In this document: positions 1 through 64,000 of the stretch, one piece after another
How the letters are laid out: each line of letters begins with the position of its first letter
Position numbering within the stretch: position 1 is the first letter of the stretch
NCBI GenBank assembly: GCA_030698625.1
Contig: JAUYMS010000050.1
Location: 18,233-82,232 of the forward strand
Origin: Candidatus Omnitrophota bacterium
Lineage (GTDB): Bacteria; Omnitrophota; Omnitrophia; Omnitrophales; Aquincolibacteriaceae
Direction: 5' to 3'
DNA: 64,000 nt
Translations under genes and position numbers: made by a program
Notes under the pieces: model-generated
Databases searched by the model: none
What the model was told of the DNA's origin: nothing
Seen by the model: the letters and a program-made list of their open reading frames with translations, nothing else

Positions 1-888
1 ATCGCTTGTCCATGTCATCCAAACAATCCCCTTTTCCTTCTTGAACCATGTCCATTGCCGTTTGGCAAGTCTTCGCGAATTACGCTTGATCAGTTCGCGC
101 GCCTCCCGAACTTTAACACGATCCGCGGTTCTGTTGTTTCTCACATGCGGCAACAGCTCCTTGTAACCCACAGCCTGCGACGCCGTTCTGGATAAACGCC
201 CCTGCGCCAGTCGTCTCACCTCGGCAAGCAAACCAGCCCGGAACATACGGTCAACGCGGGCATTGATACTCGCGTAGAGCTGTGATCGTTCTTGCGTAAT
301 GCCGATAACGCGCGGCTCAAAACCGAGCGCGGTAAGGGGCCTGCCCCGCCCCCGCCAGTAAGAGGGTTTCTTGCCCGACAGCTCCGCAATCTCCAAAGCC
401 CTTATGATTCTCCTTTTGTCGCTCGGTTTGATTCTTTCTGCCGCACAGGCATCCTTCCGTATTAAACGCGCATAGGCTTTCTTTAATCCTCCGGTCCTGA
501 TCTCCTTTTCCAGACGCGCACGGAACTTTGGATCCGCACCCGGTTGACCCGATAGCCCTTCGAGAAGAGATCGGATATAGAGACCGGTGCCCCCTACGAC
601 GATCGGCACCTTGCCCCGCTTGCTGATACTGCTGATTTTTTTCAGAGCAAGGCGTTGGTACTCATACACGGAAAAGGGGTTCCCCGGCGACCGCACATCG
701 ATGAGATGATGCGGAACCTGCCGGCGATCTCGACGGAGCGGTTTCGCAGTACCGATGGACATTCCGCGATAGACCTGCATGGAATCGGCTGAAACAATTT
801 CGCCGCCTATACGGCTTGCGAGAGTCACGGCTAAAGCGGATTTCCCGACCCCTGTCGGGCCGACTAAAAAAAGGACGAGTGGCTTCAC
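1..888 (-). CDS. miaA: tRNA dimethylallyltransferase (MiaA), 3' end outside window
   Basis: MiaA transfers the dimethylallyl group of DMAPP to N6 of A37 in tRNAs reading UNN codons, in the cytoplasm. Translating the minus strand from GTG at 886-888 gives 296 open codons to the window edge. Near the N-terminus is a P-loop, VGPTGVGKSALA, followed by SADSMQVYRGMSIGTAKP, the conserved MiaA DSxQVYxGxxIGTAKP signature. HHLIDVRSP matches the family HHLIDxxxP motif, and GGTGLYIRSLLEG is also typical. Family members are about 300 residues long, so only a few residues are missing. The GTG start overlaps the argS stop (ATGTGA), which suggests translational coupling. The identification is secure. The exact start is chosen from the overlap and the P-loop position. 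Confidence 0.95.
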   Translation of the reverse strand, partial: MKPLVLFLVGPTGVGKSALAVTLASRIGGEIVSADSMQVYRGMSIGTAKPLRRDRRQVPHHLIDVRSPGNPFSVYEYQRLALKKISSISKRGKVPIVVGGTGLYIRSLLEGLSGQPGADPKFRARLEKEIRTGGLKKAYARLIRKDACAAERIKPSDKRRIIRALEIAELSGKKPSYWRGRGRPLTALGFEPRVIGITQERSQLYASINARVDRMFRAGLLAEVRRLAQGRLSRTASQAVGYKELLPHVRNNRTADRVKVREARELIKRNSRRLAKRQWTWFKKEKGIVWMTWTSD

Positions 889-2552
889 ATCGACTCGGGC
901 TGTGAAATACCCAGTACTTCGAGGCCGCCTTTCAGGACAATGCGCGTCGCCTCCGACAAGAGCAGTCTCGCTTTTGTCACTTCGGGGTCATCGCCCAAAA
1001 CACGGTGCAGAGAATAAAACTTGTGAAACTTGACGGCCAGGTCACGCAAATAATCGGCCACCCGGTAGGGTTCCATGAACTCACTCGCTGAGACCACGGC
1101 CTTAGGGTATTCGGATATCACCTTAATAAGGTTTGTTTCCTCTTCGCTGCTCAGGAGCTTGAGGTCCGCCTTAGCGGGTACGGGCTGCTCGGCATTTCTG
1201 AGTATGCCCGAGATACGCGCATGGGCATATTGAAGATAGTAGACGGGGTTATCCTGTGATTTCTGGCGCGCCAGATCCAGATCAAAATCCAGATGGCTTT
1301 CCACCCTGCGCATGATAAAGAAAAAGCGCGTGGCGTCTACACCGACCTCCTCGTAAAGTTCGCGAAGCGTGACAAACTCCCCGGCCCTTGTGGACATGCG
1401 CACCGGCTCGCCCTTTCGGTACAAAGTCGTCAATTGCACGATGCGAATTTCGACTTGGCTCGCGTCATAGCCGAGGGCCTGGCATGCCGCCTTAAGGCGG
1501 GCGATGTATCCGTGATGATCAGGCCCCCAGAGGTTGATGAGACGATTGCAACCGCGTTCAAACTTCTGCCGGTGATAAGCGATATCCGGCGCCAGGTAAG
1601 TAAAATCGCCCGAGGATTTCCTGACCACGCGGTCTTTGTCATCACCGTAATCGGTGGATCGAAACCACAGTGCTCCGTCCTCTTCAAAGAGCTGCTTCTT
1701 TTCTGACAGATAATCGAGAGCCTTCGTAACGTGCCCTTTCTTATAGAGAGTCTGCTCACTGTAATAACTGTCGAAGGATACCCGCATTGTCTTAAGATCC
1801 GCACGGATGTCTGCCATCATGGCCTCCATCGCATAAACCCGGCAAACCTCCACGGCCTTTTCCTCAGTCTCCTTCAAGAGTGAATCATTTTTCTCCGCGA
1901 TGAGCTTCTTGGCAAGGTCCACGAGATAAGCGCCCTGATATCCGTCCTCGGGCAGCGCCTTGTCCATACCCAGTTCCTGACCGTACCGCGCCCATAAGCT
2001 CGCTCCGAGAAGTCCCATCTGCCGGCCGCCGTCGTTGAGATAGTATTCAGTAATGACCTCATGCCCGCTTTTGCAGAGGATGCGCGCCAAGGAATCTCCG
2101 ATGGCTGCCTGCCGGCCGTGCGCAATCGTTAACGGACCGGTCGGGTTCGCACTGACAAATTCTAATAAGACTTTCACGCCCTTACCGAAATCAGATTTGC
2201 CAAATTCCTTGCCCTTACGGATCACTTCCAGAAGGACCTCAGCCACCGAACCCTTCGCCATATAGAAATTAATGAACCCGCCGCCGGCAACCTGAAAGCG
2301 GTCAATGGCCTCAGCCTTGGGCAGGGCCTTGCCTTCTTCCATGATAAGTACGAGTTCGTCGGCTATAAGGGCAGGCTTTTCATGGACGAGTTTGGCGAGC
2401 TTAAAAGCAACATTGGAAGCAAAGTCACCGTGCGAGGGATCACGCGTGACGATAATTTCGAAACCAAAAGACTCCGGTACATCGACACCCTTGCGTTTAC
2501 AATAGTCAACGACTGTCTGGTCGATGAGATTATCTAGGAGGTCTTGTCCCAC
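885..2552 (-). CDS. argS: Arginyl-tRNA synthetase
   Basis: Class I aminoacyl-tRNA synthetase charging tRNA-Arg. The 555-residue length is normal. The N-terminal additional domain is recognisable (DPSHGDFASNVAFKLAK around 38-54). The HIGH-equivalent lies in SANPTGPLTIAHGR, residues 134-147. The KMSKS region appears as VRMSTRAGEFVTL near residue 382, the degenerate form common in bacterial ArgS. The DALR anticodon-binding domain includes PVYYLQYAHARI. The start is GTG, directly after the rsfS stop codon (TAAGTG), and the stop overlaps the miaA start, so the three genes are tightly packed in one transcript. Confidence 0.97.
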   Translation of the reverse strand: MGQDLLDNLIDQTVVDYCKRKGVDVPESFGFEIIVTRDPSHGDFASNVAFKLAKLVHEKPALIADELVLIMEEGKALPKAEAIDRFQVAGGGFINFYMAKGSVAEVLLEVIRKGKEFGKSDFGKGVKVLLEFVSANPTGPLTIAHGRQAAIGDSLARILCKSGHEVITEYYLNDGGRQMGLLGASLWARYGQELGMDKALPEDGYQGAYLVDLAKKLIAEKNDSLLKETEEKAVEVCRVYAMEAMMADIRADLKTMRVSFDSYYSEQTLYKKGHVTKALDYLSEKKQLFEEDGALWFRSTDYGDDKDRVVRKSSGDFTYLAPDIAYHRQKFERGCNRLINLWGPDHHGYIARLKAACQALGYDASQVEIRIVQLTTLYRKGEPVRMSTRAGEFVTLRELYEEVGVDATRFFFIMRRVESHLDFDLDLARQKSQDNPVYYLQYAHARISGILRNAEQPVPAKADLKLLSSEEETNLIKVISEYPKAVVSASEFMEPYRVADYLRDLAVKFHKFYSLHRVLGDDPEVTKARLLLSEATRIVLKGGLEVLGISQPESM

Positions 2553-2888
2553 TTACTTCACCTTGGCGGAGTCACCCCAGAGGGTTTCCAAACTGTAAAA
2601 AGAGCGGGTTTCCCGATAGAAGACGTGGACCAGCACCGCACCGTAGTCCAACAGCACCCATTCACCGGTTGTCAGCCCCTCAACATGCCAGGGCCTCTCC
2701 TTCTTCTTTTTCAGGGTTTCCACAATATGCTCGGCAATCGCGCGGACCTGCCGATCGGAATTCCCGTGGGCAATGAAGAAGTAGTTAGCGGCGCTGGTGA
2801 GCTTCCCTACATCAAGGATAACGGGGTCTACGGCCTGTTTGTCTTCGGCGGCCTGCCGAGCAAGAAGGGCAATACGTTTAGGCTGCAA
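2553..2888 (-). CDS. rsfS: Ribosomal silencing factor RsfS (YbeB/Iojap family)
   Basis: RsfS binds L14 on the large ribosomal subunit and blocks subunit joining in starvation or stationary phase. The 111-residue protein has the family pattern: DVGKLTSAANYFFIAHGNSDRQ, then HVEGLTTGEWVLLDYGAVLVHVF and a C-terminal FYSLETLWGD. The start is TTG at 2886-2888. In that frame a TAA lies two codons further upstream, and a GGAGG sits about 12 nt before the TTG, so no other upstream start is possible. It follows ogt by 33 bp and abuts argS. RsfS is often next to nadD elsewhere. Here nadE is in the same operon. Confidence 0.95.
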   Translation of the reverse strand: MQPKRIALLARQAAEDKQAVDPVILDVGKLTSAANYFFIAHGNSDRQVRAIAEHIVETLKKKKERPWHVEGLTTGEWVLLDYGAVLVHVFYRETRSFYSLETLWGDSAKVK

Positions 2889-2921
2889 GCTGATTTAATA
2901 CCTCCATAGGTTTCTAGTATA

Positions 2922-3398
2922 TCAGGTCGCCTCACCGGCTTCAATTGCCAGGAGCTTCCTTTTCCACGCCATTCCGCCTGAGTAACCGCCAAGAGCACCG
3001 CCTGAGCGAACCACCCGGTGGCAAGGGAGGATGATCGGAAGACGGTTTTTTCGCATTACCGACCCTACAGCCCTGCTGGCCCGGGGATATCCTGCCCTTT
3101 TTGCGAGCTCCTGATAGCTGATGCGATCTCCCGGACGGACTTTCGCCAATGTCCGCAGCACCTTTTTCTCAAATGGGGTATAGCCTGAAAGATCGACGGG
3201 TACCCGTTTGAACGAAGCGGGACTCCCATGCACATACTTCCGCAGGATTCCAGCGGCTTGCGCAAGACTTTGCGAATGATGCGAACCGGCCGGCCTCTTG
3301 GCCTTCGCCGATCGCGGAAAGCGAAGCCGATACAATCCCTGCTCCGATGCTTCCAAAGTGAAACTTCCGTAACGAGTCTTTACATTCGTCTTTTTCAT
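2922..3398 (-). CDS. ogt: Methylated-DNA--protein-cysteine methyltransferase
   Basis: Suicide repair protein that removes the alkyl group from O6-alkylguanine onto its own cysteine. It has 158 residues. The catalytic motif PCHRVV has Cys126, preceded by the helix-turn-helix region SYQELAKRAGYPRASRAVGSVMRKNRLP and followed by GGALGGYSGGMAWKRKLLAIE, the usual C-terminal signature. The N-terminal half is short and divergent, as in Ogt/MGMT-type proteins without an Ada regulatory domain. The ATG overlaps the ald stop (ATGA), which indicates coupling to the upstream gene. Confidence 0.95.
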   Translation of the reverse strand: MKKTNVKTRYGSFTLEASEQGLYRLRFPRSAKAKRPAGSHHSQSLAQAAGILRKYVHGSPASFKRVPVDLSGYTPFEKKVLRTLAKVRPGDRISYQELAKRAGYPRASRAVGSVMRKNRLPIILPCHRVVRSGGALGGYSGGMAWKRKLLAIEAGEAT

Positions 3399-4522
3399 TT
3401 TTTGTGTGCCTCCCTGATTTTCAGATCCAGGAGCTTTCCGCCCCGGACATTGACCGCAGATCTTAACTCCGGAAACTTTTGCAGCGCTTCCTCAAAATTA
3501 ACTGCCATGGCCTCGGTGTAAGAGACGGACGCGGCAGTAAGAGCATCGGAGGCCCCCCTTCCGCAATAGGCCGGAATATTGGCAACCGCAAAGCGAATGT
3601 TGCCTAGAGAATCTCGATAAAGGGGCTCATCATAAGTCGTTGAGTGAGACTCGGGGAAATTCCCCCCCTGGTCAATGGCGACATCCATGATCAGCTTAGG
3701 TCGCAGCCGACTCATGGCCCGGAACATTTGTTCATCAAGCACATGCAGGGCACGTGCCCCCGTCTGATGGACGCACCCAAGCAGCATTTCGCTTTCCGCG
3801 AGCAAAGCCTGAGTGATTTCCTCCGGAGCCAATGCGGTCGCCGGGATAGCCTCGCGTTTCGCCGCGTTCTTTTCTATAACCGTGACCTCACCGCCGAGTG
3901 CTTGTGCGAATTCCATAGCCTTTATGCCGGCCACACCCCCGCCGAAGATCATCACCCTGCCGAGAGACAAACCTTCGGGCGGATTCGGATAGACATCAGC
4001 AATAGCCTGCATTTGCTGTCTAAAATCATCCGGTAAATGCAGTGACTCTGCCGCAAATAGGTTGCAACTTCGAAAATAAGCGCCGTAAGCCACGGCCAAT
4101 GCACCGGCAACCTCACTCATCGGTGCCAGAAGCGGCCTTTTATCACCGACCTCGAGCGTCTCAAACGCAATTGCTGTGACTCGTGCCGCTTCTAGGGCGC
4201 GGACTAAATCGCATTGCTCAGGCGACGCCAAATGGAGAAAGCAAAAGAGAACCTGCCCTTCGCGCAGCAGATGAAACTCCTGAGCGATCGGCTCCTTGAC
4301 CTTCTGAATCAAGTCACAGGTACCGTATACGGCAGCGGCATCCCGCGCAAGCTCAGCACCCGCCGCAACGTAATCTCGATCGGAATAACCTGACCCGGCA
4401 CCCGCTCCGCGCTCGACAACAACGCGCAGCCCATGCCCTTTGAGTTCACTGACTCCCTGCGGCGTAAGACCGACACGCCGTTCGCCGGTCTTAACTTCGC
4501 GCGGGATGCCAACCGTATTCAT
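3395..4522 (-). CDS. ald: Alanine dehydrogenase
   Basis: NAD-dependent interconversion of L-alanine with pyruvate plus ammonia. The length of 375 residues is normal for the family. The N-terminus GIPREVKTGERRVGLTP is the family signature. QKVKEP (Lys76) and FLHLA (His97) correspond to the substrate and catalytic Lys/His pair. The Rossmann motif is FGGGVAGIKAMEFAQALG, and DVAIDQGGNFPESHSTTYDEP is the conserved C-terminal segment. The divergent FGGGVAG (usually GGGVVG) and ANIPAYCGRGAS (usually ANMPGAVPRTS) suggest an older lineage or shifted specificity, so a related deamino/transhydrogenase-fold role cannot be excluded. It is 6 bp downstream of nadE. Confidence 0.9.
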   Translation of the reverse strand: MNTVGIPREVKTGERRVGLTPQGVSELKGHGLRVVVERGAGAGSGYSDRDYVAAGAELARDAAAVYGTCDLIQKVKEPIAQEFHLLREGQVLFCFLHLASPEQCDLVRALEAARVTAIAFETLEVGDKRPLLAPMSEVAGALAVAYGAYFRSCNLFAAESLHLPDDFRQQMQAIADVYPNPPEGLSLGRVMIFGGGVAGIKAMEFAQALGGEVTVIEKNAAKREAIPATALAPEEITQALLAESEMLLGCVHQTGARALHVLDEQMFRAMSRLRPKLIMDVAIDQGGNFPESHSTTYDEPLYRDSLGNIRFAVANIPAYCGRGASDALTAASVSYTEAMAVNFEEALQKFPELRSAVNVRGGKLLDLKIREAHKK

Positions 4523-4528
4523 AGGAAG

Positions 4529-6214
4529 TTAACGGTCAAAACGATTCGTGATGGGCATGCGGCGGCCAAACCAGGCCTTTTGGGTTACCCGCAGGATAGG
4601 CGGTGTCTGCCGGCGCTTGTATTCGTTGTGATCCACCCTGCGAATAGCATCCTTAACCGTGGCTGCCGAAATGCCGCGCGGCCTAACCATTTCCTGAATC
4701 TCATCCCGGCTGCGGTTCTCTTCTATATATTGATACAGAACCTCATCCAGCAAATCATACGGAGGCAAGGAATCTTCGTCCTTCTGGTCGGGCCTCAGTT
4801 CCGCCGAGGGCGGCTTCCTGATAATCACGTCCGGAATGACCTCCTTATCGCGGTTGCGGTACCATGCCAGCCGGTACACATCGCTCTTATAAACGTCTCC
4901 GAGAACGCAAAGCCCCCCGGCCATGTCCCCATACAGCGTACAATAGCCCATCGCCAATTCCGATTTATTCCCGGTGGATAACAGCAAGCGCCCCTCGTCG
5001 TTCGACAGATACATCAGTTCAAGCCCGCGAATTCTGGCCTGTAGATTTTCCATAGCCAGTGTGATCTTCTTTTTCCCCTTAGCTTTTCGGCCGCTGCGCT
5101 GTGCGTCGTAGGCCTTCACCAAGTAATCATATTTACCCCGAATCGGGTAGTTGCGGAACTCAATCCCCAGCCTCTTGGCCAGCTCCTCGGAGTCCTTCCA
5201 ACTGCCGCGGGATGAAAAACCACTCGGCATGGTCACACCCAATACCGCATCTTTCCCGAGAGCATCGACGGCCAACGCTGCCACCACGGCGGAATCAATA
5301 CCTCCGCTCAAACCAATGACGACCTTGCGAAAGCCGTTCTTGCTGCAATAGTCTGAAATGCCCAAGCACAGCGCCTCATACATCTCAGCGGGCTCATTAA
5401 TAGGCGGCAAAACAATACCCTGTTCTTCAGGACGCGGAGATTCCCAATCAAAGAAACACAATTCTTCCTTGAACGGTTTCGCCCGAAATAGAACGCGCCC
5501 CTTGGAATCCACGAAGACGCTGCGGCCGTCAAAGATCAGGTCGTCCTGGCCGCCAACCTGGTTCACATAGAGTAGCGGGCAGCGGGATCGGACGGCATGC
5601 CGCTTCAACAGGCTGTCGCGAACGCCGGCAACACCGCGGTAATAAGGGGATGCCGAGATATTAATGATGAGCTGCGCTCTTTGCGAGACAAGGTCACTGA
5701 CCGGTTTGTGCGCGTAGCCCTGATCCCACAGGTCTTCACAGATCGTCGGGCCCACACGACCGAGGCGCCATGGGATGACTTTACTGGCTTTGCCGGACTC
5801 AAAAAATAATTCTTCTAAGAAGACGTCATAAGTCGGGAGCAGACGCTTATGCTGCTTGGCCTTGATCTTGCCTCCCTCAAGCCAGGCCAGCGCATTATAG
5901 CTGCGGGCTGGGTGATGATTGGCTCCGGGCGGCTGCTTGGCCGCAGGCTCGACAAAACCCAAAACTACGGCGGTCTTCTTCCCTTTTGTCGCGAGGGCAA
6001 TACGGTCGAGATGCTTTAAACCCTCGGAGACAAAACCCGCCTTATTGGCAAGGTCCCATACCGGATAGCCCGAAAGCGCCAGTTCCGGGAAGACAATGAT
6101 ATCGGCTTTTCGCTGCTGGGCGCGCCGAACCCACGCCAGGATTTTGCGGACATTGCCGGCATAATCTCCGACTGTCGGGTTCATTTGTGCTATGGCAAAT
6201 CGTATCTTCTTCAA
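4529..6214 (-). CDS. nadE: Glutamine-dependent NAD+ synthetase
   Basis: Converts deamido-NAD+ to NAD+ with ATP and glutamine-derived ammonia. It has two domains in 561 residues. The N-terminal nitrilase-type glutaminase carries Glu44 (FPELALSGYP), Lys124 in KQHKRLLP and Cys159 (GPTICEDLWDQGY). The C-terminal synthetase has the PP-loop SGGIDS at 303-308, then GVTMPSGFSSRGSWKDSEELAKRLG and STGNKSELAMGYCTLYGDMAGGL. The start is TTG at 6212-6214, supported by GGAGGAG six bases upstream. That ribosome-binding site partly overlaps an 18-bp perfect palindrome (6224-6241). Confidence 0.97.
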   Translation of the reverse strand: MKKIRFAIAQMNPTVGDYAGNVRKILAWVRRAQQRKADIIVFPELALSGYPVWDLANKAGFVSEGLKHLDRIALATKGKKTAVVLGFVEPAAKQPPGANHHPARSYNALAWLEGGKIKAKQHKRLLPTYDVFLEELFFESGKASKVIPWRLGRVGPTICEDLWDQGYAHKPVSDLVSQRAQLIINISASPYYRGVAGVRDSLLKRHAVRSRCPLLYVNQVGGQDDLIFDGRSVFVDSKGRVLFRAKPFKEELCFFDWESPRPEEQGIVLPPINEPAEMYEALCLGISDYCSKNGFRKVVIGLSGGIDSAVVAALAVDALGKDAVLGVTMPSGFSSRGSWKDSEELAKRLGIEFRNYPIRGKYDYLVKAYDAQRSGRKAKGKKKITLAMENLQARIRGLELMYLSNDEGRLLLSTGNKSELAMGYCTLYGDMAGGLCVLGDVYKSDVYRLAWYRNRDKEVIPDVIIRKPPSAELRPDQKDEDSLPPYDLLDEVLYQYIEENRSRDEIQEMVRPRGISAATVKDAIRRVDHNEYKRRQTPPILRVTQKAWFGRRMPITNRFDR

Positions 6215-6223
6215 TCGAATCTC

Positions 6224-6241
6224 CTCCGCCGTACGGCGGAG
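6224..6241 (-). promoter_or_regulatory. Perfect 18-bp palindrome overlapping the nadE ribosome-binding site
   Basis: CTCCGCCGTACGGCGGAG is fully self-complementary. On the transcribed strand its 3' arm ends in GGAG, and the next bases GAG complete the Shine-Dalgarno of nadE. Folding would partly hide the ribosome-binding site. No T-run follows in the direction of transcription, so it is not a typical terminator. It could instead be an operator for a dimeric repressor. Confidence 0.45.
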
Positions 6242-6276
6242 TATAGCACAACAAACCTTAATTTAGGATAAGGGCC

Positions 6277-7098
6277 TTACGGACGCGAGGGGTGGGATGA
6301 TGACTTGAGTTCTTGGGACTTCTCTGAGAGCGCGACCCGCATGCGCTCAATGTAAATGGCATGCCCGACAAGCGTAGCAAAGACACTCGCCTTCTTGACA
6401 TCATGCGCCGTAAACTTGTCGCGGGTTGCGGTCCGGTTCATATTCAAGACACCGAGCACTTGCTCGCCGAAACTGATAGGACATACCAGAGAGGACCGAA
6501 TAAGCGGATTTCCTTCAATGCCGCGGAAGAGCATGTAATTTTCAAGTCCCCCGTTGATGAGAAACTCGCGCTTCTGCTGAACGGCCAGACCGGCAACACG
6601 TTCACCGACATCCAGATGAACCTTACGCGAAGTCTCCATGCTGATACCGCGCCCGGCGGCGATATAGAGTTTATTCTTCGAATCGATCAACATAAGAGAA
6701 CCTTCGTCGGCATTAAAGAGAGTGCCCGTCAATTCCATGGCTTTGTCTAGCAGACTCTTCAAGCCGTCCGATGAAAAGAGCGGAAAGCACAATTCGTACA
6801 TGGCTGTCGACTTGACCTCGGCCTGCTGTAATTCACGGGTCTTATCGAGAAGCTCGTTGACCTTCTCTCTCAGTTCCACCTTTAATTCGTCATGGCGCAA
6901 TTCCAGGGAGCGCACCAGAAGCCCGACGGATACCGAAAAGAGCAATCCCATGGCGAGAATAAAGTGACTAAAAAGGCTTCGGTCGAGGGGGTTTTCGGAA
7001 TTAAAGTAGCTGTCCCATGCCAGGAAGCTGAATAGGAGAGACACCATAAAGACAACCAGTGACGCTCTAAATTGACTACGGCTCGTTGTATCATTCAT
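6277..7098 (-). CDS. Membrane-anchored GAF-domain protein
   Basis: This 273-residue protein has two hydrophobic segments near the N-terminus (about 12-30 and 43-62), then a charged heptad-like linker (about 66-97) and a GAF domain (about 105-255) marked by LLDKAMELTGTLFNADEGSLMLID, DVGERVAGLAVQQ and SSLVCPISFGEQVLGVLNM. It has no kinase, GGDEF or phosphatase output domain, so it is probably a sensor or partner protein whose output lies elsewhere. It is the first gene of the block, 62 bp before nadE. Its ligand cannot be told from sequence. Confidence 0.8.
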   Translation of the reverse strand: MNDTTSRSQFRASLVVFMVSLLFSFLAWDSYFNSENPLDRSLFSHFILAMGLLFSVSVGLLVRSLELRHDELKVELREKVNELLDKTRELQQAEVKSTAMYELCFPLFSSDGLKSLLDKAMELTGTLFNADEGSLMLIDSKNKLYIAAGRGISMETSRKVHLDVGERVAGLAVQQKREFLINGGLENYMLFRGIEGNPLIRSSLVCPISFGEQVLGVLNMNRTATRDKFTAHDVKKASVFATLVGHAIYIERMRVALSEKSQELKSSSHPSRP

Positions 7099-7120
7099 AC
7101 GCGATTAGTCCCTATAAAAA

Positions 7121-7148
7121 ACGATAGCATGCTTTATCAATTTTACAA
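7121..7148 (-). promoter_or_regulatory. Candidate promoter for the GAF-nadE-ald-ogt-rsfS-argS-miaA operon
   Basis: On the minus strand, TTGTAA (7143-7148) is separated by 16 nt from TATCGT (7121-7126), which is preceded by TGC, an extended -10 element. An alternative pairing (TTGATA further downstream) is also possible, so the assignment is tentative. It sits between the giant A terminator and the first operon gene, where a promoter is expected. Confidence 0.35.
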
Positions 7149-7191
7149 GATGCACAAGGCTAATTATATCAAAGGGTTAGGTGAAAAGATT

Positions 7192-7224
7192 AAGGGGAAG
7201 TGACTGAAATAGCCACCTCCCCTT
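7192..7224 (-). terminator. Hairpin terminator after giant A
   Basis: Arms 7192-7204 and 7212-7224 form a 13-bp stem with a 7-nt loop. Two positions pair as G-U on the minus-strand RNA but would be A-C mismatches on the plus strand, which supports a minus-strand transcript. The stem is followed by TTAATCTTTTC. It lies about 40 bp beyond the giant A stop codon. Confidence 0.65.
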
Positions 7225-7266
7225 TGCGCCCGGAAGTTCGGGATAATGCCAATAATGATACTTTTG

Positions 7267-8178
7267 TTAGGCAGCGACGGCCAAACGGCGTACGGCTTGA
7301 ATCATGGTCGTAACGTAGGTAATGACTTCTGCGGTATAGCCCTGGCGCTTCATTTCGATTTCGAGCTGAATAATCGTGCGTTTATTGAGCAGTGAGCCGC
7401 GGAGCAAGTCGGCCGTGATCAGCAGGGCCGTAGCCAGCGGGAGAACCTGCCCCTTATCGACGCGCGCCACATTCGAATAACCCACGCGCTCCAGCTCATC
7501 GGATTCCCCGATCAATGCCGTTTCATCATTCTTATTCCGGCCTCCGGCGGCGCGGCGCACCTGCCTGACGAGTTCGAGCGTACTCGAGCTTGCCAGCACT
7601 TCAAGATGGACCTGATCGGCAAGTTTTGCGGTCGCTCCGAGATTCGTCAAAGTCTGCCTCAATGCCGCGCCGAACTTGCGCTCGTCCGCATCCGTAGGCA
7701 GGAAAAGACTAAAACGATCTTGAGGATTAGCCATCAACATCACTGCCAGCAGGATCAAGGTGGTGTCATCTTCGATCTCGGTGCCGGTCGGCGACTCTAA
7801 GAGATGAACGGCGCTATCGGTATGGCCTTCCAAAAGATCGGCAAACGGTCCGAGCGCCGCCTTCGCGGTATCCAGCACCAGGTTTGCTTTTTCACGATTT
7901 TCGAAAGCACTGCCGTTGATCGTTCGCAGCAACAAGGCCAGCGCTTCCAGTTCCGAAATATTGAGTTCACCGGCCAGATTTTGCACTGTCTGATAAAGCC
8001 CGGCACTTTCTTCGGCAATCGCAACAAGCTGTGCGCTCAAGGCGACGGCCAGCACGACATTTGTCGTCAGTTGCTGTGCGCTGCGGTTCGCCGCAGCCGT
8101 CGAAACTCCTCGCGTCGCGTCAATAGGCCGCAATTGCGCCACCGGATTATCCGACCGCGAATCACGCAATTCCGAGCG
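7267..8178 (-). other. Module A12: RSELR (8164-8178), C-terminal domain, residues 4655-4957
   Basis: Site codons are CGC TCG GAA TTG CGT. A mostly helical 300-residue tail contains EDDTTLILLAVMLMANPQDR and, near the end, VDKGQVLPLATALLITADLLRG. That last segment loosely resembles the tail motif of B and C (ALLGAVPLSQGTILV), but the similarity is too weak to call homology by eye. Confidence 0.45.
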
Positions 8179-11100
8179 GCCGGCATCGCCTTCCAAAGTA
8201 GTCGTATCGCCTGCATTCGTTGCGGTATCGGCTTTCGGGTCCACGACATTCGTGCCTTCGGGTTGCTGAACGGTCAGCGTAATACCCGGTTTCAGATCTT
8301 CAATCCGGTGGAGAAGACCATAGGTAACAGCATCGTAAGCGGTTGCCGGCCTTCGAGGCAGCTTATCGGCGATCGCCTCGATTCGTTGCCTGAGAGGCTC
8401 ATAAAGATCGGCTTTAAGTTGGGCCGACTCAGTCGCGTCGTATTCATTCACTCTACTGATGATCCTTTCGGCTACAGTCCGGCCGACCCGCGCTACCTCG
8501 GTAATCAAGGCCAGAAGTTCCGGTTTCTCGTCATCTTCGATGACCCGGTTCAAGCTCTGGCTGGCCGCATAAAGAATATCAATTCCCGTATCCAGCGTTT
8601 GTCCGTGGGCCTCAAGCGCATTGCTGCGATGTTCTTCCGCAGTCAGGGAAGCGTCCAAGACGGTGTCTCTAAGATGCGATTGCAATCCGGCTTGCGTGGC
8701 CCAGCCATTCAGCCTCGAAAGCGCCGCGGCCCGAGTCTCCTTGGACGGATTTGTAATGTCGCGAATCGCCTCGTCATAATCAAAAGCACTCCGCAATTCG
8801 GAGCGCGTGGCGTCTTCTATGCCGCGCGTATCATCGGGGCTCACCGAGCTGCGCCGGTTGCCCGATTGAACGGAGACTTTCCCTGTGCCGTCTACATGCG
8901 CATTTCCGCCAAGATCACGAAGCACCCGGGCAACTTCTCTCGAGTTCGGTCGCACATACTCTGTTCTGTTACCGACCCGAATGGCAATCCTACCGCCTCC
9001 GGCTTTCCAACTCTGCGCGCGTAACTCGGAGCGTTGAAAACCACTGCGGATCGTGTCGGCAAGTTCCTTAAATCCGCCGTAACGGATCTGCTGAAAAACC
9101 TGCCGAATCACGTGATCCTGCAAACTGATATCTGCTTTAATACGCGCGAAGGCGGCTCCTTGAGACGGATCCCCAAAGATGAGGCTATCGGTCACTTCGA
9201 CACCTGCGGGTCGTCCCGAAAAAAGGATCAAACCTGTTTCAAAACCGTATGCGATGAGGCCTCCGACCACGTTTCTATGAGCACCTGCGGAGGCTTGATC
9301 GATAATGGCTTGCTTCACTCCCAGCGCCGTCAAATCAGTAATAATTTCCTGGCTTTTACTTTTCTGTGCGGTGGCAATGAGGCTTTTGAGCTGACTAACT
9401 TCGCTGCGCTTATCGTTTTCGTTCGTGTAGACGAGAAGGTCCGGCTCATAGAGCGCGGCCGGATGATTCGGATCGGAGATAAAGGGATTCTTGAAAATTT
9501 TCTTCGTAAAAATGAAGACCCGGAAGTTCGCACCATCATAAGTGAGTAACAAATTGTAGGTGAATTTGCTGTTGGGCGTCAGCACAAGCGAGCCATCTTC
9601 GTTGGCTTGTGACAAAATCTTAATCACGCCTTCTGCTGTAGCTAGGGCGTCGGATCCTTCAACAACCAGGGTCGAGCGGAGCGGGAAACCTTGATTTTTC
9701 TTAAAGGCCTTATCATTGACTTGGGAGTACTTCACCCCTTTATCGTCAACGTGAAGTTCTTCAAGTGCATCAGGCTGCGCCAAGGCTTTTTCAGCATTCG
9801 ATTGCTTGAGATATCCCTGATAATGCAAATGCGGAATCGTGAAGCCGGAGAAAGCCACATTCAGAAAGTCACGAAAGCGAGTACGTTCCCCGGCCGGTAC
9901 GTTGGTCTTGAGATTCAGAAGACGGCTCTCAATGTCTTCTACCTGAGCCACTTGCAATGCAATATGGTCGTGAACCGCATTCATGCTGTTTGGCTGATGC
10001 GGATAAGGATTGGCCTGTTCACGCCACAGCACGCCGTCAGGGCCTATATACGGAAGAAAGCGTTGAAGCGGAAAGTAATCGTCAATATAGGGGCGCGAAA
10101 GGATTGTCTCGGGTAGGCTTCCGATCGTACGCGTTGCGAATGTCCCGCCGCGCTTCGCACGGCCGGGGTTGTACTGGAAACCAAACTGATACTTGCCGTA
10201 ATTGCGAACCACGGCGCCTTCCTTGATCCCGCGCACCACTTCTTCGCTGACCACTCCCGCGCCCAGCTGCTGCAGGAAAAGTAAGATTTTCGCGTCCTCG
10301 CGTGAAACATCGCCCCGTTCAAGTGCAGAAATAAGGAGTTCCACGGCCAGGTCATTCAAGTCGATGAAACGGTCGACGGCTACCTTCAGCTGCTTAATGA
10401 CTGCTTTCGCATCAACCCCATCAAAACCCGCGCTGGTCTTGAGGGCCTGCGAGAGGCGACCTTCAAACAATCCAAACGTTAGTGTGCTATCATTCAGAAT
10501 AATTTGATCATTAGTCCCCCGTCCGTTCTCATTCATGTAGATCTCACGCACTTTGCGCAGCACGTCAAAATAGGGCGCATTTTCATCGCCGAGATGCTTT
10601 GTAAAAAGGTCGCCTTTGCCGACTTGCGTAAGCCGGTTGATGACGGAAAAGAATTTGATCTGTTCGCGAATACTGCCCGCATTCGACCCGAAAATGGAGG
10701 GCACAGGCTCCACCCTGTTTTGGGTTACGACGCGAAGCTGATACTCGGTGTCCGGCAATGCAATAACCAACTTGGAGGTGTCGTCAACACTATCGTCAAG
10801 CTTCTCAAGATAGAGATCAAAACTGCGCTTGAAGCTCTGCGAGCCCCGCAGCTTTGCGACGGGCTTGTTCGGACCAATCACGTCATAAAGAGTATCCAAG
10901 CGTCTCGAGGACAAGCTGACACGCGGCGTAATCTCTGACGCAACTCCGGTTACCAAGAGTTCCTCATCCAAAGCCTTGAGCCCCAGATAGTCCACGAAAG
11001 CGCGTAGTGACGTATTCAAGAATTGCTCATGTCTTTCTGTGCGCAATTCGGAGCGGTCTAATCGAATATCGTAGGGCCTGCTCAAGAGATCGCTTGTCAC

Positions 11101-14100
11101 GTTCAGGACCCGGTAATTACTACGCGACGCGAGATGGCCTAATTTTGCCACAACGATCTTGACTGCCTGCTCATAAGTTAGTGGTTCGCCTGCAAAATCA
11201 AAAGGAGATTCAACGCTTGTAAATAGAACAGGATGCGGGCTATCCGCAGCCGGACCTACATCATCAACGTTAACCTCCAGCACTACCGTATCACCCTGGC
11301 GTAGCACCACGTACCAACCCTCAAGACGGGCCTGCGCATACGGCGATGTGGGGTCATAAACTTCAACGCTTCTGTCACTGCGAACCAGTGCCAATGGTAA
11401 GAGAGAACTTAATAAGGCGCTTGTCTCAGCGCGATGCGCTGCCACGAGCTCCTGAAACCGCAATCCGGCACTCAGAGCCCTGCTGACGGGTTTCTCAAGG
11501 CGTGCTAGGCGAGCCTCCTCGGCGGCTCGGATGATCCCGTCAATGTCCGTTGCATTAAGAACTTTATGGGTCTGTCCCACGCGAATGATAACGACATATC
11601 CGTCCTCAGACGGTTCAATAGAAATAATATCTTTAAGATCGAGTTCCACGGCACCGGCGGTCTCGGCTTCTAGCGGGATAGGGTCGCCATCGATTGAAAT
11701 TACAATGTTGCCGTCTACAATTCGGACGCTGCTGATAACCGCCCGAGGAATCTCACGGTTCCGGACACGAAAAACGTCAGCATCTTCGAGCAGACTAAAA
11801 TTCACACCGCGGCTGGACAGCGTGCTGTATCCGGCTCTCGCACCGAATGCCCTCACCGCGGCTTCGACTTCTTCAACCGCCTCGATCCACTGAATGGCCT
11901 CGCCACTAAAATCGGAACGCACGCCAAAGTCTAAGGACAGAAGATTACCGGATCCTCCGTCGATTCGGCCATCGCTGATGCGCAGCGTCGCAAGAAGCAT
12001 TTCGCCCTGCGGGAGGACTCCCTGCGTCAACCGTACCTCCAGCGCATCCATAACCGTTCTGCTCCTGTCATCCGGCTCAATCACACGCAAATGTCTCGAC
12101 GGCTCCAGCAATCTCGAGGGAATGAAAGACTCCAGCAATTCGTGAAGCGGTTCCACGCCCTGCGGAATTGAAAGAATCGAAGGGTGCGCCGCGCCCTTCA
12201 AGAAGTTAATGATGTCATCCACACTGCGTAATTCGGAGCGGGTTACGACCGTCAACTTGTGAAAACTGCCATCGAAATACTTAAAGTCAACTGTCTCAAT
12301 CGTGCTTTTTCCGTAAACATAAGTGGTTCGGTTCGGTCCTAAAACCTGTGATAGCTTCTCAAAGCTCTCGGCAAACTGAGCTGCGAAAGCTCCGTCCTCG
12401 ACAACCTTATCCCGGTTCACCCAAAGCTCAACTTCGCGCCGAGGCAAACCTGCGGCAACCAGTTCTGCCAAAAGATCGGGTTCGAACTGCAGGAACATCC
12501 ATTTTCTATCTGTTTCTAAGACCTGACGAGCACGCTCTGCCAATTCCCCATCCTGAATTTTAGACAGGTCCGGGTAGCCGATCTTGGCAATAAAAGAAAA
12601 CGATGTCTCGGTAATACTCTCCGCAGCATCCCCCGGCCCTTTACGGCCGACGGCGACGTAAATACCATCGTCAATTTCTGAGCCGATGGCGCTATCCAGT
12701 ACTCGAGTTTTTGCTGTATCCGGCGGAAATGTCTGATATTCCTCCATCGCGGCCAACGGCGTAATAATGAGTGTGTCGTCGCCAGTAATATCAGATGCTA
12801 TCTTCAGGCCCAATACATTAAGTGCGAAATGCGTCTCATCCCGCAATTCGGAGCGGAATTCCACCACAGATTTCCACGGAGCACTTTCATTGAGAGGGTG
12901 ATCGAGAACTGCGGCAAGCGCTTTGCTGGCCACCTCTGGGTCGAGCGGTTTATCCGCTTCTTTACGAAAAATATCGGACAGCTCTTCAACTGTGGGGGTA
13001 ACGCCGTTATCGATTTCACGATGTATCCAGCGGCTGAACAACTGAATGTCCTTCTCGTTCGCATCGGCCGGTGCGCCGAGTGCCGCCAAACGGTCGATGA
13101 CATCCGGCAGTTGAATAATCCAACCCCGCAACTTACCGCTCTTGGCGATATCGTCGGCAGCAAAAGTCGGTAAATAAGCGATATGCCCTGCTGCCGCGCC
13201 TGAGAAAAAGTTTCGAATGTCTGTCGAGGAGGTCCCTAAAAGATTTACGTGGTCAAGCATGATGAAGCGGCCCTCATTATAGGCGGCCAGCAGATCCTCG
13301 GACTCTAACGGCAGCGGAAGCATTTCAAAAAATTCGCGAATGTTAAAGGTCGGGACCACGCTGACGACTTCGATACCGGAGTCTACCAACAGTTGGGCAT
13401 TCTCGGCTTTCCACTGCTCCCATTTAATCACAACGTCGCGTCGCGGATCCGCCCCGTCATAAGTAGGGACATAATCCCCAGTCTTTTGGAGCTCTTTAAA
13501 ATTAGGTGCGAAAATATGCGCGTGGTCACCGCTGGCAAGATAAAGAATCTTCAACTTGCCTCGGCGCCCAGCGTTTAAGGGGATGAATTTCTGTGTCTTG
13601 GACTCCCCGTCCAATTCGGATTGTTCCTCAATCGTGGAATACTCAATCAGGCCGCCCGAGAGCTCAACGAACTTCCTAACGGTTTCCCGTCTTTCCGCGA
13701 ATACCTGCGGCGATCCCGTACCCGCCTTACGGTAGTCCACGCCATGCAGGAAGAAACCCATCACATCCAATTTGTTCTGCGCCATCATGCGAAATGCCGG
13801 TTCGTACTGGCCCACATGAAGCGGATAGGCCATGGTGGCAATGATTCCAACGCTCACATCTCCGGTGTTTTCATTGTTCTCGGTAAAAGGCGGTACAAAA
13901 TCGTATCCAAAATCGACTTTATCGTTTTCTCCTGCAGGAAGCTCATGCCACCGGAGCCGCTGCTTGCTCAGGTCATTGCTGATATCTCCGTTGAGAAAGT
14001 GAACGCCGATCTCCCACAAAGACTCCTGCAGCTTACGTTTGATCTCGCTCGCCATGGCCGCGTCTTCGGGAGAGCCGTCCTCTTTGATGTTGTCCAGGAC

Positions 14101-17100
14101 AAGATTTTGGTAAACCGTCTCGATATTGACACGCTGTTTAGAACTCACGTCAGCGTCTACAGATCTTGCGTAGTCATATTCAACGATCCTGTTCTGCTCA
14201 TGCGTGTCGGCGTTTAAAAGGTAGACAAAAGTGCGGGTCAGCATCTGATAAGGATTTCCCTTGGCATCAATCTCATTGACAAAGGCCCTTTCAAACACTA
14301 TTTTCCGTTCGCCATCTTCGACAAGAAGCGCGGCGCCAAAAGTCACGATATCATCGCTGTCGTAAACCACCACTGTCGGTATGGGACTTACTTGTTTCCC
14401 TAGAGCACTAAGATAGTCGGAGGCCACCGTCAGTTCGGGAAAGGACTCGACCGTCGGCGTCCCGTATTTCTTCAGCTGTTCGGCGATTTTCGTCTTTGTC
14501 TTCCGTTGATTGTAGGCGTTTCCGTTCAACACACCGTCGCGGTAGGCAACGCCCTTCGAGTCGAACCCGTATTCCATTTCGGCAAGGACGGCCTTGTGGT
14601 CACGCTGCAAGTCATTGCCTTCTTTATCCATGACCCATGGCGTCATTCCGTAACCCGAGAAGACGTGGCGCGTGTTGCCGCCTTTTTTGCCGTCGGTGAA
14701 GGTGCTTTCCAGTATAAAGTGCTCAAATGTGACGGTTCTCGCGGCTGCTGTCTTCGTAATCTTTAAGGCATCAAGTGTGTAGGAAAGCGCTTCACCCGGA
14801 ATGGTCGGCAAGCCCGATTCTTGAAGGACCTTCGTGCTTTCACGTTCGAAGTTAGCGGCTGCGCGATCATAGTTCGCCGCAATTAACGCATAACTCTTAG
14901 TATCGCTGCCTTGAAACTGCTCGAGGCCTTCGGGGAAAATGATTACGTTTTTGATATATCCGAGCTCGACACCGAGAGCGGCAAGTTTATCGAGGGCATC
15001 CCTGGCATTTTCCCTATCCAAACTTGTGATCAATTGCGGTTCGAAGGGCGCCTTGCCGCTTTCGAGAATAGCAACGATCACGTCGCGCGGGGTTGTGTTA
15101 GTGGTATATTTCTCCACAACACCTTTTAGATAAAAGGCGTCGGTCTGATACTTCCCATCGACCTTCACGCCGGTACTGGCCCAGTAAACCTGCTGACTCA
15201 GAAGGTCCAGCGTATTACCGGTTAGGCTGTAATCCGAAAAGTGCCGAGCGACAAATGAATTCCACTCGCCATCCTTCTCAAAGTGCTGCTTCCAAATGCC
15301 GCCGATATTGGCTTGGGCGAAAGCCAAAGCCGCCTTCGTCGTGTTGACAACGCGCTCGGGACCGTTAAGACGTAATTCACGGAATAATGCGATTGCCTGT
15401 TGATAATCATCATCTGTTAATCGTTGATCCGCCGTAAGAAGCTGAAGTCTTCGATAGTTTGCGATCTGATTCACCAGATGCGCATGTCGCTCACTCTGCG
15501 TGGATTGATCGAGTGAATCGCGCACCTTTTCAATATGGGCAATGATTGCATTAAAACTTTCATCCTCGAGCAAGGGAGCCACATTCCGGTCGTCACGACT
15601 GACGAAGTCACTCGAAACGCTCTGAGGAATTAGCCGAGCCAACTCATCGGCAGAAGTCTGTCCATTGGCTGTGATATACGATTCAACGAATCTCCTGACA
15701 CCGTTCTTGTGCGCCACCACCGTCGCTTCGTACTGCTCGCCCGTTGCCACCAAGGTATAGTTGACGTTGTACCCCAAGGCTTGGAGCTCTTCACCGGCCT
15801 TCAAGCCAATGCTCGTCGCCGGAATCTTAAGGAAAATATTGCGCTGAGTCTCTTTGCCGCCGAGCAAGGCAATTTCTCTGCGAGTTGCCGCGAGTCTCTT
15901 TTGACCGGCCGCTACAATCGCCGCAACCAAGGCAGCTTCATCCGGGCCCTCCGCTGTCACAATCTCGGTCGGAAGTTCCGTGCTGACAAAACCGTGACGG
16001 CCCTGTGACTCTTCATATATAGGTAGGAGTGCGAGTGCTATCTTCGCCACAAAACTGTTGATGAGCTTTTCATAGGCGAGCTTGACGACTTCGCCCCGCT
16101 TGTCAGCCCCACGAAGCGCCGCAGTCTTTCTCAAGATATCCTCAATCGCTTCGGTTAGCGGATTCTTACGGCCCGCAGCCTTGGCAAGCTTTTGAATCTC
16201 ATCGATATAGTCAAAATTGCTGTTATTGTTGGTCGTCACGGAGTGAATAATGCGGTGCTTGATCAGGAGCGGCAACAATCCGCCGCGGCGCATATCGATT
16301 TCCTTCGGCTGATCCAGCGAAATCACATGTTTGAGCTCGGCCAACTGCCGCGCCCATTCCTCGACCTCTTCGGTCACCTCATACCGCAACTCAGACCTGT
16401 CGACATCTAGGTTCTGACTGACAAGCTCTCGTCTAAGGGCTTTGCGAGCCGCAAGATCATCGGCATTTTTAACACTAAATCTGTGTAGACCGATCACAAA
16501 AGCGATGACACCAGTAACAGTTAAAAATGCGGAAATCCCGGCAATCCAATAAGGCACGGTAAGTACGGCGCCCACGGCTGCACTCGCAATGCGCACGGCT
16601 GCCAGAAAACCGCTCAGCGGACCGATCACCGTCGGTATGCCTGCAAAAACCAGGAGTCTTGTTAAAAATTCGGAACTCTTTTTTTCCTGGCGCTGCATAA
16701 GCTCTGTCAAATTCGTGTAAGTCTGCTCAGTCGCAAAGCCATCGAGAAAATGATTGAGCTGCTCGATTGCCTTCCTTACAAGAGCGGCCGTCTTTTCGGA
16801 ATCGAAACCAAGCTGTTTAAAACGCTCTGCCACCTTAACCCTGTCGTCGGCCAAACGGGCCACTTCCAGATAGTGGGCGCGCGTCACATCCGTTAATCGA
16901 CTCTTCGCCTCTGCCGGCACGTCACTGACCAGCGCATTACGCGTATAAAGATCGACAAGATCATTCAAAACATTGGCTTCACTGAAGTCGGGTGCAACCG
17001 CACTCCGCAATTCGGAGCGGACACCAAGGCTTGTAAGGGCGGCCTGGATGGCGGTGAAACGTTCTTGACTGTCGCGATAACCTTGCTCATCCGTTCGTCT

Positions 17101-20100
17101 TGAACGCACATACATCGATTGAATGCTGTATTCTTCGGACAACAACCCCTGAAGCTCCTCAATCGCCGCTTGGCGTTCGGAAGTCAATGCTTTGCCAAGT
17201 GCTCGAATGGCGGCGAGCTTACTCTCGTGCCTCGACTCTTCTACCGCATTTACTGCCGGCACGGCCTCGTCCGTTGTAAGCTGTGTATCTAATGGAAGTA
17301 ACCGGAATGCGGCTACAGCCAGCAGGCCGACAAAGAACGCTGCAAATAAGGCGGGGACAAGAATGGGGACATGGGGTTCCGGCCGCGGCTGTGCGAACTG
17401 CTCGGGATCCGGCAGTCTCCGTAAATCATGCAGAAGATCTAACAATTCAGGATCAAAGTGTTGTAAGCCATCGACCGCGGTTTCGAGTCCCTCCTGATCA
17501 GGCGCCTCACTATTCGTTGCGGTCAAAAACAGTGTCAAGGGACTCTGAGGAATATGCTCCCCGTCGTTTGAAAACACCTGGGTGTCTCTAAAAGTGAGCA
17601 TTGAATTAGGGTTGGCCTCCAAGAGACGCAGCACTTCGCTAGGCGACTTTATGAGCGCGAAATTAATGGGGCCGTTCGGGAAAAGCACCCCATTGTCACG
17701 GACGCTAAGCTCTACACCGGGAAACCGCCGTTCTGCCGAGCCGTCTATAAAACTTCGCACCACATTGATTGCAATCCGGCGAGCTTCACCCACCGTCACT
17801 TCCCGCAATTCGGAGCGGCTGCGAGGACCGTAGAGAACCTGTGCGGCCCTGAGCATAAAGCGGTCCAGGCCTGAAAGCGGGCCAGCGGCGTAATGCCAGT
17901 AAGCGATCTGTGCCAGCCGATCGGAGTCACTGACACCCTGGGGCCGCGGTGTCTGCGGTCCATAAAGCACCTTTGCGGCCGCGAGCATAAAGCTGTCCAA
18001 CTTGCTCCGCAATTCGGAGCGGGCGGGAAGGTGTCCAACGACCACTTGCTCGCCGGTGCGGATAGCCTTTTCTCTTTGAGTTAAAAGATCTGAAAGTTCC
18101 CGCTGTCTGTCTGCGAGCGCATCAACCGCCGCACGATTTCTCGCGGCTTGGGCTTCTAATTCTGCCGGCGAAGTAATTAAATCTTCCGGTCTCAGGGAGA
18201 TGCGGGGCTCATATACGGGCGCTTGGACAGGCTGGATCGGCTGATCGGGGTCATCGAAAAATTGTCCACGCTCCACTAGGGGCCGGTCGAGTTTCAAAAG
18301 GGAGCTCGGTGATGTTGGCGGTAATGCGGGCTGCACGGCAAACCATGTCGCAAATAGCCCAACAGCTAGAAAGAGTAGTCCTGAGCCCGCCGTTCCGGCC
18401 AAAGTAAGTCGGTCTTGGTTCTCTTCGGAAAGACGCAGTTCCGAGCGCAAGAGACCGATCGATCTTAGGATTCGCTCGCGGCGAAGAATATCGGGATGCC
18501 TGCCGATTTCAACGTTACGCGAGGCGAAATCAGCTGCAAGATTCTTATTGAGCGGAAATGCGGCGGTCTTCTTTAAGAGTTCGGCGAATTTCGGGTTCTG
18601 CTCCAGAAGTGAGCGCTCCAGGATAAGCGGAATATTGCTTATGTGCCGGATGTAATTGTCACGTGCCGTCACATAGGGCTGTGCATCATTGGTGATCAGT
18701 GCCTCGCGGGCCGCATTGCGAATCTCTGCCTGCAGACGGTTGGTTTCATTAACGATATACCCGACTTCGCCGTCACCCACGGGATTTTCAAACAGGCTCA
18801 CAGTGTCAAAGGTGTCCAGATCAATTTCTAAGGTTCTGCGGTCCCGAGCAGTCAATGTGTCTTTCACATAAGAATTTATCCGATTGAGAATCTGTTGGAA
18901 CACCGGACCGGCCACGTCATAGGTGGCCTTCTGTACGGATAGAATGGCAATGACCTCACCAACGGTGATATCTACGTTGGCGCCTCTGCCGCTTCCGTCA
19001 TCTTTAACCCAACGGTCCCGCATGGCGCGTCCGTCACCGGTTTCGTAAAGTTTGACGGGCTGATAATCCTCGGGGATGCGTTTACCCTCCTCATCCAATT
19101 CGAAGGTCCCGTCTTCCTTGAGTTTGTAGCGTAACGGCAGGTTAAGGCCAAGATTAGTGGCAATGATATGAACTAAGTCACCCTGGGCCGCGTCTTCACG
19201 CTCTTCCTGCGTCGCTTTCGTCAGGTCGCGATAATCTCTGAGCTTCGAAACAAATGTGGGAAAGTCGGGGCGTCGCAAAAGTTTCAACTTTATCAGGAGG
19301 CGGATGAACTGATATTCCGGCTCTCGCGTATTCAGAAAGTACTGCGGCGCGCTATCGCGCATGAGAGGTTCGGCGGTCTCGACGATGTCATAAATATCCA
19401 ACTGCGTCAGGATATTCACCTCGCCCGGTCGCCCGGGTCTTTCTTCGGGGAATTCAAACTTTTCCTCGGTAATGACGTGTTCCGCGATAGCCATGACGGC
19501 ATTGCGAAAAAAGAATTCACGGCCCAGACGGTCGCCGGTCAAATTCGGCTCACGCGTCGCTCTGGCGTCTCTCATTTCTTTAATGACGAGCGCACGGCTG
19601 ATGACGGCTTCCGCGCGGTCCTGATTGAAGGCCTGGATAAATCCTGAGGGGCTTTCCTGAGTCAGGCGATAATGTTCGGCCGTAGTTAAAACCTGGCCGG
19701 CTTCAGCTCGGTAGACAAGGCTGCTTCCCGTTAAACCGCGATTACCCGTACGGCGCTCGGTAAACAAATTCCGAATCGCTGTTCTGCGGTCAACCGTACG
19801 GCGGGCATCACCGATCAGCACCCGCAATTCCCGGCCCAATTGTTCTAAATCTTGGCCGGCCGCCAATCCGGGAGTTAAAGCCCCGACAAAAGTAATAGCA
19901 GCTGCCACCTTGGCAGCCACCGCCAACTTTGCAGCATCGCCGGCTCTGCGAAAAAGTTCACGGCGCGAAATTTTTTCTTCCGTCCGGAGCTCGGAGCGAT
20001 CAGGGGGCTCATAGGCACTCGTACGGACAATCGTTTCCACTCCGGCAGGAACAAAGGTAATCACAATCGGCTGAACGGATCGGCGGTCAGCCGCAGCTTG

Positions 20101-22140
20101 CCTGCCGGCATAAACCCGCGTGAACGCCTCTCTGGCCAATGTTCTCAAGGCCACAACGATGGCGCGGCCCTCGACGGGAACTCCGTCGTCCATACTTGCG
20201 CTCGCGGGGCGGTCTTCTATAGAAGGACGCAATTCCATGGCGGATCCGCCCGCAGCCGTTTTGGCCTGCGCATCGAGCGTCTCGCTTAGAATTTCATGCC
20301 CATTGATTGCCCGGGCAATGACGCCGCCGATTTCGGAATGCGGCATTTCGTACTTCTCCCAGAGGTTCACGACGCCGACAGTCAAAACAGATTTTAGGTA
20401 CAGCGCTTCCTGCACCGAAAGAAAAGACTCTTCAAAGTAGGCCGACAGATCGGCATTCTCTTCGCGCAGTACTTGGTGGTAAAGCCTCCCCCCATCCGAC
20501 TGCCTGATGCGAGGCTGCACTACGGCATAGCCGATGTTTTCTTCTTTCATGACTTCGGCCAGACCCGAGGTATGAAAGCCGCCGGTAATAAGAACGGTAA
20601 TATCGTTTTCAGAAGTCGCTGCCAGCGTTTTCTCGATGAGAATCCGGTCGCGTTCCTCAGCCTGCTTATAAAAGCTTAAGGCCGACGCCGCAAATGTTTC
20701 GATGGCCGCATGCCTCGCGAAGCGGTCCGTAGCGGCTTCGGGCTTAATGCCGTTGCCGTGCTCTTCGATGAGGCGTTCGGTACGCCCGCCCAGAACGGAT
20801 TCGAGAATGGCCCCGTGGTTGGGTACAACTGTTTTATAGTCATCGCGCGTCAGCTTGAGGCCGACAAGCTTTTCGAGCATGATGAACCGGTCCAGGATCT
20901 CGATGAGTTCCTTTTCCGCGTCTCTACCTGCTAATTTATCGATAAGCCAGGTTTCCAGCTGGGCCATTTCGCCGAAAAGCTCGGTCGCTTCGACTTCCTG
21001 CCGGAGAATGGTCGCGCCGATGGACTTCCAGAATTCACGGTAAGCGTTTAGATCAAGTCTCTTGGCTCGAGCAAAACTCCAGGTTTCTTCTGCGACATGT
21101 CTTGCGGCCTTATGAGTCTGGAGATGCCGAAAGGCATCCACCAATTCCTTTTCCTTAGCCGTCTTCGCAACACCCTCAAGCTTCTCGAAGACTTTTTCAG
21201 TTTCTATCTGCGCCTTCGCAATATCGATGACTTTTTCCAGTTCGCCGAGCACTAAAGCGCGGACAAAATGCGGGAAGCGGATTTGCTCGAAGCGATTGTT
21301 CAGGTCGATTTGCAATTCTTCAAAGACTCTGCCGGAGAGAAAATTGAGATAGGCCAGTAACTGCGGTGCCGAATTGTCGTTGCCATAATCGCCGAGTTTG
21401 CGGCGTTGTCTTTCGCGGATAAATTTGCGCAGCTCCGGGTTAAGCACGCGTGACTGCGCCAGTTCCAGGTTCTCGCGGGTAACCTCGAGGAGTGCATTGA
21501 TTTCATCCTGGCGGAATAGAACATCACGGTAAGTGCTGAGATTTTCACGGTAGACATCAGCATCTTCCACACCGACATAGCGAACCGTGCCCTGATCAGC
21601 ACCGGAACGATACTGTTCCCAGGCAAAGAGTTCGGCGCCGGTAAGTTCCCCTTTGGATGCCAGGTCGTCGACGATGGCCTGGTTTACCTCGGGATATTCG
21701 GGAAACATGTCCAGATACTCGGGGTGAATCGTGTCGTCGGCCCCTTCGAGAGCAACGGTTAAGGACTTCCCTTCGGCTTCCTGGTGATCCTTGAGCCAGC
21801 TCAGGATCTTCTTAATGCTCTGCTGGGCATCGGGATTGGCGTGAGCGTCCTGCAAATGAATGACGAAAGGTTTTCCGGAACCGGCATACTGTGAAGGCTG
21901 GTAATACTCGCGGACCTGACCCAGATCTGCGGGAATGTCCAGGGCCGGCAGATAATCGCCCAGACCTGATACTTCACCGATGCTCGCCAACGGATTCGCA
22001 TGAATCGCTTGCGCATAAGCCGGCGTGCTCCCGAGAACCGTAGTCCAGGTGAAGACAAAGCTCACCGCCATGGCAGTCAAACGTATGCTACGCCTGGTCA
22101 TGAGTGTCTCTGAGTAGGTCGTCTTCTTTGTATTATCCAT
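7267..22140 (-). CDS. Giant modular protein A (4,957 aa) with 12 RSELR separators
   Basis: One uninterrupted frame of 4,957 codons. The N-terminus has a signal-like segment (TRRSIRLTAMAVSFVFTWTTVLG, ending AYA-QA near residue 43) followed by an EreA/ChaN/TraB-like head. Twelve copies of RSELR begin at residues 715, 1232, 1374, 1442, 1708, 1915, 3096, 3301, 3696, 4370, 4446 and 4655 and delimit 13 modules, listed separately. Recognisable cargo is a transaldolase, a nucleotidyltransferase-like domain and a HIT/GDP-hexose-phosphorylase-like domain; the rest is not assigned. A promoter lies at 22204-22232 and a terminator at 7192-7224, so it looks monocistronic. No known family has this architecture as a whole. 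Whether the product stays intact or is processed at RSELR cannot be decided from sequence. Confidence 0.95.
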   Translation of the reverse strand: MDNTKKTTYSETLMTRRSIRLTAMAVSFVFTWTTVLGSTPAYAQAIHANPLASIGEVSGLGDYLPALDIPADLGQVREYYQPSQYAGSGKPFVIHLQDAHANPDAQQSIKKILSWLKDHQEAEGKSLTVALEGADDTIHPEYLDMFPEYPEVNQAIVDDLASKGELTGAELFAWEQYRSGADQGTVRYVGVEDADVYRENLSTYRDVLFRQDEINALLEVTRENLELAQSRVLNPELRKFIRERQRRKLGDYGNDNSAPQLLAYLNFLSGRVFEELQIDLNNRFEQIRFPHFVRALVLGELEKVIDIAKAQIETEKVFEKLEGVAKTAKEKELVDAFRHLQTHKAARHVAEETWSFARAKRLDLNAYREFWKSIGATILRQEVEATELFGEMAQLETWLIDKLAGRDAEKELIEILDRFIMLEKLVGLKLTRDDYKTVVPNHGAILESVLGGRTERLIEEHGNGIKPEAATDRFARHAAIETFAASALSFYKQAEERDRILIEKTLAATSENDITVLITGGFHTSGLAEVMKEENIGYAVVQPRIRQSDGGRLYHQVLREENADLSAYFEESFLSVQEALYLKSVLTVGVVNLWEKYEMPHSEIGGVIARAINGHEILSETLDAQAKTAAGGSAMELRPSIEDRPASASMDDGVPVEGRAIVVALRTLAREAFTRVYAGRQAAADRRSVQPIVITFVPAGVETIVRTSAYEPPDRSELRTEEKISRRELFRRAGDAAKLAVAAKVAAAITFVGALTPGLAAGQDLEQLGRELRVLIGDARRTVDRRTAIRNLFTERRTGNRGLTGSSLVYRAEAGQVLTTAEHYRLTQESPSGFIQAFNQDRAEAVISRALVIKEMRDARATREPNLTGDRLGREFFFRNAVMAIAEHVITEEKFEFPEERPGRPGEVNILTQLDIYDIVETAEPLMRDSAPQYFLNTREPEYQFIRLLIKLKLLRRPDFPTFVSKLRDYRDLTKATQEEREDAAQGDLVHIIATNLGLNLPLRYKLKEDGTFELDEEGKRIPEDYQPVKLYETGDGRAMRDRWVKDDGSGRGANVDITVGEVIAILSVQKATYDVAGPVFQQILNRINSYVKDTLTARDRRTLEIDLDTFDTVSLFENPVGDGEVGYIVNETNRLQAEIRNAAREALITNDAQPYVTARDNYIRHISNIPLILERSLLEQNPKFAELLKKTAAFPLNKNLAADFASRNVEIGRHPDILRRERILRSIGLLRSELRLSEENQDRLTLAGTAGSGLLFLAVGLFATWFAVQPALPPTSPSSLLKLDRPLVERGQFFDDPDQPIQPVQAPVYEPRISLRPEDLITSPAELEAQAARNRAAVDALADRQRELSDLLTQREKAIRTGEQVVVGHLPARSELRSKLDSFMLAAAKVLYGPQTPRPQGVSDSDRLAQIAYWHYAAGPLSGLDRFMLRAAQVLYGPRSRSELREVTVGEARRIAINVVRSFIDGSAERRFPGVELSVRDNGVLFPNGPINFALIKSPSEVLRLLEANPNSMLTFRDTQVFSNDGEHIPQSPLTLFLTATNSEAPDQEGLETAVDGLQHFDPELLDLLHDLRRLPDPEQFAQPRPEPHVPILVPALFAAFFVGLLAVAAFRLLPLDTQLTTDEAVPAVNAVEESRHESKLAAIRALGKALTSERQAAIEELQGLLSEEYSIQSMYVRSRRTDEQGYRDSQERFTAIQAALTSLGVRSELRSAVAPDFSEANVLNDLVDLYTRNALVSDVPAEAKSRLTDVTRAHYLEVARLADDRVKVAERFKQLGFDSEKTAALVRKAIEQLNHFLDGFATEQTYTNLTELMQRQEKKSSEFLTRLLVFAGIPTVIGPLSGFLAAVRIASAAVGAVLTVPYWIAGISAFLTVTGVIAFVIGLHRFSVKNADDLAARKALRRELVSQNLDVDRSELRYEVTEEVEEWARQLAELKHVISLDQPKEIDMRRGGLLPLLIKHRIIHSVTTNNNSNFDYIDEIQKLAKAAGRKNPLTEAIEDILRKTAALRGADKRGEVVKLAYEKLINSFVAKIALALLPIYEESQGRHGFVSTELPTEIVTAEGPDEAALVAAIVAAGQKRLAATRREIALLGGKETQRNIFLKIPATSIGLKAGEELQALGYNVNYTLVATGEQYEATVVAHKNGVRRFVESYITANGQTSADELARLIPQSVSSDFVSRDDRNVAPLLEDESFNAIIAHIEKVRDSLDQSTQSERHAHLVNQIANYRRLQLLTADQRLTDDDYQQAIALFRELRLNGPERVVNTTKAALAFAQANIGGIWKQHFEKDGEWNSFVARHFSDYSLTGNTLDLLSQQVYWASTGVKVDGKYQTDAFYLKGVVEKYTTNTTPRDVIVAILESGKAPFEPQLITSLDRENARDALDKLAALGVELGYIKNVIIFPEGLEQFQGSDTKSYALIAANYDRAAANFERESTKVLQESGLPTIPGEALSYTLDALKITKTAAARTVTFEHFILESTFTDGKKGGNTRHVFSGYGMTPWVMDKEGNDLQRDHKAVLAEMEYGFDSKGVAYRDGVLNGNAYNQRKTKTKIAEQLKKYGTPTVESFPELTVASDYLSALGKQVSPIPTVVVYDSDDIVTFGAALLVEDGERKIVFERAFVNEIDAKGNPYQMLTRTFVYLLNADTHEQNRIVEYDYARSVDADVSSKQRVNIETVYQNLVLDNIKEDGSPEDAAMASEIKRKLQESLWEIGVHFLNGDISNDLSKQRLRWHELPAGENDKVDFGYDFVPPFTENNENTGDVSVGIIATMAYPLHVGQYEPAFRMMAQNKLDVMGFFLHGVDYRKAGTGSPQVFAERRETVRKFVELSGGLIEYSTIEEQSELDGESKTQKFIPLNAGRRGKLKILYLASGDHAHIFAPNFKELQKTGDYVPTYDGADPRRDVVIKWEQWKAENAQLLVDSGIEVVSVVPTFNIREFFEMLPLPLESEDLLAAYNEGRFIMLDHVNLLGTSSTDIRNFFSGAAAGHIAYLPTFAADDIAKSGKLRGWIIQLPDVIDRLAALGAPADANEKDIQLFSRWIHREIDNGVTPTVEELSDIFRKEADKPLDPEVASKALAAVLDHPLNESAPWKSVVEFRSELRDETHFALNVLGLKIASDITGDDTLIITPLAAMEEYQTFPPDTAKTRVLDSAIGSEIDDGIYVAVGRKGPGDAAESITETSFSFIAKIGYPDLSKIQDGELAERARQVLETDRKWMFLQFEPDLLAELVAAGLPRREVELWVNRDKVVEDGAFAAQFAESFEKLSQVLGPNRTTYVYGKSTIETVDFKYFDGSFHKLTVVTRSELRSVDDIINFLKGAAHPSILSIPQGVEPLHELLESFIPSRLLEPSRHLRVIEPDDRSRTVMDALEVRLTQGVLPQGEMLLATLRISDGRIDGGSGNLLSLDFGVRSDFSGEAIQWIEAVEEVEAAVRAFGARAGYSTLSSRGVNFSLLEDADVFRVRNREIPRAVISSVRIVDGNIVISIDGDPIPLEAETAGAVELDLKDIISIEPSEDGYVVIIRVGQTHKVLNATDIDGIIRAAEEARLARLEKPVSRALSAGLRFQELVAAHRAETSALLSSLLPLALVRSDRSVEVYDPTSPYAQARLEGWYVVLRQGDTVVLEVNVDDVGPAADSPHPVLFTSVESPFDFAGEPLTYEQAVKIVVAKLGHLASRSNYRVLNVTSDLLSRPYDIRLDRSELRTERHEQFLNTSLRAFVDYLGLKALDEELLVTGVASEITPRVSLSSRRLDTLYDVIGPNKPVAKLRGSQSFKRSFDLYLEKLDDSVDDTSKLVIALPDTEYQLRVVTQNRVEPVPSIFGSNAGSIREQIKFFSVINRLTQVGKGDLFTKHLGDENAPYFDVLRKVREIYMNENGRGTNDQIILNDSTLTFGLFEGRLSQALKTSAGFDGVDAKAVIKQLKVAVDRFIDLNDLAVELLISALERGDVSREDAKILLFLQQLGAGVVSEEVVRGIKEGAVVRNYGKYQFGFQYNPGRAKRGGTFATRTIGSLPETILSRPYIDDYFPLQRFLPYIGPDGVLWREQANPYPHQPNSMNAVHDHIALQVAQVEDIESRLLNLKTNVPAGERTRFRDFLNVAFSGFTIPHLHYQGYLKQSNAEKALAQPDALEELHVDDKGVKYSQVNDKAFKKNQGFPLRSTLVVEGSDALATAEGVIKILSQANEDGSLVLTPNSKFTYNLLLTYDGANFRVFIFTKKIFKNPFISDPNHPAALYEPDLLVYTNENDKRSEVSQLKSLIATAQKSKSQEIITDLTALGVKQAIIDQASAGAHRNVVGGLIAYGFETGLILFSGRPAGVEVTDSLIFGDPSQGAAFARIKADISLQDHVIRQVFQQIRYGGFKELADTIRSGFQRSELRAQSWKAGGGRIAIRVGNRTEYVRPNSREVARVLRDLGGNAHVDGTGKVSVQSGNRRSSVSPDDTRGIEDATRSELRSAFDYDEAIRDITNPSKETRAAALSRLNGWATQAGLQSHLRDTVLDASLTAEEHRSNALEAHGQTLDTGIDILYAASQSLNRVIEDDEKPELLALITEVARVGRTVAERIISRVNEYDATESAQLKADLYEPLRQRIEAIADKLPRRPATAYDAVTYGLLHRIEDLKPGITLTVQQPEGTNVVDPKADTATNAGDTTTLEGDAGRSELRDSRSDNPVAQLRPIDATRGVSTAAANRSAQQLTTNVVLAVALSAQLVAIAEESAGLYQTVQNLAGELNISELEALALLLRTINGSAFENREKANLVLDTAKAALGPFADLLEGHTDSAVHLLESPTGTEIEDDTTLILLAVMLMANPQDRFSLFLPTDADERKFGAALRQTLTNLGATAKLADQVHLEVLASSSTLELVRQVRRAAGGRNKNDETALIGESDELERVGYSNVARVDKGQVLPLATALLITADLLRGSLLNKRTIIQLEIEMKRQGYTAEVITYVTTMIQAVRRLAVAA
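8179..8805 (-). other. Module A11: RSELR (8791-8805), helical module, residues 4446-4654
   Basis: Site codons are CGC TCC GAA TTG CGG. About 200 residues are mostly amphipathic helix (ETRAAALSRLNGWATQAGLQ and onward), resembling an armadillo/HEAT-like or helical bundle segment. It has no catalytic motif. Confidence 0.45.
8806..9033 (-). other. Module A10: RSELR (9019-9033), 76-residue module, residues 4370-4445
   Basis: Site codons are CGC TCC GAG TTA CGC. This short segment is rich in Gly, Arg and Val (GGGRIAIRVGNRTEYVRP, HVDGTGKVSVQSGNRRSSV) and resembles a small beta-hairpin domain. Not recognised. Confidence 0.45.
9034..11055 (-). other. Module A9: RSELR (11041-11055), HIT/GDP-hexose-phosphorylase-like domain, residues 3696-4369
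   Basis: Site codons are CGC TCC GAA TTG CGC. FQYNPGRAKRGGT, then NPYPHQPNSMNAVHDHIALQ and GFTIPHLHYQGY (His4104, His4106, Gln4108) follow the order seen in the GDP-L-galactose/GDP-glucose phosphorylase branch of the HIT/GalT superfamily. There the HxHxQ motif carries the nucleophilic His. The N-terminal 280 residues and C-terminal 150 residues (ending ...LADTIRSGFQ) are less typical. Nucleotide-sugar phosphorolysis or nucleotidyl transfer is plausible; the substrate is unknown. Confidence 0.6.
11056..12240 (-). other. Module A8: RSELR (12226-12240), unknown beta-rich domain, residues 3301-3695
   Basis: Site codons are CGC TCC GAA TTA CGC. The middle contains alternating hydrophobic strands (AVISSVRIVDGNIVISIDGD, DIISIEPSEDGYVVIIRVGQ), suggesting a beta-sandwich or barrel. 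Helical stretches and a C-terminal region with YVVLRQGDTVVLEVNVDDVG follow. No family is recognised. Confidence 0.45.
12241..12855 (-). other. Module A7: RSELR (12841-12855), unknown domain, residues 3096-3300
   Basis: Site codons are CGC TCC GAA TTG CGG. About 200 residues of mixed alpha/beta sequence contain segments such as ASDITGDDTLIITPLAAM, DDGIYVAVGRKGPGDAAES and WMFLQFEPDLLAELVAAG. It has no membrane segment. No family is recognised. Confidence 0.45.
12856..16398 (-). other. Module A6: RSELR (16384-16398), transaldolase plus nucleotidyltransferase-like domain, residues 1915-3095
   Basis: Site codons are AGG TCT GAG TTG CGG. The first about 490 residues are transaldolase-like. IIHSVTTNNNSNFDYI corresponds to the family SVTTNPS motif. 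LKIPATSIGLKAGEELQALG carries the expected Schiff-base Lys (Lys2105), followed by YNVNYTLVATGEQYEA. WASTGVKVDGKYQTDAFYL and TTNTTPRDVIVAILESG match the C-terminal part. The rest (about 2430-3095) is unassigned except for a possible nucleotidyltransferase fold: MAYPLHVGQYEPAF (His2775) resembles the HxGH motif, and GTSSTDIRNFF (about 2969) resembles the ISSTxIR motif of NadD-like enzymes. The transaldolase call is strong, the second moderate. Neither normally occurs in a secreted protein. Confidence 0.75.
16399..17019 (-). other. Module A5: RSELR (17005-17019), helical domain with two to three membrane segments, residues 1708-1914
   Basis: Site codons are CGC TCC GAA TTG CGG. About 110 residues of charged helix precede hydrophobic stretches around LLVFAGIPTVIGPLSGFLAA, IASAAVGAVLTVPYWIAGI and FLTVTGVIAFVIGLH. 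It ends in a basic helix just before the next separator. Not recognised. Confidence 0.5.
17020..17817 (-). other. Module A4: RSELR (17803-17817), unknown domain with one membrane segment, residues 1442-1707
   Basis: Site codons are CGC TCC GAA TTG CGG. About 135 residues of mixed alpha/beta sequence (PGVELSVRDNGVLFPNGPINF) lead through a Pro-rich stretch to a hydrophobic segment, ILVPALFAAFFVGLLAVAAF, and a charged coiled region. The arrangement suggests a membrane anchor with a soluble domain on the N-terminal side. Not recognised. Confidence 0.5.
17818..18021 (-). other. Module A3: RSELR (18007-18021), 68-residue spacer with internal duplication, residues 1374-1441
   Basis: Site codons are CGC TCC GAA TTG CGG. 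The module contains two near-copies of LDxFMLxAAxVLYGP, one just after this site and one just before the next, so the DNA around 17823-17867 and 17957-18000 is a diverged direct repeat. The module is too small for an enzyme. It may be a linker or a docking peptide. Confidence 0.5.
18022..18447 (-). other. Module A2: RSELR (18433-18447) followed by a membrane segment, residues 1232-1373
   Basis: Site codons are CGC TCG GAA CTG CGT. About 13 residues later a hydrophobic segment (LAGTAGSGLLFLAVGLFATWF) begins, followed by a Pro-rich region and a charged helix with repeated Ala/Arg/Glu. It looks like a small membrane anchor with a short soluble tail. No family is recognised. Confidence 0.5.
18448..19998 (-). 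other. Module A1: RSELR (19984-19998), internal Tat-like signal, unknown domain, residues 715-1231
   Basis: Site codons are CGC TCC GAG CTC CGG. Six residues after the site comes SRRELFRR, then an Ala-rich hydrophobic stretch ending GLAAGQ (about residues 726-762). This is a good match to a twin-arginine signal (S/T-R-R-x-F-L-K plus hydrophobic core) and sits exactly where a new N-terminus would arise if RSELR were cut. The remaining 470 residues are mostly helical, rich in Arg and Glu, and not recognised. Confidence 0.55.
19999..22140 (-). other. Module A0: signal peptide plus TIKI (EreA/ChaN/TraB)-like head, residues 1-714
   Basis: After the signal segment comes VIHLQDAHANPDAQ (His95, His100), then VALEGADD, GVEDADVYRE and LITGGFHTSGL (His523). 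The paired His-containing motifs around an acidic motif resemble the EreA/ChaN/TraB-PrgY (TIKI) superfamily, whose members include esterases, haem-binding proteins and metalloproteases. The same motifs occur in the heads of B and C. A degenerate separator, AMELR (20227-20241), starts at residue 634, the residue number at which giant B has its first RSELR. Enzymatic activity is unknown. Confidence 0.65.
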
Positions 22141-22142
22141 AA

Positions 22143-22154
22143 TCTCTTAAGAGA
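22143..22154 (-). promoter_or_regulatory. Palindrome directly before the giant A start codon
   Basis: TCTCTTAAGAGA is self-complementary and ends two bases before the ATG at 22138-22140. It overlaps the only Shine-Dalgarno-like bases (AAGAG), so folding or protein binding could affect initiation. Short palindromes arise easily by chance. Confidence 0.3.
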
Positions 22155-22203
22155 GAGCCCTTTATGACTTAGTGAGATATTTTTAAAAGAAATTTGTTAT
22201 GAA

Positions 22204-22232
22204 AAGATACCTGGTGAATTTGGCTTTGTCAA
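22204..22232 (-). promoter_or_regulatory. Promoter of giant A
   Basis: On the minus strand a perfect -35 TTGACA (22227-22232) and a -10 TATCTT (22204-22209) are separated by exactly 17 nt. The predicted transcript start is about 55-60 nt before the ATG. Giant B has the same spacing and the same -35. Confidence 0.65.
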
Positions 22233-22355
22233 ACCCAGACAGGCTGTGATTTATCATTATCAATCAATTCATAGCAATGATTCTATCGGATATATAACAT
22301 CCCGCATTACCTGGCGGACCCGGCCAACAGGAGGGAAAAGCCGCCTACAAAAAGA

Positions 22356-22436
22356 TTGAGCGAAGACGGCCGGTAAAGATGACCTCTACCTCGCCGGGGG
22401 AACGTACGATGTAAAGGCTGTACCGTCTTCGCTCAA
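22356..22436 (-). terminator. Hairpin terminator after giant B
   Basis: Arms 22423-22436 and 22356-22369 form a perfect 14-bp inverted repeat (TTGAGCGAAGACGG and its complement) around a 53-nt insert. On the minus strand the stem is followed by TCTTTTTG, the expected T-run. It begins 15 bp after the giant B stop codon. The long insert is unusual for a terminator and may fold on its own. Confidence 0.65.
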
Positions 22437-22451
22437 AGGGTCCAGGTCGCG

Positions 22452-23201
22452 TTACGCGGATTGCGCGAGTTCGAGAGCCGCCGCGTAAGTCGCTTGGATA
22501 ATTTCCGAAACTGTGATCATGCGAGCATTGTCACTGATTCTCCGGTCATTGGCACCGATCACGAGGATAGTCCCTTGTGATAGAGGCACCGCGCCGAGCA
22601 GGGCCGCTTGAATCAAAGCCAAATCTTTGGCCTTCAGGGATGCTGCGTCTTTGCCCTTCAGGGATGCCGCAAAAATCTGAATGGTGTTTGCTGCAGCCGA
22701 CTCCTCCTCAAGACTGCCGACAAATCCTGCCGTATCTCCGACAAAGACAGCGAAACGACCCTCAACCTGCGCCCTGAGACTGGCGGCGATCGGCTCGCTG
22801 CTTGCGAGGATCACGATCTCGTATTTGCCTTCGACCGTGCTGCTGATCTCGACCGCGTCGCTCACGCTCTCCACGAGGATTGCGACCTTCGAGTCCGGCG
22901 TTTCCGTGTTCGCCTTATTGACAAGCTCTTGGATGAAGGCGACATTGTGCTGAGTTTTTTTGTACTTGATCACAATATGACCTTCCTCACCTATATTAGC
23001 GACATCGGGACGAATATCTGTGAACTGCGTAAAATTCTTTAGCAAAGAGTTCACAAAGAAGGTTGAAAATTCTCTGTTCTCGTTGCTGCGTAATGTTTCC
23101 AAAATGGCATTGAGTCGCACAGCCTGCGTTTCATCCAGAGCTGCCGTGAGCCTATCAATAGGCGCGGCAGCCGCTGCAGGTGCACTGCGTAATTCAGAGC
23201 G
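22452..23201 (-). other. Module B12: RSELR (23187-23201), conserved tail shared with giant C, residues 12800-13048
   Basis: Site codons are CGC TCT GAA TTA CGC. FSTFFVNSLLKNFTQFTDI aligns with FSAYFLNALSNLTRHADVL in C, EEGHIVIKYKK with EQGYIVVPYDE, and LLGAVPLSQGTILVIGA with LLGAVALSQGTILVLGA. The strong conservation of the last 50 residues suggests a functional tail, for example a sorting or recognition domain. Confidence 0.6.
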
Positions 23202-26200
23202 CTCGGTAATGCCAATCCCCCGTGTGTCGATCGTAACTTCACCATTGGTGACCTGAATCGGTACGATGAGGCTGCCGTTTCTGTCACCATTCTTATATTC
23301 AACCGTTACCTGAGTGCGATCTTCATTAATCGTAATCTTGCCTTTTGCCACACTATCGAGGCCGATAAACTCAAGCGTGCTTTCGATCTGAGTCGCCGCC
23401 GTGTCATCGGAGTTCCCAAAGCTTTCGGCCTTATATTCGAACTGTTCCTGCAGTTTATGCCAAATCCTGGCGCGTAGGATATTCCACGCGGCGAGGGTTT
23501 CCGGCTGCCTGTCCGCCTTAAAGCGGCTCGTAATATAGTAGTCCTTATGCGCCGCCACCTGCTCGAGAAACTCAAGCGTCTTTGTGCCCGAATTGTGAAC
23601 TAGAAGATCAGCAACTTCAGCGGCAAGCACGCCGCGTGAGGCTTCGTCGGCGATAACCAATCCGAGCTGCTGCGCGACCCGCTTGCGTGCAATGTCTGCC
23701 GTTAAGCGGCGCACCGACTCCAGCTCTCTGAAACTCTCGTTGAAGAAACTCAACTGACTGGGCACCAGTTTTCCGTCACCGACCGAGGCAATATCCACGA
23801 CATGGAGGACCAACTGAAAATCTAAGGCATCCCGGACGGCGGCATCCCCTTTTTCGCTCTGCAATGCACCCAAGAACGCGGCAAACTTATGGGGCACCCC
23901 TTCACCAAGACTCTGGTCACCATAAACAGTATGGTACACGATCATTTTCTGCAGATAGTCGATCGTACCGCGGTCATACACGCCCAGCTTCTCGTGCAGA
24001 TCACCGGCGAGCTTCGCACCCAACTCATAGTGATGCGCCACGTCCACAAGTTTTGCATAATCATGCAACGCCAAGAAATCCTGGAAAAGCTTGCGCCTAC
24101 TTGGATCGCTGTAGATACGCCGCGTTGCGCGAGAGACCTGCCACATTTCGTAATTGAAGGTCTCGCGAACGCCATCGCTCACAACGTCAGCGTTCCTCTG
24201 CTCCCACAGCCGGCCCAATTCTTCGGCCGCGCCCGTTTCAACGATCGCATCATATTGGCTCAGGCGAACCAGGATCTCAAGGTTCTCAACGATAGCCAGA
24301 TAGTGAGCCCATTGATTCATGTGTTCGCCGGAAGCTTGTTTCCAGGCGGCACTTCCCTTGATTTTCTCTAACTGCTGCAGCGGAATGAAACGCGCATATG
24401 TTTCCAATAAGGCCCCGAAGCTATGTGACGCTGGCAATGATTCCAGCGCGCGGCGAAGGTCCCCACGCACGAGATCATGGCGCTCTGCCAGAAGAGACAT
24501 AAACTCCTGCCTCTTAATCGTATCGAGCGAGCGGCCCCGGTTCTCATCAACCAAAGCTGCGACTGCCGCTTCGTTTTCCTGCAGAGTACGCAATTCCGAC
24601 CGGTCGGTTTCGCCGTCGGCATCCGCAGCACTATCTTCGGCAACCTCAGGCGCGGCAGCACCATCAGCTCCGTCATCAGGTTCCGGGCGGTCCGGACGTA
24701 TAGGAGGTCCGACATTGGGCGGGCTATTATCTGCCCTGCCAAAAATTCGTCCCCAAATACGTGCGGCCGCCCGGTAGATCCCGTACAGCAGGACGGCAAC
24801 CCAGCTGATAGGATCAATCCGGTCAAGAAAAGTCCAGGGGCTCGCCTCGCCGCCGGACAAATAAGCCTTTTTCGCGATCGCCACCGCAGCACGAAACACC
24901 ACAACGTTAAGCACAAGAATTCCGGCAAGGATACCCGCCGCAACTGTGAAACCGCCGGCAAAAAGTGCATAGATCGCAAGCCCGTAGATGCCGATGCTCG
25001 CCGCCGTAAGCGCGAACTTGAAGAGCCCGGCTGAACGGGCCTTACTCAACTGAAGTGCAGGAAACTTCCAGAACTTCGGAATAATCACAATGTTATCGCC
25101 AAAGGCCTTATTGCCGAAGAAGTCATCAACCATCGCGAGGTTCTGAGCCGCCATGTTCATCGGCTTGAGCAGGATTGCCAGGAAATGACCGAGGAGTGAC
25201 GGCAGCACGAGCGCGGCAATGACAGTCACCGAATAGTGCCGGATAAAGATGACAAGAGGGTTGTCCTGCGGCATGAAGAAATTATCGAGCCCCGCCAAAA
25301 GATAAACCGCGGTTCCAACCACAACCATCCCCAAGGCAAAGAGGCCGACGATCTTTCCCACCGTGAAAGCCCAGGTCAGGAGAAAGGTCGTGACATCCCC
25401 GAACATGCCGAGGAAAGAGGAAACCTTCTTGCCGCTCACATGTCCCGCTACGGCCTTTTTTAACGCCGCGGTTGATTCGTCCCAGTCGCTTTTCAGGAGA
25501 AGATCAATCGAGCTGAAGAAGCTCGGGGCTCCGCGCAGGCCGAAGAGCGCAAACAGGAATGTTATAAAAAGGGCAGCGGCAACCGACCCGCCCACGGTGA
25601 TAAGCGCCAGTTGTAAATTGCTCGCAAAGAAGAGCAGCCAGACCGCAATTGCAGGGCCGGTAAAAAAGAACAGGAACTGTTTGAAAATAATCCTTAGGTC
25701 CATGGGGCGGAAAAGTGATTTGTGGCCGTCCTTGTCCTCGAGAATCTCGAGAATGATCACACGTTTCACCGCATCATCCTCACCATCTTCCACAACTTCA
25801 CTCCATTTTTTTCGGGTACGGTCGGCAATGTTCTGCGCTCCTTCCATGACGCGATCACCGGCACTCACCACGGCCGCTTCATAAGCCACCAGCATGGCCC
25901 GCCAGATAAGATCATCGGCGCTGTCGGGGTTATCCGGCTCGGTCACATATCGATTCATAAGGTCTGAGAATTCCCTGATTCTCTTATCGATGTTAGCGCG
26001 CCATTCGGGTTCGGTCGTTCCCCACTTGTTGTTTTGCAGTGTCGGAATGTCGCGGATTTCCTTCAGGGCATTCGTGTCACGTTCCCCCGGCGCAGGATCG
26101 GTGGTTGCAGCGATCCTCACATCGATGACAAACTGTTTCACGTCATCCCAGACCACCTTTTCGAAGCGGTCACCGGCACCGGCGCGCCCTTTCGTAAACA

Positions 26201-29200
26201 GATCGTCAAACGCCGCACTGCTCGTGCCGAATGATTCCATCTTAGCGACAGCGCCCAGGTGCTTACGGATCCTTGACGGAGTGTATTTGCGGAGCACATA
26301 AATGGCAAGTTTTCCTGCCGTTGTTTTGGCCATCCACACAAGTGGCTTTGAGGAATACCAAATTGCGGTATCACCAAGCCCCCAGCTGGCCACAAAACTG
26401 ATGCCCCACACCAAAACCCAGTGATGCGACCAGGTCAAAACCGCACCGGCCACGACACCGAGCAACAGAAAGAACGATACTTTCGCTAAGGAAGCGGCAT
26501 CATAAGTCGAGAGGCTCGAGCTTGCCGATTTGACGGCTGTAAAACTGGCCCAAGGCAGGGCCTCTCTAAGAATTTTGGCCATGGTCGCGGCAGTACCGAT
26601 CAGGTATACGGTGATCCAGAATTGCAATGCCGAGATCGCGGCCCAGGCTTGAGGGCTGTCTGAGGCAAAAAAGGCCGTTAGGCTCTCAATGACCGGCTCC
26701 AGCACCGGAAACAGATAGGTAATGGCGCCGGCAAGCCAAGCGCCGAAAAATCCAAAATAGGCCGGGAACCATACCGCCGCCGCGCCCATAAGCGCGGAGG
26801 TCGCCAAAATGCCGGTAAAGATGTACATGACCGGGATATACCTGCCCGTGGAGCGGTGGATAATATATACGGCCATAAAGGCAACGATGAATGCCGCGAT
26901 TGCCACGATCCCTAAGCTACCGAGAATAACGGCATCAAATACTGTTCCGAAGAACATGGCGCCGATACCGAGCACCCCTAAGGCAATGGCCCAGCGCAGG
27001 CGGGTTTGCCTACGCCCGTGTTCGACGCCGTGCATGCGTTCCTGCAAGTCATAGAGCCTTTGATGCACGGCGCTAGTCGCAGCCTCATCCGCGGTAATAT
27101 AGGGCTCAGTTCCGTCACCAAGCGGGCCCGTGGAAGTACGCAGCGGTTCTCCACCGGCCCCGACGCGCAGGAAGTTCTCGGGAAAATTCGCCGCCGTCAA
27201 CTGGGGGCGGATCAGCGCGATCAAGGTCGAAATCGAAAGCAGGAAGTTACGTGTGCGCCCGTCGGCATACCCGGCCGAGTCTCCTTTTTGGGCACCGCGG
27301 AACATCGCGTAGTAGATCATAAGAAAGATAGCGATAAAGAATAGCGCCATCACGACGGGAACCTGAAACATCGCATACATGGCAAACCCGGTCGCCAGGA
27401 TCTTAAAGGGTGCATTTTCAAAATTAAACTTGCCCCGGTAAACTGAGCGCCATAATAGGGCAAAGGCCAAAATCAGAAAGGTCTTGTAAGCCAGCGGCAG
27501 GGTCGCAAGATAAGGAGCGCCGCCCAGCAGCGGCACCCACGAAAAGAAGGCCACTCCCGCCAACGGGGCCAGTCCGCCGAGCGCCCAAATGAATGCGAGC
27601 AGGATCAACGGCTTAAAGAGCGGGGCCTCTACCAACGCTCTGTCGCGAAGCTGCGGGATAAAACTCCTCTCCAAATCAGGTTCTTTGAAAATATTCCATC
27701 GAATCAGATCCAGCGGATGTTTCCGATCAGACGGCGCTTTGATTTCAGGCAGATTCTCCCGCATACGATTCAGGAATTCCCTATCGCCTTTGCGGTTGGC
27801 ATCGAACCACTGATATGCGGTGTATACCAATGAAATAAGAGATGCGCCGATGCCTACAGCCAACGGCGAAACATGCCACCAAATATGCGACAGGGTAATA
27901 TAGTTGCTGAACTCCTGCAGACGGCCGATCGGGAAAATCCTGTCGGAAAAACCGGAAACGGTCAGAGCAAGAAATCCGCCGACCATCCAGTTGAGAAGCA
28001 CGATGTCGTTGGCATACATTTTTTGGGCCAGAAACATCTGCCAGCGGTCGAGGAGTGTGTACCCCGGCCCCATCTGATGGCGAACATAAGGAATCACACC
28101 CTGAAACCAGCGTGCCACGGCGCGGGCCAACTCCTCTTTTAAGTTGGAGACGGCCGCTTCCTGCACCAAAGAGTTCTTCAGAATGTAACCGCCTGCCGCG
28201 CTGCCTTCCGCGTAATCGTGAGAGAGTTCCAGCAGGTAGAGTACAGCAAAGGCACCGCCATGATGACGCATTTCAAAATTTCCGAGCAGCGCGCCTCCGA
28301 GGAAGTAACCAAGCAGCATACCGAAACCAAAGACACCCACGCCTACGCCGCCGGCGAGTTGCCCGATCACAAGCGCCAGCAGTCCGCCAAAGAATAATCC
28401 GCCCAAACTTCCTTTAGCAAAGGCAAGGGCCAGGCGCTGCGGCATCTCGCGCATACCGCGGTTCCAGTTGTCGATAATAACAGGGCCTTTACCCGTAAAG
28501 TTGGCGCGGTTCTTGGAGAATTTTTCCTGCGCCGCGGCATAAAAGGCCCCGATGACGGCGGCTTCACCATTCATACGGGTGAAGAGGGTCTGGTACTTTC
28601 CGGAGATACGATAGATAGGCTGTCCCATCGTCGCCCAAGGATGCTCGGCCATTTCACGGGCACCGTAGCGCACCGAGAGATACGCGGGATTGTGCCTCTC
28701 AAGCAGCGATTGAAACTCCGCCCTCGAAACCTCGTAGTGATCGGCGATTTCCTGCCGAAGTCTTTCCAACTCTGTCAGGTAGGGGTCCGCTTCACCGGGG
28801 TGATTCACCGCATGCGCCGCACCGGCGAGACGTGCCTCTTCGACGAACTCCGGATCGATCGTCGTCTCAAGAGCCAGCCTATCGGCCATCCAGACAATGG
28901 CCTCCTCTTCGAGCATCCCGGCAATGTTTTTGTCGTCGAGAATGTAATGGGCCCAGAGGCGGTCGGGGCTTTTCAGGTCGAGTTCGATTCTTTTTTCGTA
29001 GCCATAGACAACTTCAATGCCCTTGTACTGGGTGGCCCCCACGCCGATAAACTGCTCAAATCTGCCGCGGGCGGCAGTGCTGATATAAAGCTTCGGATGC
29101 CCTCTCTCGATGGCCGTGGTCTCGCCTTCCACATTTCTGAAACCCAAATGCGACAGGTCTCCGTAAATAATTTCCTGAGTAGGCGTACTTATTTTCATTT

Positions 29201-32200
29201 CGGGCGAAACATGTAAGGTCCTCGGCACATCATCGCGGCCCTGTATGGACAAACTGAAATTATCATCCGGCACATTTTCGAGCGTTATCGAAACGGTACC
29301 GTCCCCTCGCGAGACAGACTTTCCAACGATCCCTTCATTCGTAGTGGTTCTGACAGCCGATGCCAGCCAGCGCACTTCGCGGTCAGCCTTACTACCGCTG
29401 ACATCGAATTCTACGATGACGTTTGTTCCGTCGCGTCGTACTGTAACGGTCGCGCCGAAAGCAATATTATGAAGGGTTCTGTCCACAGTGGCCGAGCCCA
29501 GGGGTATGGAAGTCACCGGCAACGTACCGCTATTGAAGGTAATCCCCGCGACATCCGCAACCACATTTCCAAGTTTATCCTTTTGAATCGCTTCACGGGT
29601 TGTCGTACCGGAAGTCCACATGAACCAGAAAGTGGTAATAGCGATAGTCGCAAGCGCGATTCCGATGGGAAGCGCTGCTCCCCAGCCGAGCCATAGGTTG
29701 GCGATACTGCCTATCACAAGCGCAAGCGCTCCGCGAAAACCGCCCTGCAGGAAGACTTTCCACTCCAAGTTCCGTCTCACGCCCGTCTCACCGGTCTCTT
29801 CGGGGATAATCTTACCTTCGCCGAGCAGCCTCATCGCCTCTGTGAAGCGGTAAAGTTTGCGGCCGTCGTTTTCTTCGGCGAGGGCTATCGGATCAGCGGT
29901 TTTAAAGTAGACTGTGCGCCGCTTCTGCCCGAAGCGCTCCACTGAAGTTGTGTGCATAGCATGCATTTTGACTACCTGATCAAGGATCTCATCATCTTTT
30001 TCCAGATCCGGCGGATCCTGGTTTTTGGGATTGGGTTTCGGATCCCCGGTTTGGTGCATGATAAGCGGAATATTAAAGCCCGGATTGGCGCGGGCACTCT
30101 TTTCGAGGTTTCCGACAATACCGGTCGAGGCCTCGAAGCTTTCGTCGGCCTTCTGGGCACCGAGATAACCGAAATTCTTGCCCGTATTCATGGTAATAAT
30201 GTAAATGGACATCTGTGAGCCGTCCGGAACGCCGTCCCTCTGCTTGGCCTCGTCATCCATCATATCGAAGGTCAGGACTCGGCGCCTTTGTCTCAGCCCG
30301 GCGCTGAGCACTTCCAGACGGGCTCGTAAGAGATGTAATTCCTTATCGCTCAACGATTGAACCACGGTGCGAAAAGCCGGGCTGCCGACCAAAGCACTGA
30401 TGGAACTGACGGCCGTACCCGAAAGGCGGGCCACCTCCGCCAGTACATGACGGTAATGGTCTTTCGATGAGTGAATCACGATATCCACGAACTCCTCGGC
30501 AGTCATTGCCGGATAATCATGAAGAGGAGCAGCGCCGGCTCTGAGTTCCGAGCGGCCGGCCTCATAACGCGGGCGGGCATCTTCGGCAAATTTATAGCCT
30601 CTGTTATCCACAAGTTCGTCGTAGACCTGACCCAAGGCCACGTCAATGATATCTGCTTCAGCACCGGCCAGCGTATGTTCTTCGGCAGCTTCGGCCGCAG
30701 TCAGATCTTCATTACCGGTGACACGGCGCGGCTTCTGAGTAATGAGACGGTCCTGGATGATATGACCGGTCGTAATACCCAGATAAGTAAAGGCTGTGAT
30801 CATGAGTACCGACCAAAAGGCGGCGGACGTTCCCATAAGGTGGGCATAAGCGTAGTGATAACCCATGAGTCCGGCGAAGCCAAACACCTTGGTGAAGTAC
30901 CAGCCGTTTGAAAAATCAAGCGGCAGAAACCCCTTGGAGACGGCCTCACCCGGTTCCGGCAACCGTTCCTTACTGACCTTCATAATGTAGTAGGCTGCGT
31001 ATATCGAGGAAGAAACGAATGCCGCGACAATTCCGAGCCACGGACCAAATCCCATGGCACTAAGCGCAGTCAAAATAATCCCGGTCACAATTGCAGAACC
31101 CACAAAGGCATCGCCGTTATCATAGATGATCTGTTTAAGAAGACTGCGTTCGCTCTCGCGTACATTGCGCTCACGGACCATGCGAACCGTGAAGTAGAGC
31201 GCCGCGCCCGCCAAGGCAACGGCAACACCGATAAGAGGATTCAGACCCAGGGCAATAGGCGCGGCCATCGCACCCGCCGCACTGCTGATTCCCACGACGC
31301 TGGCTTCCCGCTTGTGCTCAAAGACGCCCCTCTGTGCGGCCAGGCGGTCCGAAATGATCTTATCTCCGACGTATCGAACCGTGCGGTCCTTGCGCTGTCT
31401 AAAACCGATATAGTGTGCCCATACCGTATAAAGCCCGAGTGCAAGCGCAAAGATCAGAACCATCCAATGTGCAATCTCCCAGGCGCGCGAGCGTTCGGTG
31501 ATGGACCTGTCTTCCTCGATTTCGCTGAATGCCCTGCTGACGGCTTCACGATTACTCCAATCCGTTTTCTGATCTTCTAAAGTCTTCTGCACGAACCGTT
31601 GCTGCGTGGCATCGTCACCCAAGTCCGAGGCCAACATCTCCTCAACCAAGCGCTTCCTCTTCTTGTATTCTTCCGACCTTTCATATTCGGTCTTCACCCT
31701 CGGTTCGATCAGATTGAACTGGTCCAGACCGACGCGGCTGATACGGCTGATCAGCGCCAGCATCTCTTCGATAACGCCGTCCTGAGTGTCGTCGCGTTCA
31801 ATCCCGGCCGCTTTCCATGCCGCCCGAATCTTGGCGAGATCGTTGAAAACACGCTTCACCTCAACCGGCATCATCGACTGATCCGTCAAAACCTGTGCCC
31901 AGCGGTCGCGGCCGCCGATTACCGTGCCGTCAGCCAGGGTCCGGGGCTTATCGACAATTGTGTTCTCCAAACCATAGGCCTTAATCCAGGCATCAATAAG
32001 TTGCGAGGGCGCGAGAAGGCGTCCGCGATCATCACGGTCATTCTCATCGAGCTGCACTTTGGCATCGTCGGCTTCCAGAAAGACATCCACAAAATATCGA
32101 GTCAGCGTGTCCTCGACGCCGAGGATCTTATGAAGTTCCCCGTTGATCCGCTGTTCGGTGATGAAGCTAAGCGTCGCTTCCACGTCCAGGAAGTGATCGA

Positions 32201-35200
32201 ATTCGCGCCGCACTTCTTCAACGATCGTATCGGTATCGAGCAGAATCGCTTTAATGACCCGCTTCAAGACGCGCTGATATTCGGGATCCGACGGCGGCGG
32301 GAAGCGGCCGCTCTTCGCCATGTTGGCTTCCAACAGGGCAACCCACGCGGCATAATCACCGGTAAGCGAATTCGGCAGAGTAATATTATCGACCTTGTCC
32401 GCCTCAAGCGTCTGAATGAATTTGACCACATCGGTCTGTTGATCCTCCGCGTATGTCAAAAAGCGGCGGTCGCGGCGGGTCAGGAGCCTCAAAATAATAT
32501 AATCATCGCGGCTATCCGCATTTTCGAACATATTGTCAGTCAGCGGCAGGCGGCCGCCCTGCGCAATCGTGCGGACTTCTTCGCTGATTTCATGCCCCAT
32601 AAAAGTGAGGTTCTTGAAGTTTACTTTACGCTGTTCCTGAACGCTCATGCCCGGCACTTGAAAGCGGGGCTGCGCTAAGCTCCTGTAAACTCCGCGCCAG
32701 TAGGTCATCGAGCTATCGTCCATGATGCGGAGCAATTGGCGCTGACCGTGCCAACGCACGAAGGCCATCGTCTCGTTCTCCGCATTCATCGCTAAGTGAT
32801 AGCGGTTCACGTTACTGTCGCGGGGTAAGACATACTGCATGGTCATACGCATGCGCCAAGCGGGAATCAGGTTTGCTGGAATCGGATCATCTGAGAACCA
32901 GGAGGTCGCATGATTTAAGAGTTTGGAAAGACCGCCGCGAAGCGGGAAAACGCTTTCTTCGTAATACATGCCCGGCGAAAAATACCAGTAGATCAAGTTA
33001 TCCACATACAGGTTCCGGTCAAGGTACGGTCCGCCGGTACGGTCGGCGGCGGGCGGATTCACCCACCTCTGAAATTGTGCCGTCATCTTAAAGAAATCTT
33101 CGTACTCGGCAGGGGTACGCTGTAAGCGCTCCAAGAAGGACACTTCGGCCGAGGTCATCGCCATGATGTAACCGGGTTTACGCCAATAGTTTTCGTACAG
33201 CGTCCAGATGACTTTTTTGCGCTCAATCCGCTGGACGACTTCGTCGACGGAGATATTTTCGTTTTTTTCCAGCATGAGATCGAACCACCAGCTCGCAAGA
33301 CCCATCAATTGATATTGGTCAAAAACGCGCTGATAGATCGCACGATTTGCCTCACTGTCTTCAAAGTCATAGCCCTCACTCCTGAGCTTGAGGAGGAATT
33401 GGTTAAACTTGTACTTGGAGATCGGATCGCGGTTCTCATACTTGATCGGATAAGCGACTAATGCCTTCAAGATTCGGTCAAAGTCGCTAAGCCAGGTGGA
33501 GACATCGCCGCCGTGCGTATCCCGCATGTTTGAAAAACCAGCAAGCATGTTCACGAGAAAAACGGTTTCAAACTTCTCCTGCTCTCTTTGCAGATTGAAT
33601 TCGCCCGCGTTGTTCGGATCGGCAAATACGGGGACTTTAGCGTCCTCCTGGAGAAAGCGCAGATCGCGGTACCGGCCCATCTGTGACAGGAGATACATCT
33701 TTTCTCGGAGTTCATAGTAATTTTCGGCCGGCTGAGCGATTGTGGTCGTCCGGCCGTTGGCGTTCGAAAGGTCGAGCTCTTCGGGCTTCACAACAGGTAT
33801 CCGGGTAAATTTCAATTGCGAGAAGAGTTCGCGAAGTCCTTTTTTTACTTCTTCCGGTGAACCATAATGGGTAATCAAAGCCTCCAAGGTCCGAACCGAA
33901 GTTTCAAGTTTCACCCGGAGCGCAGCCCTTTCATAACGGGCAAAGAAGGAGATCTGACCAGTCAGCTCGTAGAATATTTGGATCTGGTTGGGGTCGGCCT
34001 GTTCGCCCTTCGCCTGTTTGACGACTTCGGCAAAGCTTCGCGTCAACTCCGCGCGATAGTCCGTTACAATACCGAGCCGTGTCAAATAGTCCTTAAAATC
34101 AGCGCCGTCAATGAGGTAAACGTAACTGTCGAAGAGGCCTTTTGCCTCGCGGCTGTCCCAGCCGAGCTGTTCCTTTTCGGTCACCCAGTTGACCAGGAAG
34201 CCGAGATCGACCGGATTATTGATGATGTCTAATTTGCGGCCCGGTTGTTGCGTCAACAGCTCCAGGATTTTCGAGACCTCGGCTTGAATGGCAGGGTCGC
34301 CTGCCTTGGTCAAAATGTCATGCCGACGCTTGATTTCATTTTCCCAATGGGCTCCGCGCTCCGCCGGCGCAATATTGTGCCACCTGTTGCGCGAACCGAT
34401 ATCGCCCTGATCGCGGCCGATCAATCCCACCATGTAGGCGAGTTCCCCGTTCAACCAGCTCATCGCATGACGGTTGGCAAAGCTCATATCCCTGCCGGTT
34501 AGTTGTTTGTAGAGCGCGCCGAGTTTTGATTTGGTCAAGGCCGGGTCGGCAGCGTCGCGGCCGATAAATGCAGGCGCAATGCGCGTCATCTCATCAATCT
34601 TATCAAGGATGAGCTTTCTTGTTTCATCCCCGATTTGCTTATTGGGATCCCCGCTCTGATACGAGATTGCAATGGCCTCGGCCAACCCATATAAGACGCC
34701 GCGATCCTGAGCGCGGTCCAAATTGGCAGGGCGGTCATAAATCACACTGATAAATCTTGAGACTTTGTCCTTAAATTCTTCAATGAGTAGCACCTCGGCC
34801 ATCATATCGGCTCGGCCGCCCATCTTGACATAGCCGCCTCTTTCCAGAACCGTACGGCCCCAGCCGATGACCGAACCCTGAATCGCCGCGGACTCCGGCA
34901 TACGCCGACCATAATCGGCGAGTTCGGTTTCTGCCGCGAGCTTTTTGGCGGCATCGGCACTATCCAAATCAGAATGCTGACCGTTCATGGCCAAATCCAG
35001 AATAAAGGCATCACGAATGATGCGCAATCGCGTAGCGTCATTGGTGAGCATCACCGTCAAATCCTTACTCCAGGACTCAATCTTTCTGTCCGCCGGAGGC
35101 AGATTCAAAGATTCCATATAGCTCGGCTCACTGATCTGCGCATAGGTCCAAGCCATAAAGAAGGCCTGCGCTTCGCCTTCGTTTTTCAGCACGGCGTCAC

Positions 35201-38200
35201 GCGTAAGTTTCGGAAACTTGGCCTGATCCCGCAGAAGCGCGCGGTAAAGGGCATCCGCGTCGGTGAGCGCCAGGTCCACGTTTGCCGGTACAGAGATATA
35301 TTCACGAATGTGCTTGGCTTCATCCACCCAGGTTGTCCAGCCTTTCGCGGCACCCTGCTGTAGGAATACGATAAGGCGGCCGCGGGAATCTTCGTCCATA
35401 CTCTCGATATTCCGGCCGCTGATGGCGGGGTAAGTACCGCCGAGACCTGTGGCAACTGCCTGCCAGAAATCATTGGCCTCTCTGGCCGCAGGCTCGAGTC
35501 CCACGGTCGCAATAAGTTCAGCGACGCGTTTGCCGCGGCCGCTTTCCTGCGGGGTCCCGAAATCGAATTTTGACTGCACCAGGCCACGCGTCCAACTCTC
35601 CACCCAGCCACGTGCGTTCCCGTCAAAAGCGAGACTCTGGCGAAAGCGGTTGAGCTGCTGATAAAAGGGATCATTCGTATCATCCTTATTTACAGGCGCA
35701 ATAGGAAACCGGGTCGTATCACCCTTCAACCCCTGAATCACGTAAAAGGTATCGAGAACATGATCAAACTTGGTCAGGGTCAACCGGTTTGTGCGTACGA
35801 AGGCCTCGACGAATGCGGTCGCCGCGGCATCCATCGGCATATTCCTGCGGAATTGTTCCAACTGTTGATTAAACGGGTCTGCAGGATCAGTCAGATTCTC
35901 TGCATTGGCTTCCCGTGAGGGAAACCGGGCCTCATCGGCCTTGCGGCGCTGCCATTCACGAAAGGCTTCGCGTACGACATCGACTCCGTCAACACTGGGC
36001 GGCGCCTTGACCGTATCGCGGGAAACCACGATCGTCATACGCGAACTGATAGTCGACCCGGCCGTAAGCGCATCGCGGTTCGTCGCCAATGCGTTCACGT
36101 TATCCGGCAAACGATCGACATCCGCCTGAGTGAAAACATTCGCCGTAAGGTCTAAACCGGGCGGTACCCCGTTAAAACTGTAAACCAGTCCATCGAGGGG
36201 AGCCGACTGGGCGCCCATCGTCATGGTCACGTCCGGCACGCGGTATTTCCGCCACTGCATCTGTGCGGGGTCGCGGTTCGCCTGTCCGACGATGATTTGT
36301 GTGAGATCGGTATTCTCGGGATGCAACCTCTGGGTCGTCGGATCAGCCGGATTGGTAAGATCAATGCGGGTGGAACGGATCTGCCCGTCTGCTCGATGCG
36401 AACCCAGTACGGTATCACTGTCATGAAAGCCCAATTGCGGGCCGTTGGCGCGGCGCGTCATGCTAGTTGCAAAACCGACGAGGCCCACTTCATGCGCGGC
36501 GACATCTCGTCTTATGAAGTACTCTTGTGTCGCCTCAATGTTCATCGTCGCTTCGCCCTCACTCCAACCCCGGTCATTAAAGGTGATCTTGAGTTCAATG
36601 ACACCTGTAAACTTCTCATTCTCGATATCCAACGTTAGGACGACAACATCAGAATTCGGTTGCGCCTGTATATTCGCATTGACGATTCTCGGAAACGACT
36701 CGGGGCCGCTCGTAGTGCCCTGCAATCCAAAGCGAAGCGTACCGCCCATATCGGTCTTCGGAACCATCGGACGCAGGTAAACACCGTCGGCCATGATCAC
36801 GAAACGCGTCGGCGTTTCACCGGTAAAGGTATTGCGGCGACGATACTCGATACCCGCCACACCCGTCGTTTGCGTAAGTTCGGGAACATCGGCGAGGTTC
36901 TTCACCTGAAAGGGCGTCCCATTGGCGCTGGCCGCCATCACGTTCCTATGGCCTACCTGACCATGCGGCAGATAGCGGATCGACTGATTGGCATCGACTA
37001 CCTGGACGATGCCGAGAGCGGCCTCATTCTCTCGAATAAGCGTCTGGTACTTGTGCTGATCGGTGGTGGGGGCGGCCAATGTCCCGCCCGGCTGATAATC
37101 ACCGCGTGACCGGTTCCTGGCTCTTTGCCGAAACGCATTGTAGGATGAACCAGGCCCTGCGCCAGCCGGAGCCCCTACCTGCCCCATTGTCTGTGTCGCA
37201 ACCGCCGCCAAATTGGGAAAGGGTCCGGCACGAGCAACCACAACTCCGAGTGCTAGCATTGCCACCAGTAGAATAGTTCTGCCAAGGCTCAGCAGACTTT
37301 TTGCTGCTGCCTTAAGAATATTGCCGTCACGGAGCTCGGAGCGTGCCGCACCGGGAGCAGCACCCGGGACAATAGGCTTAAAGTCCTCGGCATGCGCCTT
37401 CTTGATCACTTCCATCAGGACATTCCAATATAAAGAATGATATGCCGTGTTATCCGTAAACTTCGCCTTGAACTTCTCAAAACGCGCCAGCACGCCCAGC
37501 TTCCGCATCATCTCAGTCTCTTTTGCCGAATCAATAGTTCTAGTGCTCAGCAGATCCACGAGTTCGGCATGCTTGGTCAATTCGCCGAAGAGCTTCTGGT
37601 CGAAAATCATAAGATCCCTGAAAAATGTCGAACGCACCGCCTCGGCGGAAATAAAACCGAGCCCCACCGGGACATCGGGTCTCAAATAAATCAATCCCCA
37701 GTCCGCGATATGCTTCTCCTCGATTTTTCCTGTAGATATATTCGTGAACGACAGCTTGTATTTCGCGTCCGCGCCCTTCTTCTGGTCATCAACAATCATT
37801 CGGATAAGGGCATTGCGGTTTTCGTCGGCAGTGTAGTCTTCCATATAAGCACGTACACGATCCTCCAAAATCGCCCCGGTTGAACCGCGCAGCGTGTAGC
37901 GGAAGAGATCGGACTGCAGACGCCCCTGGTCTTCAGGGCTCAGGTTCCGTTCGCTTGTATTTGCGGGAACACTCGGCCGGACCGGCTCAAGCTGATTGAG
38001 GATATTGCTGAGTTCGATTGTCCGATCGAGGAGGCTTTGTGGCTGATTCGGGACATTTGCAATGAACTCCATCTTAGCGCGCAGGACATTCTGGACATAC
38101 TTCTTGACGGCGCCCGCGATGGTGTCTTTGGCGGTCTCAGTGACTTCCGCATGAATCAATGCGTCTTCAGCCGTCGTAAGCAGGATTCCCATAAGGAACG

Positions 38201-41200
38201 ATGAGTTTTCAATGAGTTTCACCAACTGTCTGTCAGAGACGCGTAAGGTCCCATCTCTGAGCGGCTCGAAGAGCCATCTCTTATCGCGCTGGCCGACTTT
38301 GCTCCAGTCACGCATGTCCCCTTGACGCCACAAGGCATATTGGCGTACGGCATCATAATTCTTGAGCTCCGCCGCCGCTAAGATGATCTGGATAATGCTG
38401 TCTGCGTCATAACCCTTGGCCACGAGGTCGTCCATGATCTTGGTGACGATCCCCTGATCGATCCACTCCGGATCGGAAAGAAGTATCGGCCTCGGACTTC
38501 CGGGCTCAGTGAAGAAGATTTCGATCGGGCTTGTCGGCAGGTCACGGTTTGTACGATGAGTCAGTGCTTTAACCACACGCAGGCGCGTCTGCAGACTGGG
38601 CCCCTGAGTCAAAACTCCCGGGTCATCGTCTTTAATCGGAATACCGTTAGTCCGTGCGTAAGCCATCCAGGGCATGCGCACGTTCACATCGTAATCGAGC
38701 GCCATCTGTGAAGTCCACTGCGCGATGTCGGCCGCATATTGTGCCAGCAAAGCGTTCGGCGCTAAGGCCAAATCAAACTCGAAGTCAGCTGCATTCGATT
38801 TGGCCGGCAGACTGCCGCTCTGCAGTTGTGTGGCTGCTGCACCCGCAAGCTCCTGATATCCGCGGCCGCTCCGTTCCGTAATAGACAACATCATCTGGAC
38901 CTTGAGATTAATATGACGGTGAAACGCATACGGCAGGGTTCCGCGATTGACCATCTTGTTGGCCCAGAGGAGAAATTCGCGGATCTTGGCGCGATCCATG
39001 GTTACCTGACCTTTGCCGTTGGGACCGCGGTTGATCGCAAAAAAGTCTTTCGCGTTACCGTTCAGAAAAAGGTAATAATAACCGGGGCTTCCGTCGGCCA
39101 ATTCAAAGAACTCTTTCCCATAAGTCCATTCGTAAACCTCGCGAAACTCCTTCTCAAGATCCATTTGCAGCCGGTAATCTTTGCCGAGCGCTTCCAAGTT
39201 GTTGGCATAGTAATGCGAGCGGAACGAAAAGTTGAAGAGCATTTTACTCAATTGGTCCAGGGCAGGCACCACGACCTGGTCCGTATCGAGCGCTACATTG
39301 CGCGGCAGCGATTGTGGGTTGGCAATGACGAACCATCCCGTCGAGCGGTCCAACTTAGGATCCTTCTGCCCGATTTCGGCCAGTTGACCGCGCAGTTTTG
39401 CCATCGCCTGAGACTGGCGAGCCGCAACTTCCGGTGTGCCATGGCTGATCTCGCGGAAAAACTGAGTCGTCTGCATAATGCGGGTCACTGTAGTTGCTCC
39501 CGGTCTGCGGCCTGCAGCGATATCTTTACGGTCCAGCTCGTTCCGTTTTCTCTGCCAGTCGGCTAATGTGACTTCCGTCAACGAGGATGTGTCCTGAGCA
39601 TAAACGCTAATGGAGGGATCAATTGTATAGATTCCGGCTGACGGTTTTGCCTGAGTGCGAGGGTTAAGCGGCACCCCGACAAAACGGCCCTTTGCCGTCG
39701 GCAGTTGGACCAGCTGCAGTCTTTCGCTCAAACTCGCAATCGCGGAGCGGAAATTCACCGCATGCGTCGTGAGAACTTCATGTGGATTCTGCGGAATATA
39801 AAAGGCCAAAGCATACATTGCCTCGGTCCCCGGCAGGATATGAGGTGCGCGCCCGGAGTAAGCGCTGCCCAATTCGTGATCAATCACCAGGGCATTGGCC
39901 CCTTCAAGGCGTCCGTAGAGGTCGAAATCGAATGACGGGTGAATCATGCGTGAAGCAACCACGAGTCGTGCCTCCTGCAATAAGAAATAGCGAAGAGACC
40001 TCTCCACGTTGGCGTGCGCCGTCGTAGGATATTTAAACCGCGTTGCCATGCTCAACATCGCCTTTGTCTGGGCCGTATTCAGATTAGCCGTATAGGCTGT
40101 ATGGGCGCCGGATATATCCCACCACGGAACCAGGTCGGCGATAAGGCGGTCATCTTCGATCGACCCGATCTTGGGAACAATGGCCGCGGCTGAGATATCG
40201 ATATTTCCAAGTGCTATATCTGCCACCGAAAGGTGAAGGGCATAACCAAACTGAGTGAGGCGGCTAAACCTCACACCCGGGTTTTGGACATACCACTGAC
40301 CGTTAAGAAGGCCCTCTAGGTCGTCATTATCCATATCGCTCAGGTTGACTTCGCGAGATCTCTCACGGTTGAGCAAAACCGAATCGCTCACCAGGGAAAG
40401 CCGCGTTCTTGCGACTGTCATGTTTGCAATGAGACGGTTTAAAAACGTGATCCTCAATGCGCGGTGCTCCGGCAGATCACTGTCAATTCTCATGATCTTT
40501 GTCAGCCTTTTCCAGAACTGCTGCTGCGTGTCGACTTCGTCTGTGATATTCTTCGTGGCGTCGTTGGTATGAAAAGCCGTATATTTGAGCGCCGAAGCCG
40601 GTAGCAATTCGGTACGGCGTAGTACCACTGGATCGCTCGTACTTTGGTAAGAAAGCGCCGTCGGAAAGCCAAACTGTTTCTGCCCGGGAGCTTTTATCGC
40701 TCCCCACCGGCTTAGCAGTCTACGCCACAGGTTGATTTCGATGAGATCCTGATCCGTCAGCCCCGCATGGGCAACATGGCTTATTTTATAGGGCTGATTC
40801 CCTCGCCCCGGACGCGAGGTCTGCTGCACGGTCTCGCTGCGCACAGCCACGTCCACACCGGGTACAACCAGCTCACGCCGGCCGTCATTTCTGGCCAGGA
40901 GCGCCGGATCAATCTCGGCAATACCCGGAGGCACAATCACTAAGGGACGCGCCATTGGCGCCATTCCGTCACCCGGAGCGGGTACCACGGCACGCGGCTT
41001 CGGCGCCTCCACGGGCGCGACCGGCTTCTTCTCTACAGGTTTAACCGGTATAACCACCTTCGGGGCATCGGGAGCTTCACCGGGTTCAACCGGCTGAACA
41101 ACACGCGCCGGCTCGCTGGGTTCGGGTGCCGCAGGCTCACGCCCCAGGCGGTTGACAATGAAAGTCTTCAGCGCCAGCACGGCAACCAGGACGCCGACAA

Positions 41201-44200
41201 TCGCGAGACGGCGAACGAGGAACCGCTTCCTATCGGCACTCGGAAACTGCTGCTCATAAAGGAAATACTTAAAAATGGTAAGGATAACGGCAACAGGCAG
41301 CATGACAACGGACAGACCGGCAAAAGCAAAGCCTCCAATACTGATATGGAGAACGCCCAAAACAGCCACGGCAACAGCCAGCCAGTAGACAACTGTAAAA
41401 AAGCCGGCAGCAATACGCTCAGGCAATGGCGGCATTTCAGGGAGCATCGGAATCTCGTCGCCACCCGTAGCAACCGTTTCACTCGCTGCCGCGAGATCAG
41501 CCAAAGTATCATCGGCCTCATCCGCTCCGGCAGGCGTTTCCACGCCGGAGATGCGGTCTGTCCTATTGATAATGAGACTTTCCATTCTTGTAAACCGTTC
41601 AACAAAGCCGGGACGGAGAGGTACGCGGCCGTTGAGCGTCAACAACTTTTTCATTCGCTCGGCTTCCGCCAGAAATTGTCTCGCTTTGTCCAAATACTCT
41701 CTCATATCGCTTGCGCGAATGAATGTCTGAAGTTGCGTGTGGAGTTTCTTAAGGACATATGCGTCGACCCCGCCTTCAAGTGACATGATGACCGACAATG
41801 CGGCCGTAAGGCCGTGGTCCGCAATTCCTTCCACAATAGGCCTGATATCAAGCTCCGCTTTCACCAAGCCGCGATAGCCGTTCCACATGGACGTTTCTTG
41901 ATTTGACTCCATGGCCGTACGAGTGGCTGTGCGGAGATTCCTCGCGGTGGCGATGATATGACTATCAACGCGATTGCGCATGCCGGCAGAGCTTTCGAGA
42001 GAGCGTGTGTCACCAAAATGAGTCAGCAGCTCGTCATAAACCACTAGCAATGCCCGTATGTAAAGGAATGTATCGATCGCTTCGGAAAGATCACGTATGC
42101 GCGTCGAGGTCCGTTTCCCGAACGCTTCCTTAAAACGACTTTCAATCGTCAACTTTAACTCCCCTAGCAGTTTCCTCTTGCCTGCATCATCGTCAGGAAT
42201 TGTCACACCGGCATCACGGGGCAATAATTTGACTGCCGGAGCAATGGTTGTTGCGGGAGCTTCGATAACGCTATCGGCACCGGATTCACTGTCGGCAGTC
42301 ACGACATCCGCCGTAACCGCAGCCGCATCTCCTGCGCGCGTTTCCGGCAATGTCGGTATCACCGCTGCGAGACGCTTCATTTTTTCCGTAATACGCGGAA
42401 CCGTAGTACTCGTAATCTCCCCAACAAACGAATCGACACCGGCAAGGGCCGCTTCCACTTCGGGAAGCTTTCCGCCCGCGATGAATCCGAATTGATGGCT
42501 GTCCGCCACATCGGCCTTCAACTTCTGCATGGCGTGATCAGCCGCATCGACTGCCGCGAGCATCGCCGGAGTTAACTCCGGAACGGCTTCGGCGGCTTCG
42601 GCGCGTGTCATGCCGTTATTCAGGATAAGATCGACGGTCTCTTCAATGGTTCCGGCGGCTTCATCCAGGTCGAGACGGATGTCCTGGGCCGCCGCACGAA
42701 CTTGGTTGAGTTCATAGGCACGTCCCAGGTTCTGAAAGCTCGCGGCAGCATCTGCCATGCCGCTGACGACGCTTCGACGCAACGCCTCCAACGGAGACAT
42801 CTCACTCTCGGTGCGAAGCTCGGAGCGTGCGGCGTCCTTCACGTGTTGGCGCCAATGATACATATAGGCTCCTTGATATTCCCGTTTGCTGGACAAGCGC
42901 TTCACGAACTCAGCAAGCGCGGCATCATAAGATGCCTGGTTATTCTGCCATGCCAGCAATTGCCCGGGGTTATCGACCAACATCACACTCTGGAAGGCCT
43001 TGTCTTGAATCTGTTTAAGGATGACATCATCCGTGTCGTTCTCACGGATCTTGATAATTTGTCGCACAACTTCAATCGCCTCACGCGTTACGACCGCGGT
43101 CTCCTGATCCTTCTGCGGGTCGAAGGTAAGCATCAAGAGGCCGTTGACGAGGCCCTGAAGTTCCGGATCTTCACCATAGGCTTTAATGGAAACATCCTTG
43201 GGTAATTCGATTGCGTCTCCAAAAAGGGCAGGATAGAATTTTGGGGTCAGGGCAATGGCAGCTTCCACTGAAGGCCGTAATTCAGTATTGGTCATAACTG
43301 CGATGATGTGATTGGTACGCTTAAGCTCTAGCCCAAGATTCGCTTTCGTCCCCAATTCACGCTGATCGGGGAAGTTGATGGCTAAGTTGTTTTCGATTGA
43401 GGTCCGGATAATGGAGCTGTACAGCGCCAGCGCCTCTCGCGGAAAATCTTCAAACGCTGTGTCAGCCGGAAGCTGTACGCGCTCTTGCCCTGCCGGGCTG
43501 TACTGAACGAGTCCGTTCTGATAATCGATGGCCGTCTTGCGAATAGCGGCAAGGTCCAGCTTAGCGATCGTTTCCTTCCAGCGATCAAAACCCTGAGTGT
43601 AGTTGAGTTTGCTGCTTCCTTGGTTGAACACAACCTGAGTGGCCCAGTCGCGAAGAAATCCGATCTGTACGGGTCCGTGTACGGGATCGTCAAAGTTAAA
43701 GTTGGTAATCGGCTTGGAAGCATGCAGATTGTAGATTTCAAGGGCTTGTGTCTGGATCTCTGGTTCGGTCATAAGGGACAAAATAGCAATCGCAAAATTG
43801 GCATCTTGATTACTGCGGATCACACTATTGGCCTGCGCTGTTAGAAATCCGGAATCGCGGTTATCGACGAAGAGACGAAGCCTGCGGCCGCCGCGTAGCT
43901 CGTCGGCCAATTCCACGATGGCTGCTTGAATAGCCACGAACTGTTTAATTTCATCCGGGGTCACGTAGCCGTTCTTGATGGCCGAACCCACCTGCGCCAG
44001 AGTGTACCCCATTGTGAGGTTGCGCATGATATCGGCAGTCTCCAAGTACAGATTGCCCGCAACCGAAGGGCGAATGCCCGCGCTGTAGTTCGATACAAGG
44101 TCCGGGGTAACGCGGCCCTTGCCGAGCTCCGTTCTGATCCCCATCATGTCGTTCATATACTTGGCCAAAGCGCCGGATTTCAGGGCGCGCATTTCAAGCG

Positions 44201-47200
44201 GGAGATTCGGAAAGTGAAAATACAGATTGGCCGCGATGTTATGCACGTACTCGCCGCCGTGGACGAGGACATTGTCACGGCCGAGAGTGATCTTCTTATG
44301 AATGTCACCCGAACGGTGCGAGGCCAAGAAGTCATCCACAAGGACCTCTCCGAGTTCGTGCCGCATAAGCTGTTGAATATAACCCTGTTCGAGAAGGCCG
44401 GTCGTAAGGTCGACGGCGCGCTGCAAACGCGGTGAACTGAGGAGCGTGGCCAAATCCATGTCGCGGCCCTTATCTTCGACGAGGAGGAAGAAGGCCTCGG
44501 GATTTTTGACGATCCAATCCAGATAGATGCGCGCAAACTGTTTGGCCATCCGGTCTTTATCTTCGAGCTTGTCAATGCGACGGCTGAGCGACTGCTCCAC
44601 AGTCAGAATAAGTTTTCTGAGATCCGCATCACGGATAATACTGTTGCGCTCAACGAGGTTGATCTTGAAATCCATTTGATTGATCCGGCGGTTAATGAGG
44701 AAATCGGCAAGAGCGCGTTCATACGATTCCTGCGCAATCATATCCTTAACGACTGCTATTTCCTGTTGAAAGGCCTGCCCCATCTGCGAAATTCTTTGGT
44801 GCACCGCGGCGATATCGGCTTGCTGGCTCCCATATGCGGCACCGGCTGGACGGACCCCGCTGAAGCGGTCGAGCGGGCGGATATACGGCTGAAAACTCGG
44901 CGGCGACGGGGCCAGACCGGTACGCGGATATTCGGGATAATCGGGAATCTCGCTTGCCTTAATAAAGGGCGGTACATAAACTCGCATTTCGATAGGCCAG
45001 GCACGCATCTCAGCGAGTCCGTGCCCGGCATAAATGGCATCCTGCAGGACGAGTTCGGCATTGCGAATGTCGCGGCGATCTTCCACCGCCAGATTCCGGT
45101 ACCAATCGCGTGGGGTGTAATATAGCTGTCCCGGGGTAACAATACTGTGGATCCAATTCCGTTCGCGTTGAAGCGCTCGTCTCGCAATCAACAGTCGTGA
45201 ATCTAAATCAGCCTTCGCCTCGTCGGTCGTCGCCTCAGCCAATTGCCTCGTCAAATCTTCTACCGTTCTCTGGGCCTGAATGAATCCGGCTTCATGAATC
45301 TGCGCTCTGTTATATTTATCAGCATTCATGGTCTGGAGAATATGCAGGTGCACATTTTCTTCATTACCCCCATTACGGCGGAAAAAGACTTCACCGGCAG
45401 CGCGTGCCCAAGCCGTTCCTAGCAGTTCGGACCAGGTCATCTTCCCGAGATTATTCGCCTGGCGGGATGCATTCCACGGGTTCGTTTGCCAATAATCTGC
45501 GATCGACTGACGCGCGGTAAATGGCAGCAGCATCTCGACAGATTCCTGTCTCCACGTAAACAGATCGTTAATGTCGCTGATCGTATGCCTGTTAAAATCA
45601 TTTTTCCGCATTTCATAGATGGCCCCGTCACTGTGTGTTTCGTACCAGAGGCCGTACTTTGCAGCCCAATCATGCTTTTCGTAAACACGCTGTCCCACCG
45701 CGGGAAGCTTACGATCAAGGAAAGTCTTCGTGTAATCGATGTTCCACGCCAGGGCTTCCAGAAACTTCTGACTCCACTCGGCCGTAAACTCAGACTTAGC
45801 GAAATAAGGTTTCAGTACCTGCCGATACCAGTCTAGGGTGGTATAGTGCCGACGCGCATCTGTAAAAATCCCCATCTTCTCGAGTGCCGCGCGCAATTCA
45901 GGGGTAATCACACCTGTTTCAAGATCAAAACCCGACTCGGCAAGCTCTGCCTTTTCGTCGTCAGCGATATCCCCAAGCGTGCGGGGAACCGAAGCACGGC
46001 GCAGGAAGTCGATGATGAGCGGACGTAACTTATTGAACTCTGCAGTCTCGGCAACCGTGAGCTGGTCTGAGGTAATGTGACGCACACTAGGGGCCTGGTA
46101 TGAAGAAGTACGGCGGATCTGGCCGACCATGTCGGGATAATTAGCAGCCACATAGATTTTTTGCTCTAAAGACAGACCCTTCAGTGTGCCCGTGACATTT
46201 TTCAGTGAAACATCCGCAAGGCTTACAACCGGGGAACTGCCCCATACGCGCGCACGATCTACTTCATCAACAAGAACGATCGGCGGGAGAATAGGCGCTT
46301 CGGCCGACTCGACCGGCGGAGCCGGTTTCACGTCGGGACGGACAGCCGTATCTTGCACCACAACCTTTGTCTCAGCTGCCTTAACTTCGACGGGTTCTTT
46401 TGCGATATTTTCTTCGACGACTACCGTGACAGTACTGTCTAAAACACTGGGGATTAAAGGTCGAGGTGCTAATACCTCACCCGGAATTGTAAAACTCATG
46501 AAGAGCGAAGCGAGAGCAAGTACGCCGGCGTAGATTATGCCTCGGACTAGACTTCGAAAGCGGGGATGCCTGCGAGTTGGCGCGCGTGCCAGCGGCAAGT
46601 GCACTTCGGCCGGCGTGGGTTTGGCGATCTGGTCTGCCGCGGCCTCTCCGCCTTGAGCAAGCGTATCCGGCAAATTCGGGATTGCTGCGGGAATGCGGCC
46701 CATCTTCGTCTGAATCCGAGTGATTCTGTCATCGTCTTTGAGCGAAGCCTCGAAGTCGCTGAAGACGGCTCCGACTGACTCATGCTTACCCAGCTGCAAG
46801 AACCCATATTGTGCGGAATCGGTAAGAGCAGCCTTCAAATCCGTAAGGGATTGCTGCGTCGCGACAAACACTTGATCAAGAGACGCGGTGATCCCCGGCA
46901 CGACCGAAGCTGCTTCAACGCGTGTGATTTTTGCTTCGAGCACACGGTCCATGGTCGCCTCGACAGACTGCAGTGCATCCTGAAAATCCAGGCGAATATC
47001 CTGAAGAGCAGCACGTACCCGGTTGAGCTCATAGGCCCTGCCCCCGTCTTCAAAGGCCGCAGCCGCAGCTGCCATTTGCCCGACAACAGTTTTACGCAAC
47101 TCATCAAGGGCGCTTGGTGCATCCGCCTCATTAAGTCGCAATTCAGATCTCTTCCTATTTGCGGCGTCGATGATTTTTTGCAGAAATTGTACCCGTTCCC

Positions 47201-50200
47201 AAATCTCTGCATTCCTGCGCCTAAATTCTTTGATCTGCGCACGATTAAATTTTTCAATACCCTGCGCCAGTCCATCCAGCTCTGTCTGGAGTGTTTGCAT
47301 CTCAGCGGCTGCCTCATCGGCCGTAGGCGCCCCGGCGGGTTGCTGCCGAACCGGGGGGGCCACCTTTGTCGGTTGTTTCTCTGTGGGCTCTGCTTTGGCC
47401 GGAGCGGCTTGCTTGACTACCGTTTCTTGCTTCGGAGCCGGCTGCCTTTTTTTCTCTTGCTTCTTCTCTTTTGTCTTTTCGTCCTTGGCCAACTGTTCAC
47501 GCTGTATCTCGGGCGTCGACACCAACTGCACACCGACAGTCACGATGCCGGACCCACGGAACGCGGCACCAATTCTCGACGCCAGTTTCTTCCATTTAGG
47601 GGTGGCGGCCAAAGCCGCTTCACGTCCCGGAACTTCAGCTCCGGCAATTGAGGTATCGTCGTCTTTATGAAACGTGTCGCCCGACGCCGCGACGGCACGC
47701 GCAGCATCGCTTAAGGTCTTAAGGGTACCGGTTAGCGACAACTCCTGCACTCCCTGAAAAATTTCGGTGAGACCCGGCACCTTCCGCGCCTTTCCGAAAA
47801 TCGTGATCACGGCCTCCGTTAATGCCTTGCCCAGTTGTTTCCGCAAAAGCCTGCGGTCAAAAGGCAGGTTATCGCTGATACCGTCGGTAAAGGCAAACAC
47901 CCGGGTACCGGGTTTCAGATCCGTCATGATGCGGTGGTGATCACGAATCACACCGTTCTTTTCGAAATCGGGACCTATACTCTCATCAAATACCTCCGAT
48001 TTTCTGCGACCCGTGATCGAGTCAAGCGTACGCCTGCGCAGCCCGAGGTAGTAATCTAAGATTAGCGGCGTCTTGATTTTTTCTTCCAGAGGCGCTACGG
48101 ACTGAGCCCTCCCGATAAGTAGCTGCGTGCCATCCGGCTGTACGGCAACCACCGAACCGTCGCCGATGTTAAGACCGATGGCCGCAAATCGCTTTTTTAA
48201 GGGATCCCGCTCGTCGCGAGTTTCGGGGTATTCCCAAAGAACAACAACGGAGAGCGTCGTGCCCGCATTCGGGTTGATCCCGCGTTTCGCCGCTTTGGCT
48301 TCGCCGAGACTTATATTCGCGGTCTGAACCGCTGCCTCCAAGATCGTCATCACTTCTCCGGGCGTTGTGGCACTGTTCACCTTCTCGGCGCTGATCTCCC
48401 GGTCAAGGACTCCCACGACATGCTGTGATGCGAAATCACCGTCGCCGTATCCCCCCATGCCGTCGGCAACAATGATCAGGCCGCGGTCGGCGTCCGCGAG
48501 AACGGTATCTTCATTATTGGGGCTGACATCGGGTTTGCGATTCTGAGCGGTTCGGTACACGGCGGGAACACTAGCCGTTTGGACTTTCACGGTTGTAAGC
48601 TCGCGAATCCGCGCCTGTTCCACTCGTGATTCGAAGGCCGAAACCTGTTCCAGGGTATCTAACGCCGGCATATCGATGCCCAATCGGCCGGCCCGAGCGG
48701 TGACGGCCGCAATACGTCTATCCAAATCGGCTCTCGTTTGTGCTAATCGTTTCCCGAAATGGTCGAGTTCTTCCGGTGTAGTAATTTCGCGCACCTCCAT
48801 GCCGATCTTTCGTGCCTGTTCAATAACGGGCGCAACTCGACGACGGAATTCCTCGGCGGCTTGCTCAATAATCTTCGCAAACTCGTCGGCCTGGGCCACA
48901 GTATTCAATTGAGGAACCGGAACTCCCAGGCGGCCGGCCGTCTGCTCCAGGGCGACGACACGGCGGTTAAATACTATCTGCACCTGCCGAAGAACTTCTT
49001 CAAACTCTCTAGCCTGTTGAATACGACTTAATTCCGGGACGTCTATGCCCAAGTCGCCGGCCTTTGCGATCAATCTCAGCACAAGTGCGCTGAACGCGGC
49101 ATCCTCAAGCGCCACCTTGCCTTCAAAATCCTTAACAGCCGGCTCATTCTCCATAACCGGCACGTCGATCCCCAACTGACCGGCCTTCGCCGTGGCACGC
49201 TCGATTCTGCTCCTTAGTTCATCACCGATATCGTGGCGCTTCAATGCCGCCGCGTAATAATCGGCGATTGCCCGGCGGTCCGTTTCTATTTGATGGATGA
49301 AACGCTTGTAGATTTCAAGCTCTGTATTCGCTCTATTGGTATCGTGAACGGCACTGGCGTCTAGCGCTTCATTGATCGCATCCTTCTGGCTCAGCACCCA
49401 GTCGCTGTTATCCTTGTTCTGGTCGATGCTGAACCAAACCGATGCCAAGCTCACTCTCACCTCGATCGCAGTATCTAAAATATTAGATGTCTCAGCGATT
49501 TCCACCCGAACCCTCCTATAATCAGTCAGAACATCGGGGGCATCGAGATTACTAAGGTCATAAGCGGCCTTGAACTCCTCAGTCAACCTTTGAGCTTCCG
49601 ACACGGCGGCACTCAATGCCTGATCAATTTCGCTTTTTCTCACGATTGTCAGATCCTGGAACTCAGCTCCCCACAAATCCGTCGCCACTTTGTCGAACTC
49701 TTGCCTCACCGCCTCATTCAAAGCGGACAAGCCCTGTCGGGCTGCCAAATACGCCGCGTCGCTTGCCGCTTTATCAAGATGTGTCACAAACTCGGCCGTC
49801 GCCGTAACCTGCTGCTCAATGGCTTCGAGGAAAGCGACGTCGGTATTCGTCTCGGCTCGCAGCTCGGAGCGGGCCTGCACACCCGTTTCCAAACGAGTCG
49901 TCACCTTCTCCTGATTTTTCTGAGTCGTCGGCCAATCTGTCTTCGACTTCACGAAATGCTCGGCCATGGCAATAATCTCGGGGCCGTATTTCTTGACCGT
50001 AAGCGGGTCCGTCTTGAAGCTCGCGATGATATTCTGCATTTCCGCCTCCGACGGACGTGCCTCACCATGCCACATGTGGTGCATGCGAACCCCGTACCGG
50101 AGAGTCACTTCGCGCTTCGTGCGCTCGACGGCCTGACCGTCCCGCATCAGGGGGTCGCCGGCGGCATCGACTACCGCATAGGGCTTCTCATCCTGAAAAA

Positions 50201-53200
50201 GTGCCGTGATGGCCTGCAATCTGCCGGCGGGATCTTTCCAACCATCGATGAGAAGATTCGTGGTCGTTCCAATGACCGCTCCAACTTGAATGGAACCGGT
50301 TCTCTCGTCATCAAAGTTAAAACCATTTGCCCACATAGGATGTTGTGTCATTGCCGAAAAGAGATTTTGGACCAGTTTCTGGATGTCCGGGCGAAGATTA
50401 GCTTCTTCCCCCTGAGGCACGGACGAGAGAATCAAAACAAGATTCCAGTAATCCATCGGGATTTCCAAACGCTTGCGAACCCCGTTCGAACCGTTAATAA
50501 CGCCATAATCACGGCGGCCGTTGCGATTCAGTTCCCGGCCCCAGAGCATTTCAAGCGCCTCCTGAATCTGCTCGCGCTCCTCATACCGCTGCTGCAGTTG
50601 ATCGACACTGGCTAGGCCGTTTTCCGCCATCTCAACCACGCCTCCGGCATAATGCCGGCCAAAATCAAGCCCGAAGGCAGTCTCTACGGCAAGCTTTCTC
50701 GTCCAGTGCCGCAGGACAGAATAAGGATCTCTGCCGCGACTGTCATGGGTGCGCTCGGCCTGGGCTTGGAGGCGAATGGCATCCCGCTGCAGCTTATTGG
50801 CAAAATCAATACCTAGAATGTAGTCCGCCGGAATCTCCGGGGCATCTATTGTCGTACCGGTCCCGGCTTTTTCCCTGACGAGACTCGCGTACTTGCCCGC
50901 CAGCGTATCGAGCATAATCTGACGGATCCTCGGATCATCTGCCGGCTTGTAATACGCATCAATAAAACCGGCATCGCGGATTTCTTTCAGGCGCATGAGT
51001 ACTCGGTAATGGAGAGCGTCCGGATAGCGCCCGAGAACCGTCTTCATGTCCGTCGCCCCTTCCGGCCAGAAAGCCCGCTCGGCCAGTATCTGAAAGAAAA
51101 TGGCCTTTGACACGTTTTCGGCGTCGACGATATTCAAGCGGTACGTGCCCGCAGGATCACCCTGCATGCGCATCTGAAGATTCGGATAAGGCGTCGTATA
51201 GCGGGGCAAAGTATAGGGTTTACGGCCTTGGTCTCGGTGAACCCAGAGTTCGGGGAAATTACCGCCGAGCACTCCGCGCTGTTCTATTTCTGCCGGAATC
51301 AGCGTGTCATACCAGTATTTCGCGTTCGCGGTTTCATAAAAGATGCGCTTAAATTGTGTTGCGATCGCGTTCTCAAACTTATAAGCACCCATATCTTTAA
51401 AGTAGGGCGACATAATCTTGTCAGGGCCCGGAACATACATAAAGTTCTTGTTGTTCAGAGACCGTCTGAGCACCTCGTAAAAATTCTGTGGCTGATACCA
51501 GTGATGCCCGGATCTCGGAAAGAGTTCCGGATGCCCATGATGTTCCCAGACGCGGTGCTGAAACTCAATAAGCGCCGTCATCATCATAAAACCCATATAA
51601 CTCTTATACTTCACCTTCGGAACCTTGCTCCACCCATCGTCCAAGACGACCCACTCGTCATAGTCGATAACATTCAAGAAGCCTAGACCGCGCCAAAGAT
51701 CCGGCAGATCCTCGTCTTCGGTAATGTAACCGTCATTGACCATTTTGCTGAGCGCCTCCTGGGTTATCTTCTGAGCATATTGAAGGGAGCCGATAAAGTC
51801 ACGCTGTTGCCAGGAACCCCGCGTGTAATCCACGCCGTAGATCATCATCCACGGCGCGAGCATCTTTGCCGCAAAATCATCGGCATCAAAAGTCTCTTCC
51901 CCTTCGAGCGAAAAACCCTCGCCTTCTCCGAAGATCACTTTCGCATAATCGGCAAGATACTCCGTTCCTGCAAATGGCTTCTCGTGCTTGATCTGGTAAT
52001 CGGGGTCCTTGGACTGACTTTCTTTGAAAATTTGTATCATCTTGACGAATTCAGCCGGTGTGATCGTGATGCCGTGCCGCTCCGCAATTTCAATCACGCG
52101 CGTCTCGTCTGCTGTAAGCGCGCGGACCGGGCCCTGCTCTTCTGCCGCTTGGGGAGCCTGGACTGCGGCCTGAACCGCGGCCCGCTGCGCACCCGCAGGG
52201 ACCTGCATCTCGTCCACTTTTAATTCCAAAGCCGGCGGAGTCGACGGCAGCTTGTCAGCCGGTTGACCTCCCAAGCGACTGGCGAGAATACCCAAAAAGA
52301 GAAAGATTCCCAAGAACAGTATTAGCCAGAATTGGCGGCGGGTTTTGACGGATTTTTTTGCCGCAGGCGGCTGCTCTTCTGCCGCCTTCGCGTCCACGGC
52401 GGACTCCTTCTTCAGAGCGGCTTGCACCTCCTCGGGAGCAAGTGACGTAAGACGATAACGATAGGCCTCGCCGATCTTGTTGATATGCCGTACCACGTTT
52501 TCGCGAAAACGGCCGTAGTGTTCGTTTTCTTGATTGAGTGTGACGACACCGAAATTGACGGCGTGCTTGAGCGCGGCATCGAGGCCGAACTCTTTCAAGA
52601 CTTCGTATTCATCCGCATAAAGAATTTTATCCAGAACGCCGCCAAGCCGCAGATTGATAGTCGCTGCCATCTCCGCGATAGCCAGCGTATCGTTTGACAC
52701 CGCGACCGCTTCACGCACCTTCGTCACGCTGTCATTGTCTTCGCTCAGGGCTCTGCCTAGTTCCAAAAGCTTAGTCGCCCGGTTTTGTTCCCACTGCGAT
52801 AATGCTTCCCGAATATTCGCTTCCTCACCCTGAATGATGGTCGGCGTAAAATGCAATACCCAATCCACGAGACGTTCGGCGGCCTCGTTCAGTTCACCCA
52901 CAAATTCATCGAGGCTATTGGCTAAGGCTGCCTTGGCATCATTGATCCGCGCCTCTAGCGACGCGGCTTGCGCTTCATCGGTGGGCTCGGTGACGTCTTC
53001 GAGTTTATACCTCTGAGCGGCAGCCATGAGATCGGTGACCCGGTCTGCGAACTCGGCAGCGCCCGGCACTTTGGGTTCGCCTGCGTCAAATAAGCCGAGT
53101 CTAACATCATTGAAGCGGTCCGTAATTCTTCCGACTTCGGTTTTTATGGTTTGCGATACCGCACCTTCCCGCGTGGCCGCTTGAACCACGATGGGTAATT

Positions 53201-56200
53201 CGGTGAGCGTCCCGATTTCGCCAAAGAACGGCTGCATGATGCCTTTGATCTGATCTTGCAGCGTGGATTCCATGCGCTTACCGCCGGGCGCCTCTGCATC
53301 TGCCGCTTCGCGGTAAAAGGTAGCCGTAAAGTCTGCCGGCGTTACGGTATCAACACTCGTATACAGTACCCCGAGAGCATCCGTGATGCGGCTCTGCAAA
53401 CCTTCAACATAACGATTCTGAACGGCGTCCAGTGCCGTCCCCGCCGACTGCGCCTCCGGAATTAGGGCGCCAAAGTTACTATGAAGCTCTTGTTCATGTG
53501 CATTTAGCCTGGAAGCGCGCTGTAAGTCTTCGGGCTTCAGAGCACTCGATTCGGTGCCGGTTTGACGAATGCCTTCAATGAGACTTGTCTGATACTGCCG
53601 CACCGCTTCGCCGACTGCTGTCCTGACGACTTCAACCGCCGCATCGAGTGATGTGCTGTGTTCGTCCGCGTTGTATCCAGCCCTCTCTCTGATTTCTGCG
53701 GCTTGAGTCCTAACCGTCTCAAGCACCTGAGCAAGTACGCTCAACTGTTCTGCAACATCCGCTTCGAGGTTTGCGATAACAGCATCGTTAATGAGTGCGG
53801 CAATGGCCGACACCTGCGTCGTAAAAGGTGCTGCCAATTCACTAATGGCGGTAGCGACCGCGGCCGCTGATTGTTTGGCTGCCTCGATCTGTTCTTCCAG
53901 GGTATCCGCTTCAACCTTTGTCGCCGGCCGTTCCACGGCCGTTACTCCATACTTCGCGGCGTCAGCCATAAGGCCGTCAACACGCTGTTCCAGAAGTCCG
54001 CGTGCTGTCTCAAGCTCTGCGGCCAGAGCATCGGCATCTTGCTTCGTCGCCGGACGCTCCGGGGTCATCCCGTATTTGTCCGCGTCAGCCATAAGGCCGT
54101 CAACGCGGTCTTTGAGAGCCTGTTTGGCTTTCTCCACGGCTTCGCCAAGCGCGTTATAGGCTTCAAAATCAGACGGCTCTTCGGCTTTCACACCGTAACT
54201 CCAAGCTGCTTCCATAAGCATTGAGACGTTGTAAGCAAACTGTTGACCGGCACGCGTCACATTCGCTTCAAGCTCGTCGGCACCCTTCTTATCCTCAGGC
54301 CTTGCAGGCGTAACCCCGTAACGCGCGGATTCTGCCATGAGTTGATCGACACGCTCCTCCAGAAGTCCCCGTGCCGTCTCAAGCTCTGTTTCTAAACTAT
54401 CCGCGGCTTCGGGTGTCGTCGGCAGTTCCGGTACCAATCCATACTTCGCGGCTTCGTCCATCAAACCGGATACGCGATTACCGAGTTCACGATTGAGCTG
54501 ATCAATTTGATCGGTCAGCTGATTTGCCTGAGCAAGCGTTGTCGGTCTCTCCGGCGTAATCTTATAACGGCCGGCTTCCTCCATTAAACTGTCAATACGT
54601 GTTTCCAATTCCTGCCGTGCGGCCATAATCTGCTGCTCCAACGCTTTCTCACCTGCGACTGTCGTTGGGTTCTCAGTTCGTAATTCAAATTCAGCCGCTT
54701 GGGATTGGAGGGTTTCGACCCGCTCGGTAAAGTCTTGCTTTGCTGCGGCATAGGCCTGCTCGACTTCGTTAGCCTTTTCTTTGTGACCGGCACGAACGGC
54801 ATCACGCGCTTGACCGTATATAGGAAGGGCCCGGATTTGCAGGATCTCCGCTAAGAACTGCTCTTGAAGGCCGCGGGTTGCAGCAGTTTGGTTTTTTGCT
54901 GAAAAATCATCGGGTTCCGCCATAGCGTCACGAAGAGCGTTGTAACTTTGGATCATACGCCCCTGAACACCCGCCACAAATCTCTCCTGCAGCGACTGAA
55001 ACACCGCATCGGCCTCGTCCTGCTCTGCGAGCATCTCACCGAGTAAATCTTCAGCGTCAGTCCGTAACTCCGAACGATCCTTGGGTAAAAATTGACTGAA
55101 CTCTCGCTGTAGTTGCTTTTCTCTTTTCACCACCCGCGCGGCTCTTAGCAGATCCGCCGGTCTCAGATCGACGTCTGGCGTATCACCCTGTCTGATTCCT
55201 GCAATCAGCGCCTGCTGATAAGCTTTGACTGCGGCGTTAATAGCCGTCTTAACACGGCCCACGGCCTCTGTAAGAGATGTTCCATGAGCCGCTTCGCTAT
55301 ACCCGTCCGTCTCACGAACCTCAGCCGCCCTCCTCCCTGTTATATCCCACAACTGCGTGAGAGACGTGAGTCGTTCGCTGACATCAGCTTCAATGTTCTC
55401 ACCCGCGGCTCGTTCGATAGCACTGCGGATGGCCTCAATCTCCGCAAGGGCTCCCTTGTCAAAACCTGCGATGATCGTATGAATAGCCGCAGAGGCTTCG
55501 TCGGCCGGTTCCTCGACCAGTTCTGCCGATTCGGGCTCTTCTCCCAAGCTAGACAAAATCGCGGCAGCCCTTGCATTATAGAGTGCTGAAATTCTGGCCC
55601 CTTCATCGGCCACTTCATCTTCAATTGCTTCCAGTTTTGCCGGAAAGATGGGGTCATCCCGACGCTGATCAAACGCTGCTTGTAATGACTCTAAAAGGGG
55701 CTTCATCTCGGCTGCGAGTTCGAAATAACCTTCTTGAGCGGTCATGGCAGTAATTCGCGGTTCGAACGCGACCAACGCCGCTTTTGCGCGGTCTCCCTGC
55801 TCCCTAATCGCGGCGACAAGTTCCGTATTGTGAACGATTTCTGTTTCCAAAACGTCCGCAGCCGCCTTTGTGGACGGCCTTTCGGGACTCATGCCATACT
55901 CGCTTGCATCAGTCATCAGTCCGTTAACGCGCTGCTCCAGAAGTGCACGTGCATTTTCAATCGCTTGAGCGAGTTCATCGGCGCCCTGCTTTGTCGTCGG
56001 ACGCCCGAGCGTCATCCCATAGCGCCCCGCATCAGCCATCAGGCCGTCAACTCGCTGTTCTAGAAGTCCGCGTTCATCTTCAATCGCTGAAGCGAGTTCA
56101 TCGGCAGCTTGTTTCGTCGTCGGGCGCTCAGCCGTCATTCCATAGTGCCCTGCATCAATCATCAACTGCTCGACACGCGACTCATGGGCGGCTTTCGCCG

Positions 56201-59200
56201 ACTGAATCTGGCCGGCAAGTGTATCCGCATCCGACTTCGTCTCCGGGTTGGAAGTCACGGAAACACCGTACCTAGCAGCATCTGCCTTCAGACCGTCAAC
56301 GCGTGTTGCATGGGCCGCTTTTGCCGTTTCGATCCGCTCGGCCAATGCATCCGCTGCGTCCATCGTTTGAGGACGCGTGTCATCGAGTTCGTATTTAATG
56401 GCTTCGGCTACCAGGCCGTTCACGATTTCGTCAAAAGCTACCTGCGCCCTTTCGATCTCTCGAACCAAGGCATCCGCCGCAGCCTTCGTCTCAGGACGCG
56501 TATCACCAAGTCCGTATTTGATAGCTTCGGCCATGAGCAGGCTTGCGCGCGCATCAAAGGCATCCCGCGCGACGCTGACTCTCTCTGCCAAGCTGTCTGC
56601 ATCGGTCTTACTTCCCGGCTCAAGTTCTTCCATCCCGTACTGCTCCACATAGCCCATAAGAACTCTGACTCGGGCTTGAAACTGCTCGCGAGCTTGAGCA
56701 ATGACGTCACCCAGAGCATCAGAATCAACCTTCGTCTTGGGCCGTGTTATTCCATCAATGCCGAACTGTTCGACCTCGCGCATTTGCGCATCGACGATTG
56801 CCTTTAAGGCTTCATCCAGCACATCGCGAATGCCTTCAACGAGAGTGCCGGCGCCGTTGATCATGTCCGTCATCAAATCTGTTCGATCCGCCGTATCGAC
56901 GGCTTTTGCCGCGTCATCGATCAACGACTTGTGTTGAAGAGCCTGTTCATACGACGCTTCCGTGAACGACTCTGCCTGCCTGGAGAGTGCCTCCAATTGA
57001 TCATAGTACCTTCTGATCTCGGCTTCCTTTTCGAGAACCGTACGGCGCTTGTCAAAAGCAGTGCGAATGGCCGCGGTTCCCTCTTGATGGGCGACGTTTA
57101 CGCTTCGTGCGGCATTTCCATATATAGGAAGGGCACGTATGAATGCAATCTGTGAGAGTTGTTCATCCTTAATCTGAGCGCTGTGCTCATCGACGTCAAA
57201 ACCCTCGGTGGTCATAAGATCATGAACTTCGGTCGCAAGGGTATCGTAGGCACCCTTGAGCCGGTTACGCAATCCACTCACATAGGCCTCTTGGAGTTGA
57301 CGGAATTTCTTTTCGACTTCTGTCTGCGCGGCAATCATCTGCGCCAGCCTGCCTCTCGGTTCGTCGGCCCTTAACTCTGAGCGTGCGGGAAAATACGCTT
57401 TCAACGCCGCTAACTTGCCCATAATCCGCATACCAAGCTTCAACTCCGTTTCAGTAATCACGACACCGTCACCAACCGCAGGAATGGCATCCGTAAGCGC
57501 CCGCTGATAACTTTGCAGGGCGGCCAAGATCGCGTCTAAGACACGTTCGACCGCCAAACCCAAGTCACTTTCATGCACTTCCGGGCGAAAATCGGTCAAA
57601 CCTCGGACCTTCGCGGCTTCTACGTTTGTCTCATTCCTAAGTCCTGCCAGTCTGTCGAGCTGCACTTTGACATCAGCTTCCACATTGGTAGCTACCGCGG
57701 CACTGACAGCCTTACTAATAGCGGAGACTTCTGCCAGCGTCTCTTTGCCAAAATTCTGGACCGCAGTGGCGGCATCCTGCGCTTCGCCTGTAGTAGCGGG
57801 CGCCGGTGTTTCCGGCTCTTCGCCCACCAACTTTTTCACAGCGGCGACTTTTTCTTCAGCCGCCTTGCCGGCCTGCTCAAGCCCGGCTGCGATCAAGTCA
57901 CCCACTGCCTTAATAGAGGGAACAAACCCTTCGACAAGAGTTTCATAAGTTGCCTGAATCTCGGCGATTGAGCTGTCTTCAAGCTCATTGTCCTGCTTAT
58001 CCTTTGAGAGTTGCTCAATGTGGGCGTCGATGCCGCTCAGTTTCGTCTGAAAACGTGAGCGAAAACCTCTGAAGCGTTCCTGGTAATCTTTGACCAGATT
58101 GCCGGTAATCTCCTGGCGATCCGCCTTCGCTTGAATTTCGTCCTTTAGAGCCTTGATCTCCTTCTCTGAGGTTTGTAACTGGTAGCGAATCTGAATCACT
58201 TCGCCGTTAGTTAGAATCTCCTGATACCGCACCAACGCCTGATTAATCTTGCTTTCAGTTTCGTCGAGGGCTTGCCAAATGGGATGATCGGCGGCAAGAG
58301 CACGCAATTCAGACCGGGCATTACCAGTCTGAGTTCCACTACCGGCGAGTTTGCCTCGGATGCCTCTGAGTCTCGCCAAGAGATTCTGAGCTCTGGCCGC
58401 TTCGTCAGCGGTGACATCTTCGCCGCTACGCGCGCGCGCAGCTATAGGCCCGAGTTCGTCTCCGGCAGCGTTAATTGTCGCAACTGCGGCATTCGCATCG
58501 TGAAGGGTTTCACGCGCGGCGGCAAGCGCCCCATCGGCCGCGCCGACGGCTGTCGCAATCAAACTCGGGAGGGTTCCGCCGAGAAAAGCAGCAATGCGAT
58601 GAGCCACTTTGGCCACACCGCGTGTAAAAGTTGATGATGCCACGGCCTTCGCTGTCTCAATATTTGCCAGTTGGGGTTCCTTCTGCGCCTGAAGAGCTAC
58701 GCGTAGAACTTTCTTATCTGAGCCCTTGCCTGCAATAAGATCCACAATCTTGACATCGCCTGTCTGCTTGACGGGTTTCACCTGCACCGTGGCAAAAGCG
58801 GGTATCTCATAGTCGGCATGTTCGCGGAAGATCTTGCGCAAGCCCAGACTATCAAGGCCTTCATGCAAAACATTGAGGACCGGCGGATATGCCGTAAAAG
58901 TCGTGCCGGCCTTCGTCACGCTAATGGTAAAGCGCTCTACGCCCTGATCCGTGGCAGCTTTCAGCCGATATTCACGAACGAGCCCGCGATCACCATCGGT
59001 ATACTCGGTCACCCTTACACGAATCGCTACCCCTTTGAGAGATCGAAACCGCTCATAACCTGCATAGGGAGTTCCGTCGCGGCCCGTCTTAAACTTGTCC
59101 CTTCGCAACACATGCGACAGAAACTTCTCGTCGCTATTATCTACTGCACCCGCTTTTGTGGATAAAAGGTGTCTTTCCCCGCGATTGAAGATAAACCGAT

Positions 59201-61598: not shown

Positions 61599-61908
61599 CT
61601 ACTTCAATTGCTAATCAGTGCCGCTGATCAAAATACATTATTAACATCTTTAAAAAGTAACAGTAAAGGGTAGCATTCATTTTTGAGAGTGTCAAATCTT
61701 TATGAATAATTTATAAATGTCTAATGTATTTCATTGCCATAAGTTGCGCCTGTTCTAGAGATACAAGCAGCTTCATATTTACCCGCATATGGTTAATAGA
61801 AAGCAATTTATAACACTTATGCTAATCTTTGATCTTTATGAAGTTTAAGCGCCCCAGAGGAGACTAAGACTACGGGAGTAGTTGTTTTTGAATAATTGCG
61901 GCTGGTTG
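61599..61908. other. Intergenic region between giants C and B (310 bp)
   Basis: No coding potential is seen. It holds the giant B promoter (61667-61695) and a leader of about 60 nt. AT-rich sequence fills 61700-61840. No convincing terminator for giant C was found; only a 5-bp stem lies near 61870. Confidence 0.65.
61667..61695 (-). promoter_or_regulatory. Promoter of giant B
   Basis: A perfect -35 TTGACA (61690-61695), a 17-nt spacer, and -10 TACCCT (61667-61672) preceded by TGC (extended -10). The -10 hexamer itself matches the consensus weakly. The geometry equals that of the giant A promoter. Confidence 0.55.
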
Positions 61909-63315
61909 TTATGCGGCTTTTTGTGCTTCGAGGACAGACAATAGCATGTCTTGGAGGATTTCAACGGAGTCCACAACGATTGCATAGGAACTCACCTGCT
62001 CATCCGCCCCGAGCACCAAAATGGTGCCTTGAGATAAGGCAACAGCACCAAGAAGAGAGGCTTGTAGCATTTCTATATCGAGATGGCGCAGGGGCCCGGC
62101 ACGGATCTGGATGATATTGGCCACGCGCTTTTCGAGGCCACGAACGTGCCTTCCCAAATCGTCGACTTGAATTTCGACACGTCCCCTCAATTCTGATCTG
62201 AGATCCGAGGCTACCGACTTAAGTTCGGGCGGAACAATAATGCGCAGAATACTCTTGGGAGCTTCTCTCTCGGCCCGATCCGCAATCCGGTTCAAGAATC
62301 TGATATCCGTCACGTCCTCATCATAAGGAACCACGATGTATCCCTGCTCACCGTTCTGCCACAAATCTCCCGGCAGTAGATTCAGCGAATCCAGGACATC
62401 AGCGTGTCGCGTTAGATTACTCAGTGCGTTTAAAAAATACGCGCTAAAAGCCGCGTCAGAACGAATGCCCTGCAATAAAACCTCAAATCGAAAAGTCTCC
62501 GGCGAATCCAAAGCCTCAATAACCCGCGACGGCAAAGAAGGCGCTATCGCAAACGGCTCTTTGGAAACTGCGCCCCATGCGTATGGCAACTGCGACGCAA
62601 TCCAACTTTTTACGGCAGGAGAGAAATAAAACAGACTTTCGGCCGCAGGCACCCCTAATTCATAGCCTAGCTCGTAATCGTACCCGTCAGGCAAAATGGC
62701 AACACCTCCCGGTTTCGGCACGCCCAATTCACGACGCGCAAGCTGAAAGATGTGGTACTGCAGAGCACGCTGCTCCTGATCTGTCCACGCCCCCAACTCC
62801 CCAAAAGTCTGCCGAAAAGTTTTGAATTGCTCCCTGGCCTCTTCCAACAACTTTTTGTCACGTTGCCTATCGGTGGGCCGCTCTTCGGCTTCTGAAACCT
62901 CTTTCGGCTCTTCGCTAATCGACACCGCCTGCGGCGCACGGCTTGCCAACTCCAGCTCTTCGGCAAGAACCCTTAGCGCCTGATCGACGGCACGCGGAAT
63001 AAAAATTGGGCTGCGGTCTCTGTCAATGACCGAAGAGAAGAGCAGAATATGAGTATCCAGCGGCACGGGAAAGGCATTACGCCTGAGTCGCAGTTGCGTT
63101 CGAACCTCGCTATAAAGCCTATTCTCCCGCCCATCGGGCGCCTGCGGCAAGCTTGCAATAGCCAGAAGCTTATTAGGCTCACCGAGGACGGGTAGAAACA
63201 GATAGTCAACGCGCTCACTCCCGACACCGTGACTGAAAGACACGCCCGAAAACCGATTGATGAGGCGATCAAGCGGCTGGCGATCAATTTCGGGCAGCTT
63301 CCTTAACTCACTTCG
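61909..63315 (-). other. Module C1: RSELR (63301-63315), B1-like domain, linker and tail
   Basis: Site codons are CGA AGT GAG TTA AGG, the only site using an AGN serine codon. A B1-like domain is followed by an acidic linker, a helical stretch and the B12-like tail. A second RSELR (62185-62199, codons AGA TCA GAA TTG AGG) lies inside the tail, where B has SLRAQVEGR. It does not sit between domains and may be chance. Confidence 0.6.
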
Positions 63316-64000
63316 AATCGCCTCAATCTCCTCGCCTGGGTTTCCGCTTATGGCACTATCAGCCGTTACCAACGAGATGAAGTCCACAAGCATGTTGAAT
63401 TTGCCCTCGTCCCCACGCGTGCTCCTCCCTGAGGCCAAATGCCCCACAAACCGCTCCCACTCATCCTCCTTGTTGGGCAGCAATAGCTCTGCAGCAAGTT
63501 GGAATTGAGGGTTCTGGATAGCCGTCATTGACGGCAAGAAATACGATTCCATCAGCAATTTCTCTAGCGGTAGAGGCTTCTGACGAATCGCATCCTCATA
63601 ACGACGCGTCGACTGCTCAGGATCAATCTTCTTCTCCACGCGAGGCGCAATGATCAAGTACGAATAATCCTGCTCCCTCAGGTAAGTTTCGATGCCCGGC
63701 GTATGAAAACCACCTGTCACAATCACCGATATGGATTCCTTCTCGTCCTCCATCTTCTTAACCGCTCTCTCAATCAGGATCTGGTCGCGCTTAAGCGCTG
63801 TCGTATAGAAGCGCTCGATGCGTGCCAGATCTTGATCAAGAATCTCCATTCTGGGCGGCAACCCGTAGGAGAAATGATGCTCTTTCAAGAGCGGCGTAAG
63901 AAACTTCCTGAAAGTATTGGCCTTAAACTCGTTCCGGTAGGTGTAATAGAAATCCGCGTCGTGCTTCGTGAGTGTAAACTCAAACATTTTCCGGTATATT
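61909..64000 (-). CDS. Giant-family protein C, 5' end outside window
   Basis: The frame is open to the right edge. The upstream codons read IYRK before MFEFTLTK, matching IMRK-MFEFTLTK inside the head of giant B, so the Met at 63985-63987 is internal and the true start lies about 400 codons outside. The visible part holds the second half of the TIKI-like head (VIVTGGFHTPGIETYL), RSELR at 63301-63315, a domain like B1, a helical linker and the tail shared with B12. The complete protein should be about 1,100 residues: head plus one module plus tail, with no large cargo. It is the simplest member of the family here. Confidence 0.9.
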   Translation of the reverse strand, partial: IYRKMFEFTLTKHDADFYYTYRNEFKANTFRKFLTPLLKEHHFSYGLPPRMEILDQDLARIERFYTTALKRDQILIERAVKKMEDEKESISVIVTGGFHTPGIETYLREQDYSYLIIAPRVEKKIDPEQSTRRYEDAIRQKPLPLEKLLMESYFLPSMTAIQNPQFQLAAELLLPNKEDEWERFVGHLASGRSTRGDEGKFNMLVDFISLVTADSAISGNPGEEIEAIRSELRKLPEIDRQPLDRLINRFSGVSFSHGVGSERVDYLFLPVLGEPNKLLAIASLPQAPDGRENRLYSEVRTQLRLRRNAFPVPLDTHILLFSSVIDRDRSPIFIPRAVDQALRVLAEELELASRAPQAVSISEEPKEVSEAEERPTDRQRDKKLLEEAREQFKTFRQTFGELGAWTDQEQRALQYHIFQLARRELGVPKPGGVAILPDGYDYELGYELGVPAAESLFYFSPAVKSWIASQLPYAWGAVSKEPFAIAPSLPSRVIEALDSPETFRFEVLLQGIRSDAAFSAYFLNALSNLTRHADVLDSLNLLPGDLWQNGEQGYIVVPYDEDVTDIRFLNRIADRAEREAPKSILRIIVPPELKSVASDLRSELRGRVEIQVDDLGRHVRGLEKRVANIIQIRAGPLRHLDIEMLQASLLGAVALSQGTILVLGADEQVSSYAIVVDSVEILQDMLLSVLEAQKAA
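63316..64000 (-). other. Module C0: TIKI-like head (C-terminal part)
   Basis: YSYLIIAPRVEKK, FHTPGIETYLREQD and SYFLPSMTAIQNPQFQLAAE align nearly residue by residue with the giant B head up to the first RSELR, which shows that the separator sits at the same boundary in both proteins. Confidence 0.7.

Follow-up and report, generated by a model that had tools for sequence, protein, structure and literature searches.

Why does one pentapeptide, RSELR, recur throughout three giant proteins encoded side by side in a bacterial genome? The window, the whole 64,000-nucleotide stretch of a Candidatus Omnitrophota bacterium analysed here, holds proteins A and B and part of a third, C, which is cut by the contig end at 82232 (window 64000), so that its N-terminal part is missing. 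A first-pass annotation had reported 26 RSELR sites and read them as module separators. All 26 are present, on the minus strand (12 in A, 12 in B and 2 in C; Table 1), as is the codon variety it described: position 1 draws on six Arg codons, Ser on TCA, TCC, TCG, TCT and AGT, and Leu on five codons. A, B and C are free of near-variants of the form R[S/A/T]E[L/V/A/I/M]R. RSELR is also absent from every other ORF of at least 150 aa, as had been claimed; six of these ORFs are minus-strand genes, where the annotation counted "seven other proteins".

Table 1. Giant proteins, modules, domains and RSELR sites in the window.
Feature	Position	Strand	Remarks
Protein A, giant ORF, 4,959 aa	7270..22146	(-)	first Met at 22140; 12 RSELR; ends ...RRLAVAA
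Protein B, giant ORF, 13,048 aa	22455..61598	(-)	12 RSELR; ends ...ALELAQSA
Protein C, C-terminal 696 aa of ORF cut by contig end	61912..63999	(-)	2 RSELR
A N-terminal module	19984..22146	(-)	homologous to B N-terminal module
B N-terminal module	59685..61598	(-)	signal-peptide-like segment, predicted TIKI-superfamily domain, linker to first RSELR
C, end of N-terminal module	63301..63999	(-)	homologous to B residues 406-582; finishes with RSELR
A module, 669 aa, RSELR on both sides	9034..11040	(-)	homologues in G009, G032; protein-database homologue P0001
Transaldolase/F6P-aldolase domain (PF00923) in A module	15523..16179	(-)	Pfam, E 4.8e-14
PP2C_2 phosphatase domain (PF13672) in B module	47865..48515	(-)	Pfam, E 7.4e-08
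A C-terminal module after last RSELR	7270..8163	(-)	Ala-Ala end
B C-terminal module after last RSELR	22455..23186	(-)	Ser-Ala end
C C-terminal module after last RSELR	61912..62184	(-)	Ala-Ala end
RSELR site, A	8164..8178	(-)	
RSELR site, A	8791..8805	(-)	
RSELR site, A	9019..9033	(-)	
RSELR site, A	11041..11055	(-)	
RSELR site, A	12226..12240	(-)	
RSELR site, A	12841..12855	(-)	
RSELR site, A	16384..16398	(-)	
RSELR site, A	17005..17019	(-)	
RSELR site, A	17803..17817	(-)	
RSELR site, A	18007..18021	(-)	
RSELR site, A	18433..18447	(-)	
RSELR site, A	19984..19998	(-)	closes N-terminal module
RSELR site, B	23187..23201	(-)	
RSELR site, B	24588..24602	(-)	
RSELR site, B	30540..30554	(-)	
RSELR site, B	37329..37343	(-)	
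RSELR site, B	42813..42827	(-)	
RSELR site, B	47136..47150	(-)	
RSELR site, B	49857..49871	(-)	
RSELR site, B	55062..55076	(-)	
RSELR site, B	57369..57383	(-)	
RSELR site, B	58302..58316	(-)	
RSELR site, B	59232..59246	(-)	
RSELR site, B	59685..59699	(-)	closes N-terminal module
RSELR site, C	62185..62199	(-)	
RSELR site, C	63301..63315	(-)	closes N-terminal module

Three proteins turned out to be far too few. Over the whole genome the RSELR pattern matches the DNA 334 times, compared with 26 times for the reversed pattern used as a control, and the motif is present in part of one Omnitrophota order. In 13 giant ORFs of this genome (91,831 aa, A and B included) there are 134 copies where composition predicts 0.25. 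The full word accounts for 134 of the 136 RSEL and 134 of the 136 SELR tetrapeptides in these ORFs. All 138 sense-strand matches in the 15 RSELR proteins read are in frame (other sense frames 0, antisense 3), and the 138 sites are encoded by 113 distinct 15-mers. RSELR is constrained as a peptide. A DNA-level element such as a repeat, a recombination site or a regulatory word can be rejected because the sense matches all lie in frame and the sites are spelled in so many ways.

RSELR stands between, not inside, the recognised domains of the giants. Sites are absent from all 25 Pfam stretches, against a null mean of 6.66 (P 0.0001), which agrees with the first-pass annotation. The 25 stretches derive from hits in 8 of the 15 RSELR proteins (for B, residues 1-10000 only); overlapping families were merged, one 21-residue DUF2795 hit was dropped and weak hits (E up to 0.0086) were kept. 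Separate modules in the eight scanned proteins carry distinct Pfam enzymes. Amino-acid composition shifts to disorder-promoting at the sites, and a UDP-sugar dehydrogenase match, its GWGGSCFPKD intact, has as its first residue the fifth one past RSELR. The alignments of three tandem-duplicate pairs begin 1-8 residues after RSELR; other tandem duplicates begin off the boundary (modules 3/4 of C2_23151 and 4/5 of C7_51367). Alignment ends fall near sites moderately more often than chance predicts (9 vs 4.6 expected, P 0.03), with 8 vs 3.0 expected in relatives (P 0.009) and 1 vs 1.6 within the genome, while 6 sites lie inside alignments vs 10.6 expected (P 0.07).

The modules can also be followed into other species. 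The relatives' motif is R-S-E-[L/V/M/I/A]-R, with a species-specific fourth residue (RSEVR, RSEMR). Homologues of the 669-aa A module are bounded by RSEVR on both sides in G009 and by RSEVR and RSEAR in G032, so that the module is enclosed by the motif in all three genomes. The motif marks both ends of its alignment with G009, and P0001, a protein-database homologue of 759 aa, has its own Met1 at the module start. AF2 modelling of this module plus flanking sequence gave a pLDDT of 48.9, too low to be of use, and a search with a HAD module gave one 199-aa partial match only. With in-frame sites, domains free of them and a module bounded by the motif in three species, the idea of a peptide that separates modules in multi-module giants is borne out. 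Phosphorylation of the Ser is unlikely because Ala replaces it in some relatives: RAELR (11) occurs beside RSELR (29) in G034, and RAEVR and RAELR (6 and 4) in G009.

Conservation of individual sites is patchy. R[S/A]ExR stands in the same columns of at least one relative at 9 of 15 aligned sites; at the other six, among them B 633, B 6257 and C 228 of the window, no aligned relative has the motif. In the G028 orthologue of B, for example, the alignment continues across site 633 at about 51% identity, and RKKI occupies the site. Lack of conservation in relatives was named beforehand as one part of an outcome that would speak against the first-pass reading, and it is partly what we see: the motif is missing from the aligned columns and from within 15 columns in 21 of 33 relatives' alignments across a site, and is kept in 12. 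At orthologous sites the fourth residue changes and the rest of the motif is kept. We found no alternative separator in the motif-free giants of G042 (30,695 aa), where recurring words resemble internal repeats.

The flanking residues had been described as variable. Some variation exists, but there is a strong preference for P/A at -2, S/T/A at +1 and D/E at +2 to +5. Ser, Thr or Ala follows the motif at 80 of 138 sites (28.7 expected), whereas F/L/W/Y/R/K does so at 8 (42.2 expected; never Arg) and Pro at none (5.7 expected). Asp or Glu occupies +2 at 55 of 138 sites vs 20.5 expected and Pro occupies -2 at 20 vs 5.7; at -1 Pro is absent from all 138 RSELR sites. The same tendency appears at 199 sites in 12 relatives (+1 S/T/A 74 vs 39.4 expected; Pro 1 vs 8.8). 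Disordered acidic linkers could by themselves account for part of these preferences, with no cleavage involved. Of three [ST]RRxF twin-arginine motifs, two start 2 and 7 residues past RSELR, where 0.14 would be expected within 30 residues. These two are the only signal-like module starts that remain after RSELR, as signal or transmembrane segments find no support as a general module start: 8 of 62 internal hydrophobic segments lie at most 60 aa after a site, with 5.5 expected.

On balance we favour the reading that RSELR is a proteolytic processing site. A putative Arg-specific endopeptidase would cut between RSELR and the following S/T/A-D/E, and each cut would free one module as a separate protein. 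The cut most likely follows the last Arg, judging from the +1 residue and from the two twin-arginine motifs within 7 residues past a site. The fourth residue would then follow the specificity of each species' protease. Many cuts might be made on the cytoplasmic side, because intact-looking cytosolic enzymes (UDP-sugar dehydrogenase, transaldolase) are found among the modules and because two modules start with twin-arginine signals, workable only at a free N-terminus. Looked at as polyproteins, the giants carry several independent protein units per ORF (Pfam enzymes; a module that two other species share and that also exists as a protein of 759 aa) and a conserved sequence at the unit junctions (134 vs 0.25; 0 of 25 stretches), and the polyprotein reading appears to fit them. 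Points against processing are the relatives' alignments in which the motif is missing, the internal hydrophobic segments that show no excess just past sites, the moderate excess of alignment ends near sites, the tandem duplicates that begin off the boundary, and the protease families searched, none of which tracks the motif.

One could also argue that RSE(L/V/M)R is a short linear motif that is never cut, a docking or tethering point for a partner such as a scaffold, chaperone or export factor on a giant that stays one chain of beads. A strict sequence in a linker position fits binding too, orthologous giants can be entirely without sites, and the common signal-peptide N-module and Ala-Ala/Ser-Ala tail are what one exported chain might have. 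The search for the co-occurring protease anticipated in the first-pass annotation also speaks for docking, in that C14, C25 and trypsin gave none that tracks the motif. C14 proteases occur in 3 of 47 genomes, one of which (G024) lacks motif enrichment; C25 in 0 of 47, a result made uninformative by control genomes that were equally silent; and trypsin (S1) in 26 of 47, not being found in the motif-rich G050, G044 and G103. Peptidase_C11, looked for in this bacterium's own genome, was not found there (4 of 14 control genomes were positive). We nevertheless consider docking unlikely. The absence of Pro at -1 and +1, the sharp S/T/A at +1 and the scarcity of F/L/W/Y/R/K resemble a scissile bond and a new N-terminus, and twin-arginine motifs and enzyme starts directly after sites would be useless within an uncut chain.

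Alternatively, the giants could do the cutting themselves through their N-terminal module: predicted to be a hydrolase of the TIKI superfamily, it would act on its own chain or on neighbouring ones. Wherever the start of a giant could be read, it consists of a Sec-type signal sequence followed by a predicted TIKI-like domain; the last two residues of complete giants are Ala-Ala or Ser-Ala. We take this N-module and tail to be the older frame of the giant proteins, with the separator as a later addition, because both also occur in relatives without the separator. The Sec-type signal at the giant's start fits awkwardly with the cytosolic enzymes downstream. The predicted TIKI residues in B are H104, E132, R476 and H504; catalytic-type H104, E132 and H504 are found in 11 of 11 N-modules, and all 56 others, for which the search pattern itself required the two His, have Glu at +28. 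In the excerpted text of PMC6254334, the TIKI superfamily (Tiki, ChaN, Ere, HopBA1, RRSP) is like the N-module in its His-Glu spacing and second His and may be like it in its fold rows. The N-module differs in a large helical insertion between the core halves, in the lack of a sequence-level match and in the position two residues ahead of the first His, where the 2His/2Glu motif has its first Glu and most copies have Asp (Asp 46, Thr 5, Asn 3, Glu 2; n=56). The same excerpts report the importance of the 2His/2Glu residues, and count PMT in the superfamily though it lacks the motif. For the N-module, Foldseek gave nothing at E 0.001 or better and a profile search of solved structures helical chance matches only; NCBIfam gave no match for three N-modules. 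Self-processing of this kind seems improbable to us.

Least credible, and very improbable, is that RSELR is a functionless fossil junction or linker from the fusion of once-separate genes or from module shuffling: modules do move as units between giants and species, at least one has a stand-alone protein homologue and relatives often lack the sites, but five residues kept exactly over 113 spellings of 138 sites require that selection still acts on the peptide, a recombination site would need longer and less variable coding DNA, and orthologous sites change the fourth residue while keeping the rest.

Returning to processing, a broader picture is possible, which we offer tentatively. Part of an Omnitrophota order may run a chromosome-encoded polyproteome, in which dozens of giant precursors would be cut after a lineage-specific pentapeptide (RSELR; RSEVR/RSEMR in relatives) by one dedicated Arg-specific protease. 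About 300 mature proteins per genome, metabolic enzymes and Tat-exported proteins included, would result, and from one species to the next the sites would drift in step with the protease.

Giant ORFs are already described from this phylum. Those in the excerpted text of PMC10066038 exceed 20 kb and have transmembrane segments and few annotated domains, and the giants here are probably the same class of protein. The roles given in these excerpts are adhesion or predation, and neither a separator nor a module unit nor processing is mentioned; the word "polyprotein" occurs 0 times in the paper. A West-Roberts preprint on Omnitrophota giant ORFs is cited in PMC12057145, where the integrity of giant bacterial proteins is said to remain unclear. 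Excerpts of PMC11573180 hold that some could be cleaved, the hard part being to predict the proteases and the motifs they recognise. Giant bacterial proteins are thus an open puzzle, and a strict, species-specific separator makes cleavage directly testable, as it says exactly where N-termini should lie, at about 300 places in one genome. It also breaks up giants that are hard to annotate into units open to annotation, expression and folding one at a time, and its diverged sites form a natural series for finding the cutting or binding partner.

Among known systems, PL7 alginate lyases have a conserved R(S/T/E)EL(R) motif and share the letters RSELR. No PL7 Pfam match was found in the 8 of 15 giants scanned, and only 2 of 138 sites have the companion Q[IV]H in the next 150 residues, so this origin of the motif can be set aside. 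MARTX multi-effector toxins have an autoprocessing cysteine protease domain (CPD; PMC3153235). They are very long secreted bacterial proteins, cut by this built-in domain, and proteolysis releases their effector modules; the giants, if processed, would be like them in this. The giants differ in having no CPD in Pfam scans of 8 of 15, in the housekeeping-type enzymes among their modules and in the one exact peptide at their boundaries.

Viral polyproteins, for example those of potyviruses and picornaviruses, consist of a long ORF with many modules and a short repeated junction site at which a protease releases the products. Our giants differ from them in being cellular, in numbering tens per genome with about 300 sites, and in that no protease module was found tracking the site. 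They share the one long ORF, the many modules and the short conserved junction site, with release presumed. If cleavage is confirmed, this would be a bacterial lineage that uses, genome-wide, a polyprotein strategy otherwise associated with viruses.

RSELR is a separator in the giant proteins of the source genome, G000 (3.52 Mb), the modules between its copies are units, and the fourth residue of the motif is species-specific. All 26 places listed in the first-pass annotation were found again, on the minus strand, with 12 in protein A, 12 in B and 2 in C (truncated at the end of its contig), and codon usage at the sites matches the earlier description. Over the whole genome a degenerate RSELR DNA pattern gives 157 + 177 matches, compared to 15 + 11 for the reversed pattern; these 334 matches were counted at the DNA level, and the frame check covers the 138 in 15 proteins. 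Our sample from this genome consisted of 353 kb of stretches (about 293 kb picked for giants, plus a 60-kb control), to which the window was added. The 13 ORFs of at least 1,500 aa in sample and window (91,831 aa) contain 134 RSELR, where composition predicts 0.25, and the full pentapeptide contains 134 of the 136 RSEL words and 134 of the 136 SELR words in them. Only 2 of 135 smaller ORFs (44,106 aa) carry the motif: protein C and a 962-aa ORF adjoining a contig end. By Pfam, the genes next to the giants in the window are ordinary neighbours.

Features in the window and stretches bearing further C-termini (the six Pfam genes share the interval 1-7104)
Feature	Position	Strand	Basis or remark
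tRNA IPP transferase	1-7104	minus	Pfam
Arginyl-tRNA synthetase	1-7104	minus	Pfam
O6-methylguanine-DNA methyltransferase	1-7104	minus	Pfam
Alanine dehydrogenase	1-7104	minus	Pfam
NAD synthase with amidase domain	1-7104	minus	Pfam
GAF protein	1-7104	minus	Pfam
Protein A, Ala-Ala/Ser-Ala C-terminus	7270
669-aa module of A	9034-11040
N-module	19984-22146
Protein B, Ala-Ala/Ser-Ala C-terminus	22455
N-module	59685-61598
Protein C, Ala-Ala/Ser-Ala C-terminus	61912
Other Ala-Ala/Ser-Ala C-termini	L174, L175, L176/L100-L101, L178, L183, L185		stretches listed

The sites had been described as lying between unrelated domains. Scanning 8 of the 15 RSELR proteins with Pfam yielded 25 stretches once merged, and no RSELR site falls inside any of them (random placement gives a mean of 6.66, and zero in 0.01% of 20,000 trials). 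Hence, the avoidance of domains holds, but it does not follow that each site is a domain edge. A UDP-sugar dehydrogenase, a glucosamine-6-P isomerase and a HAD domain start 5, 17 and 20 residues after RSELR, and most Pfam stretches lie further away. In ten-residue bins the disorder index is 0.144 before and 0.175 after the motif, against a background of 0.085; no such peak is present at 23 other RxExR words. Three tandem-duplicate pairs (modules 4/5 of the giant C9, modules 4/5 and 7/8 of B) align from residues 1–8 past RSELR, and modules 8/9 of the giant C7_3373 finish together at RSELR. The other tandem-duplicate pairs neither start nor end together at the motif. The giant C13a (stretch L052) has an enolase-like module at residues 4497–5013 that is apparently circularly permuted, judging by a TIM-barrel domain that precedes its N-terminal domain.

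In the stretches read from relatives, R-S-E-x-R in giants far exceeds expectation, with other fourth residues. We found 49 in G009, a genome of the same family as G000 (0.47 expected; V 22, L 8, M 8, I 6, A 5), 33 in G034 (0.60 expected; 29 L, and 11 RAELR besides), 22 in G072 (0.17 expected; M 10, V 8), 15 in G020 (0.33 expected; M 8), 23 in G050 (0.43 expected; L 17) and 10 in G030 (0.32 expected; V 7). Counts were 1 to 3 in G001, G015, G028 and G005, and zero in the giant stretches read from G042 (0.42 expected). The motif-free giants of G042 (L173-L176, L100-L101) repeat the words IAEASG, LRELGE and LGEGVR, which look like internal repeats rather than separators. Genome-wide, the search pattern for RSE[L/M/I/V/F]R is at least three times as frequent as its reversed control in 23 of 47 genomes of the order (360/45 in G000, 311/49 in G030, 170/12 in G072). 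The ratio is at most 1.6 in the genome groups f3, f4 and f8 and in G058, G078, G086 and G090, and all such ratios have to be used with caution, since G058 has several RSExR/RAExR words in two stretches. Outside the order, 4 of 238 sampled genomes (G189, G059, G241 and G190, by our reading of the counts) reach at least threefold with at least 20 matches, the maximum being 71. In G189, a distant relative, this pattern is mildly raised (71 vs 21 in the control).

One module can be followed across species. The 669-aa module of A is present in 3 of the 47 order genomes and is flanked on both sides each time, by RSELR/RSELR in G000, RSEVR/RSEVR in G009 and RSEVR/RSEAR in G032, another member of the family. 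Its alignment with G009 begins and ends at the motif, and its position differs: right after the N-module (the first module of a giant) in G009, after the ninth site in A. The protein-database homologue P0001 (759 aa, 43% identity, 97% coverage, 800-kb contig) has its Met1 at the module's first residues, according to a protein record whose start may be miscalled. The module contains SGFTIPHLHYQG, which we take to resemble a histidine-triad/GalT-type nucleotidyl transferase motif; no relative was found among solved structures. More generally, 33 alignments with relatives' ORFs span 15 of the 138 sites. R[S/A]ExR stands in the matching columns of 12 alignments and is absent from 21, and at least one relative has it at 9 of the 15 alignable sites. 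Some sites are kept with an altered fourth residue, for example A 3697, A 4371, C13a 7546 and C7_3373 2153 (RSELR/RSEVR), and the window sites B 633, B 6257 and C 228 are retained in no aligned relative. Near sites we count 9 alignment ends (4.6 expected, P 0.03), or 8 for relatives alone (3.0 expected, P 0.009); within-genome alignment ends show no excess (1 vs 1.6 expected). Six sites fall inside alignments, compared to 10.6 expected (P 0.07). The G028 orthologue of B runs at about 51% identity straight across B's first site, where it has RKKI. Hence, giants without sites exist, and sites are gained or lost.

The residues around the 138 sites point to a putative cut. The residue after the last Arg (+1) is S/T/A at 80 sites (28.7 expected, P 2e-21) and F/L/W/Y/R/K at 8 (42.2 expected, P 8e-13), in statistics that treat residues as independent and include a few duplicate sites. 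Pro and Arg never occur at +1, +2 is D/E at 55 sites (20.5 expected), and Pro stands two residues before the motif at 20 sites (5.7 expected) and never directly before it. The avoidance of F/L/W/Y/R/K, with which the bacterial N-end rule is consistent, fits +1 becoming a new N-terminus. These residues are also scarcer at the positions nearby, and a preference of the protease or the composition of the linkers may contribute. The relatives' 199 sites follow this trend at +1, which is S/T/A 74 times (39.4 expected), F/L/W/Y/R/K 31 times (62.6 expected) and Pro once (8.8 expected). Unlike in G000, R/K are not clearly avoided at +1 (18 vs 25 expected), Pro is tolerated directly before the motif (13 vs 8.8 expected) and D/E is lowered there (11 vs 27 expected). 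Of three [ST]RRxF motifs in the giants, two begin 2 and 7 residues past RSELR, each with a hydrophobic stretch downstream, presumably a twin-arginine signal pattern.

On these sequence patterns, we consider proteolytic processing after RSELR the probable function. We infer both the cut and its position: the giant chain would be cut after the motif, for many modules on the cytoplasmic side. None of the protease families tried follows the distribution of the motif. One could also argue that RSELR is a docking motif that stays uncut; with flanks that point to a cut, we think this unlikely. Sites missing in relatives are already weighed in our judgment of cleavage and of each alternative.

The anatomy of the giants raises another alternative. 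Eleven giants of G000 open with a signal-peptide-like segment followed by a homologous domain, and their first RSELR lies between residues 489 and 897, numbered from the first codon of the ORF (597–716 in 9 of 11); sites are spaced by 659 residues on average (sd 681). That this N-module itself processes the giants seems to us distinctly doubtful. At the other end, the last two residues of 14 of the 15 RSELR proteins are Ala-Ala (12 proteins) or Ser-Ala (2 proteins), with the remaining protein meeting a contig end, and just 1 of 61 control ORFs ends this way. Apart from this ending the C-terminal modules are weakly similar (12 aligned, 14–22% identity to the first). The tail is possibly a signal for C-terminal sorting or for a tail-specific protease.

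The N-module, with a predicted TIKI-superfamily fold, has matches in all 47 order genomes (1–44 each), including those without separator enrichment. In relatives poor in the motif, the six complete N-module ORFs read likewise end in Ala-Ala/Ser-Ala. Some relatives' copies (L063, L077 and others) and one in G000 (C46) contain one or two internal stop codons, and are either decayed copies or assembly errors.

In the DNA of the 15 proteins all 138 sense matches are in frame; the two remaining sense frames hold none, and 3 further matches are antisense. Since the 138 in-frame sites are encoded by 113 distinct 15-mers, the constraint acts on the peptide; that RSELR is a functionless fusion scar is highly improbable.

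Among the open-access journal papers searched, none was found to describe a separator of this type; there, RSELR leads to alginate-lyase papers. The topic of bacterial polyproteins gave no match in the same literature. We could not find a known kind that matches bacterial giants punctuated genome-wide by one species-specific peptide. Polyproteins are familiar from viruses, and among bacteria MARTX toxins are an established example of modules being released.
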